Of a stretch of DNA of 64,000 nt, positions 1 to 64,000 are shown piece after piece (the first letter of the stretch is position 1; the number at the start of each line of letters is the position of its first letter). The DNA lies in contig NC_087379.1 in NCBI RefSeq assembly GCF_963675165.1, positions 6,279,839-6,343,838 of the forward strand. Direction: 5' to 3'. Source of the DNA: Halichondria panicea (lineage: Eukaryota > Porifera > Demospongiae > Suberitida > Halichondriidae). The position numbers and the translations under genes were made by a program. Under the pieces are notes generated by a model, which saw only the letters and a program-made list of their open reading frames with translations, was not told the origin of the DNA and made no database searches.

Positions 1-382
1 CCACACTACATGTATTTGGTTAACACCCAATTATCACTACTAGGTTATCTAACCGCGGCACTTAGGGCCTGACACGAGTGGTGATAGTGAAGTTCACCAG
101 ACTCTTGCAAAGAGGCTGGAAATCGAGACTATAAAATCTGATGCGGGCGGTGGACCAGAAACCGGAGTATCACTTGGAGTGGCCTAACACAAAGCCTCCT
201 TTCTTCAGCTCAGCTCTTCACTTCAGGTGTGCTATTTATGCTAGACATATGCACTGACTGGATATACCATAGCCATAGGCCTCCATGCTTTTGCACTTGG
301 AAGTACATCTACAGTATATAATAGTATAAACATGGCTGTCATTTTATCACATAGATTCTGAATAAAATAATAATGTTTATTA

Positions 383-503
383 ACCCGAGGCGCGTGGGCG
401 GCCACGGGTTATAGTAGTCTGTCTGTTTGTTACCCGAGGCGCGTGGGCGGCCACGGGTATAGTAGTCTGTCTGTTTGTTTGTCTGTTTGTTTGTTTGTTT
501 GTA
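383..503. repeat. 49-bp direct repeat, two copies, followed by a GTTT/GTCT-rich tract
   Basis: A GC-rich block beginning ACCCGAGGCGCGTGGGCGG occurs at 383 and again at 432, each followed by TATAGTAGTCTGTCTGTTTG. The second copy runs into a simple TGTT/TGTC repeat. The surrounding bases 1-1260 hold no convincing gene. Confidence 0.8.
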
Positions 504-675
504 ACGAGTATATCTACTCACCTGGATGCCATAGCACTGCGTTTACAGCATAGATAGTCTTCACACAACAGTATCTTGGTTTAAATAGTGGCAGATTTTG
601 ATGTTAAAGCTTCTTTGTCGAGTAAAAGCGAGCAAAAGCTAAGAAGCTTAAACTTGCCACGTGGCCTTGAGTCAA

Positions 676-750
676 GGTACGGGATCACTTCAGCTTAAAA
701 TACGTAGTCAAGGCTTGATTATGTATTTTCAGCTGAAGTGATCCTGTACC
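676..750. repeat. Imperfect hairpin (inverted repeat of about 28 bp)
   Basis: GTACGGGATCACTTCAGC near 677 is matched in reverse complement by GCTGAAGTGATCCTGTAC ending near 749, with a loop of about 17 bases. It is probably a small fold-back transposon remnant; no coding signal is seen. Confidence 0.7.
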
Positions 751-1263
751 AGGAACAATTGTCAAGAAAGTAGAATTGTGACTGGTTGTTGACTGACTCT
801 GGATCCTATACGTACTCCAGCCTGGAAGGAGCCATACTTCTCTTAGTCTAAGTCTAAGACTCCAGGCTTCTTTGCTGTGATCCCAGTCCATAGTGCATGT
901 CTCATGCATGTACGTTGTTAGTTTAGTTTTATTGCTCTTGAGTTGCTGTGCTAGCGCATGCTAGTCATACATGCTACATGCACTGCATTATCACTCATCT
1001 GGTTTCTTTATTATCACGTCACCAGCCGAGGGTTTGCACTTTAGTGCTCTAGTTCCAGTCCTGTCTTCTCTTCTTGAACTTCTCTTGCTTCTTGATGTTC
1101 CTCTTCAGGTATTTCACTTTCATTATTGAAGAGTATACTATACTTCTGTCCAACGACCACTTATATATTATAAGGCTTCAACAAGATTACAGGACGATGA
1201 CAAATTAATCAACGTCACATTTATCTTATTATTAATGTACTACTGTAATGAAAAAAGAAAGGG

Positions 1264-1764
1264 AATCAAAACTAAAAAACATTTGCAATGTGAACGTTGC
1301 TAGGATTGCCAGGAAAAGAAAAGCGTGAAGAAACAAGAAATTCGGCGAGTGCATAACTCCAATCCGTTGCAACGTCATGAACATGTACAGTCGAGTGGCC
1401 TATACTGTTGATAATGATTTTAGAATCAAAACACACTGAAGTTGGGTAAAAATGAACCGATAATCAAGAAATAAGAATTCACAATCATCCACTCACACAT
1501 CCAATACTTGCATGTTTGCTCAACACTGTAAGGAAAACATCACAAACACATTACACAACTTGAAAAAAATTCATAAAAATTACTAAAGGATTGGCCAGGA
1601 AAAGCACAAAAACAAACAAAAAGTATTGCTTAATTAAAACAGTACATGTGAATGACGTTGTAACGGATTGGAGTTATGCACTCGCCGAATTTCGCTTTTT
1701 CGCGCTTTTCTTTTCCTGGCAATCCTAGCAACGTTCACATTGCAAATGTTTTTTAGTTTTGATT
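1264..1764. mobile_element. Fold-back element with arms of about 110 bp, just upstream of TRIM-NHL copy 1
   Basis: The left arm at 1264-1377 and the right arm at 1653-1764 are near-perfect reverse complements. Both contain CAATGTGAACGTTGCTAGGA or its complement. The arms enclose about 275 bases of AT-rich sequence with no long open frame. The matching region upstream of the other TRIM copies lacks this inverted repeat, so it looks like a copy-specific insertion ending about 85 bases before the TRIM start codon. The family is not recognised. Confidence 0.75.
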
Positions 1765-1798
1765 TGTACATAGAATCTGCAATAATTTTTGCCGATGT

Positions 1799-1848
1799 TC
1801 CCTCACAGATATCGCCCAGTAAAAAACCTTCGATAAATTCTCAAAGCC
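1799..1848 (+). promoter_or_regulatory. Putative 5' UTR splice acceptor shared by TRIM-NHL copies
   Basis: The block TTCCCTCACAG followed by ATATCGCCCAGT lies about 40 bases before the start codon. It recurs before copy 2 (near 7725-7750) and copy 3 (near 16720-16742). It reads as a pyrimidine tract plus AG acceptor followed by a short 5' UTR exon, which would mean these intronless coding regions have an upstream non-coding exon. In copy 4 the acceptor is changed to CTCACATG. Only RNA data would confirm the splice. Confidence 0.4.
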
Positions 1849-4092
1849 ATGGCCGAGAGAGTGACGACAAAAGAAGCTCTCAAGAAACTCGATGCTCAAC
1901 TCGAATGCTCCCTTTGTCTCGACACTTTCAAGCAGCCGAAACTCTTGCCTTGTTTTCACGTATTTTGCAAGTCCCCGTGTCTGGAGAAACTAGTGACCAA
2001 GGATGGACCCTCCCTCACTTGTCCCACCTGTCGACACATTGTCCCACTGTCAGAGAGGGGAGTGGCTGGACTGCAATCAGACTTCCACATCGACCACTTG
2101 TTTGAGATACAAGATTCTTTCAACAAGGCCAAGGATGAGAATGCTACAAATTGTGGCAACTGTGAGAATGGCAAAGCCACCGGATACTGTAACGATTGTG
2201 GGGACTTTTTGTGTGACAAGTGTCAAGCTGCTCACAAGATAGTTAAATACACACGTGAACATAAACTAATTTCGTTAGATGAACTCAAAGCTCAAGTGAC
2301 TAGCCTGGTTCCCCCAAAGAAAGCCGTCCCCCATTGCCCCAAACACTCGGAGAATTCCCTCAAGATATACTGTGATACCTGCTCCACTCTCATTTGCACG
2401 GACTGCACCATTCGTCTCCACAAAGATCACAACTACGACCTGGTGGCTGATGTGCTGACCAAGCACAAAGAAGAACTTGTCTCCAGTCTCAAACCAGTCA
2501 AAGAGAAGCTGGACAGTGTAAAACGAGCTCTGAAGGACTTTGACGCAAGAGCCAAGGCAATCCACGATCAGAGGGCCACGATTGAAGCTAACATCCACAA
2601 GGAGATTGACGAACAACATCAACTGTTGGACCAACGAAGGGCAGAGGTTGTGGAAGAGCTAGAGATGCTGACTCAGCAGAAGCTGAAGGATCTGGCGGCA
2701 CAGAAGGACCAAGTGGAGATCACTCAAGTGAAACTGACCAGCTGTCTGGAGTACGCTAAAGGGGGTCTCAAAACAGGCACAGACGGTGAAGTACTCGAAA
2801 TAAAATCTTCCTTTGTTAAGAGAGTTAAACAAATCACTGCAGAATTCGAATCATATGCTATTCAGCCAGAGACAAAGGCTGACATGGAACTGATCACTGA
2901 AGGAAAAGAACCTCTCAAACAAGCTTACCAAGATTTCCTAGAAGTTGATCACAATCGATCATTCAGCTTAGAGAACAGCCACATGACAGGAGATTGTCTG
3001 AAAGATGCTACCTCTGAAGAAACAAAAACTTTATCCTATCAAGCAATGACCAAAAATAACAAGAAATTCAAAGACAAACTTAACCTCAAAGCTGAACTTG
3101 TGCATATCGAAAGCAAAGGCATATTGAAATGTGAAGTGATCAAGGAACCACATGGCCAACACAAGATCAACTATCGCCCTGTGAAACGAGGAAAGCATGA
3201 ACTACACATCACTGTCAATGGGGACGCAGTACGAGACAATCCATTCCCAATAGCTGTAGCCCCATCACCACAGAGCTTCGGCAAGCCTTCCCGAGTTGTA
3301 CGAGGTGTGAAAAAACCACAAGGCACTGTCTTCAACAGTAAGGGACAGTTGGTTGTTGTTGGAGGTGATGGAACTACTGTCTCTGTATTGACACCAGAGG
3401 GTGAGAAGATACGAACGTTTGGACAGCTGAATAATGCAAGAGGAGTGACTGTCGACAAAGACGACAACATGTATGTTGTGGAGACCGGCAATCATCGTGT
3501 GAAAAAGTTCTCATCTGACGGAGAATTTATGGCAGCTGTTGGTAGTCACGGCAGTGGTAACCTTAAGTTTCTGCACCCTATTGGTATCTGTTATAGCAGA
3601 AGAGACAACAACCTGTATGTGGCTGATCGGAGTAACCACAGAATACAAGTGCTCTCTACTGAACTTAATTTCGTTCAATGTTTTGGCGCACAAGGCAATG
3701 GGAACAAACAATTATATAATCCACGGCATGCAACATTTGATAGTGCCAACAACCTTTATGTGACTGATAACGGTAACCATCGAGTACAAGTCTTCACTGC
3801 TGAAGGTCAATTCCTGAGAACCTTCTCACAAAAAGCCAACGGTAGGAAGCTGAGTTGTCCCTATGCCATAGCCATCGACAGCAGTGACACAGTGTACGTC
3901 AGTGAGAATGGATCACATCATGGACCACATCATGTGAGCGTGTTCACATCTCAGGGAGCCTACATCACCACGTTTGGTGGACTTGGAACGAAAGAGGAAC
4001 AGTTTAATAACATTTATGGACTTTCGATTGATAGCAATGATTCTGTTGTTGTGTCCGATCAAGGCAACTGGCGACTGCAGATATTCAAATGA
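1849..4092 (+). CDS. TRIM-NHL protein, copy 1 (RING, B-boxes, coiled coil, filamin, NHL repeats)
   Basis: Intronless 747-aa frame starting at ATGG in the context AAAGCCATGG. The RING finger spans residues 20-61 with Cys20, Cys23, Cys35, His37, Cys40, Cys44, Cys58 and Cys61 (C3HC4). Two B-box zinc fingers follow: one with CGNCENGKATGYC and a second near residue 160 with HCPKHSENSLKIYCDTC. A charged coiled coil covers about 200-310. A filamin/ABP280 domain (about 405-475) ends NPFPIAVAPSP. The tail is a set of NHL repeats with recurring NNLYVxDxxNHRVQVF to the C-terminus. This is the TRIM2/3/71 (LIN-41, Brat-like) architecture, known for E3 ubiquitin ligase and RNA-binding roles. The exact orthologue cannot be set, and a sponge-specific expansion is likely. 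A small insert (SHHGPHH) lies in the last NHL blade. Confidence 0.93.
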   Translation: MAERVTTKEALKKLDAQLECSLCLDTFKQPKLLPCFHVFCKSPCLEKLVTKDGPSLTCPTCRHIVPLSERGVAGLQSDFHIDHLFEIQDSFNKAKDENATNCGNCENGKATGYCNDCGDFLCDKCQAAHKIVKYTREHKLISLDELKAQVTSLVPPKKAVPHCPKHSENSLKIYCDTCSTLICTDCTIRLHKDHNYDLVADVLTKHKEELVSSLKPVKEKLDSVKRALKDFDARAKAIHDQRATIEANIHKEIDEQHQLLDQRRAEVVEELEMLTQQKLKDLAAQKDQVEITQVKLTSCLEYAKGGLKTGTDGEVLEIKSSFVKRVKQITAEFESYAIQPETKADMELITEGKEPLKQAYQDFLEVDHNRSFSLENSHMTGDCLKDATSEETKTLSYQAMTKNNKKFKDKLNLKAELVHIESKGILKCEVIKEPHGQHKINYRPVKRGKHELHITVNGDAVRDNPFPIAVAPSPQSFGKPSRVVRGVKKPQGTVFNSKGQLVVVGGDGTTVSVLTPEGEKIRTFGQLNNARGVTVDKDDNMYVVETGNHRVKKFSSDGEFMAAVGSHGSGNLKFLHPIGICYSRRDNNLYVADRSNHRIQVLSTELNFVQCFGAQGNGNKQLYNPRHATFDSANNLYVTDNGNHRVQVFTAEGQFLRTFSQKANGRKLSCPYAIAIDSSDTVYVSENGSHHGPHHVSVFTSQGAYITTFGGLGTKEEQFNNIYGLSIDSNDSVVVSDQGNWRLQIFK

Positions 4093-4380
4093 GATAGCTA
4101 GTGCAGCTAGTCAAGCCAAGAACTTTAAGTGGACTGTGTTTGTAGGTAGCTAATTAGCGGTAATAATTTAATTGTTAGCTGCGTTGTTCTAATGTATGTT
4201 TGTCCATGTTTCTATCAAACTAGGACAGCTTACATGTTTATTTGATATATTATGTGCACTTGTAGCCTATTGTGAAATCCAATTTTGTTTTCGTTATATC
4301 AGCTGTGGGATTTTTTGTGAATGTGCTTCAACACAATCATGCATGATTCAAACTTTACTTTTTTCTTAACACAAATACAG

Positions 4381-5735
4381 CTCTGCGGTACAACCTAGAG
4401 GCGGAGTGGCGTAATAGATACCCCGGGGGAAGGACACCGTACAGAGACGACCTCTTTGAGCTATGCAAGGCGGACATCTTGACCGATCACGAGGTCTCCA
4501 ATCTGCAGGTGAGGGGATACTATACACATACGTATGAAAGGAAATTACAAAACCTGTGTTTAGTGGGTAATATTGACTGCTAACACTTTGAGTGGTGGAC
4601 TGTGTCACTGTGAGTCACTAGTAATAATTATAGTTGTAGCAAGGTTTGTAGTATAGTTGCCTGGTAGCTGATTGCAGTAATGCACTATACGCTTTGCTAT
4701 ATATACCCACTATTCCTTACTTCTATGTCAAATGCATGTCAGTGAGGTACTTATTAATTAACAACGGACACACATTTACAGGTGGTGGTGATTGGAGACC
4801 AGAGTGCTGGCAAGACGAGTGTCCTGGAGATGGTTGCTAATGCTCGTATATTCCCACTGGGAGGAGGGGAGATGATGACTCGTAGCCCCACCATGGTTAC
4901 CCTTAGCAACGGAGCGGAATGAGTTGCTATGGTCTCTCTAATATCAGCCAATGACAAGTTTTAACTACACACATTACTATCAGAGCCAAGTGACAACTAC
5001 AGTACCTATTTTTGTTCCTGCTATTAACATTTTAGCATGCACAATCAATTACCAAAATTATTGAACTGTCAATTCAAAATGTCATCACTGTGTATAATTA
5101 AGTGTGACCTGACATCTGCTGACTATTTAATAGTACTGGTAAGCCTCACACAACTTTATACCTTCAATTACACCTACGTACAAATGCTCTAGAAGATCAT
5201 GTGTTGTCTCTCCTTAAAATTGGCATGTATGACTGTATATTATTTCTGTGATTGACTCAGCACTCTATTTGTACTGGTACATTGTAGATCTATTGTGGTG
5301 CTGTAAAATTGGTACAAAATAATTATACCGGTAGTTGTGACCATGTACTCTTCCACCCCACATGTATGACCTCACCAAGGAGGGGGACCTTTGTAGCCTC
5401 TGCACTGAGATTGAGCGTCAGATGAGAGTCTGCGTCCAATCAGGGAAGACCGTGAGCTCTCAGCCCATCTCCCTCACTGTGTACAGACCCCACCTCAAGT
5501 CTAGTTGACCTCCCTGGGATCATCAGTGTGAGTGTCATGTGACTGTACACTCAAATCATGTGACTGTGTGTATCCGTACAGACTGTGACCACTGGTATGG
5601 CCGTTAACATAAGAGAAGATATCATCAAAATGTGCAGGTGTTTTGTGTGTGTTGAGAATGTAGTGTTGAAAAGTTTAGTAAGTAATTCCTGTTCTTCCAC
5701 AGACAGTACATGCAGAACCCAAATAAGTGCTGTAA
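4381..5735 (+). pseudogene. OPA1-like dynamin GTPase relic, block 1 (several exons)
   Basis: Four or five exon-like pieces match OPA1. At 4381-4507 lies a stalk exon reading ALRYNLEAEWRNRYPGG with an intact GT donor. At 4782-4922 is the P-loop exon ([13 protein letters not shown], then [14 protein letters not shown]), ending in an in-frame TGA. Near 5363-5530 is a YDLTKEGDL exon whose G3 stretch is shortened before LVDLPGI. Near 5575-5632 is a TGMAVNIREDIIKMC piece, then YMQNPN near 5706. The stop, the internal deletion and the position of the stalk exon before the GTPase exons show it is not a working gene. In OPA1 the stalk follows the GTPase domain, so the stalk exon here probably closes an earlier copy. 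Confidence 0.8.
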
Positions 5736-5757
5736 TTAGGTTGCCCTGAGTGCAACC

Positions 5758-5816
5758 TAGTCTCATGAATCAGCCGCACCTTTGGTGTCCAAAGGTGCGG
5801 CTGATTCATGAGACTA
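5758..5816. repeat. Perfect 28-bp inverted repeat with 3-base loop
   Basis: TAGTCTCATGAATCAGCCGC at 5758 begins a 28-base arm repeated exactly in reverse complement at 5789-5816 around a TGT loop. The perfection suggests a recent insertion inside the decayed OPA1 block; the homologous stretch in the next unit (near 11860) lacks it. Confidence 0.85.
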
Positions 5817-5819
5817 AGT

Positions 5820-7790
5820 GCAACCAAGTGTTAAGCTTACAGTTCATCTGTACTTTAGCCTCTCGTAGTTGGTAGATCAGTCTACCCTTAGATAAACAAA
5901 CTGCACCTCATGCTCTATATTCACTTAAATATAGCTGTTTCAATACTACTATCATAGTACCACTCTTATCCACTGCCTCCTATTAGCTCCATACTATTAA
6001 CCTCTCTCAAGAAAGTTTGTTTGTGCCCTGAAACAGCTGCGAAGTACAAAGTTAACTCTGTATTTTACTCGAGGCCTCGTAAAATACAACAATCTTATCT
6101 CAATACGACCATAGATACAAGAGGAAGAGAGATTGGAAACGGAAGTGCCCTCGAAGTACCATCTGTGTATCTCCGCGATTTCAATTGACGCTTACTTTTA
6201 ACCGTGGAGGGTTAACATAAATAATTTATGAGAATTATTTTGCTGTGTGTAAAACATCCAAGAGCAGTTCTTCTGCTAAACATAACTTTCATCTCGTATA
6301 CTTGAGGCCATTAGGGACACAGCACACTACATAGTTTACACAGCCTTAGATCATACACAGTAAGGACTATATAATTTATTATATAGGTATAATTATATAT
6401 ACATAAGCATAAAGGCGCTGTGTACCTTTAGCTACTTCACGACAATCGAGATTATATTTTCTTCGTTTCCAATAACTACCATTAAGGGGCGGGCATATGT
6501 GATTCAGTAATGGGGGTAGCTCTGAGAGGTATGCATTGGACACAATAAGTTTCCCAGGCTTTCGCGGGAGTTGTGAAGAGATATACGAATGGTCCCAGAG
6601 CCACTACGTAGACTTTATTGTAAAACATCACATGAATCGCTTCCGTTCCTTATTATACTCTGATACGACTCAGCCTCTCATATAATTTTGTACTATCATT
6701 ATACATTGCACATCGGGGGGAGGGACTGTTCTGAAACCCAGAATATGCTTGTTATTCTGTTGATGAGTGACCGTGCAACAGTGTGTGTGTGTGTAGATAT
6801 TTCAACAGTACGTATATATATACGTTTCTCTTCTACCGGTATTATTACATTTGTACAGTGCATGTACATTGATATTGTAGGGTATTATTGAAAGCACGTC
6901 GGCATGTACAATGTCTGTGCTATATGATCCAGCTGGGGAATGTGCTATAAAATTGATGTCCTACACTGTATTGTTTTTGTAAGTGACCATGCATGCAACA
7001 GTGCGATGTGAACGTACAATAACATGACTGTGTTCAGAATAGCACCATATTTTTATTTTATTTTGAAACAACAACTGAAGAGCACGTCCGAATGTAGATC
7101 TTACGTATGATGTAACGTAGCCTCCTTCACAGTTTCCATTGAGGAAGTGCGGCCTGAGATCTAGATATACGTATATAATGCTGCAATGGCACCATAATTA
7201 CTCGAGCATCAAACATATGCAAACTTTGCGAGGGTTGCGAGGGTTAATCAATTCATAACAATAAAATCGCAAAACCTAAATTATTAATAGTAAAAGCAAA
7301 ATAAAACATTAGTAGCCGCGGTTCCTGATCAAGCATATACGGTACGCGCAATCCTTGCATGCCGGAACGCAATAGTTAGATAAAATTTTTTGCTGATTTG
7401 GCTGATTCGCAAAGGTTTTTCACCCGCAAAATATTCTAGTAATACGGTATGTAAAATACTTGCCTGTGGTTAAGTTCTAGTCAATGTGTTTACTTATTTG
7501 AGTTTGTGACATGTGAGAACTAGAATGGCTGCTATGAATATTGTTGCTCATATTTGACATAATTATGGTGAACCCCACCCATTCTGTTCTTCAAACTGTC
7601 AACAAAGAACTGTGAGTTAATCCCTCAAATGTGCATAACCTGTACTCGTACTCTTTGTATGTATCTTGCTAAACTATATTGACCTTGTGTGTGTATTTGT
7701 AGAATGTTTGTAAAACTTCTAATTTCCCCTCACAGATATCGCGTATCGCCCAGTGACAAATCTTACAACACTCGATAAATTCCCAAAGCC
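5820..7790. other. Duplicated spacer upstream of TRIM-NHL copy 2
   Basis: There is no gene here. Blocks recur in the other spacers of the array: a piece around CAAGAAAGTTTGTTTGTG (6009) also near 12090; TGTACAGTGCATGTACATTG (6853) also near 15092; and a block around ACCCCACCCATTCTGTTC (7574) also near 15646. This spacer is therefore part of the segmental duplication, broken by AT-rich insertions. Confidence 0.6.
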
Positions 7791-10027
7791 ATGGCCGAGA
7801 GAGTGACTACAAAAGACGCTCTCAAGAAACTTGATGCTCAACTCGCTCCCTTTGTCTCGACACTTTCAAGCAGCCGAAACTCTTGCCTTGTTTTCATGTG
7901 TTTTGCAAGTCCCCGTGTCTGGAGAAACTAGTGACCAAGGATGGACGCTCCCTAACTTGTCCCACCTGTCGACACATTGTCCCACTGTCAGAGAGGGGAG
8001 TGGCTGGACTGCAATCAGACTTCCACATCGACCACTTGTTTGAGATACAAGATGCTTTCAACAAAGCTGAAGACGACAATGATACAAACTGTGGCAGCTG
8101 TGAGGATGGCAAAGCCACTGGATACTGTAACGACTGTAACGACTGTGGGGACTTTTTGTGTGAGGAATGTCAAACTGCTCATAAGAGACTCAAATACACG
8201 AGGAATCATTATCTCATTTCGCTCAACGCACTCAAAGCTCAAATGACGGGCCTGGTTCCCCCCCAAAAAGCCACCCCCAATTGCCCTAAACACTCGAAGA
8301 ATGACCTCAAAATATACTGCGATACTTGCTCCACTCTCATTTGCATGGACTGCACCATTCGTCTACACAAAGACCATAACTACGACCTGGTGGCTGATGT
8401 GCTGACCAAGCACAAGGAAGAACTTGTCTCCAGTCTCAAACCAGTCAAAGAGAAGCTGGACAGTGTACAACGAGCTCTGAAGGACTTTGACACAAGAGCC
8501 AAGGCAATTCACGATCAGAGGACCACGATTGAAGCCAACATCCACAAGGAGATTGGTGAACAACATCGACTGTTGGATCAACGAAGGGCAGAGCTTGTAG
8601 GAGAGCTAGAGATGCTGACTCAGCAAAAGCTGAAGGATCTAGCGGCACAGAGGGACCAAGTGGAGATCACTCAGGTGAAACTGACCAGCTGTCTGGAGTA
8701 CGCTGAGGGGGGTCTCAAAACAGGCACAGACGGTGAAATACTCAAAATGAAATTTTCCGTTGTTAAGAGAGTCGAACAGATCACTACCGAATTCGAATCA
8801 AAAACTATTCAGCCAGAAACAAAGGCTGACATGGAACTGACCACAAAAGGAAAAGAACCTCTCCAACAAGCTTGCCGAGATTTCCTAGAGATTGAACAGC
8901 GTGGATCATTCAGTTTAGAGAACAGCCACACGACAGGAGATGGTCTAAAAGGTGCTACAATTGGAGAAATAAAAACTGTGTCCTTTCAACTAATGACCAA
9001 GAAAAACAAGAAATTCAACGGCAAAAGCAACCTCAAAGCTGAACTTGTGTATATCGTGAGCAAAGACATATTGAAATGTGAAGTGATCGATCAACAACAC
9101 GGTCAACACAAGATCAACTATCGCCCAATGAAACGAGGAAAGCATGAACTACACATCACTGTCAATGGGAACGCAGTACGAGGCAGTCCATTCCCAATAG
9201 CTGTAGCCCCATCACCACAGAGCTTCATCAAGCCTTCCCGAGTTGTACGAGGTGTGAACAAGCCACGAGGCACTGTCTCCAACAGTAAGGGAGAGTTGGT
9301 TGTTGTTGAAGGTGGTGGAGCTACTATCTCTGTATTGACACCAGAGGGTGAGAAGATACGAACGTTCGGAAAGCTGAATAATGCATATGGAGTGACTGTG
9401 GACAAAGACGACAACATCTATGTAATGGAAGTTAACAATCATCGTGTGAATAAGTTCTCATCCGACGGAGAGTTTGTGGCAGCTGGTGGTAGTCTAGGCA
9501 GTGGTAACCTTCAGTTTAGTGGCCCACTTGGTATTTGTTACAACAGAAGAGACAACAACCTGTATGTGCCTGATCAGAGTAACAACAGAATACAAGTGCT
9601 CTCTACTGAACTGAATTTCGTACGATGTTTCGGTACACCTGGCAAAGGGAACGGACAATTACAAAGCCCATTATATGCAGCATTTGATAGTGCCAATAAC
9701 CTCTATGTGACTGAGTACACTAACCATCGAGTACAAGTCTTCACTGCTGAAGGTCAATTCCTGAGAACCTTCTCACAAAAAGCCAACGGTCATCAGAAGC
9801 TGAGCTCACCCTATGCCATAGCCATCGACAGCAGTGACACAGTGTACGTTAGTGAGAATGGACTGTATCATGTGAATGTGTTCACATCTCAAGGAGCATA
9901 CATCACCACGTTTGGCGGACCAGGAACGAAAGAAGGACAGTTTAATAACATTTACGGACTCTCTATTGATCGCAATGACTCCGTTGTTGTATCCGATGAA
10001 GGCAACGAGCGACTACAGATATTCTAA
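7791..10027 (+). pseudogene. TRIM-NHL copy 2 with 4-bp deletion in the RING finger
   Basis: The conserved start ATGGCCGAGAGAGTGAC is at 7791, but compared with the sister copies four bases (AATG) are missing after CTCAACTCG near 7844. The frame shifts before the first two RING cysteines. The remaining frame is open from about 7883 to 10027 (714 aa from an internal Met), so it could still make a protein lacking the first half of the RING but keeping B-boxes, coiled coil, filamin and NHL repeats. It also has a 9-base tandem insertion duplicating CND in the first B-box. Either a recent pseudogene, a RING-less variant, or an assembly error. Confidence 0.8.
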
Positions 10028-10286
10028 CGAGATAAGTGCAGTCAAGCCAAGATCTTTTAAGTAGACTATGCGTTGTAATTAATTTGTGCTCTAATGGAAC
10101 ATCTTGAAATAGTTGTTACAAAGTTTGTTTCTATGTTTGTAGCCATGTTTCTATCGAACTTGGACCACTTGCGGCGTATTTTGAAATCCAATTTTGTTCT
10201 CGTTATTAGCTGTGCGATTTTTTGTGAATGTTTATTCAGCACAATCGCATTTAAACTTTACAAATGTACTTGTTTTCAACTCGAAT

Positions 10287-10345
10287 ACAGCTCTGCGGTA
10301 CAACTTATATATAGAGGCTGAGTGGCGTAATGCATCCTGGGGGGG
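10287..10345 (+). pseudogene. OPA1-like stalk exon remnant, unit 2
   Basis: The sequence TACAGCTCTGCGGTACAACT followed by AGGCTGAGTGGCGTAATGCA matches the start of the stalk exon seen at 4381, at the same position relative to the TRIM stop codon. The rest is lost. Confidence 0.65.
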
Positions 10346-10633
10346 AGTACAAGCGCTTACATAAGTTAAAGTTATGAAATTGTTGTTCAAAACGAAAATG
10401 TGTGTAATATATATCTATCTTTGCTTGTAATGCTAACACTTTGAGTGGTAAACTGTACGTGCGTGTGAGTGGATGCAACTAGAAATATATAGCAAGGTTT
10501 TCAATCTATTTGCTAGCTGATTGCAGTAATAATATAAACTACACGCCTTCAAGGCTTGCTACCCACTGTTCAATATACTCCCATAGCCCAATTATTATAT
10601 CTAATGCATGTTAGTGAAGTACTCTAACAACAG

Positions 10634-10914
<281 letters not shown>

Positions 10915-10929
10915 GACATGCACTTGCAG

Positions 10930-11828
10930 GTGGTGGTGGTTGGAGACCAGAGTGCTGGCAAGACGAGTGTCCTGGAGATGGTTGCTAATGCTCGTATATT
11001 TCCCACAGGGAGGAGGGGAGATGATGACTCGTAGCCCCACCATGGTTACCCTTAGCAACAGACCTGAGTGTGTTGCAATGGTCTCTCTATTACTATTAAT
11101 GTCAGCCAATGACAAGTTTGAACTACATACACACCATGCACACATGTACACCTACGTAGATCCCAAATGCTCTAAACATTTATACATGTATATGTGTTGT
11201 CTCTCCTTAAAAATTGGTACGTATGACTGTCTGTGTTTAACTCAGCACTCTATTTGTACTGGTACTGACTTTTACTGTGGTGCTGTAAAATTTGGTTGAT
11301 GGCATGTACGTCGATTCACTGCATGTAAATTGTCTCTAACATTCATAGCTATATAATAAATTCATTGGGTACCCGTACAAGATATAGTGACGTAATGTGA
11401 CCATGTACTCTCCCAGCCCACAGGTGTATGACCTCACCAAGGAGGGGGACCTTTGTGCCATCCGCACCGAGATTGAGCGTCAGATGAGGGTCAGCGTTCA
11501 ATCAGGGAAGACCATGAGCTCTCAGCCCCATCTCCCTTACCATGTACATCTCCCTTACCATGTACGGGCCCCACCTCAAGAGAATGGTCCTGGTCGACCT
11601 CCCAGGGATCATCTTGTGTGTCATGTGAGTGTACACTCAAATAATGTGACTGTGTGTATCCGTACAGACTAGTATGGCCGCTAACACAAAAGATGAGATC
11701 ATCAAAATGTGCAGGTGTGTTGTGTGTGTGGTGACTGTAGTGTGGAAGGTGTAGTCAGTAATTCCTGTTCTTCCACAGACAGTACATGCAGAACCCAAAC
11801 GCCATCATCATGACTTGTGCAAGGTATA
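10930..11828 (+). pseudogene. OPA1-like dynamin GTPase relic, block 2
   Basis: A P-loop exon at 10930 reads [17 protein letters not shown], but one extra T in the run CGTATATTTCCC shifts the frame relative to unit 1. Near 11422 comes the next exon, YDLTKEGDLCAIRTEIERQM, with a small tandem duplication (CATCTCCCTTACCATGTA twice near 11530-11565), then LKRMVLVDLPGII (G3 motif). TGMA..TKDEIIKMC near 11672 and YMQNPNAIIMTCA near 11786 complete the series. The order matches the GTPase domain of OPA1. The frameshift and insertion indicate decay. Confidence 0.8.
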
Positions 11829-13030
11829 AGTGCTGTAGTTGAAGCTTATGGTTACGGTGGCCCTGAGTGCTACCAATATTACAGTTCATTTAGCTACAGC
11901 CTTTCAAAGTTGGTAGTTCTGTGTCACACAGAGTCTACCCTTAAATAAACAACTGCGCTTCACTCCCAATTAATTCACGGTAGCATTATTAATTCTATTA
12001 CGTAGTCTATAGTGCTTTTGTACCACTGCCTCCTCCTACATGTATTAACCTCTGTACCCACTTTTTGCTCCTATTAACTTTCTCAAGAAAGCTTGTTTGT
12101 GCTCTGAAACAGTTTCAAAATGCTAGGTACATTGCATTGTAGCTATCAACTTCAATTTCAACTCACTATAATTATGTACTATCATGGTACATTGCACATC
12201 GGGGAGGGGGCGATGTTCTGTAAAGTTAGGTCGACATTACCACTAAGCTATAATAAGCTATTTTCTGTCCTTCCCTATAAAAACAATATTTTGATGCATA
12301 CAGGGAAGGACAGAAAATATCAAATATTGTTTAACCCTTTAACCGAATAAAATGGTGCAACATGTGTTGCCATAACAACCATGGTTATTACGCTCACCCG
12401 TTTTTATCATTTTAAATGCTCGGCCAGCGGTGAGATAAAATCCAAAAATTGATTTTTTATGGATCAGCCTATCATATGGTATAAAGGCTTGACTAAGCTT
12501 GATTTTCACATCATATGAATGTAACAATGTTAAGATATATCAATTTGAAGTACAATACGTACATGTATTACTATATCGGTGAACGATCTACGAAACAAGC
12601 TCACATAAAGACTGTTCATTACTGCTAATTCTATTTTAGCTATACTATACTCACTACTGATATTCTAGCTATACTATACTACTTGCCAGAGTCACACAGT
12701 GAGCCCTCTCCTGGTCTTTCACCGTCCTGGTCCATAGCGCTAGCGTCTAGGTCCATGTCATGCATGTCCTCAGGAGAGCAGTGCAGGATTGGCTATTTAT
12801 ACTATTTATACTTAGGATGTTATACACATAGAGGTTTTACATGGTTCTATACACATTATACACATGTTATATTGCATAGAGTGATGTATAAAGTCACAAA
12901 TTACCACCATAATCTAGTATAATAATTATGACTCAGTTTCTTGTGTATTGTCTACTATTTCAGTATGATGTCATTGTTTTGATAGTCAGCATTCATAAAT
13001 ACCAGTATAATGTGCATAACATGCATAATT

Positions 13031-13428
13031 ACCGTATATCTTCTAATTTATCGGACACTTCTAATTACCCCGGACACTCTTTTGGGCAATTTTCGTTGTT
13101 CTAATACAACGGACACTCCAGTGCTTTAATATTACATTTGTTCTAAATATCCGGACAATACTTTGAAAAGTAGAGTTTACATTCACAGACGGCAAGTAAG
13201 ACTTAGAGTGCTGCAGTTAGATAGCTTTGAGTAGCTAGTTTTAGATAGCTAGTGCAACTATTCAGTCGCACACTGTTCTATTAAACTTAGCTAACTCGCA
13301 TGCAGCTGCTTGCTTGTTCTAATTATTCCGGACACTTCGCATGCTCTATAAAAATCTGTTCCAATTATACCCGGACAATTTCCAAAATAATAATTTTTTA
13401 CTGTCCGATAAATTAGAAGATATACGGT
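13031..13428. mobile_element. Nested inverted-repeat element (MITE-like), about 400 bp
   Basis: ACCGTATATCTTCTAATTTA at 13031 is matched by the reverse complement TAAATTAGAAGATATACGGT ending near 13428. The interior repeats the motif TTCTAATTATNCCGGACA several times on one strand. It has no coding capacity and sits inside the piggyBac-type element. Confidence 0.75.
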
Positions 13429-13430
13429 AT

Positions 13431-13618
13431 ACCACGTTATACACATGTTATACACAGTGTTATACACATGTTAGACATTATACAGTATAAAGTCAACGTG
13501 TATAATGTCACACTTCCGCACATTGTACCACGTTATACACATGTTATACACAGTGTTATACACATGTTAGACATTATACAGTATAAAGTCAATGTGTATA
13601 ATGTCATACTTACGCACA
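13431..13618. repeat. Two tandem copies of a 96-bp unit
   Basis: ACCACGTTATACACATGTTA begins at 13431 and again at 13527. Each copy continues through TTAGACATTATACAGTATAA with few differences. It is composed of short ATACAC/ATGTTA words and lies inside the piggyBac-type element. Confidence 0.85.
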
Positions 13619-13654
13619 ACTGTGCCAGTGTATATAATGTGCATATAACACCTA

Positions 13655-14085
13655 TATTAATCCCTTACCCTAACTCTAACCCCTTTACCCTAACCCTTTA
13701 CCCTAACCTTATACCCACCTAACCCCTAACACTAACCTTTACCCTAACCCTAACCCCTTTACCCTATACTAGCTCTAACCCCTTTACCCTAACTCTAACC
13801 CGTTACCCTAACTCTAACCCCTTTACCCTAACTCTAACCCCTTTACCCTAACTCAAACCCCTTTACCCTAACTCTAACCCTTTACCCTAGCTCTAACCCC
13901 TTTACCCTAACTCTAACCCCTTTACCCTAACTCTAATCTCTTACCCTAACCCTTTACCCTTACCCTGACCCCCTAGTCTGTTACCCTAACCCTAACCTTA
14001 TTCCCTATAACCCTATCCCTAACCCTTTACCCCTTATGCTAACTAACCCTTACCCATACCGTTACCTAACCTCTTATATACCCTT
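13655..14085. repeat. Telomere-like CCCTAA array, degenerate
   Basis: Roughly 430 bases are built of CCCTAA words mixed with a longer unit, CCCTTTACCCTAACTCTAAC, of about 18-20 bases. CCCTAA is the complement of the animal telomere repeat TTAGGG. Flanking sequence on both sides belongs to the transposon, so this is an interstitial array, not a chromosome end. Confidence 0.8.
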
Positions 14086-14194
14086 ATAACCGCCCATAAT
14101 CCCGACATTATGCACATTATATGCATAATATACATACACAATTAAGTGTACCTGTAGCCAAACTCTATATCCGTAACACCAACACGTCCCAACT

Positions 14195-14520
14195 TGGATC
14201 TCACAAATTTGACATTATGCATATTATGCACAATTAAAATAATTATTTGACATTATGCACATTATACAGCTCAATTATACATCAAATATAAAATTTGACG
14301 TTATGCATATTATGCATAATATACACCACTTACTAAAATGTGACATTATGCACAATATGCATAACAATTATACATCAAGTATAAAATGCATAATGTCATA
14401 ATTATTACATCACTTGTATGAATGTGACATTATGCACATTATACATTTTTATATCAACATTATATGTTACATGTATAATGTGGGGATGTTATGCAATTAT
14501 ACATATAATGTCATGCTAAT
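14195..14520. repeat. AT-rich palindromic satellite (GACATTATGCACATTAT words)
   Basis: The word GACATTATGCA(C/T)ATTATGCA recurs about every 50-70 bases, separated by ATACATCAAATATAAAAT spacers, up to the coding fragment of the piggyBac-type element. Repeats are imperfect and partly self-complementary. Confidence 0.65.
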
Positions 14521-14730
14521 GTCAGTATAACATGCATAAATAACCAATCCTGCACACTTATGGTCCTCAGTCCCAGACAGTTCATCAGCGTCTGGCATAA
14601 AGCTGGTAGCCTTTGGGAGGTATCCTACTATCCCCTCTCCTTCATAGGCACTGTCATCACCAGAGGAGACATCGCCATTGCTGTCCTCAAGCTGTTCAAG
14701 CACATCGGCACAAGTAAACAACCTAGCCAT
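14497..14730 (-). pseudogene. Fragment of an acidic N-terminal region, possibly piggyBac transposase
   Basis: From an ATG at 14730 the minus strand reads MARLFTCADVLEQLEDSNG followed by an acidic run (SSGDDSAYEGEGIVGYLP). The frame then runs into satellite sequence. A related diverged acidic stretch lies at about 12664-12790 on the same strand (CSPEDMHDMDLDASAM). Acidic, low-complexity N-termini are usual in piggyBac transposases, and the TTAA-flanked ends support this, but no DDD catalytic core is present. Assignment is by context only. Confidence 0.4.
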
Positions 14731-15146
14731 AGCTATAAACTTCGTGCGGTAAGATGCTAATGAAATTTTAACATAGCAACGTGGCTTGGAAATTTCTAGA
14801 CTAAATTGCACGTGATTCTACAGCTCTTCCTGTATACAGGGATGTGCGTAGTTCGAGCTACTTCCTAAGTATCGCAGAATTATACAAAAAACTACTATGG
14901 CCACGATCGTGGCCCGTGGCGGTTAAAGGGTTAAAGAAAGAAAAAAATATAATTTATATATTATTATATTTGAAACAATGTGCTTGATAACTCATGCATG
15001 TAGTTAGTGGTTTAACTGTGTGTGTTTATACTGACTAGCGATTGCAACAGTATAATTGTAAGGAACTGCTCATTTCTATATTTTACATTTGTACAGTGCA
15101 TGTACATTGATATCAAAGGGTGATATTGAAAGCACGTTGGCATGTA

Positions 15147-15270
15147 TAGCGGGAAATTTTGGTGGGGTGCAAAATTTCACGGATAGAGCAGTTAACGCTG
15201 GGAGAAACTCCCATGCACGCACCGGTATTTCACATGCAAAGCTATTGGTGGGTATGTTTCCTGGCATTGA
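15147..15270. repeat. Dispersed repeat insertion (also at 59650)
   Basis: Unit 1 reads continuously GGCATGTACAATGTCTGTGC near 6901. Here the same sequence is split by about 120 bases containing CACGCACCGGTATTTCACAT and GCAAAGCTATTGGTGGGT. The same block recurs downstream of TMEM222 near 59658-59720, so it is a mobile repeat. Confidence 0.65.
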
Positions 15271-15682
15271 ATATCTGTGCTATGATCCAGTTAAAAATAA
15301 TGTGCTAAGCCAATAATAATTTATGTCCTACACTATTTTTGTGCTGTTTAGTTTTTTGGGTGACCATGCAACGGTACAATTGAACGTACATGACTGTGTT
15401 CGGAATAGTTCATCGTGAAACAACGGAGAAAACTGAAAAGCACCTCAGAATGTCAATCTACGTATGATGCTTGCACTTGACTGTGGTTAGGTCAATGTGA
15501 ATTTAGGCACACTCGAGTTTGTGGTTGTCTTCAAAATACATGTGAACGTAGATAAACGTTTATAATTAATTATGATGTGTAAACACTATGGCTGCTAAAT
15601 CTATGAATATTGTTGCATGCTCATATTTGACATAATTATGGTGAACCCCACCCATTCTGTTCTGAATGTCCTCAATAAGTCC

Positions 15683-16552
15683 ATAGATACACAAAAGAAA
15701 GGGATAGGCAACACCCAGCACTTCTGTTGGATGAGGCGAGTTGCTAAAAAGGGGCGTGTAATGAGCAAAAAAGGGGTGTGTGCACTCAAAATGTCAGTAA
15801 AGATATTAATTAATAATTTGTAGTATTATAGCAAACTGTGCTCTTGAGGAGACACCAGATACACTTAGACATAGGCTATTAATCTTTTAGAGCTACTATA
15901 TGCAAAGTGATGAGAAAGTGAGCTCCAAAGGGGGTGTCAGTACACTCTACAAACCATAACAGGTCTGTTCCCAAGTCCTTCAAATGCCATCTCTTCGATC
16001 ACACAATACAGATAAAGATACTTGTGTTCCACTTTCTAATACCTAAACTGTGTCTTAGAGCACTTCAAACTAGATTACCATGTACAGTAAGAGCAGGAGA
16101 GGTACGCAAACTTTCTGGACTTCGGACAAACGTTTCATGGTGCTGCTACTACTTCACTGCATTGAGAGCTGGAAAATATGCTTTGTTCCATGCAGTTATA
16201 AACACACTTTAATTCTGTGAAACGTACATGTTATAAAATTATTTCATATTGGAGATATAGGTACATAAACTGACAAATCGGTGTTTTTTCACACAAATCA
16301 AGCTGAATAAAAGAAAGCTCGGCACTAACATAGCAACTGTAGCTATCAGTAGTGCTGGGTGTATGTGTGCATGATGCCTGATTGCTTTGAATTTCTCTTT
16401 TAGGCCCCCTACGAGAAAAATAAGCAGATATAGGGATCATTGTGTACTTTCTTGAGCACAACTCGCCTCCAAACCGGAGGGTGTGACGTCACACACTGCA
16501 TTTACCTAGCATCACGTGGGGCGTTGCCTTACTTTCGTGTATCTATGATCAG
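15683..16552. mobile_element. TIR element of about 870 bp with approximate empty site in the sister unit
   Basis: Terminal inverted repeats CATAGATACACAAAAGAAAG at the left and a reverse-complement version (ACTTTCGTGTATCTATG) at the right enclose about 870 bases. In unit 2 the flanking sequences are adjacent near 7590-7600 (TTCTTCAAACTGTCAACAAA), giving an approximate empty site. A 92-codon frame inside (15934-16212) is not recognised. A similar terminus, AGATACAAAAGAAAGGGGAT, bounds the element at 45588, so both may belong to one family. Confidence 0.7.
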
Positions 16553-16778
16553 TCAACAAAGAATTGTGAGTTAATCCCTCGAATGTGCATGACCTGTACC
16601 CTATATATGTATATGCTAACAGACTTTGTATTAGTTCTATATTGACTTTGTTGTAATATGTATTTGTACATAGTCATAGTCTAATATAGATCTAGAATCA
16701 CAATAATGTTTGCCCCATGTTCCCTCACAGATATCGCCCAGTAACAAACCTTACAGCATTCGATAAATTCCCAAAGCC

Positions 16779-18998
16779 ATGGCCGAGAGAGTGACGACAA
16801 AAGAAGCTCTCAAGAAACTCGATGCTCAACTTGAATGCTCCCTTTGTCTCGACACTTTCAAGCAACCGAAACTCTTGCCTTGTTTTCACGTATTTTGCAA
16901 GTCCCCATGTCTGGAGAAACTAGTGACCAAGGATGGATGCTCCCTCACTTGTCCCACCTGTCGACACATCGTCCCACTATCGGAGAGGGGAGTGGCTGGA
17001 CTGCAATCAGACTTTCACATCGACCACTTGTTTGAGATACAAGATGCTTTCAACAAAGCTGAAGACGACAATGATACAAACTGTGGCAGCTGTGAGGATG
17101 GCAAAGCCACTGGGTACTGTAACGATTGTGGGGACTTTTTATGTGACGAATGTCAAACTGCTCACAAGAGACTCAAATACACAAGGAATCATAAACTAAT
17201 TTCGCTGGATGAACTCAAAGCTCAAGTGACTAGCCTGGTTCCCCCCAAGAAAGCCGTCCCCCATTGCTCCAAACATTCGGAGAATGCCCTCAAGATATAC
17301 TGTGATACTTGCTCCACTCTCATTTGCATGGACTGCACCATTCGTCTCCACAAAGACCACAACTACGACCTGGTGGCTGATGTGCTGACCAAGCACAAAG
17401 AAGAACTTCTCTCCAGTCTCAATCCAGTCAAAGAGAAGCTAGACAGTGTACAACGAGCTCTGAAGGACTTTGACACAAGAGCCAAGGCAATCCACAATCA
17501 GAGGGCCGCGATTGAAGCCAACATCCACAAGGAGATTGACGAACAACATCGATTGTTAGATCAACGAAGGGCAGTGCTTGTAGGAAAGCTAGAGATGCTG
17601 ACTCAGCAGAAACTGAAGGATCTGGCGGCACAAAGGGACCAAGTGGAGATCACTCAGGTGAAACTGACCAGCTGTCTGGAGTACGCTGAGGGGGGTCTCA
17701 AAACAGGCACAAACGGTGAAGTACTCGAAATGAAAACTTCCGTTCTCAAGAGAGTCAAACAAATTTCTACTGAATTCGATCGAAACACAATTCAGCCAGA
17801 AACAAAGGCTGACATAGAAATGATCACAAAAGGAAAAGAACCTCTCCAACAAGCTTGCCGAGATTTCCTAGAGATTGATCACAGTGGATCATTCAGCTTA
17901 GAGAATAACCACATAACAGGAGATGGTCTGAAAGGTGCTACAACTGGAGAAACAAAAACTGTATCCTTTCAAGCAAAAACCAGAAATGTCAAACGCAAAC
18001 TCGACCTCAAAGCTGAACTCGTGCGTTTGGAGAGCAAAGATATATTGAAATGTGAAGTGATCGATCAACAACACGGCCAACACAAGATCAACTATCGCCC
18101 AATGAAACGAGGAAAGCATGAACTACACATCACAGTCAATGAGGACGCAGTACGAGGCAGTCCATTCCCAATAGCTGTAGCCCCATCACCACAGAGCTTC
18201 GTCAAGCCTTCCCGAGTTGTACGAGGTGTGAACAGCCCACGAGGCACTGTCTACAACAGTAAGGGACAGTTGGTTGTTGTTGAAAGTGGTGGAGCTACTG
18301 TCTCTGTATTGACACCAGAGGGTGAGAAGATACGAACGTTTGGGCAGCTGAATAATGCATTTGGAGTGACTGTGGACAAAGACGACCAAATTTATGTAGT
18401 GGAGTATGCCAATCATCGTGTGAATAAGTTCTCGTTCGACGGAGAGTTTGTGGCAGCCGTTGGTAGTTCAGGCAGTGGTAACCTTCAGTTTAGTAACCCA
18501 TTTGGTATCTGTTATAACAGAAAAGACAACAACCTGTATGTTCCTGATCAGTGTAACCACAGAATACAAGTGCTCTCTACTGAACTGAAGTTCGTACGAT
18601 GTTTCGGCACACCTGGCAATGGGAACGGACATTTAAAGCAACCACTGTATGCTACATTTGATAGTGCCAACAACCTCTATGTGACTGAGTTTGCTAACAA
18701 TCGAGTACAAGTCTTCACTGCCGAAGGTCAATTCCTGAGAACCTTCTCACAAAAAGCCAATGGTCAGAAGTTGAGCTCACCCTATGCCATAGCCATCGAC
18801 AGCAGTGACACAGTCTACGTCAGTGAGAATGGACCGAATCATGTGAGTGTGTTCACATCTCAGGGAGCCTACATCACCACGTTTGGTGGGTTAGGAACGA
18901 AAGAGGGACAGTTTAATGGCATTTATGGATTCGCTATTGATTGCAATGACTCTATTGCTGTATCTGATATGAACAACGGGCGACTGCAGATATTTTAG
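16779..18998 (+). CDS. TRIM-NHL protein, copy 3
   Basis: Intronless 739-aa frame with the same start context (AAAGCCATGG) and architecture as copy 1: C3HC4 RING at residues 20-61, two B-boxes (CGSCEDGKATGYC and HCSKHSENALKIYCDTC), coiled coil, filamin domain ending SPFPIAVAPSP and NHL repeats. All RING ligands are present, so it should be a competent E3 ligase module. Differences from the sister copies cluster in the NHL blades (for example VVEYANHRVNKFSFDG) and in the linker around residues 380-400 (SFQAKTRNVKRKLDL), while RING and coiled coil are almost unchanged. It lies just downstream of a transposon inserted in its 5' spacer. The orthologue name is uncertain. Confidence 0.93.
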   Translation: MAERVTTKEALKKLDAQLECSLCLDTFKQPKLLPCFHVFCKSPCLEKLVTKDGCSLTCPTCRHIVPLSERGVAGLQSDFHIDHLFEIQDAFNKAEDDNDTNCGSCEDGKATGYCNDCGDFLCDECQTAHKRLKYTRNHKLISLDELKAQVTSLVPPKKAVPHCSKHSENALKIYCDTCSTLICMDCTIRLHKDHNYDLVADVLTKHKEELLSSLNPVKEKLDSVQRALKDFDTRAKAIHNQRAAIEANIHKEIDEQHRLLDQRRAVLVGKLEMLTQQKLKDLAAQRDQVEITQVKLTSCLEYAEGGLKTGTNGEVLEMKTSVLKRVKQISTEFDRNTIQPETKADIEMITKGKEPLQQACRDFLEIDHSGSFSLENNHITGDGLKGATTGETKTVSFQAKTRNVKRKLDLKAELVRLESKDILKCEVIDQQHGQHKINYRPMKRGKHELHITVNEDAVRGSPFPIAVAPSPQSFVKPSRVVRGVNSPRGTVYNSKGQLVVVESGGATVSVLTPEGEKIRTFGQLNNAFGVTVDKDDQIYVVEYANHRVNKFSFDGEFVAAVGSSGSGNLQFSNPFGICYNRKDNNLYVPDQCNHRIQVLSTELKFVRCFGTPGNGNGHLKQPLYATFDSANNLYVTEFANNRVQVFTAEGQFLRTFSQKANGQKLSSPYAIAIDSSDTVYVSENGPNHVSVFTSQGAYITTFGGLGTKEGQFNGIYGFAIDCNDSIAVSDMNNGRLQIF

Positions 18999-19330
18999 AT
19001 ACTGCAGTCAAGCCAAGAACTTAAAGTGACTGTGTTTGTGGACTGTGTTTGTAGGTTTAATAGCGTTAATAATGTTTAGCTGCGTTGTAATTAATTTGTG
19101 TTCTATTTTGAAGTATGTATATAAATGTTACAAAGTTTATTGCTATGTTTGTAGCCATGTTCCTATGTTCCTATCGAACTTGGACCATGTTTGTAGCTTG
19201 AATAAGTGCACTTGCAGCGTATTTTGAAATCCAATTTTGTTCTCGTTATCAGCTGTATGATTTTTTGTGAATGTTTCAGCACAATCACGATTATTTCATT
19301 CAAACTTTACTTGTTTTTTAACTCGAATGC

Positions 19331-19376
19331 AGCTCTGTGGTACATGTAACTTGAGGCTGAGTGGCGTATTGCACCC
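19331..19376 (+). pseudogene. OPA1-like stalk exon remnant, unit 3
   Basis: GCAGCTCTGTGGTACATGTA followed by AGGCTGAGTGGCGTATTGCA matches the beginning of the stalk exon at 4381, again about 330 bases after a TRIM stop codon. Only the first part is recognisable. Confidence 0.6.
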
Positions 19377-19429
19377 TAAGGGGGGGGAGTACAGGCACAT
19401 AAGTAGGTACAAAATTTGTGGTGTTTAGT

Positions 19430-19775
19430 TAGTCGGGCGCCGCCGCCCTCTACCGTTGCCCAGAAGGAGGTCGGGAATCAAGCCTATCCACAGTTTTGTT
19501 CTGTTGTTGGAATTCCAACAATTCCACCAGCTCCAATCAGATTGCAGTATCTCAAGGGGATTGATCACACCCACTCAACTGTACCACGTGTGAATTTTGC
19601 ATTGACTGAGAGGCGAGGCCAACACCCACTTTAATAAATGATATTCATCGCTATTGGTTAGCACCCACACAGAATGAATGATATTCATGATACTATTGCG
19701 TAAAACAGGCCAGAACAAAACTGTGGATAGGCTTGATTCCCGACCTCCTTCAAGGAGGGCGGCGACGCTCGACTA
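19430..19775. mobile_element. Fold-back element with 9-bp target duplication
   Basis: The element begins TAGTCGGGCGCCGCCGCCCT and ends with a near reverse complement. Long arms include GGTCGGGAATCAAGCCTATC and its complement, and the inner arms meet around a 160-base core. The direct repeat GTGTTTAGT stands immediately before (19421-19429) and after (19776-19784), consistent with a 9-bp target-site duplication. There is no coding capacity. Confidence 0.8.
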
Positions 19776-19800
19776 GTGTTTAGTAACGAGAATGTGCGTA

Positions 19801-20035
19801 ATACCGCATAGCGCGAAATTTTCAAGGCACTTATATTTCATGGACTGGCCTCTAAAAGCATTTCGTTGCACAATGTTTGCAGAATGACTGCATGCTTACC
19901 GGAAGCCACGCCTTTAAATCTTTGCACGTTATAGCAGATAATTCAAATTAAGGAACAATTTCCGTGGACTTAATAATTTATTTTCACGAAATCCACGAAA
20001 ATTAAGCCCCTCGAAAATTTCACACTATACGGTAT
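19801..20035. mobile_element. MITE-like inverted repeat with ATACCG ends
   Basis: ATACCGCATAGCGCGAAATT at the left matches the reverse complement of the right end, AATTTCACACTATACGGTAT. The interior has GTGGACTTAATAATTTATTT and a complementary relation to CCACGAAAATTAAG. A similar terminus (TACCGTA..AAGTTATTTTCGAGG) bounds the element at 50584. Confidence 0.65.
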
Positions 20036-20204
20036 CTAAACCTTCTCTTCAATCTATTTGTACTAGTACTTTTACTGTGGTGCTGTAAAATTTGGTTGAT
20101 GGTATTGCATACGTCGATCCACGACTTGTAAATTGTCTCTAACATTCATAGCGGGTACCCGTACAAGACTCGATATAGTGATGCCATGTACTCTTCCACC
20201 CCAC

Positions 20205-20470
20205 AGGTTGTATGACCTTACCAAGGAGGGGGACCTTCGTAGCATCTGCACTGAGATTGAGTGTCCGATGGAGAGTCAAGTCAGCGTCCAATCAGGGAAG
20301 ACCATGAGATCTCAGCCTATCTCCCTCACTGTGTACGGACCCCACCTCAAGAGAATGGTCCTGGTCTACCTCCCAGAGATTGTCAGTGTGAGTGTCATGT
20401 GACTGTGTGTATCCCTACAGACTGGTATGGCCATTAACACATGAGAAGAGATAATCAAAATGTGCAGGTG
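20205..20470 (+). pseudogene. OPA1-like relic, block 3 (switch-region exons)
   Basis: The exon encoding YDLTKEGDLRSICTEIE is present near 20208, then SQPISLTVYGPHLKRMVLVY, where the G3 Asp-Leu-Pro-Gly of the family has become YLPE (LVYLPEIVS). A TGMAINT..EEIIKMC piece follows near 20420. No P-loop exon is seen before it. The G3 change and missing exons show decay. Confidence 0.7.
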
Positions 20471-20507
20471 TGTTGTGATATATAGTACATAATTCCTGTT
20501 CATTATT

Positions 20508-20632
20508 CATTACGTTTGGTGGGTCAGGAACGAAAGAGGGACAGTTTAGGAGCATTTACGGACTCTCTATTGATTGCAATGACTCTATTGTTGTGTCTGA
20601 TCAAAACAATGGGCAACTTCAGATATTCTAAT
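20508..20632 (+). pseudogene. C-terminal NHL relic of a TRIM-NHL gene
   Basis: The frame reads TFGGSGTKEGQFRSIYGLSI and on to DQNNGQLQIF followed by TAA, identical in style to the last NHL blade of the full copies. Immediately upstream is OPA1-like intron sequence (TAATTCCTGTTC), so a deletion has joined the two. Only the last 40 or so codons of the gene remain. Confidence 0.8.
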
Positions 20633-21097
20633 GAAATGATTATATTTTAATGAGATAAGAACTTTAGAGTGTCAGTTAATTTGTGTTCTAGTCTGAAATC
20701 CAACAAGCGAACCTGGGGTTTAGCTTAGTGTGAAATGGTTGTAACAGTACGTCTTTAAGTTTGGATATGTTTGAAATCTATGGTTATTAGCTGTGAATTA
20801 ATTGTCTGTTTTAGCACATGAAGTATGCGTGGAAAATTCACTGTTTACTTGATTCTCTTTATTGCACTCACACTCTGCCAGCACATGTCATTAATATGTT
20901 ACAAATGGTTCAGTGGATGCTGAGAGGAGAATAATAATTATATTTGACAGTCAGATGGACCTAGAAGGTTCCTATAGATGCCTGTATACTGTTTGAACTA
21001 TTACTGTTGTGTTTGTGTGTATCCTCAATACCTACACAGCCTTGTCTAACCTCAAAACTTTTGTCACGATTTCCAGCGCTGTTTCTCTTTTTATCAA
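20633..21097. other. TRIM 3' flank, shared with the flanks at 23570 and 28470
   Basis: No gene is seen. A block beginning TTAGCACATGAAGTATGCGT and containing CACTCTGCCAGCACATGTCA lies here, at about 23750 and at about 28615, each time downstream of an NHL terminus. It marks a second type of repeat unit in the array. Confidence 0.65.
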
Positions 21098-21292
21098 GGC
21101 TCTCGTACGATATTTGTGCTCACCAAAGTTGACCTGGTGGAGAAGGGTGCATGGAGTCAAACAAGACAGAGTGAATGTGTGACCAATCAGATTGATGCTA
21201 TAAAACTGATTACCCCTGCAGATGCTCTCAATTCTGGATGGCCAGTTGTTCTCAATGAAGGCTTTGGATACTATGCCTGGTTACTGGGAGAG
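21098..21292 (+). pseudogene. OPA1-like relic, G4 exon
   Basis: The sequence reads GSRTIFVLTKVDLVEKGAWS, then LNSGWPVVLNEGFGYYAWLLGE before a GTATGT donor. FVLTKVDL is the G4 guanine-specificity motif as found in OPA1, and the following part resembles its KALGYFAVVTG segment. Part of the segment between has diverged. Its place after an NHL relic fits a TRIM gene once lying in an intron between the YMQNPNAI exon and this one. Confidence 0.7.
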
Positions 21293-22118
21293 GTATGTAT
21301 ATGTATGTGTACTGTACTTATCATGAACTGTTACACTCTAGCAGAGCAGTTTTCTAAGTGATTTTGTTTTCATGTGTCCTAATTGTTAATGTGTATAGAA
21401 TGTATAGGGAGTCCATCAACAATCAGGCACTGCACTTTAAGAGCTAGTGCGCATGCGTTGGATATTAATATTGTACATAACCATGATAACTATAGTGAAC
21501 TGGGCTTCGACTCTTTAATAGCTGGTTCTTTATAATCATGGATTTTATATGTGAGCACGTTAGACTTTGAATCTAAGTTTAATACTCGGCAGGACCTTTA
21601 TTTTTTTATAGTGCAGTGCTCATTGCAATTCTGCATGTCGCTATATATTCAGTACACATTTTCTGAGATAGTGGCAAGCTAGCGAATTCTGGCAGGTCAA
21701 CAGGTCGGACATTCAGAAAGCACTCAATTGCAAAGACACAGCAATTAAAGAGACTGACTGCATGTGTGAACCTTCTATATGTAGTATCTTCCGTTTGCAT
21801 AATTATTATTTTAGTGATTGTCATACAAACTGTAGGGTCATCAAAATATCTCAACTATTAAGTACGCGGTATGAAGTTTTTGCACAACTACACCTACGCA
21901 TGTATATCCCTACTATGCTCTAAACGTTCATCCATGTATTGTCTCCATTGTCTCTACTCATGTGTACATGACTTGTGGGGTGCTGTAAAATAGGTTGGGT
22001 GGTATGTACATGCATATGCATATACATTCATAGCTATTAATCGACTTTAATATTAATGTACACCCGTATATAAGATAGTGACGTAACGTGGCCATATACT
22101 CTCCCACCCCATGCACAG
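21293..22118. other. Duplicated spacer, no gene
   Basis: AT-rich sequence whose blocks recur at 24420-24735 and 28735-29170 (for example GGACCTTTATTTTTTTATAG and CAATCAGGCACTGC). Short open frames here are not conserved between copies. I see nothing coding. Confidence 0.55.
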
Positions 22119-22400
22119 GTGTATGACCTCACCAAGGAGGGGGCCTTCGTAGCCTCTGCACTGAGATTAAGCGTCAGACGAGGGTCAGCGTCCAATCAGG
22201 GAAGACCGTGAGCTCTCAGCCCATCTCTCTCACCGTATACAGACCCCACTTCAAGAGAAAGGTCCTGGTTGACCTCCCAGAGATTGTCAGTGTGAGTGTC
22301 ATGTGACTGTACACTCAATCATGTTACTGTGTATAGACGGTGACCACTGATATGGTCGCTAACACAAGAGAAGATGTCATCAAAATGTGCAGGTGTGTTG
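22119..22400 (+). pseudogene. OPA1-like relic, block 4
   Basis: GTGTATGACCTCACCAAGGA begins the YDLTKEG exon; one G is missing after AGGAGGGGGCC, so the frame shifts before the TEI stretch. The G3 region reads LVDLPEIVS, with the Gly of DLPG changed to Glu. A TDMVANTREDVIKMC piece follows near 22340. Clearly decayed. Confidence 0.7.
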
Positions 22401-23029
22401 TGTGTGGTGACTGTAGTGTGGAAAGTGTCTAGTAATTCCTGTTCATTAATTTTAGCTTTTATACTAGTACTTTTGGCATTCTTTTTAGCACCATTGCTAT
22501 CATGGTCAATTATTTCCCACTATTGAGTTTCCCTGTAATTCCGTGATTATTATGCGGCAAAGTCTCGAGACTAGCAATAATGTAGTAGCAATCAGTAGCT
22601 TTATGTTATGTCAACGTATACCGAGGTATTCAGCACCCGCGGTGCTTTCGTATATATTCTTCAAGTGTTCAAACAATTTTTAGGGAATTCTGCAACAGCT
22701 TGAAAAGCTGTTGCATATAATTATAAGAGCTTATCAACTTTAGAGTCAACTCACGGTTAGCACTCAGGGCCTCGTAAAATACAACAATTACGACCCAGCC
22801 TCTCATGTATACGATATGGTGCATTGCACATGAGGGAATGTGAAATTGTGGGAATTGTGGACTGAAATTGTTTGCAGTTTTAGTGTATATAACTAAAACT
22901 GCAATGTATTGATCATCGAACGTGATATTGAAAGCACAAATATCACTTGTACATTGACCATTGGGGGGAGAGGCTGTAAAATTGAAATTTATGACTTTTG
23001 CGGGTGACCACGCTAGATCTACGGTGTGT
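22401..23029. other. Spacer with dispersed repeat, no gene
   Basis: 22445-22660 carries the dispersed repeat described at 24950 (TTTTGGCATTCTTTTTAGCA and CAGCACCCGCGGTGCTTTC). 22740-23025 matches the spacer 25330-25640 upstream of TRIM copy 4 (AAACTGCAATGTATTGATCA, GATCTACGGTGTGT), so this is the former promoter side of the deleted TRIM gene that follows. Confidence 0.6.
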
Positions 23030-23567
23030 TGGTAGTCGAGGCAGTGGTAACCTTCAGTTTAGTGACCCATTTGATATTTGTTACAACAGAAGAGACAACA
23101 ACCTGTATGTGACTGATAATTGTAACCACAGAATACAAGTGCTCTCTACTGAACTAAAGTTCGTACGATGTTTCGGTACACCTGGCAATGGGAACAGACA
23201 ATTACAAAACCCACTGTATGCATCATTTGATAGTGCCAACAACCTCTATGTTACTGAGTACATTAATCATCGAGTACAAGTCTTCACTGCTGAAGGTCAA
23301 TTCCTGAGAACCTTCTCACAAAAAGCCAACGGTCAGAAGCTGAGTTATCCCTATTCCATAGCCATCGACAGCAGTGACACAGTGTACGTCAGTGAGAATG
23401 GACCGCATCATGTGAGTGTGTTCACATCTCAGGGAGCCTACATCACCACGTTTGGTGGGCAAGGAACGAAAGAGGGACAGTTTAATGGCATTTATGGACT
23501 CGCTATTGATAGCATTGATTCTGTTGTTGTGTCCGATCAAGACAACGGGCGACTACAGACATTCTAA
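23030..23567 (+). pseudogene. 5'-truncated TRIM-NHL relic (NHL repeats only)
   Basis: About 178 codons of intact NHL repeats run from GSRGSGNLQFSDPFDICYN to DQDNGRLQTF and a TAA stop. Upstream, the sequence up to GATCTACGGTGTGT is spacer that in unit 4 lies more than 600 bases before the TRIM start. A deletion of the RING, B-boxes, coiled coil, filamin domain and first NHL blades has therefore fused spacer directly to the NHL part. No suitable ATG is in frame near the junction. The frame remains open, so the deletion is probably recent. Confidence 0.85.
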
Positions 23568-24210
23568 TGAGATAAGAAGTTTAGAGTGTCAGGTACTGTG
23601 TACATTTTTTGTGGTGTTAATTTGTGTTCTAGTCTGAAATCCGACAAGTGAACCTGGTTTGGCTTAGTGTGAAAATTGTTGTAATAGTACGTCTTTAAGT
23701 TGATTTGTTTGAAAATCTGTGGTTATCAGCTGTGAATTAATTGTCTGTTTTAGCACATGAAGTATGCATGGAAAATTCACTGTTTACTTGATTCTCTTTA
23801 TTGCACTCACACTCTGCCAGCACATGTCATTAATATGTTACAAATGGTTCAGTGGATGCTGAGAGAATCATAATATTATATTGACAGACATTGTCAGTCA
23901 ACTATGGTCAAATGGACCCAGAATTAGATTGCCTGTACTGTCGGGTTACCTCAAACTATTACTGTTGTATTAGTGTGTACACTCAATACCTACACAGCCT
24001 TGTCCTCGTAACTGCCTTACTAATACTAATATAATACCTACACAGCATTGTCCTCGTGACTGCCTTACTGATACTAATATAATACCTACACAGCCTTGTC
24101 CTCGTGACTGCCTTACTGATACTAATACCTACACAGCCTTGCATTGTCTAACCTCAAAACTCTTGTCAGGATTTCCAGCGCTGTTTTATAATTATCTCTC
24201 CTTTTCTCGA
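23568..24210. repeat. TRIM 3' flank plus a triplicated tandem repeat (23987-24140)
   Basis: 23570-23985 matches the flank at 20633. From 23987, the unit TACCTACACAGCCTTGTCCT with CGTGACTGCCTTACTGATAC is repeated three times with a period near 50 bases. In the sister unit (near 21035) only one copy of CCTACACAGCCTTGTC is found, so the expansion is local. Confidence 0.75.
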
Positions 24211-24402
24211 GGCTCTGGTACGATATTTGTGCTCACCAAAGTTGACCTGGCGGAGAAGGGTGGAGTCAAACAAGACAGGGTGAGTGTGTGTGACCAATCA
24301 GATTGATGCTATATAACTGATTGCCCCTGCAGATGCTCTCAATTCTGGATGGTCAGTTGTTCTCAATGAAGGCCCTTGGATACTATGCCTGGTTACTGGG
24401 AG
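24211..24402 (+). pseudogene. OPA1-like relic, G4 exon, second copy
   Basis: GGCTCTGGTACGATATTTGT begins the same exon as at 21098 (GSGTIFVLTKVDLAEKG). Downstream, GGAGTCAAACAAGACAGGGT has lost bases and acquired a GTGAGTGTG stretch, and the last part (ALGYYAWLLGE) carries extra bases relative to the copy at 21230. Decayed and out of frame. Confidence 0.7.
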
Positions 24403-24765
24403 AGGTATGTATATATATATATATGTGTACTGTACTTATCATGAACTGTTACACTCTAGCGGAGCAGTTTTCTAAGTGATTTTGTGTTCATGTGTCCTAA
24501 TTGTTAATGTGTATATAGAATGTATAGGGAGTCCATCAACAATCAGGCACTGCGCTTTAAGAGCTAGTGTGCATGCGTTGGATATTAATATTGTACATAA
24601 CCATGATAACTATAGTGGGCTTCGACTGGTTCTTTCTAATTATGGATTTTTATATGTGAGCACGTTAGACTTTGAATCTAAGTTCAATTCTTGGCAGGAC
24701 CTTTATTTTTTTATAGTACAGCTCGTGATTTTCTGCATATTCTACGGTGGCCCTGAGCGCTACTA

Positions 24766-24931
24766 GTAGTTCACCTTAGCTACTTAATAGTTCACCTACC
24801 TTAGCTACTTGATAGTTCGCCTACCTTAGCTACTTGATAGTTCAACTACCTAAGTTTGTAAGTTCAACAACCTTAGCTACTTGATAGTTGACCTACCTTC
24901 GCTGCTTGATAGTTCACCTACCTTAGCTAAA
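24766..24931. repeat. Tandem repeat, about 25-bp unit
   Basis: The unit AGTTCACCTACCTTAGCTAC with TTGAT is repeated about six times with drift. The unit sister at 11880 has a single GTTCATTTAGCTACAGCC. Confidence 0.75.
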
Positions 24932-24949
24932 ACAAAATTCAAGAGTTTG

Positions 24950-25270
24950 AACAGAGCTGCAAGCCTCTGCTGACGTGACATGATGCAGCAGCCATTAATT
25001 TTAGCTTTTATACTTGTACTTTTGGCATTCTTTTTAGCACCAATTGCAATCATGGTCAATCATTTCCCACTATTGAGTTTTCCCGTAATTCCGTGATTAG
25101 TTATAAGCGGCAATAATTAGTCGCGAGACTAGCAATAATTATTACCTATAAATTATTGTGTGTATTAGCAATAGCTATACTAGTAGCTTTATGTTATGTC
25201 AGCTATGACACATTACACCGAGGTATTCAGCACCCGCGGTGCTTTCATATATATATTCTTTCAGTTAAGT
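24950..25270. repeat. Dispersed repeat shared with 22445-22660 and (inverted) 55265-55500
   Basis: The block contains CAGCCATTAATTTTAGCTTT, TTTTGGCATTCTTTTTAGCA, ATCATGGTCAATCATTTCCC and ends with GCACCCGCGGTGCTTTC. A shorter version is at 22445-22660, and a reverse-complement version lies in an intron of the spermidine-synthase-like gene near 55265-55500. It is non-coding and presumably a transposon. Confidence 0.65.
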
Positions 25271-26245
25271 GTTCAAACAATTTTTAGGGAATTCTGCAAC
25301 AGCTATAGGTACATATAATTACAGGAGCTATCAACTTCAGAATCAACTCAAGGTTAGCACTCAGGGCCTCGTAAAATACAACAATTACGACCCAGCCTCT
25401 CATGTATACGATATGGTGTATTGCACATGGGGGAATGTGAAATTGTGGGAATTGTGGACTGAAATTGTTTGCAGTTTTAGTGTATTTACTAAAACTGCAA
25501 TGTATTGATCATCGAATGTTGATATTGAAAGCACAAATATAATAATCCAGTTTTCTATACTTGTACATTGACCATTGGGGGGAGAGGCTGTAAAATTGAA
25601 GTGTATGACTTTTTGCGGGTGACCACGCTAGATCTACGGTGTGTGTAAGTGGTTTCGTTATTGTATTGCAACAGTAGACTTGTAGCAGCTCGATTTTTTT
25701 TGAAAAAGAGAAGTTGAAGAGCACATCAAAATGTGCGAATACTGTGTAGAATGCTTGGTTAAGTAGTCGGTTCTAGTCTGAGTTTGTGAATTTTTATCAA
25801 GCCTGGAGAGTAGAGGGAACAACACATCTTCCTGCTATTGTGGAAATGGTTGCTATGAATATTGTTACATTATTGACATCTGGTGAATCTCACATGACAT
25901 TCTGTGTTGCTTCTCTTAATAATTCTAGCTGAATGTCCTACACAAGGAATTGTGAGTTTATCCCTTAATGTGCTGACTTGTATGACTGTACATGTGTTGA
26001 CTGTCTGTATGTGTGCTAGTATGTGTACTAGGAATGAATAATATGAATATAAATACCGTACTTCTTCGCAATAAGGCACCCCCTGAGAATTTGCATACAT
26101 GTAGAACCGTATAAATTTTGAATACACTAGATCAAGTGGCACCTTTAATATTTAGAAGAAAATTAATACAGTGCAGTTTGTAAAACTTCAATTTTCCTCA
26201 CATGCCAGTAAGAAGCCTTACAAGACTTGATCATATCCCAAAACC
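25271..26245. other. Spacer upstream of TRIM-NHL copy 4, no gene
   Basis: 25330-25640 is shared with 22740-23025. 25850-25990 is shared with the 5' spacers of copies 2 and 3 (GAATATTGTT, then GAATTGTGAGTTTATCCC). A short insertion near 26055-26155 with ACCGTACTTCTTCGCAATAA looks like a MITE piece. No coding signal is seen. Confidence 0.55.
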
Positions 26246-28468
26246 ATGGCCGAGAGAGTGACGACAAAAGAAGCTCTCAAGAAACTCGATGCTCAACTTG
26301 AATGCTCCCTTTGTCTCGACACTTTCAAGCAGCCGAAACTCTTGCCTTGTTTTCATGTGTTTTGTAAGTCCCCGTGTCTGGAAAAACTAGTGACCAAGGA
26401 TGGACGCTCCCTCACTTGTCCCACCTGTCGACACGTTGTCCCACTGTCAGAGAGGGGAGTGGCTGGACTGCAATCAGACTTCCACATTGACCACTTGTTT
26501 GAGATACAAGATGCTTTCAACAAGGCCGATGATACAAACTGTGGCAGCTGTGAGGATGGCAAAGCCACCGGATACTGTAACGACTGTGGGGACTTTTTGT
26601 GTGACAGGTGTCAAGCTGCTCACAAGTTTGTTAAATACACTCGTCAACATAAACTGATTTCGCTGGATGAACTGAAAGTTCAAGTGACTAGTCTGGTTCC
26701 CCCCAAGAAGGCTGTCCCCCATTGCCCCAAACACTCGGGGAATGACCTCAAGATATACTGCGATACCTGCTCCACACTCATTTGCATGGACTGCACCATT
26801 CGTCTCCACAAAGACCACAACTACGACCTGGTGGCTGATGTGCTGACCAAGCACAAAGAAGAACTTGTCTCCAGTCTCAAACCAGTCAAAGAGAAGCTGG
26901 ACAGTGTACAACGAGCTCTGAAGGACTTTGACACAAGAGCCAAGGCAATCCACAATCAGAGGGCCGCGATTGAAGCCAACATCCACAAGGAGATTGATGA
27001 ACAACATCGACTGTTAGATCAACGAAGGGCAGAGCTTGTAGGAGAGCTAGAGATGCTGACTCAGCAGAAACTGAAGGATCTGGCGGCACAAAGGGACCAA
27101 GTGGAGATCACTCAGGTGAAACTGACCAGCTGTCTGGAGTACGCTGAGGGGGGTCTCAAAACAGGCACAGACGGTGAAGTACTCGAAATGAAAACTTCCG
27201 TTCTCAAGAGAGTCAAACGAATTTCTACTGAATTCGATCGAAACACAATTCAGCCAGAAACAAAGGCTGACATAGAACTGATCACAAAAGGAAAAGAACC
27301 TCTCCAACAAGCTTGCCGAAGTTTCCTAGAGATTGATCACAGTGGATCATTCAGCTTAGAGAACAGCCACACGACAGGAGATGGTCTGAAAGGTGCTACA
27401 ACTGGAGAAACAAAAACTGTATCGTTTAAAGCAAAAACCAAGAGTAACAGAAATGTCAAACGCAAACTCGACCTCAAAGCTGAACTCGTGCATTTGGAGA
27501 GCAAAGATATATTGAAATGTGAAGTGATCGATCAACAACACGGCAAACATAAGATCAACTATCGCCCAATGAAACGAGGAAAGCATAAACTACACATCAC
27601 TGTCAATGAGGACGCAGTACGAGGCAGTCCATTCCCAATAGCTGTAGCCCCATCACCACAGAGCTTTGTCAAGACTTCCCGAGTTGTACGAGGTGTGAAC
27701 AGTCCACGAGGCACTGTCTTCAACAGTAAGGGACAGTTGGTTGTTGTTGAAAGTAATGGAGCTACTGTCTCTGTATTGACACCAGAGGGTGAGAAGATAC
27801 GAACGTTTGGTCAGCTGAAGAATGCACATGGAGTGACTGTGGACAAAGACGACAAAATTTATGTAGTGGAGAATGGCAATCATCGTGTGAATAAGTTCTC
27901 ATCCGCCGGAGATTTTGTTAAAGTTAGTGGTAGTCAAGGCAATGGTAACCTTCAGTTGTATATCCCAGTTGGCATCTGTTATAACAGAAGAGACAACAAC
28001 TTGTATGTGGTTGATCAGGGTAACCACAGAATACAAGTGCTTTCCACTGATTTGAAGTTCATACGGTGTTTCGGTACACAAGGCAATGGGAACGGACAAT
28101 TACAAAACCCACTGTATGCATCATTTGATAGTGCCAACAACCTCTATGTGACTGATCGTGGTAACCATCGAGTACAAGTCTTCACTGCTGAAGGTCAATT
28201 CCTGAGAACAACCTTCTCACAAAAAGCCAACGGTCAGAAGCTGAACTCACCCTGGGCCATAGCCGTCGACAGCAGTGACACAGTGTACGTCAGTGAGAAT
28301 GGACCGAATCATGTGAGTGTGTTCACATCTCAGGGAGCCTACATCACCACGTTTGGTGGGCATGGAACGAAAGAGGGACAGTTTAATAACATTTATGGAC
28401 TCTCTATTGATCGCAATGACTCTATTGTTGTATCCGATCAAGACAACGGGCGACTGCAGATATTCTAA
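26246..28468 (+). CDS. TRIM-NHL protein, copy 4
   Basis: Intronless 740-aa frame starting ATGG after AAAACC. RING C3HC4 (residues 20-61), two B-boxes (CGSCEDGKATGYC; HCPKHSGNDLKIYCDTC), coiled coil, filamin domain ending SPFPIAVAPSP and NHL repeats are all present. The linker after the RING is three codons shorter than in copies 2 and 3 (NKADDTNC). Near residue 400 it carries KTKSNRNVKRKLDL, otherwise close to copy 3. NHL blades again differ most (VVENGNHRVNKFSSAGDFVK). The 5' flank lacks the shared CCTCACAG acceptor block. It is expected to act as an E3 ligase or RNA/protein scaffold like other TRIM-NHL proteins, but the target is unknown. Confidence 0.93.
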   Translation: MAERVTTKEALKKLDAQLECSLCLDTFKQPKLLPCFHVFCKSPCLEKLVTKDGRSLTCPTCRHVVPLSERGVAGLQSDFHIDHLFEIQDAFNKADDTNCGSCEDGKATGYCNDCGDFLCDRCQAAHKFVKYTRQHKLISLDELKVQVTSLVPPKKAVPHCPKHSGNDLKIYCDTCSTLICMDCTIRLHKDHNYDLVADVLTKHKEELVSSLKPVKEKLDSVQRALKDFDTRAKAIHNQRAAIEANIHKEIDEQHRLLDQRRAELVGELEMLTQQKLKDLAAQRDQVEITQVKLTSCLEYAEGGLKTGTDGEVLEMKTSVLKRVKRISTEFDRNTIQPETKADIELITKGKEPLQQACRSFLEIDHSGSFSLENSHTTGDGLKGATTGETKTVSFKAKTKSNRNVKRKLDLKAELVHLESKDILKCEVIDQQHGKHKINYRPMKRGKHKLHITVNEDAVRGSPFPIAVAPSPQSFVKTSRVVRGVNSPRGTVFNSKGQLVVVESNGATVSVLTPEGEKIRTFGQLKNAHGVTVDKDDKIYVVENGNHRVNKFSSAGDFVKVSGSQGNGNLQLYIPVGICYNRRDNNLYVVDQGNHRIQVLSTDLKFIRCFGTQGNGNGQLQNPLYASFDSANNLYVTDRGNHRVQVFTAEGQFLRTTFSQKANGQKLNSPWAIAVDSSDTVYVSENGPNHVSVFTSQGAYITTFGGHGTKEGQFNNIYGLSIDRNDSIVVSDQDNGRLQIF

Positions 28469-29489
28469 CGAGATAAGAACTTTAGGCCGGTACTGTGTAC
28501 ATTTTTTGTGGTGTTATTTTGTGTGGTTAGGCTTAGTGTGAAAATTGTTGTAACAGTAGTCTTTAAGTTTTGATATGTTTGAAATCTATGGTTATTAGCT
28601 GTGAATTAGTTTTAGCTCATGAAGTATGCGTGGACAATTCACTGTTTACTTGATTCTCTTTATTGCACTCACACTTTGCCAGCACATGTCATTAATATGT
28701 TACAAATGGTTCGGTGGATGCTGAGAGGAGCATAGTGACAATCAGGCACTGCACTTTAAGAGCTAGTGAGTTGGATATTAATATTGTACGTAACTATAGT
28801 GAACTGGGCTTCGACTCTTTAACAGTATAATTATGGATTTTTATATGTAAGCACGTTGTACTTTGAATCCCAAAAATTTGAGCTCAATTCTCGGCAGGAC
28901 CTTTATTTTTTTATAGTGCAGTGCTCATTGAATTGCAATTATAAGTTGTCTGCATATTCAGCACACGTTTTCTGAGGTAGTGGCAAGCTAGCCAACTCTG
29001 GCAGGTCAACAGGTCAGAGAAGTTGGACACATTCAGAGAAGCACTCAATTGTAAAGACACAGACAGCAATTAAAGAGACTGACTGCGCCATGTGTGAACC
29101 TCTATAATTATGTAGTATCTTCCGTTTGTATAAAAATGTATACATAATTGTGATACTGTAGGTCATCAAAATATCTCAACTATTAATTATATCAAGGGCG
29201 TATAAGAGAATATGTATTCTTTTGGTACGTAAATCAGCAACATACGTGTAATACCTGGTATACATATACAACACTATAATTATTATAATTATAATAATTA
29301 TTATGGTTGTCAAAAACAATTACTCAAACAGCATAATATATACAGCTAAAAATAAAACGTGTACAACAGAGCAAAAACTGACAATTAAATACAAAATATT
29401 GTTAATAGTAGTGAAATCATCACATGGTGTTTTGAAAACCTACTACTTGTATACAATTAAGTCCTAGCTACATACATGCAGTGGGTGAT
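28469..29489. other. End of the duplicated array, then unique AT-rich DNA
   Basis: 28615-29170 carries the flank block found at 20815 and 23755 plus the spacer block found at 21380-21850 and 24480-24735, but without the OPA1 G4 exon. 29180-29480 is AT-rich and I see nothing in it. The array ends here and single-copy genes begin. Confidence 0.55.
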
Positions 29490-32400
29490 TCACACAGTCA
29501 CAGATGGCTGCCTAGTGAGTTGAGTCTGAGCCTTCTCTATACTGCTAGTGATACGATACAAGTGCCCCGAGAGTGTGATCCCCATGGTCTTAAGGTCGGC
29601 CTCTGTGAGCTGCAACACTTGGTTGATGTCGTTCAGCCCGGCTTCATCGAATTTGACCTTATAACGTTCCATCTTGATGGCTATGAGCCACATCTCAACG
29701 GTGGGGTAGTCGAGAGGGTTGAGGATGTTGGCACTGCTCAGGTACGTCTTGGGCACCTTCTTAGGGGCAACAGGTGGGTCAGGTACGCTGTAGGGGAGGG
29801 GGACATGGTGACCATTATACAGAATTAGAGTGCTACTGTGTTATGATTTATACACAGTATAATATACAAAGGTGATATTTACAATTGGGTCTTTCATTTT
29901 GAAATGGTTGCCTAGTCAAATAAAGTATGTGATATCAAGGCATGCAACTGACTATCAATCCTACATGCAGCAAACTAAAGCCACAGAAGACCAGATAATG
30001 CTATGTACTGTACATACAAATCTATTAATAGAATTTATTTTTAGATATTACTGTACTTTCCACTGCCCCCTTTAGTTTTTGCTCGCAAGTTGTTGCATGC
30101 CCTCTCTATTTTATACGGCCTTGGTGATAATATTGTCATGTACGTACTTTATCTTCATGTTATTCTCCAAAAGTTGGTCCAAGTATTTGACAATGTCAGC
30201 AAATGTTGGTCTGTCGTTCTTCTCAGCACACCAGGAGTTGAGCATAAGATCGTACACAGGTTGTGGACAGCCCTGTGTGTGTGTGTGTGTGTATGGGGGG
30301 GAGGGGGGCTAGGTACAGGAAGGGTACGTATGTACATCAGAGATAAAAATATTGGGTGTTAATGATAGAGTTGTGCGTGTCGGTGACAAATAATGACAGC
30401 TTACATGAGGATTCTCCAACCTGTATCCAGCCTCTAGTTTATCCAACACCTGAGAAACGAAACAACCACATTGTTAATTAAATCATACAAACCCACACCC
30501 ACACAGAGTCCAAGGTATGCATATACCAGCACACCCCCCCCCCCACGCCATACACTTCCTCACACACTCACAATCTGGTTGTCCCAGTCCTCGGCTTCGT
30601 AGGGATGCTGTCCGTAGCTCATGACCTCCCAGAGTAGCACACCGTAGCTCCACACGTCACTGGCAGAGGTGAACCGACGACGGAAGATTGCCTCAGGGGC
30701 AGTCCAGCGGACAGGAATTTTGCCACCCTAACAACAGAAAAACAGTACACATGACTTGAACACACTAATGGTCCGTGAAACACAGTGGATACATGTAGGT
30801 AAAAACCACAACAGAAACTATGTACACTGCATGCTCCATTACACACTGCATATGTAAACACGGTCCATATGAGCACAATTGACCACCATGCTGGGAAGTG
30901 ACTTTACTACCAACATTGTCACATTGTGTTGAATAGTTTCGAAGAGAGTGTTACACTGACCTTCTTGACATCGTACTCATCGTCGACTGTTTCCCTAGAT
31001 AGTCCAAAATCAGCCACCTTGCAAGTCTCATCCTTACCCACCAGCACGTTGCGAGCAGCCAGGTCCTACGAGGGAAGGAGGGGGTGGGGGAGACTGTCGT
31101 CATGACACAACAGGTATTGAAGTATTTACAGTAATAGATTGCTTAGGTTATAGCCAGGAACTGATATTATAATAGCAAACAACACATTCTTAGTGTGAAC
31201 TGATGAAAACATTATCTACAATTGCCGGGAAGTGTACACATATCGACATGCACAAACACAAGCATTACACTTATGCTGTCTCTTACTTACACTGACTCAC
31301 CCTGTGCACAAAGCCAACCGTGGAGAGATAGTCCATACCAGCAGCCACACAACGTGCCATTTTCACTTGACGTTCCACTGACAGATGATCATCGTTTTTC
31401 TGTACAGAGGAACACAAACAGCCATAAATTGTGAGACACGAGGGCCTCTAATTGTCACTGATCTAAACAGTACTGCTATGCTTGTCATGTTAGCAGCAAG
31501 AGTACATCAGTATGCAAGGGGAGCAAACAATATTGAATGCACATGAGGGTGGGTGGTGGGTGGTAAAGTTCCAATTCTACAGCTATAAATTGTTTGACCT
31601 CGTTCCATTGAGCTCTATGTAGCATCAGGAGCATGCATAGACTGTGGTTTAAGAGTCACGACATCCTCTAACCAACCACCATGTTTGGCAATTGTGGTGC
31701 CTATAAAGAACTGGATTTATGGCTTCCAAAGATGTTGAAACCATAGTTGAAACCATAACTCAGGTCACACTACTGGTTGTTAAATCAGCCCACTTTGAGC
31801 AACATACTCCCATTCATTACATTCTGTGTGCATTCTTAGATCATTTTCGCACCCTTATAATAAGGTGAGGTGACCTCTTGGGGTGGGGGTGGGCCTAGCA
31901 AGGTGAATCAATGGACTCCCCTAGGTTATTCAAACATGGGGACACATATACCCTACCCAAAATCAAGGATTGGAAATGTCAGCTATTTTAGCTCTAGCTC
32001 TCTCCTCACCCTGAGGTAGTGGTAGAGAGAGCCGTTCTCTACAAACTCCATGACGATCATAGCAGGCTCCACTCTGGTGACCACTCCGTACAGCTTGATG
32101 ACATTTGGGTGATCAAACTGACCCATTATGGACGCCTCTGTCAGGAAGTCGTTCTTCATTTTATGGGAGGAGCCAGGCTGTGGGAGAGGAAGTGTATTGT
32201 TTGTGAGCGTAAGGTAGTGAAAGTATGTTTAGACTGACTGTGTCCTTTTAAAGGCTGCTATAGCAATTTGAAACCACAGGAAAACACTCACTGTTTATAC
32301 AGCACAGTCGTATATATAGAACAGTTTTCATAGGCACTGTAAGTGACCTTACAAATAAGAAAGGCACTATGAACCAGGACTGTGTTATTGTACGCTTGAT

Positions 32401-33929
32401 TCCCATTAACAATTGTAAACCACCCACTCTCTAATGGAGGCTAAAACACACAGAATGAAACTAACTCACTTTGAGAGTTTTGACGGCCACAGGAATCTGC
32501 TGCTTCCCCCCCTCGGACTTCCATGTTCCCTTGTACACGTCACCAAACTCCCCCGACCCAATGTCCTCCATGAGACGCAGCATCTTGGGTGGTATCTCAG
32601 AGGCAAAGTCCTTCACTGCATCGCCGGGGCTCGTGTACGTGGTAGGGTCAACGTACATACGCCTGCCAATATTGGGGAGTGCAATGGAGTTCTCTTCAGC
32701 ATAGTGACTGACTGTAGGAGATGGGGAGGGGGATGAGCATTAAAAGATGTGCATTCTGGCCAAAACAAAACACAGTGTATTCTCGGTCAGCAGGTCCTTT
32801 TCAGTGACAAAGATTTTGAGTTATAATGCACACTGCACTTCCCAGAGGGCATACAATGCACGAGACATAAAACCAGCTCCAAGACAACAGTGAAATTACA
32901 ATAAAAACTGAGTAGTGATATTGTGGGTCAACCTTCACCCTCTATAATACAACCAGGTCAATAGGTCCCCACCTATGGACAGGCCACCATTGTTACACAA
33001 AAAGGGTGCACTGTACACATAAAATAAATTAATGCACTTACTTGTTTCCTTGACAATTTTCTTCTGGCGCCATCTGTGAGCACGGGTTAGAAAAACACAA
33101 AGTGAATGAAACAGCCTAACAAACATGTGAAGCTACCAGTCATGCATTGTACCAAGATTTCATTAGGAACTCTTGGTTGTACATAGTGATACTATATATT
33201 TATTAGTACATGCAAGCTCTATAATGATGCACTCACAGACAACAGAAGAGCAATAGGACGACTACAACGAGGATGATAATCACTGCGACCACCCCGATCA
33301 CAGCACCCACTACCACGGCAGTGTTCACTGCCAGGAGGGTGATAGGTATAGCCTCACCCCTCGCTAGGAGGATGAAGAACTCTTCCTCAGGTATCAGATC
33401 TGATATGTCCGTCTCTGATGTCACAAACACTATGTAGGCAACTTCAGGAGTTAGTCCTGCGTGTGTGTGTGTGTGTGTGTGTGTGTGCATTTGGTCAATA
33501 TTCATAAAAAGTGTTTGTTGGCTATTTTGGTGAAGTAGCTACTAGTAGCTTTCTTCTTTTTGCATGGCCGTGCAAAAAAGTAATTTTGTGTGCCAGGGAT
33601 CAAACAATAATTGATCAATAGGTTCCTACATACGTATCCTATAATAGTGGCTATTTGGATGTGTGTGTGTGTGTGTGTGTGTGTGCGTGCGTGCGTGCGT
33701 GTATGTGTACAATATTAATAGTAGCACACTCTTTACCTCTTATCACTCCCGTGGTGTCGGTGACAGTGTTAGAAAATGTGATACTTGTCTCCCCATCAAC
33801 CCTGTACCAGAGGTTGTATCGTAGCTCATCTCTCGCCCTACCACCAGTGAACACTGGCTCGTCCCAGGCTAGTGTTAGTGTGGTACTGGATCTATCCACC
33901 ACCCTCACGTTGAGCGGAGGGGACGGAGG

Positions 33930-33975
<46 letters not shown>

Positions 33976-36785
33976 ATAGGATTGTATGGTGTGGATAAAT
34001 TAAGCTCAATGTCAATAATGTGTTCTACATGTGGGTGTGGCTAATGAATACTGTAAGAAACAGACCATCGTAAAGTTAACACCTCATGAAAGGGACCAGT
34101 GCAATGCGCAATGCTGCAATGATCAATGATGCATGGAAATAGCTTGTACAAAAACAGGAGAGTTGTTCAATAGATGTTCCTTATCAACAATGACATGTAG
34201 GAAGCATGTACGTCTACATACAAGGTACGCGCTGGTGAGATGGCAATCAGTATTCATGACCTGGGAGCAGTGCATGTGGGAGTTGTCTAATAACGAATAA
34301 TATTAATTTGACCTTAAATTCAACACAACTGCCTTGCAAAAACTTGGGAAAGAAGCAGATAAGATCATGTTTACGATTATTTTTCATAAATGCTCAAACT
34401 ATTGCTAAGCATAAGAATTATTATAGGACAATGGGAGAGCCATTACTAGAGGTATTCATGCACTCCTGCTAGAGGTCAAAACAAGCTTTGTTGTGTAGTC
34501 CTAACCTCTATCACCATGGTACAGTACATTGACCTGAACATTGATAAAACAGCTGCTATTGTGCACTTCAATGTGTGTGTGTCTGGGGAATGCTCCAGTA
34601 CTAATGACTAAAGAGTTTTTCATTAATTTTGCTGCAGACACCGCGGTGTTTACCTAATTATAAGACAAAACATCAAAGGTGGTAGTAAATTAATAAGAGG
34701 CTTTTGAGCTGTACTTAGCTATCAAGCTTGCAAACTTTGGAGCCCAACCCAGTGTAATATTTGCATACAACTGTAAATCTTGGCAATAGGGTGTCAGTAT
34801 ACTCTAGAAAACAGTGTACCCAGTGCAGGTCAATTGGTCATGAATTGGACAACCAAAACAGGATAGTGATCAGCTGAGCATGCAAATATCTCTGCAAGCA
34901 AGCAGCTATTGAGAGTGCAACAATACCCTACAACTGTACTGAAAGCATTTACAATCCATAGAAACTGCAAATTAAATTAGGGCCACAGACGCCAGGCTCT
35001 AGGGAAAACAGCTTGTCCCAAAGCTGCTGTGTTCACACACAAAATTAATAAGTTTAAATGGGGTTCAGATACACACCTAAAAAGCTCGGGTATTAATAGT
35101 ACACACACCAGACAAACAAGTAAATTCACTTCCTTTACAGTGAGGCAGCTGTGTCATTACTGACAGATTCCTCTAGAGAATAAAAAACACAATTTACATA
35201 CCTTATTAGCAAATGCTCAGCATTCAACAGGAGCTACCTCTGTGTAAACAACCATGAGCATGCAGCTAGATGCTATAGCCTCACTAAATGCTAGCCTGGG
35301 CGAATGCAGCTAAGTGCAAAACAAGCAAATAAATCAACATGTGAGGGGAAATGATCGCATACATATCCAGTTTAACAGGGCAATTAAGGAAATATGTTTT
35401 GAAAACAGTCCCAGGGAGATTTAATTATCTAGCTAAGTGTCATCCAACTCACGAGTGCAGGGAAGGTCCACCTCTTCTGGTGTTCTGTAGTAGCCATCGT
35501 CACACGGGCACTCGGCCAGGCCTGAGGCTGTGCTGTTGCTGTTGTTAGGGCACATCAGACACTCCCCATTCACCACACTGGCGTATAATCCAGGGTCACA
35601 GGCTGTGTGTGAGAGAGGAGGGGGGGGGGCAAAGCATAAGTTATGGACTTAGAGCATTATAGCGAATATTTCTTGCTGGTGGCTAGTAAACCGGTGACTA
35701 TAATGGCGATGACAGTACTGTTAGGTTACTTAACCATACTTACATAAACAGTTTTCTCCGTTCATGGTTGGAACAAATCCAGCGTTGCAGACACACCTAC
35801 TGGAGGGTACAGCAACCCAGTTACCACTCTCCAAACACTTGAGTGAGAAAGCATCACCTACTGGACTGGAGTTAGCGAAACAGGAGGCATTAACGCTGAG
35901 TTGTATACCAGACCCAACGATTGGAGCTATTGTCTCAGGGCGTACCACTAAGTTGACTGTTTCACCAGGACAGGCGTTATAAAAGACAATCAGTCGAGAG
36001 ATGAGAATACAAGTGCCAGGATCGCGAATGGCGAGGTAGAATCCAGACTCATTGGTATTGAATCCAAACTGTTTAGTAGTTGTTGTGGTAGTTCCAGAGA
36101 CCTGAGTCGTCAAGGTTCGTATAAGTGTATAGTTATCAGTGTCTATAGCAGCCACTGGATTCACTGTAGACGTCTCATATTTCAGTAGGTCAAATGTTCT
36201 CCTGCATCTTGTGCTGCCTTCATCAGGGCATATGCTCTGCTGGTATTCGATCTGTACGGAGACTTGCTGTAGGGGATATCCATCCACTGTTCTGTTGATG
36301 TGCTGGGTGATTAGCCAGTTGTCCTGGGCCCCACCCGACCAACCACAAACAGTGACAGCAGTCTCACAGCTACGTCCTTGTTGTTCTACCCACTGAAAAA
36401 CGAAAGACAGTATAGTAACAGATAAAAGGAAAACTATCAAATCTACTATGGCTACGACTTACAATTACAAATAACTGTAGTTCACTAAAAATGCACAGCT
36501 ATGTATTGCACTTGGATTGCTACAACTACGACTTACGGACGATTGCAGCCCAACAGGATTATTCATATCAAGGTCCACAGCCTGCCACACAGGATTAGCA
36601 TTTGGTGGTAGCAACCTGTTATAGTGACTGGAGTCCATCAATATCCTCCCATTAGGAGGGTCTTCCACAATGTTCCTTAGAAGTTCAGGTAAAGTAACAG
36701 TGCACAGTTCTTGTTCATCTCCAGGAGCTTGTCCTGCCACCAATGTCAGGGCACTCACTAGCAGCAGACAACACAGACCCTTCAT
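29490..36785 (-). CDS. Eph receptor tyrosine kinase (single FN3 domain)
   Basis: Fourteen exons: 36537-36785, 35744-36392, 35453-35602, 33737-33931, 33237-33456, 33042-33073, 32470-32711, 32010-32177, 31301-31399, 30961-31065, 30572-30727, 30405-30449, 30148-30272, 29490-29787. They sum to 2733 nt (910 aa), all phases matching. Domains: signal peptide ([18 protein letters not shown]); ephrin-binding domain ([11 protein letters not shown]); cysteine-rich EGF-like part ([18 protein letters not shown]); one fibronectin III domain; transmembrane helix ([20 protein letters not shown]); juxtamembrane tyrosines ([11 protein letters not shown]); kinase with [32 protein letters not shown] and RWTAPEA; and SAM domain ([11 protein letters not shown]). 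It ends SVTV, a possible PDZ ligand. Typical Eph receptors have two FN3 domains; only one is visible. It would signal cell contact via ephrins at the plasma membrane. Confidence 0.92.
33461..33974. repeat. GT/CA microsatellites flanking the FN3 exons of the Eph gene
   Basis: GT runs at about 33461-33486, 33660-33700 (ending in GTGC) and 33934-33974 lie in the introns directly next to exon borders, so that the splice acceptors of the two FN3 exons are within a CA-rich tract on the coding strand. Another GT run stands at 30274-30292 next to the kinase exon starting 30272. Confidence 0.85.
34045..35452. other. Long intron of the Eph gene, no exon seen
   Basis: This 1.5-kb intron (33932-35452) is where a second FN3 exon pair would be expected. 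I see no open stretch with the FN3 pattern (a P-x-P start, a Trp, then a Y-x-V/L-x-W strand) on the minus strand. It contains no recognisable repeat beyond AT-rich sequence. Confidence 0.5.
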
Positions 36786-37256
36786 TTGGCTGCACTGTGC
36801 AAGGAGAGAGTAGCATCAGAGTTGAGTGTAGAATGGCCAGGGACAGATACCATACATATCCAAGCATCTATGGTATATCTAGTTAGTGACTAGTAGTTAT
36901 TCAAAATCAGTTTATAATATTATTGTTCTATACATTGAGCTCCTGAATTCTTTACTCACCTTTATTTTTATGGATTTCTACAGGTTAGTGCAATGCTACT
37001 ATAGCTAGCTGTAGCTCTGTTGTCTCTCTTGGTTTGTCTAAAGACAGATATACGTATTAACCTCTCTGCTCTCAAAATGTGCTTGATCAGTTTTAATTTT
37101 GATGATAGTGGTAAAAACGTCTCCACCCTAGACTTCGAAAGAGGGCGGTGTTTGCTTGGAGCATTGACCTCAAGAGCCAGCTTTACCAAGTCATCAGTAG
37201 ACTACTATACTGGAAAAGGTTCTTTGCTCTCTGGTTTTTGCTGAAAGCTTCAAGAG

Positions 37257-38831
37257 ATGAGGTCCAATCGACTGGGCAGCCTCCACAACAGTAGATCAGT
37301 CAGTGCAACTGGACAACAGTATGCAGTGCGTATGTGTTTGCTAGGTGAAGCTGGAGCAGGCAAAAGCAATCTCTTCCACAGAATAAAGTATAAGGTGTGT
37401 GTACAGTACAGCTACATGTAGCTAGCTAGCTACTTATGAGCTGTGGTGTTGATAAATATGTGTGGTAACTGTAGGTACAGGTGTAGCTGTAGTTTGGGTC
37501 TGTAAATTGTACATGTTGTAATACGTTCCGATCTTACCCGATTTCAGCTATCGAAGAATTGCCCCTGTGATAATAATTAGATGCATTCTACAGCTTTTCA
37601 AAAGCTACCGTATTATCACTACTATTATATTACTACTATTCATACAATAACTATGTTGTATCTTGGGATGTGTAGAAATTCAAGGACGACTCGGATGAGG
37701 CCACCAATAGCCTCGGGATCACGACGGGACTGACAGCACGGAACAGGTCATATGACTCTCACACTGTGGTATTACGCTCCAGTAAGAGGAAGAAGAAAAT
37801 TAGTGTGAGTTAGCATGCTTACTTACTCCAGTGCTCTCATTGTATGACACTATGGACATGTGCACAAGTACTATTGTTTGAAGAGCTGAACTAAAACAGA
37901 TGTTTGTCCATGTGTACAGAGTATTGCCACAAGCATTATGAATGTTTAATATGTACACTGGATACTACTGCATCTGGTACAACCAGGTAATGACATCTCC
38001 TTATAATTATTGAGGCATAACAGCACTAGGCACACGTGTCACATCACCCCCCTCCCCCCCACACACACACACACACAGTTGACGTTGATGGACACGGCTA
38101 GCAGGGAACGCTACCAGTCCCTCACTGCCCAGTACTATAGAGGGGCACATGTCGTACTACTAGTGTGCAGTCTAGACAGCGAGTACACTCTCACCAGACT
38201 GGCCAAGTGGCACCAAGAGGCACAGTACTATGTCGATGAATCTGAGGTCATTTACGCTTTGGTAGCCACAAAGAGTGACCTAGAAGAGGTTGAACGAGAG
38301 GTTAGCAGAGAGATGCTGTTGGGGTTCTCATCTCACTATGGAGTGGAGGAGGCTCGTGTGTTTGAGATCAGCTCCAAGACAGGCGAGGGGGTGGACGATA
38401 TGTTGCAAACTCTGGCCGAGACTGTCGTGGAACAGTTTGAGAGGGGAAGTACTTCGCTGAACATCAGAAGTGAGTTCTATAATTATACAGTCTATTATAA
38501 GAATGATTTCACCCTAATTGCAAGTCTGTACGTACATGAATATCGGTTTTATCACCATATTAGGGTAATATGAATATGTACCTGTACCCCAGAGTTCTTT
38601 CCCTGCGGAGTTTGTCTTAGACTGAAGACTTGAAACACACACACACACACACACACACTCCCTCCACACTAAGGTGGTTCAGTTGATGAGCGTACTACTT
38701 TACTGGGCAGCAGCTCGAGACGAACAACCAGCGTGTCGTCTCCTCTGAGTAGTATGAGCAGTGGCGCTAGTGAGACAGACTTGACTGAATACCGTAAACC
38801 TGGATGTTGCTCTAACTGTGTGATCTTATAG
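37257..38831 (+). CDS. Ras/Rab-like small GTPase with CaaX tail and atypical G3
   Basis: Four exons: 37257-37394, 37676-37804, 38079-38469, 38674-38831 (816 nt, 271 aa). The P-loop is GEAGAGKSN, switch I region ITTGLTARNRSY, G3 MDTASRERYQSL, G4 VATKSDL, G5 EISSKTGEG. The C-terminus ends CCSNCVIL, a CaaX box of the geranylgeranyl type (final Leu), preceded by a Ser/Thr-rich linker. In Ras/Rab proteins G3 is DTAGQE; here the Gly is Ser and the catalytic Gln is Arg, so intrinsic GTP hydrolysis is probably impaired. A basic stretch KRKKK precedes G3. The spacer to the divergently transcribed Eph gene is 471 bases. The subfamily cannot be named; Rab-like by the YYRGAHVVLLV stretch. It probably sits on a membrane through prenylation. 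Confidence 0.85.
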
Positions 38832-39146
38832 GCAACTCGAGTGCATGCTAACTCTTTTTATCCCCTCCTCCGTCACCTAATCTTTGCACCTGGCATTGCA
38901 AACTTATTTTCTTCGTAATTCTGGACAACTATTTATACATGTTTGTATTGTGTGTGATTGATGTCTAATAATTACGTGACTGATCAATAATTGTTGCTAG
39001 TGTGGACTGTTATGAATTTGGTAAATACAATCAATAACAGATAATTATGTTAACATACAGGGTCATATTGAATACATCTGTATGGCTCACATGCACACAG
39101 CACAGTAGAGATACATGTACTGTGTTGGTAACAAGTCAAAGTATAA
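38832..39146. other. Convergent 3' intergenic region, no gene
   Basis: About 315 AT-rich bases between the 3' end of the small GTPase and the 3' end of the proteasome subunit. It presumably holds both polyadenylation regions; no other feature is seen. Confidence 0.6.
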
Positions 39147-40416
39147 TCATTCAGTATAGAAAGTTGGTATTTCTGATCCAGTGAAGAGCATCCTTTCTAC
39201 ACCATTCTCATCGATAACGGCCAGTCTTAGAACACCACCAGAGCTGCCATCACGAGCCACAGCAAGGCCCAGAGCTGTGTGATTGGGTAAAGATCGTCAC
39301 AATAGAAAAACAAAAATAGTACATGAAACAGTTTTGTTAGTCAGGCCACCCTTTATGCAATTGTACTGTATAATTATTTGGAATGCACTCACTCACCATT
39401 CTTAACGAATGCAATGCACTCCTCTCTGCTCATGCCAGCTTTGTATTGGGCATCACAGTAACCATACACATAGGTGCTGCCTGAGCCACCGATGGCAAAT
39501 GGTTGTCTCACATACATACCACCAAGGGGAATAGAGTACACCTAAAGAGAAAGAAATTGAACGAGTTCAGCAATAGCTTAAGTAAGGCAACAGCTTAAAG
39601 TAAGAAACATACAAGTAGTATAATTGGGTGGCAATATTACTAGAAAATTGGGACAGTGAAGCATACGCTATCTAAAAGCACCCAGTGCAGGCCTACATGT
39701 AACCCTCACCTGTCCCCCCTCTCTCTTGTCCCAGCCAGCACACAGGATACCAGCTGTCCTCTTCTCCCTGTTCTCGTAGCAGTAACGTCGGAACAGGTTG
39801 GCAGCTGTATTCACCAAAGGGGGCTCTCCCTGCTCCATGCTGGGGGGGGGGGGAGATGATAGGGTAAAGATACAACTATAAATATATTTAATATGTGATG
39901 AGGCTCAGAAGCATGTACTACAATGGACTGTATTAAAGCAAACAAAACAGTCTCACCAATAATTGTATTGAAGAAATGCACAAACTTATCATATAAAACT
40001 ACCATTACAAGCGATACCGCAAGGCATACCACCAGCAGTAGCATAGATGTACATTAATGTAATACTCTTCCTCACGTGTGTAGACTGATGTAGTACTTGA
40101 CTTGGTCAGCGGTGGCTTGAGTATCAGCAGAAGAACCGGAACGACAGCAGAATATACGATCAGAGATCTCTGTCAATTTATCAGATACTCTATTGGCCAC
40201 ATATGCACCTGAGCTGGTCCTGGAGTCAGCCCCTATCACCACACCACCATCAAACTCAACAGCCATGATTGAAGTCTGCAATTAAAAATTGCCATGCTCT
40301 GATACATGCAAATGATGGATATGCTATTTGCTTACCCCTGTGGATACTTCTTCTTTCAGCCATTTCGGCTGGTTCAGGCTACTTTCCATTGAAGACAGTA
40401 AGGTTGCTGCTGCCAT
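39147..40416 (-). CDS. PSMB6: Proteasome subunit beta type-6 (beta1, caspase-like)
   Basis: Five exons: 40336-40416, 40076-40275, 39710-39839, 39397-39541, 39147-39274 (684 nt, 227 aa). The propeptide ends KEEVSTG and the mature chain begins [13 protein letters not shown], so the N-terminal catalytic threonine is kept. [15 protein letters not shown], the Ser-Gly-Ser block [48 protein letters not shown] and [12 protein letters not shown] all follow the beta1 pattern. It is one of the three active beta subunits of the 20S core, cleaving after acidic residues in cytosol and nucleus. The first exon encodes almost exactly the propeptide. It is head-to-head with MIIP. Confidence 0.95.
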
Positions 40417-40517
40417 CTTTACTCGTGGAGTTACTGTGCTCTAAATAGAACGGCAATGCTCCACCTCCAAAATTCAATTAAAGCACACCAAATGCAATTT
40501 CAGTTCAAAAAAGAACC
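40417..40517. promoter_or_regulatory. Bidirectional promoter spacer between PSMB6 and MIIP
   Basis: Only 101 bases separate the two start codons of the divergent genes, so they must share the promoter region. No TATA box is obvious. The assignment rests on geometry only. Confidence 0.55.
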
Positions 40518-43246
40518 ATGTCATCTGTAGAGAGTAAAGCTTGTTCTGAGCTGTTAAAGAAGCTGAAATGGGGACAGAAGGATCTGAAGAGAAGCCTGCA
40601 TACATTGGCGGGTGATGATGCACTGAGAACACGAAAACAGCAGCTAACAAGACGCCATCTTGCTGAGAAGTCGATCAATAGTGTGAGGGACTTGTCAACG
40701 AAGAGAGCTAGGTTGGAACTGCTGTCACCTAGCACAGAACCAAGGGTATGCCATTACGAGTCAGCCAGTATATCGCAGTGCAAGGCATTAAGCTGTACGA
40801 TATACATGTATGCACGATAGCAAGCATGACAACGAAAGTCGTCTATTCATCGCTGTGTAATACATGTAGTTACTCACATTAAGTTTGATCACATCTCTCT
40901 CATATCAGGGTACAGGAAAGCACCCCAGACGATTATCCTCCACCCCCAAGAAACGTGATGGACCACTCGTTGCATTCTCAGCACCTGAAGTTGATTCATC
41001 TCTAGAGGAAGCAATATTGTATCAACCCTCACACCCTCGCACACAACCACCCACTCATCACCTACCATCACCCCGACTGAGCCGAGTTACCGTGGATACC
41101 AGCCGAAGCTTACGAGACTCTTCCCTTTCACGAAGCGTCCTCCGTAGTTCCACTCACAAGAGCAAATCGAAGACCCCTGTAAAACGTGGACTGAGTGTTA
41201 GTTTTGTTGATGGGAACAAATTGAGAACTCCGAAGAAAACTAGCAAGAGATTGTCAGAAAAAGAGAAAGGTGAAAGTTTAGTGGACTCTCTAAATGCCTC
41301 AAAACACGGAGCATTGGATTTGACACTGTCACAACGTAAACGCAAGTTCCCTCGGATGTATGCCGGTGATGATCCAAAGCTGGGCTATGATTGGATCGCA
41401 GGACTTATCGACGCCAGTGACACCTACCTGAGTGAGAGAGATGACGAGTATTTCCGAGATATGAAGGAGTTCAGGAGAGTCAACTGCTCAGAGTGCTACA
41501 AACCAAGGGAGGGAATGTAAGCAAGCCTGTTAGTCATTGCTCTCTTATTATACATAACCAAATGCATTGCATTTCTGCCATCTGTTGTGTGTACAAGTAC
41601 GATATACCAAGGTTCTCACCCTTATTCAATGATTATACCTGACTCTCTGCTTTCGTGTACAGGCTACCAGACCGTGTTGATAATCCTGTACCAGGACACA
41701 GCTACAGTAGCACTACTTCAAACGACCACAGAGAAGAACCCAGCGCCAACTGCACTACATGTAAGCTACATGTATCTCTGAAATTGGAATTTAACCGCTG
41801 CATTGTATTCCTATAGGTGTGAGGAGCTATTCTCTCAACAATCGACTCTTTCCGATACCAAGACAGACGACCTCTGACCTTGTGACAGAGGGAGGGTATG
41901 GTCACCTGGAGAGCTCCTGCCCTGTGTGCGAGGACAAGCACTCTGACTCAAAATCACCCGTCAGATTCATACGGTGAGTGAGCCGGGAGGAACTTAAAAT
42001 GTTATGTATCTTCCCAGTTTCTGGAAAAGGTACATGTAGCATTTAGTTTTGGATTTTGGACCTTCACAAATTAATAGAAACTATATATACTGTGCACATA
42101 ATTATTTTCTTTCCGAAAATAAGTTTTTAAGTTGATTATTCGTGACTTCCAACAAGTACGTTTACACTGTACTTTAAGGTACTGCACTGCACAGACTGGA
42201 TTTCACTGACTCTATAGTTGCTTTCAATTGTTAATGCTTATGGTTGGTACATGTACTGGTTGCAGGGTGAGTGTCCCCAAGAGGACTCTACAAAGCTCCT
42301 ATCAACTGAGGCCCCATCGCAGGAGAAGCTTTGACCCCAACGACTCCATGGGACTCAGCAAGGTTGGTCGATCTCTATTAGGACCTCCTGTTTACTACAA
42401 GTAGTACGTGTATCAGTACGATATAGAGTGTAGAGTGGTCAATGGGCAACAAATTGTGATACACACTGTACATCATTCTAAAATACTGAGAGGTGTGGGT
42501 TTGTGGGTGTGGTGTGGATGTGAGGGCAATACACTTCAATTTCGTGATTTCCCTGTTGTCTAAAATATTTTAGAACACCCTTAATGGGGTGACGATATGT
42601 ATGGTTGGGTACACCTCAATGGAGAATACACGACAGGAAAAGCATGGAAAGCATTAGACTACAGGGAAAGAAACAAAAACCTAGACAACAGGGAAGAGAG
42701 AGGGATAAGAGGAAAGACAGTATCTCAGCATAATCATCCAGTTCTGTTAATTGTTATACTGTGTGATGGTGTCCCTGTATCCCTCACAGCATTGTCTGGT
42801 GGGGTGGGAGTCAGCCAAGCCATCCATGGTCCCCCCACAACCCAGTGTTGGACTCAGAGATGCCGTCGGGAAAAAGGTGAGCTTCTACAAGTGCTGTATG
42901 AATTCAAAAATAACATCAAGCTTTCATTAGTGTGTACATTTGTTGAATAGCCCTTATTGAGATTCACTGTGTTCTATTCAGGATACGTATACACTTAACA
43001 GTCATACAAATGTATGTTACACATGTCCATTTTATAGCATTCTGTAAACTGTATCAGGAGTGCATGAATACTGTATATATACTTATTAATATTTGTGAAC
43101 CGACCGTCTACAAAAGTACACTGACAAACAACAGTACTATAATAATACTTTCCTTTTTGTTTCTCCTGCAGCATCTCTCAAGTGTGGATCTGCTTAACAC
43201 TTCACATACAGTTGAGTACAACTTGAGATCAAGAGCCATCAAATAA
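40518..43246 (+). CDS. MIIP: Migration and invasion-inhibitory protein homologue
   Basis: Seven exons: 40518-40745, 40909-41516, 41663-41760, 41817-41973, 42266-42362, 42790-42876, 43172-43246 (1350 nt, 449 aa). Three blocks identify MIIP: LGYDWIAGLIDASDTYLSE followed by EFRRVN; RLFPIP with a downstream Cys pair (CPVC) and RVSVPKRTL; and RRRSFDPNDSMGLSK joined across an intron to HCLVGWES. The N-terminal half is basic, Ser/Thr-rich and probably disordered (SKSKTPVKRG). In mammals MIIP binds IGFBP2 and restrains migration and mitotic progression; whether this holds here is unknown. The start ATG follows GAACC and is the first after the divergent promoter. Confidence 0.85.
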
Positions 43247-44025
43247 ACACTTACAAGTATTATGGACACAAACTTCATGCATGCATGTACTTGCATGTTT
43301 TGTAACAGATACACATCATTAATTTTAACATGTATACCGAAAAAATGTTATTGAAATCATTCATGTGTTGACCATGAATATATCTGGGGACAATTGAGAC
43401 AGTACGTAGCTATGAAATCCTATACAGATAACAATCACACCATCACCATAATTATCATTGTGTGCTTTCCCCCTGGCCTGCATGCATGCATAGTGTTACA
43501 TTGTGTTGTGTCAACACAAGAAGAGCACATTGTTTCACATTGTTATTGTGCACGTGTTTATGCATGGGCATTAGATGCACTCACCAGCGACGATGATGAT
43601 TACCAGGCGAGTGTAGTGTAGTGTTGTGTGTGGGTGGCCTGTGTACATGTAGTACATACTATACCATCTGCACGTTAGCATAATTATTCCCCTTGTGTGC
43701 ACATTGCTAGGGTTTCTGTCCTCTGTATCAGTTTCATTTGCACATTCCATTATCACTGCATTACAGAGTACGCTTAGCAACACGCAAGACTCACTGTGAG
43801 TGTTGCTATAGATACTGACCATACTCTCTGTGCTATGGTATAATGTTACATGTATGTCAATAACCCATTTTGTAAAAGGACAACAGCAATTTATAAAGTT
43901 AGACCATCATTTAAGGTTCATTGACCACACGCACACATCATATAAAAGTAGCAAAATTCAAAATTAATTGTGGAAATAAAAAGTACAATAAGTGGTATAA
44001 ATGGGTAGTATAATAATTATATAGT
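43247..44025. other. Intergenic region, no clear gene
   Basis: About 780 bases. A stretch near 43582-43607 reads on the minus strand LVIIIVAGECI then stop, like the end of a VAMP transmembrane exon with a GGTGAGTG donor, but no acceptor or upstream exon supports it. The rest shows no coding signal. Confidence 0.45.
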
Positions 44026-45380
44026 TCAGTTTTGGATACAGCGAGGATTGTCCGAAGGGGATAGACAAACGCCCAGGACAACTGCAATAATTACATAAAC
44101 CATTATGTCACATCCTATGGGCAATTACCATAGTAATTGTAACTACGAGCTAGCATGTTTCATTATGATGAAATCAGGGATATTTCTACTCACCAGCAAG
44201 GATAAGAGCCAGAAGTATAACGACAAGGATAGTTATCAGAATGCACCACAGCTGTGTGGTGAGGGAGGAGGTGTATATACACAAACATTGATTGGTCCTT
44301 CATGCAGTAATCAAGTATTGAGCACAGCAGCTATTGTTATAACACGAAGGGATTATCAATCAAACATGCTAGCTGCACTTATTGCTGCACTCCCCCCTTT
44401 CAATAAACGGTCAACTCTACAATGAGTGACCATGCATGCATCTTGAACTTATGGCTGGGGGGGTTCGTACAATGTGCAGTTTACGTATAGTGTGTAACCA
44501 CCTTCCAATTTGCACGCTGTTTTTTCTTTTTCAACCTTGTGGCAGTTTTGTCAAAACGAATAGCTCCAGCCTGAAGGTTCTCTGTAGACATAAGTAAGGA
44601 TTATTGAGTATTGAGTCCTTGCAAACTCAGTATGTTGACTATAACTCTATCAAGTAAATACGGTGACTGACCAGCCTGCTCCTCCAAGTTGTCAAGCCTT
44701 TCACCCCTCTCTGAAACCTTTTTGATGTTTTCCCTCACAATGCCTTTCACCTGAAATTATAGACATAATATAATTACACCGTTGACACACTACAACACTA
44801 TAATTATCCATTATATACAGCTATAGACAAAGCGGCAGCAGATCTCCAGATAAAATTATGTGTACAAATCAATGTTCATGCACTAAATCACCAAAGTATA
44901 TTGTGCGTGCACTATAATTTTGGTCAAGATTAAATAAAGAATTACCTCATCAACTTGTTGGTTGAGCCCGTAGACAGTCGACCTGTGCAGGACAAAACAA
45001 TGATAACGAGTTTTATAAATTACCAAAATTGGTAGTGAGTGGTTAAGGCTTATCAGTGGGAGAGGCAGATACTAAAGAGAGGCAGATACTTCCAGCAGCT
45101 ACCTTATCACACAAATTTGTATTGCAGATTATATTAGAGGCCCCTGATATCGCATTTATAATTCAGAGTCTTACATTGGAAGTGCATAATTTTATGCTCG
45201 CATATTTTTATATAACACTACGGCTTCTAACTATTGAACTAACCCTACAACAAAAGCTAGTATGGGATGATCATACATAACTAACTTACTTACCTATTTA
45301 AACCCTAGTGCTAACCGTAGCCCTGTAAATAAAAGCATTGCTAACAAGAAAAATGTAGCTACGAAACTGGATACTCACAT
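44026..45380 (-). CDS. R-SNARE, synaptobrevin/VAMP-like protein A
   Basis: Six exons: the A and T of the start codon at 45380-45379, then 44946-44982, 44672-44750, 44502-44581, 44194-44251, 44026-44081 (312 nt, 103 aa). The start codon is split AT|G by the first intron (GTGAGT donor). The SNARE motif runs from QQVDEVKGIVRENI through VSERGERLDNLEEQ, where Arg is the zero-layer residue, to FDKTATRLKKKK. The transmembrane segment is LWCILITILVVILLALILAV, with a short luminal tail SPSDNPRCIQN. It should act as a vesicle SNARE. Compared with the second VAMP at 47368 it has one extra intron between the WK and LW codons. A non-coding 5' exon precedes 45380. Confidence 0.85.
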
Positions 45381-45587
45381 TATTTTTGTTGCTGTTTGTT
45401 GTTCAGTTGGGTATCAGTATAGCTAGATCTCCAGTAGTTTTAGTACAGCCGATTCGTGAATGATGTGTGGGCTGGTCAAATTGCTGGATCTATATAAAAT
45501 CAGATTGCCTCACTGAGCTGAGCTCATGCATTAATCAGCTACGCCCCAAAAATGCAGTAAAGGGAGTGGCTGTGCTGCTCATGTAAA

Positions 45588-46365
45588 CCAGAGATACAAA
45601 AGAAAGGGGATTGGAAACGACCGCCCACGCCCTATGTAAAAGGACTGACATCCGGTGAAGCACTCCGTGTAATTATTGCGCTCGCAAATAATTACATGGA
45701 GGACTGCGCTACGGTTTTGTATCCCTGGTTTCTAGCTCTCCTATCCACTAGAGATCACTCAGGGCCTGGGAGATACTTGAGAGAAGTAAGCTTATACCAC
45801 TGACAAGCTCTAAGTCCGTTGTCTTTACTCTATTTCCAATTTTTTTGAGTTTAGCTTGAATTACTCTATGTCAACTTTTCTCTGTCCCTCCTGTGAAGTC
45901 AAAACAGCAAAGGACATTGCTTGACTTGGTTATTATGTATCTAAGTGCTACATAGAATGGCTTCATGCTATAAATAAGCTGTACTGTTCATAAACGTTTG
46001 CAGTATAGTCCTTCAAACTGCTTTAGTATACTTTTAGACACACCACGGGCCTGTCCCTCCTACGACTTCATAGTAAAGGCTATTTCTTCTTGCATAGCAT
46101 TTATTTGTCTAGTAATAGTGGCTGCATGGCTTAGTCGACTTTTTAGAGCTAAATTCTCTTTACTTTTTAGAAAAATCAACATTAAAAATGATCAATTTCA
46201 CTGTTTCTATGTACAGCACATTGTAGAGCAGTCAAGACAGGTAATGAGCATGCTGACTATAAATATAATTCTTTGTAGTTTTAGCCACGCCCTATAACAC
46301 GGAATGCTTCACGCAAAAATTTCGTAAAAATTTCGTTTCCAATCCCCTTTCTTTTGTATCTCTGT
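45588..46365. mobile_element. DNA transposon (non-autonomous) with about 30-bp inverted ends
   Basis: AGATACAAAAGAAAGGGGAT followed by TGGAAACGA at the left is exactly reverse-complemented at the right end. Next to the ends both sides carry CACGCCCTAT and GAAGCA/TGCTTC words, also inverted. The interior (about 700 bases) holds no recognised domain; a 99-codon frame at 45998-46297 is not convincing. It sits between the two VAMP genes. Its termini resemble those of the element at 15683. Confidence 0.75.
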
Positions 46366-46464
46366 GTAAACGCCGCAGTCACAAGCAACGGCGTATTTAT
46401 TATTACTTGCTCGCGAAAATATAAAATAATGTTTTTATGCATTCATGATTAGAGTGTATAGCCT

Positions 46465-46951
46465 CTATAGTTCATCTCTAGGCAGGCAAGGAGATCCTTC
46501 TTTGTTTGAGTAGTGTCTGTTGAGCACCACCTCACCCCCAGGGCATATCTCATTTGAGATAGGCACCTTCAATGCTGTGCAACCGCCATGGAAGTCTTTG
46601 CTTTGCTCTGCATAGAATAGAATTAGTCTACCTTTGTACAACTTATAACACTGTCAGTCGCTTACCTTCTAATCCATTTGCAGTTTCATCATACACTTTT
46701 TGCTCATCAGTGCACTTCTCGAAGTCTCCTTTGTAGAAATAGGAGCAAGCATAGTTCTTCTTCTGTCCAGCTGTGTCAATGCATCTGCACTCCATCACGA
46801 CTGCATGAGTATTGCCACCCATGTCTAATTTCAACAGTTTGCAGGTGGCTCCATCTTTTGCTTGAAATTCTCCAATTGAGTTGGGGTCCTTACCACAGCA
46901 CACTGCTGCAGTTATTGCAGCCAAAACCAGAAATTGTAACTTCATTGCCAT
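46465..46951 (-). CDS. Small secreted cysteine-containing protein, unknown family
   Basis: Two exons: 46666-46951 and 46465-46607 (429 nt, 142 aa) with matching phase. A signal peptide MAMKLQFLVLAAITAAVCCG is followed by about 120 residues with seven or eight cysteines, including MECRCID, NYACSYF, FEKCTDEQ, GGCTAL, EICPGG and SPCLPRDEL at the end. No family is recognised; it is small, polar and probably disulphide-bonded, hence extracellular or granule-stored. An in-frame upstream extension exists, but the chosen Met gives a normal signal peptide. It lies between the two VAMP genes, 416 bases head-to-head from the second. Confidence 0.7.
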
Positions 46952-47367
46952 AATTATTACTGTGTAATAATTCCAGAGTCTATGCTCTATACCTGACCTT
47001 AGATTTATTATATAGGCCAAACATTAGTAACTGGAAAACCCAGTAAGAATTTCTGTGTTGGTGTAGCTATCTGACCACACCATTCCACAGGCCACTGCAC
47101 AGTAGCTATGAAGCGAATAATAATTGTGCGTGCCTGTTTTGAACTTGTAGTGATTTGTGTCTGAGGAGGGGCCAGAGGGGGAGGGGCTAGTATGCACGTG
47201 AGTTACGTCATATTAATTAATCAACACAGAGAAATTCGAGAAATACACTGAAAGTATTAATTTGTATAGCTCCTTTATGCTTATCTAGTCAACCTGAGGC
47301 TTCTATAACAGAGCTTGCAGTGACCTACTGTTGTATTACCAACTAAAAAGCTAAAATATCCTCCAAA

Positions 47368-49488
47368 ATGTAAGTGCTGTATTTATATGTGAATGTGGCT
47401 AGCTAGCTGGGGGTGTGTGTGTGTGTGAGTAGCTAAAGAATACAGTGTAGTGTCAGTGTGCAGTAAATAATTCACTGTGTTGTGTTTGCCCTCAGGTCGT
47501 ACGAGTCCACCGGCGAGTCGTCTCGAATCAATCATCTCAGAGGACAAGTAGATGAGGTGTGTGGTTGGTCCGGGTCCGGGTAGTAGTGCGGGTGTGAACT
47601 GCGTGTGCCTTTGTGTGGGTTATGGGTACTTCATGTGCATACTGGAGAGATGTAGTTAGTGTTGCACTGTGTACATCATAACTGAGCCTTTCTGAGTCTT
47701 GACCTAATACCTGATGAATTCTACTTTCTAGTTGGCGTATAATTTTAGTATCGTCTAGAGTATACACATTAATAGTGTCTAGTTATCTCATGTGTTCAGT
47801 TTCATCAGCTGTATAGTTCTATATTTAGATTGCACGTGTATTTGTGATCTGATATGTCACTGTACAAGCGCAGCTGATCTCTGTGTGTGCAGCTTCTTCC
47901 TGTGCTAGCCAATTTGTGTAAACACTCAGTCACTACTGACTTGTGTACTGGGTCTTGTGTATTCTATGGGTAAAGAAGGTTCAGTACAGAGGTCAGGCTG
48001 TATATGCCCTTATGTTGTACTCTGTGTATTTGACAGCTAAGAGTTGGCATTCCGTGTGTACATTTGGCAGCTGTATGTGTAGTTGTATGAAGGAGCATGT
48101 AGTCAAACTTTGCTGAACTTGCGATTGTACTCTTAGTTGCGATTGTGTTGTTGTATTGTTGGGAAATTACGTGGGAATGCTTTTGATGTGGTCAAGTTTG
48201 CTTGCGAGCTTACATGTGAACTACTAACACTGTGCAGGTGAAAGGTGTGATGGTACATAACATCGAGAAGGTCACACAGAGAGGAGACAAGTTAGAGGAC
48301 CTCGGAGAGAGAGCAGGTGAACAATACACAGTACAAATGTGATAGTAGAGGGTCAATACACACGTACATGTACACAATGATTAATTGATCCCAACACATG
48401 GGTGTGCTCCAGACATTCCTAAGAAGCATTATAACCAATAGTTCCTTCATTCTTTTCCATACCTATGCTCTGAGCAAATCAATTTTCTGAAAGGGGAATA
48501 GTCACAGAAAGTGTTTACTGATTGATTGACGATTATACTGTACATGTACAGTGCACCTTCGACCTTCGCAAAGCAGGGTAATGCGCCACCCTTTACCAGA
48601 AAAAAGAAAAAGTACGTGTGTGGCCATTTTTAATTATTTGCACAGAAAAGAACATGATCCTGATAGCCTATAACGCTTATAACCATACCTACATACTCTA
48701 CTCACCCCCCCTTCACATAGGTACAGCTCAATAATGTCAATGGTATATACAATTTCTAAGCTTGCCTATGGCGTGGCGGGAGGGAGAATATCCCCCTCTC
48801 GTACCCACCCCCTGGCCGGCTCTGCTTATGCTCCCATATTAAAAAAAACAACCTCTTGCTTTTAATTTGTCTCTGGGAGAAACACTGACCTACACATTCA
48901 CTATCCATACCCCCCCCCAACACACACCATCCTTGCAGAGTATCTTAACCAGAATGCTGACATGTTCCAGCGCACTGCCACTAGGCTGAGGCGTAAGCTG
49001 TGGTGGCAGAACGTGAAACTGTGGATTATCCTCATCGTAATACTGTTGGTCATCCTGGCTGTTATTATCAGTGAGTCTGTGTACATATATAAAGCTAGCT
49101 CACCTCTGTAATGACTGATGACCAGAGGAGGTCCGACATGCGTGCACGAATCACTACAAGTTCAGTGCATTGATGTCATTAGGTCACGTGATAACATCCA
49201 GGCCACAATGCACTGAACTTGTGCACGCATGTCGGACCTCCTCCTGACTGATGTCACAGCACTGCACATGTGGTGTATATACAACAAATTTAATTAGGCT
49301 CCCACTTAGTTCAGTACTACATGTTACATGTATAATAGTTAATAGTATAGTCTAAAGTTACTCCAGCATAGCATCTTGTTTTGACTCTATCGTATCCTTG
49401 CTTCCATAAATCAGTTGTCATGATAATTATAATCGTTGCTTTCCCCCCTGCAGTCATTATTGTGGTGGCAGTCACTCAAAGCAAGTAA
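47368..49488 (+). CDS. R-SNARE, synaptobrevin/VAMP-like protein B
   Basis: Five exons: AT of the start codon at 47368-47369, then 47496-47556, 48238-48316, 48939-49070, 49454-49488 (309 nt, 102 aa). The start codon is split AT|G by intron 1 (GTAAGT donor), as in the other VAMP gene. The protein runs MSYESTGESSRINHLRGQVD, SNARE motif VKGVMVHNIEKVTQRGDKLE (zero-layer Arg) to FQRTATRLRRKLWW, then the membrane anchor LWIILIVILLVILAVIIIIV and a short tail AVTQSK. It is closer to animal VAMP2/VAMP4-type proteins by the RRKLWWQNVK stretch. An AATAAA signal lies at about 49594. Confidence 0.9.
49127..49244. repeat. Fold-back repeat in the last intron of VAMP B
   Basis: GGAGGTCCGACATGCGTGCA and CAAGTTCAGTGCATTG are repeated in reverse complement (CAATGCACTGAACTTG, TGCACGCATGTCGGACCTCC) around a 48-base centre. 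The two arms differ by a short insertion in the left one. Probably a MITE. Confidence 0.8.
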
Positions 49489-49772
49489 AATTGATGTTAG
49501 GGAACGGACTGATCTTAGTTAACGTATGTACTGCTGCTAATAAGCTATTATTTGTGTTGCCAAGTGTGCTTTATATATACAATGTAGACCCAAATAAAAA
49601 CCAAACCTGTTTTAATTTTCAATATATCTTATTACTGTGTGTGTCATCTACTATAATATTGCATAGAGGTGTATAAGTGATACTTTTTGTCAATGAATAT
49701 TGAAAACATGATTGCATGGGGAAAACAGATTAAATAAAGAAAGGTTCACTGTTCACTCCTAAATTAATAATG

Positions 49773-53256
<3,484 letters not shown>

Positions 53257-54312
53257 TATAGTCCACCAACAGTTAGTTATACAACAGGTTAGTATATCAA
53301 CTTCAATAGTTAGGCCACTGTTAGTTGCATACTTCTTTCAGATCAACCTCCCTCCTCAGTTTTTGCTCACTGCCTATACGGCCGAGCTCCTAAATAAGTC
53401 ATTATTGCTTATGTCAGCCATTTGAGGGACGGTCTTTTTTTTGCTGACACTGCATTCTACATGTGCTGAAATAGAATATTCTATTTGTCATATCCTTATC
53501 AAAATAAAGAGTATTAAATAAGTACTCCCTCCCTCATTAGAGCCAAGCTAATTCTCGTCTGAAACAAGTATGCAACTAACAGTGGCCTTATGTTCCATGC
53601 AAAATAATTATAATTAACAACCAATGTTCTAGTCGTCAGTGCAGTATAGTACTCACCTCATCAATTTCATATTTCCTCAAATGTTAGGTGTTCAGCGTTT
53701 TGCTACCATTCAGCACCCTGCATTATAACCGTGGAAACCCTGAAGGTATTAGAAAAAAGATTTCCTCTTTTATCTCCTTCAAAAGTGCCGCTTCTTATTT
53801 TTCGCGAAAAATACCATTGGCACTACCAACTACCAAATGAACGTTTCCCTGTTAACACAAACACCAACTGCAGCACAAGCTAGGGCAGGAAATGTGCAGG
53901 TAGGTAAGGCTGTTGTGAGCTAGGATATACGACAAGCCATCTGAAAGACCAGTATGATGAATCACTTCTTTCACAGCCTAGCCAGTCTGAATGCCAAAAC
54001 TCCTCCAATAACCAGACACAGTGATCTCTCAGCTTCTTTGATAAAATAATGCCACGTGGTAGCTAGTCAGTCTCGTGCACCCACTGCCCACTCCATCCAC
54101 AGCTAGCCACTCCCACTGCCAAAGTTGCCTGTAATCATTGCAAAATTGCTCTACACTAACAGAATGGATATACACAAAAAATAATATAAGAGAAGGGTTC
54201 TTTTTATTTAAGTTGACGAGACTGGCTAAGCCAAAATATAGGGTATCTACGTTCTTGCTAAGACTGTGCACCAAACATCTGTAGAGAGCAATAACTAGGT
54301 CAATCGACATAT

Positions 54313-56795
<2,483 letters not shown>

Positions 56796-56937
56796 TATGT
56801 TTCCACAGATATCTGTTTTGAGGTTTGATAAACAAAAACCTTTGTTTGAAATTTTGAGGTTTGAGCATTCCACATGGAGAAACCTCGTTAAAAGAACGCG
56901 GCTAGCCTTAGTGTCCACTATCACCGCATGACGTCAT
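56796..56937. promoter_or_regulatory. Bidirectional promoter spacer between the SRM-like gene and TMEM222
   Basis: The start codons of the two divergent genes are 142 bases apart. The stretch includes ACGCGGCTAGCC and no clear TATA box. The assignment rests on position only. Confidence 0.5.
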
Positions 56938-59188
56938 TCCTAACAAAGATGTACAAGAAAAAGATGGATAAAGTGGATTCTGAACCAATTGTCGAGTTCT
57001 CTCGTCAAAGATACCCCTACTGTATTGTATGGACACCTCTGCCTCTCCTCTCGTGAGTATACACATGTCTACTTTTAATAATAGCCAGCCACAAATGTGT
57101 CTACACAAGAAAAAGTTCAATAGGCCTACCACGTACCGTAAAACTAGACTCGCAAGCCTCTATTTAAGGTGACCCTCTAAATATGCGACACTTGGACATT
57201 TTGCCCATATAGCACCATATAAATGTGTACATTAAAACTCTTATATCCAACATGCACACACATTTTCAGATGGATTTTCCCTTTTATCGGTCACATGGGG
57301 ATATGCACCAGTGCCGGTGTGATTCGAGACTTTGCTGGCCCATACTATGTCTCTGTAAGCACATACACAAACACACTTACCCATACACGCACATATGTAC
57401 ATCTTTACATACACAAACACACACACGTACATATGTACATCTTTACATACACCTATAACTACTACCATCTGCCCCAATTTCCCACGGTCAACCTATGGTT
57501 GGTTGTGTTGGTGGTGATGGGAGATCATACTGGGGCTTGCACTGCGTTTCTGTGAAGGAAAGAGCCCTTCCTTCATGGCTTGCTTGCCTCCACAGTGTTA
57601 AACATGTACACATGTCCTTGCTCTGCTGTTTGTTTACTTCTGCAGTTGCTAAATTTTTGTTTTCTTACCTTGCAGGAAGACAACATGGCTTTCGGGAACC
57701 CAACAATGTAAGTTATGGTCATGTGTACAGTCTTTACCACATTAGCCTCCTTCACCGGCCTTCATAGAAAAGAAGGCCTGCTATCGACTGCTTGCGCATG
57801 CACAAAATTATTGGATATTTTTCCTCGTAAAATTTCCTATAATACAGAATTCATATCCTAAAAGTCATACACAGAGCTATATAGCTAGCTAGCTAGAGAC
57901 AGAGCTGTGTAGGTTTGTTGTACAGCTATTTTCTTCTGCAGTAGCAGTAGTACAGTAGACTTTCACCAAGTTAATGTTAAATGGGCGTGGCCTGTCCATA
58001 TAGGCTCTTGTCAGCTTTCACTCCGTTCAGACGATTGTCATCCACACTGTTGCAGGCTGTGAGTCTTTTGTTAACATAGCAGGCTAAGGGTAGCTATCAG
58101 AGAATGCTATCCGATGGGCTAGAAACCTTCAATTGAACTTTCTATCTACTTCCTTCAATCCACTTCCGTTCGTTGTGATGTCGTAGTTTTACTGAGCATA
58201 TACGATGTTATCCAAAGCCCTCAGATACCGGGGGGATATTAGCGTATGCGCAAGCAGTCGATACCAGGCCCACTTCCCTAAGTGAAGTGGGAAGTGCGGC
58301 CTGGGATCGAGGCTAGTACCACATATGAAATGGGTAAATTTGAGCCCGAGGCATTCAACATTTTAAACTGATAGATACAAATCAGGCAATGTGCATGTAG
58401 ATATCATAATTATTTGCTAGTTGTGTTCCGCAGGTACTGGCGACTGTCACCCTCCAAGGCAGAAGCTGCAGCCTGGGACAGTGCTGTTCACCAAGCCTCT
58501 GAGGAGTACGGCAACAAAATGGTGAGCCATACACTTTTTTAGTTTTATAATTGTGGTAATAGTACTTCCACCATAGAACGTAACCCCCTCTCAGTTTTAA
58601 GTACTGTATGCAGCCCTCGTGTACGTAGATCAGTGGTCTCTTTTATAAAATAATGTTCATGCATTAGATTGCCTGAAATGGGCCTGTTTTCAAAGCTTTA
58701 AAGAATTATACTGAGTTACATGTTCAATTTCATAACTAAAAAAATGCATTTTGATAGCGTTACAGTAAGTGCCTTGAGTATATACTCTCCCTCCAGCATA
58801 ACTTGTGTTGTGATAATTGTCACTCCCACGTTGCCCGTGCACTCAACCTGATGAGGTATGAAGGATCGTCTCGTTGGAACATGTACAAACTAGGATTCCT
58901 CATGGTGTTCAAGGGAAAGTTCACTGGGTAAGTTAGAAGGGGGAGGGGGGGGTGCATGTCTACACTTGTAATAGTGCTGTAGTACATGCATACATTTTTT
59001 TACATACATTGTAAGTTGTAGTTGTAGTTGTTATTCTGAGCGTTTTTAGCTGGCTAAAATTCAACGTCTCTCTCCCTTCTTACAGAGTTGGTGGTTTCCT
59101 GAAGACGTGGCTGCCATTCATCATCATCCTCTCCCTGGTGGTCATCGCCGTGGTGCTCGGTACTACCCTCTCAAGCACACTCTCCTGA
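56938..59188 (+). CDS. TMEM222: Transmembrane protein 222 (DUF778 family)
   Basis: Six exons: 56938-57052, 57270-57354, 57676-57707, 58434-58521, 58797-58927, 59086-59188, all phases matching, about 184 aa. The conserved core is RYPYCIVWTPLPLLSWIFPF, then GHMGICTSAGVIRDFAGPYY and EDNMAFGNPT, YWRLSPSKAE, then HNLCCDNCHSHVARALNLMR with its Cys/His cluster. The C-terminus carries a membrane helix (TWLPFIIILSLVVIAVVLG). It is a small membrane protein of unknown biochemical role, conserved across eukaryotes; human TMEM222 variants affect neurodevelopment. Intron 3 holds a MITE. Confidence 0.93.
57775..58270. mobile_element. MITE in intron 3 of TMEM222
   Basis: GGCCTGCTATCGACTGCTTG with CGCATGC at the left is reverse-complemented at the right end (GCGCAAGCAGTCGATACCAG, GCC). 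The roughly 500-base interior has no coding potential. A further small palindrome (CCCACTTCCCTAAGTGAAGT) follows at 58269. Confidence 0.75.
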
Positions 59189-59398
59189 CTCTTGAGCTGT
59201 GTACCCTGTGTCTTTAGTGTACCATACTCACTCCCTTAATTTTTATGTTTAAGTAATGTGTACATACAATCCATATTAGTGCTGCATTCATGTCTATATG
59301 TGTGTTTTAAGAATTATTTATGGGATGTACTGATAACAATAGTTATGACATGTAATTATATAGAGAATTAAAGTGGAATTGGATGTACAAAATTAATA

Positions 59399-59584
59399 CA
59401 GTGGAACCTCTGTTAACAACCACCTCCGAATAATTAAAGGCCAGTTGCTATATAACGGCCTGCAGGCACCCAGGTCCCAAATGAACAGTTTGTGTATAAA
59501 ACAACCTCTCAACAAAGGCCACCTCTGTATAAAGGCCAAAACATTGTTCCCCCCAAAGGTGTCTGTTATAGAGGGGTTCCACTG
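59399..59584. mobile_element. MITE with TA target duplication (mariner-type ends)
   Basis: CAGTGGAACCTCTGTTAACA at the left and TATAGAGGGGTTCCACTG at the right are inverted copies, flanked on both sides by TA. Internal words (AAAGGCC, CCACCTC) recur. TA duplication is typical of Tc1/mariner-related MITEs. It is about 186 bases long. Confidence 0.82.
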
Positions 59585-59644
59585 TAATACCTGAATCTGG
59601 TATTAAGCACATAGTCCTTTTTTATTATTATACTCCCAATTATA

Positions 59645-59795
59645 TACCGTATAAACTCCCACGCACCGGTATTTCACATGCAAAGCTATTGGTGGGTGTG
59701 GTTTCCTGGCATTGAAACGCGAATATTAGAACCCACAAAAATTTCTACTGAGGGCTCTGGAGCCAAGTAGCGAAATTTTCCCACTATACAGTAAT
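59645..59795. repeat. Dispersed repeat (second copy of the one at 15147)
   Basis: ACTCCCACGCACCGGTATTT with CACATGCAAAGCTATTGGTG is shared with 15205-15255. TACCGTATA at the left and CACTATACAGTA at the right suggest degraded inverted ends, like the MITEs at 19801 and 50584. The rest of 59800-60217 shows nothing identifiable. Confidence 0.6.
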
Positions 59796-60217
59796 AATTA
59801 TACACTTCTACTATTACTGTTCCAGCATCAATTATCAAGTTTCAATAAATTTTCAATAAGGTACTGCCAGAATGAAATGACAAGCAGAGTATAGACCACA
59901 GTGAGTGCATTATACAAAACGGTGGAGACATACGTACATGTAAGTTACACAACATACAACGCCCTGCATCGAAACTTAAACGATAAAACAGCTACAGTAC
60001 TATTAAACACATCTTGCTTTGTACAACAAACAACTGGTGGTTGGTATGGTAGGAGATAAACTAAAGCATTCTGTGCATGAAAAATGTGATATAGAAAAGT
60101 GGAAATAAATGAGAACATGTATATTCCAATGGTTACAAGAGGGCAGTTGTATTCACTTACGAAAAAAATGTGTGGTCTACAGCTGAGGTGGGCATAAATT
60201 GAGGATAAAGAGTGCTG

Positions 60218-63200
60218 CTATGGTGCATTCAAAATCTCAAATTCGCAGAGAAGAGGAAAGTGGTCTGACGGAAAATGAGGATTTGGACAGCCAATTACTT
60301 TGTTTGCCTCTAGCCACTCAGTACTGACAGGTCCTAACAGCCCCAGGGGTGAGAGATAGTTTGAACTGTAGAACACGTAGTCGATCACCCCCTTGAACTC
60401 ATACGTGTAGTTCGTATACGGGAGCTGATTCTCATAGTATGCGTGCTTGAGCTTGAACTGATGGAAGAGCTCTGGTTTCCCAACTGGCGATCGCATACCA
60501 GGTCTCACAGACTCACTGAATCGAGCCAGAAACCCCTCATAGCCATAGTCCCTCAAGTCAGGATGGTCAATAGGGATTCTCCCCTCCATAAGATACTGTA
60601 GCACACTCGAGTCGGGCAGAGAATTGAGATCAGCACACATGACAATCGGGATCCCAGGCATTCCGGGAGATGGTGACTTGTAGCCAATGCCTCTCTCGCC
60701 TTGTGCTCTCATTATAATCGTGTCCAGTTCGTTCATTAGCATGATCGTCTGAATCAGTTTCACATCAGCAAATTCCGGGTCCCAGTGTATGTGTGCGTTG
60801 GCCACGAGAAAGTGCTGTGGTGGTAGGTGGATTCCATTCACGTTCTTCATCTCCAGTAGTACAGCGATCCCAATGTTGTCTCTGGGCATGACCCTGTTGA
60901 GCATGGCTTCAGAGCCTTCTGCGTGTGCCACTGCTAGCTGGTTGAATTCCATCAGGTACTTCTCAATCAGAGTGAACCTGAGTGGGGGAGAAAGACGATT
61001 ATAACTTCTTGATACGTACATGTACACATATGCAGTTTCAAGCTGACAAAAGTATACAGCTATATTCATATAGTCAAGAGTAGTCTTGATAATTATAGTA
61101 CAATGTCTACTATGGACAGAAAATTCATTATTAACGATTTCTAATTATGCATTCTTCGATCTATGCATACAATACCGATGAAACAATGTTCACAAACATG
61201 TACCTACATTGTATTATTAGTACTCACTTTGATTTATGCCAGAATATGGCACAGCCGTCCACTAGTTTGCGGTCCCTCTCTCCCATTGTCCTGGCACGGG
61301 ACTTGGGACTGAAGATGCCCTCATAGCCCTGTTCTCTCAGCTCAGGCAGGAAGAAAGAGTAGTACTGGTCTGTTTCAACCTCCTGCAGAGATACGTAGAG
61401 TACAGGATGCAGGATGTCAACAGTTAATTAGAGAGGGGCTACATGTACGCTTCTTACAAAGTGAGGTAGTTTAAATGAAATTATAATGGGACTGTTTATT
61501 TGCAGAGAAAAGTTGCAGTTTTTGTGAGGGATGAGGGGGAGAGGATTCTACGCTACGTACATGTGTGCACTTCCACACACATCTAGCACATCTAGCTAGT
61601 ACGAGCGAACTGCATACACACACTTTCTACACACATAAGGGCAACTGCACACATACTAACAGCTACATGCATCTATCAATAGATAATTTAGAGCAAGCAA
61701 GGAACTCAGCCCACCTGTAGAGCGATGATGTCAGCAGTGCTGTCCAGAATCTCCTTGAGCAGGGCTGATTTCCGATACTCCCAGGCCAGGGCCCATGACG
61801 GACAGTAGCCGTACATCTGACGGGTGGCATACTTGTCACAGAGGACATTGTACGACATTACAGTGAAGTTGGCGGGAACTGCAATTGTGTACAGCAGTGG
61901 GGTCATTAGTGAGGAAGCTTGTGCAGTCACAAAGCAGAACAAACACAGCTGTAAATGGAACCAATTATTGTCTGGCACTTCAAGGACGATTTAAAATGTA
62001 ACCGATTAATTTGTATCTAATTGTAGTCTAAGAGTATGTTATTTGTCCAACACATACATGCACTGTACATGCACTAGGGGAGGAGAATAACACACAGGTA
62101 CACACAATGCACCCTTTGTACAGTATTTGTCACATCTGTGCTTTGAGGTAATTGAAACTCTACATGTACATGTAGATCTGATAACACACAGGTTATATCT
62201 AGTCATCACTACAATATTATGAACAGTATCGGCTAACACTGGGAGACTAGATTGAGCTGGAACAAATTCTCCCCACAAAGAATGTTATTCGATCAGACTG
62301 TTAGTTAATCCACCCACCTCTCTGCCTGTTTCTGCGTGAGAGTTGTATCCACTCCCTGTCAGGGGGTGGTTGTTGGGGTGGAGTGAGGTTGTCCAGGAGG
62401 AATGTGATCAGTTTTGAAGTGCCATTCACCTCGTTTGACATTGAGAGAATGTCCGGTTGGAGAGGGTTACCAGAGAGACCCAAGATCTGCACAGAAAGAA
62501 GGGGGTGCATTTTAACCACTGCTGCTTGCTTTTGGCATAATTATAACTCTATGAAAGAGCTAATGGATTTCAATAGTTACTGGAATTTGAATCCAGAAGT
62601 GTGTATATCACCAATGATCTCTTACAAAACTCGGTAATCACATCCACCCACCCTATACCACTGCAGCCCACGGGCATTACATCACTTGAATGCACTCACC
62701 TGTAACAGGAACAGCTTGCCAATCTCGTAGGGGAGGACTCTGAGAGTGTTGTTGTTGAGGAGGAGTTCTCTGAGGTGTGTCATGTCCCCCAGCTCGGCTG
62801 GTAGGCTACGTAGCTTGTTCCCCGAGAGGTCCAGCGTCTGCAGGAACTTCAGGTTAGCTATGTCAGGAGGTATTCTCTGGAGAGGGAGAGAGAGAGACAT
62901 GATAAAATAAAAAGTGTTCAATTGAAACGTGGGTCTCAAAATACCTGTGGGGGTGTACGTGTAGGTGTGAGTGTACATGTATGTACAGTAGGTCTAGGGG
63001 AATTAACTCCAGTAAAGCTGTAAAGTGATGCAACAGCGGGAAAAAATTGCGAAATATATATCAACAATGTGGTCGTCCACGTAAATATTAGCACAGCATA
63101 CCCACACACAACCTGAAATTGAGCTAAGCCACATTCACAACAAGCTAACCCCTAAAATACTCCCCCTCTAGCTCCCCTCCCCACACACACACACCTGTAG

Positions 63201-63392
63201 GTTATTGTCGTTTAGGAAGAGGGATGTGAGATGTGTGAAGGTCCATAGCTCTGGACTGAGGTTCTTAATCGGACCACGTATCTCCAACTCGGACCAGTAA
63301 GACTTCTTCTCAGCTTCGATATCTTTCTGAGACATTAGTGTGTAGACTCGTTTCGATTTGTCATAAAGTCTGTTTGATATAGAGCGAGCCAT
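60218..63392 (-). CDS. CNOT6: CCR4-NOT complex deadenylase subunit (CNOT6/CNOT6L)
   Basis: Six exons: 63195-63392, 62700-62876, 62318-62486, 61715-61878, 61228-61382, 60218-60977 (1623 nt, 540 aa). The N-terminal leucine-rich repeats (FTHLTSLFLNDNNLQ; LQTLDLSGNKLRSLPAELGD; LRELLLNNNTLRVLPYEIGK) bind the CNOT7/8-type partner. The endonuclease/exonuclease/phosphatase domain follows: FTVMSYNVLCDKYA; LQEVETDQYY with the metal-binding Glu; CADLNSLPDSSV with Asp and Asn; and FPSDHFPLLCEFE with the catalytic His. All catalytic residues are present. It shortens mRNA poly(A) tails in the cytoplasm. Length is close to the usual 550-560 residues. The start is the first ATG at 63392, in frame with the LRR part. 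Confidence 0.95.
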
Positions 63393-64000
63393 CAAACACC
63401 ATCCTTTGTTGACTGTTATCTGGCTTTGTGCGTGGGTATTCTACGAGAGTGTGGGTATTCTACGAGAGTGTAAGTGACTTAGAGGTATATATATATACAG
63501 GTTTCCAGGGGTTACTCTCTCGGCTTTAAAAAGAGTGGTAACGATCGATATACAACTATAAGGTGATGATTGGAACAGTTCTGAGTTTCTCGGGTGTGTT
63601 TGACTGATGTGTGCCAACATTCACAAGTTGCATGATGAATTGGGGGAGTTCTTTCATGTCACCTCTCACAGCTGGTTACTGCCTACAGGGGATCACACGG
63701 GGTCAGAGTGCAGACAGGATTAGAGGGGAACAAGACACTTACAAGGATAGCTAAGTACCGTAAACATCTGAGTTCAAACGCCACAATATTACAAGCACCT
63801 GGACATGCCCATAATTAGGTCACCACGTAAATTCCTTAATCTTTTGTACATAGTCTTGCAAATGCAATTAATTTTTAGCACATGGGCTTTAATTCAGACG
63901 CTTACTGTAGTACAGAACAATCATTAGCAACACCACCTGTACATGTAGACATGAATGAGATGCTTTCATATATGATTTATAAATGATCTAATTGCAGCCA
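63393..64000. other. Upstream region of CNOT6, no gene seen
   Basis: A short direct repeat, GTGGGTATTCTACGAGAGTG, occurs twice at about 63433-63471. The rest is unremarkable; no further exon or RNA gene is recognised before the window ends. Confidence 0.5.

Follow-up and report, generated by a model that had tools for sequence, protein, structure and literature searches.

The DNA stretch analysed here (the window; 64,000 nucleotides of Halichondria panicea contig NC_087379.1, hereafter C3, at C3:6279839-6343838) holds the tail of an array that is probably a tandem one, with a TRIM-NHL gene as the repeated core and an internal piece of OPA1 as the passenger. From a start about 85 kb ahead of the window, the array runs to about window position 29154, so that its whole span is about C3:6,194,000-6,309,000, and it contains at least 76 OPA1 exon copies. 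We searched the genome (131,455,214 bases in 39 contigs) at the DNA and protein levels with the first TRIM copy of the window as query, and found 14 long TRIM-NHL copies and four NHL relics on the plus strand of C3:6201364-6308303. Of the 48 matches to an OPA1 query in the genome, 45 fall within C3:6.19-6.31 Mb and two at C3:5.11 Mb; the last, a dynamin-like match of 35%, is on contig C11. Compared with human OPA1, the exons of the array reach E values as low as about 1e-28, whereas neither of the two stretches used as controls (C3:6120001-6190000; window 30001-64000) contains an OPA1 match at E≤1e-3, and the OPA1 exons in the array are thus more than chance. The array is flanked by an intact OPA1 at its head and by a relic of the last OPA1 exon at its tail. 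About 15 kb within it (C3:6266500-6281600) carry neither a TRIM copy nor an OPA1 match.

The intact OPA1 at the array head, for which the earlier note had proposed a search, has no TRIM in its introns. Spliced alignment to human OPA1 traced this gene (copy A; C3:6193371-6199883) along a 22-exon path with one doubtful exon of 2 bp, covering human residues 214-960 without a stop or frameshift although the aligner permitted both. Since GT or GC with AG was imposed by the aligner, the GT-AG splice sites are no independent evidence. The 754-aa product contains the GTPase domain (Dynamin_N, E 1e-38) and the OPA1 C-terminal domain (OPA1_C, E 6e-96). Human residues 79-213 found no alignment upstream of copy A, and residues 1-78 were outside the query. 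The longest intron of copy A is only 694 bp, and therefore none of its introns holds a TRIM gene. A second, 3'-rich OPA1 copy (C3:6221883-6226365) resembles copy A over three pieces, of 1.3 kb (93% identity), 2.0 kb (89%) and 1.2 kb (98%), but frameshifts disrupt its P-loop exon and stops its G3 exon. Beyond the array, the genome-wide OPA1 query revealed no second intact OPA1, only a broken piece at C3:5.11 Mb and the C11 match. A dynamin-type match at C3:7.26 Mb was considered as an OPA1 locus and rejected, there being no OPA1 match at that place.

In the window, sequence searches confirmed the four TRIM-NHL copies and two NHL relics alternating with OPA1 exons that the earlier note had described, all on the plus strand (window positions are given below, with matching positions in copy A prefixed A:). 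RING, zf-B_box, Filamin and NHL domains score above the Pfam cut-offs in TRIM copies 1 and 4, the two that were scored, and predict the TRIM-NHL type of ubiquitin ligase. Copy 1 (1849-4092; 747-aa open frame) is followed by the second stalk exon (LRYNLEAEW...) with part of the next intron (4362-4564; A:6196638-6196836, 84.9%), by the P-loop (G1) exon with one in-frame TGA (4764-4931), and by the G3 exon, the next exon and the start of the YMQ exon (5358-5723; A:6194379-6195175). Copy 2 (~7791-10027), which had been taken for an open gene, turned out to have a 4-bp deletion near codon 19, beyond which the sequence is no longer in frame with the ATG. Past it lie part of the second stalk exon (10273-10343; A:6196639-6196705, 79.5%), a frameshifted P-loop exon (10923-11080) and the G3, next and YMQ exons with 20 bp of the following intron (11418-11845; up to A:6195218). 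A long CA/GT repeat at 10624-11151 creates a spurious Cys-Val open reading frame on the minus strand. Copy 3 (16779-18998; 739-aa open frame) precedes the first part of the second stalk exon (19313-19368; A:6196637-6196689, 82.1%) and a G3 exon reading YLPE with part of the next exon (20201-20477). The two relics come next: relic 1, a last NHL blade (20500-20628), with decayed DGSV, G4 and next exons starting 263 bp past it (20891-21296; A:6195731-6196178, 79.6%), and, beyond a G3 exon reading DLPE with its next exon (22114-22444), relic 2, the 3' part of a TRIM with a 189-aa open frame (22998-23567), with the DGSV, G4 and next exons starting 266 bp past it (23830-24408). Copy 4 (26246-28468; 740-aa open frame) is followed, 227 bp past its last codon, by a scrap of the DGSV exon (28692-28740; A:6195731-6195779, 93.9%), and the relic of the last OPA1 exon (EKLDTFREAL) with the sequence following it (29016-29154) forms the tail of the array. 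The regularities noticed at the outset were all recovered: the same stalk exon after copies 1-3, starting 273, 249 and 318 bp past the last TRIM codon; an exon block with G4 after both relics; P-loop and/or G3 exons in the spacers upstream; and an altered G3, DLPE or YLPE in several units where the intact gene reads DLPG.

Comparison of the units with copy A, over the 18 TRIM copies and relics (14 long copies and four relics), located the boundaries between TRIM and OPA1. Upstream of TRIM, the OPA1 region starts with the P-loop exon and ends with the YMQ exon. The nearest upstream OPA1 piece is the G3/YMQ block in 12/18, and in eight of those 12 the match breaks off 9-20 bp after the YMQ exon, inside the following intron (A:6195207-6195218). 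Downstream, the match restarts at A:6195731-6195740, just ahead of the DGSV exon (6195745) and 227-266 bp past the last TRIM codon, in seven of the 18. It restarts at A:6196637-6196663, just ahead of the second stalk exon and 249-421 bp past TRIM, in seven others, which lack five OPA1 exons, and elsewhere in four. In copy A, a single 546-bp intron separates the YMQ exon from the DGSV exon. In type I units, the guest TRIM lies between two consecutive host exons, as a nested gene does, and the host copy is non-functional. The interior of the YMQ-DGSV intron of copy A was not found in the units, and there is no clean empty site; either the insertion replaced this interior, or the interior has diverged.

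The downstream DGSV junction recurs 1.1 Mb from the array. At C3:5109192-5111417, a TRIM of the same subfamily is followed, starting 216 bp past it, by the DGSV, G4 and C-terminal OPA1 exons in order, these exons being broken by stops and frameshifts. These observations support the idea that the junction is common to the units and was not created afresh in each copy. The alternative that OPA1 fragments were separately inserted into a pre-existing TRIM array could draw on the same-subfamily TRIM arrays next door that have no OPA1 match, and on the units with inverted OPA1 pieces (six scraps on the minus strand, most others sharing one strand). It is made very improbable by junction positions common to eight and seven units and to the locus 1.1 Mb away, and by the regular order and strand of the OPA1 exons. 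The earlier note had named two observations that together would refute its own reading, a TRIM-free intact OPA1 locus and independent insertion of the OPA1 fragments; the first was found, the second was not, the junctions being common. Its proposal that the TRIM genes sit in introns of tandemly duplicated OPA1 copies holds for the site, a single intron, given consecutive exons as type I flanks and a junction common to copies. It needs changing for the host, which would be a duplicate, and for the units, which are an internal segment and not OPA1 gene copies: the array fragments comprise only P-loop to second stalk exons, and a complete exon set and open frame are absent.

How TRIM reached this intron may be read from its leader. 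By eye, a splice-donor-like GTGAGT motif stands ~200-250 bp ahead of the ATG in 12 of the 14 array copies, and also in the TRIM copies from C3:5.96 Mb, 5.11 Mb and 6.05 Mb; window copy 1 is among the two that lack it. An acceptor-like CAG ahead of the ATG is missing in three of the 14 and in the 5.11-Mb copy. The common motif fits DNA duplication that included the putative leader and promoter. Retrocopying of TRIM into an OPA1 intron, which the single-exon coding region (734-747 aa) might suggest, seems very improbable, since the leader is common to TRIM copies at three other loci and single-exon TRIM frames are common in the Halichondria panicea genome.

Ten of the 14 long TRIM copies are open over their full length (734-747 codons). 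Among the others, the copy at C3:6255641 stops after 651 codons, that at C3:6213510 changes frame near residue 651, that at C3:6243006 lacks residues ~219-333, and that at C3:6287685 is window copy 2 with its 4-bp deletion. Across 76 copies of OPA1 exons, on the other hand, six stops and 40 frameshifting gaps were counted (the DGSV exon was excluded from the stop, frameshift and dN/dS counts). The earlier picture of passengers with open frames in a decayed host thus stands in part, with window copy 2 broken and the two dN/dS ranges overlapping. Among 11 TRIM copies, dN/dS is 0.38 (0.33-0.45), with 0.12 in the RING, 0.21 in the B-box, 0.29 in the coiled coil, 0.75 in the filamin domain and 0.50 in the NHL domain; among the OPA1 fragments themselves it is 0.46 (0.34-0.61). 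Owing to the overlap, dN/dS was rejected as a means of separating TRIM from OPA1 pieces. The variable columns of the OPA1 fragments by codon position are 67/277, 56/279 and 92/277 (p 0.0014), and their singletons are distributed 33:37:63, a third-position excess with p 0.002 raw and 0.025 after base/CpG correction.

Could the OPA1 pieces still function, as small GTPase-domain proteins, as RNA, or as a promoter or leader for TRIM? The dN/dS of 0.46, the third-position excess and the P-loop and G3 exons ahead of most TRIM copies would be consistent with this. However, the stops and frameshifting gaps, the loss of G3 (DLPE) in several units and the TRIM copies of other arrays that do without OPA1 make such function improbable, and dN/dS can fall below 1 through mutation bias, through the choice of well-aligned pieces and because the pieces once belonged to a working OPA1. 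The fragments are broken as OPA1, yet these data do not show that every piece has decayed neutrally ever since it arose.

The NHL blades vary in a repeated register. Sites with at least four residues make up 13 of the 40 positions that the other five blades predict as variable, but 8 of the 152 remaining ones (p 1.4e-5). dN/dS at the predicted variable positions is 1.00 (0.57-1.69), and 0.43 elsewhere; a value of about 1 falls short of proving positive selection. The variable residues (for instance in window 26246-28468) fall at the same places of the blades, ahead of the GxxxD strand and of the N-H-R motif. Furthermore, junction type does not account for the branching of the TRIM tree, whose halves are in conflict, and this suggests exchange between TRIM copies.

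Arrays of the same TRIM subfamily with other passengers lie nearby. With 60 of 323 candidate TRIM loci scored, so that all counts are lower bounds, copies 82-91% identical number at least ten at C3:5.885-5.960 Mb (plus strand) and at least eight at C3:5.996-6.061 Mb (minus strand), and others occur at C3:5.11 Mb and on contig C9. The two interleaved arrays span C3:5883984-5960302 and C3:5994055-6080946, outside the window. In the first, a MED18-like piece (10 places) lies 156-201 bp past nine of the ten listed TRIMs, and the C-terminal part of a dihydroxy-acid/6-phosphogluconate dehydratase (ILVD; Pfam E 2.3e-34) lies 483-777 bp ahead of nine of the ten, the tenth having it at 3.9 and 4.9 kb. 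In the second, a USP5-like piece lies 0.38-2.1 kb downstream of all eight listed TRIMs, and a ninth such piece (C3:6080642-6080946) adjoins no listed TRIM. The MED18-like call rests on a PDB match with E 1.5e-4, its Pfam score of 17.2 bits being below the cut-off of 21. The identity of the USP5-like piece is tentative: its sole PDB match at E≤10 has E 0.18 over two collinear stretches, and no Pfam family was found. Like OPA1, these three passengers are on the strand of TRIM. On contig C9 there is a single TRIM of the subfamily (86%), at C9:3948743-3951765, that has the dehydratase piece ahead of it; this is a copy, on a different contig, of one unit from the C3:5.9 Mb array. For an OPA1 trace past TRIM in the minus-strand array, the score was reached by 0/500 shuffles with the 5.11-Mb flank, 1/500 with one unit, 20/500 with copy A and 259/500 with another unit; in addition, the flanks may have 3' sequence of TRIM itself in common. 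As judged from these alignments, the pairing is not specific to OPA1, pieces of other genes being carried by neighbouring arrays of the same subfamily.

The tandem TRIM-OPA1 array probably arose as follows. OPA1 would have been duplicated, one copy persisting intact at the array head. Because this copy carries no TRIM, the TRIM-NHL gene presumably entered a duplicate; its position is the YMQ-DGSV intron, and it would have arrived there in DNA form, together with a 5' leader of its own. The segment from the P-loop exon through TRIM to the second stalk exon is repeated head to tail, possibly by unequal crossing-over or a similar process, and later changes would include deletions (giving the type without five OPA1 exons), inverted scraps and exchange between copies. 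The OPA1 pieces would then be junk carried along while the TRIM proteins were kept, with RING, B-box and coiled coil conserved by dN/dS and filamin and NHL freer, and this has probably yielded a set of ubiquitin ligases whose binding faces differ. The same process would have run with other genes in the neighbouring arrays.

More speculatively, TRIM-NHL may be a core that captures passengers serially, each copy landing in or beside a same-strand gene, with tandem duplication then multiplying TRIM together with a slice of that gene. The array would be a reservoir of ubiquitin ligases that differ on the face of the NHL propeller, at equivalent positions of each blade, perhaps as a recognition (immune) repertoire; we regard this extension as possible, though rather doubtful. 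If the history proposed above for the TRIM-OPA1 array is right, growth of the core-duplicon kind, best known from primates, would occur in a small animal-type genome, each growth step would be readable from dated passenger pieces, and the OPA1, dehydratase, MED18-like and USP5-like scraps would mark the start and growth of each TRIM array. For annotation, such exon scraps should not be counted as extra OPA1, MED18 or USP5 genes.

No published report of a TRIM/OPA1 pairing or of such TRIM arrays was among the listed matches in open-licence papers, which is not proof of absence. By their domains (RING, B-boxes, filamin and NHL), the array copies resemble TRIM subfamily C, that is TRIM2/3/32/71 with NHL; they differ from it, as described there, in forming large local arrays with passenger pieces (PMC3503706). 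Nested genes are whole genes within the intron of another, often on the opposite strand (PMC3786989), and are common in some sponges, the genome of a glass sponge being rich in them (PMC10282587). As in these accounts, TRIM is a whole gene within an OPA1 intron, but guest and host share a strand, the copy that acts as host is broken, and the guest was multiplied together with a piece of its host. The primate core duplicons LCR16a/NPIP, as portrayed in the source cited, have one expanding, fast-evolving core gene with flanking passengers that differ per location (PMC7419210). Similarly, we found the same TRIM core beside different passenger genes or gene parts at different places: OPA1; ILVD with a MED18-like piece; and a USP5-like piece. 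Unlike the primate duplicons of that account, the TRIM arrays are short, head-to-tail and on one chromosome, with units of ~6-10 kb in an animal-type genome far from primates, and the TRIM core sits in the intron of its passenger. With these differences, the TRIM/OPA1 array may be viewed as a tandem relative of the primate core duplicons.
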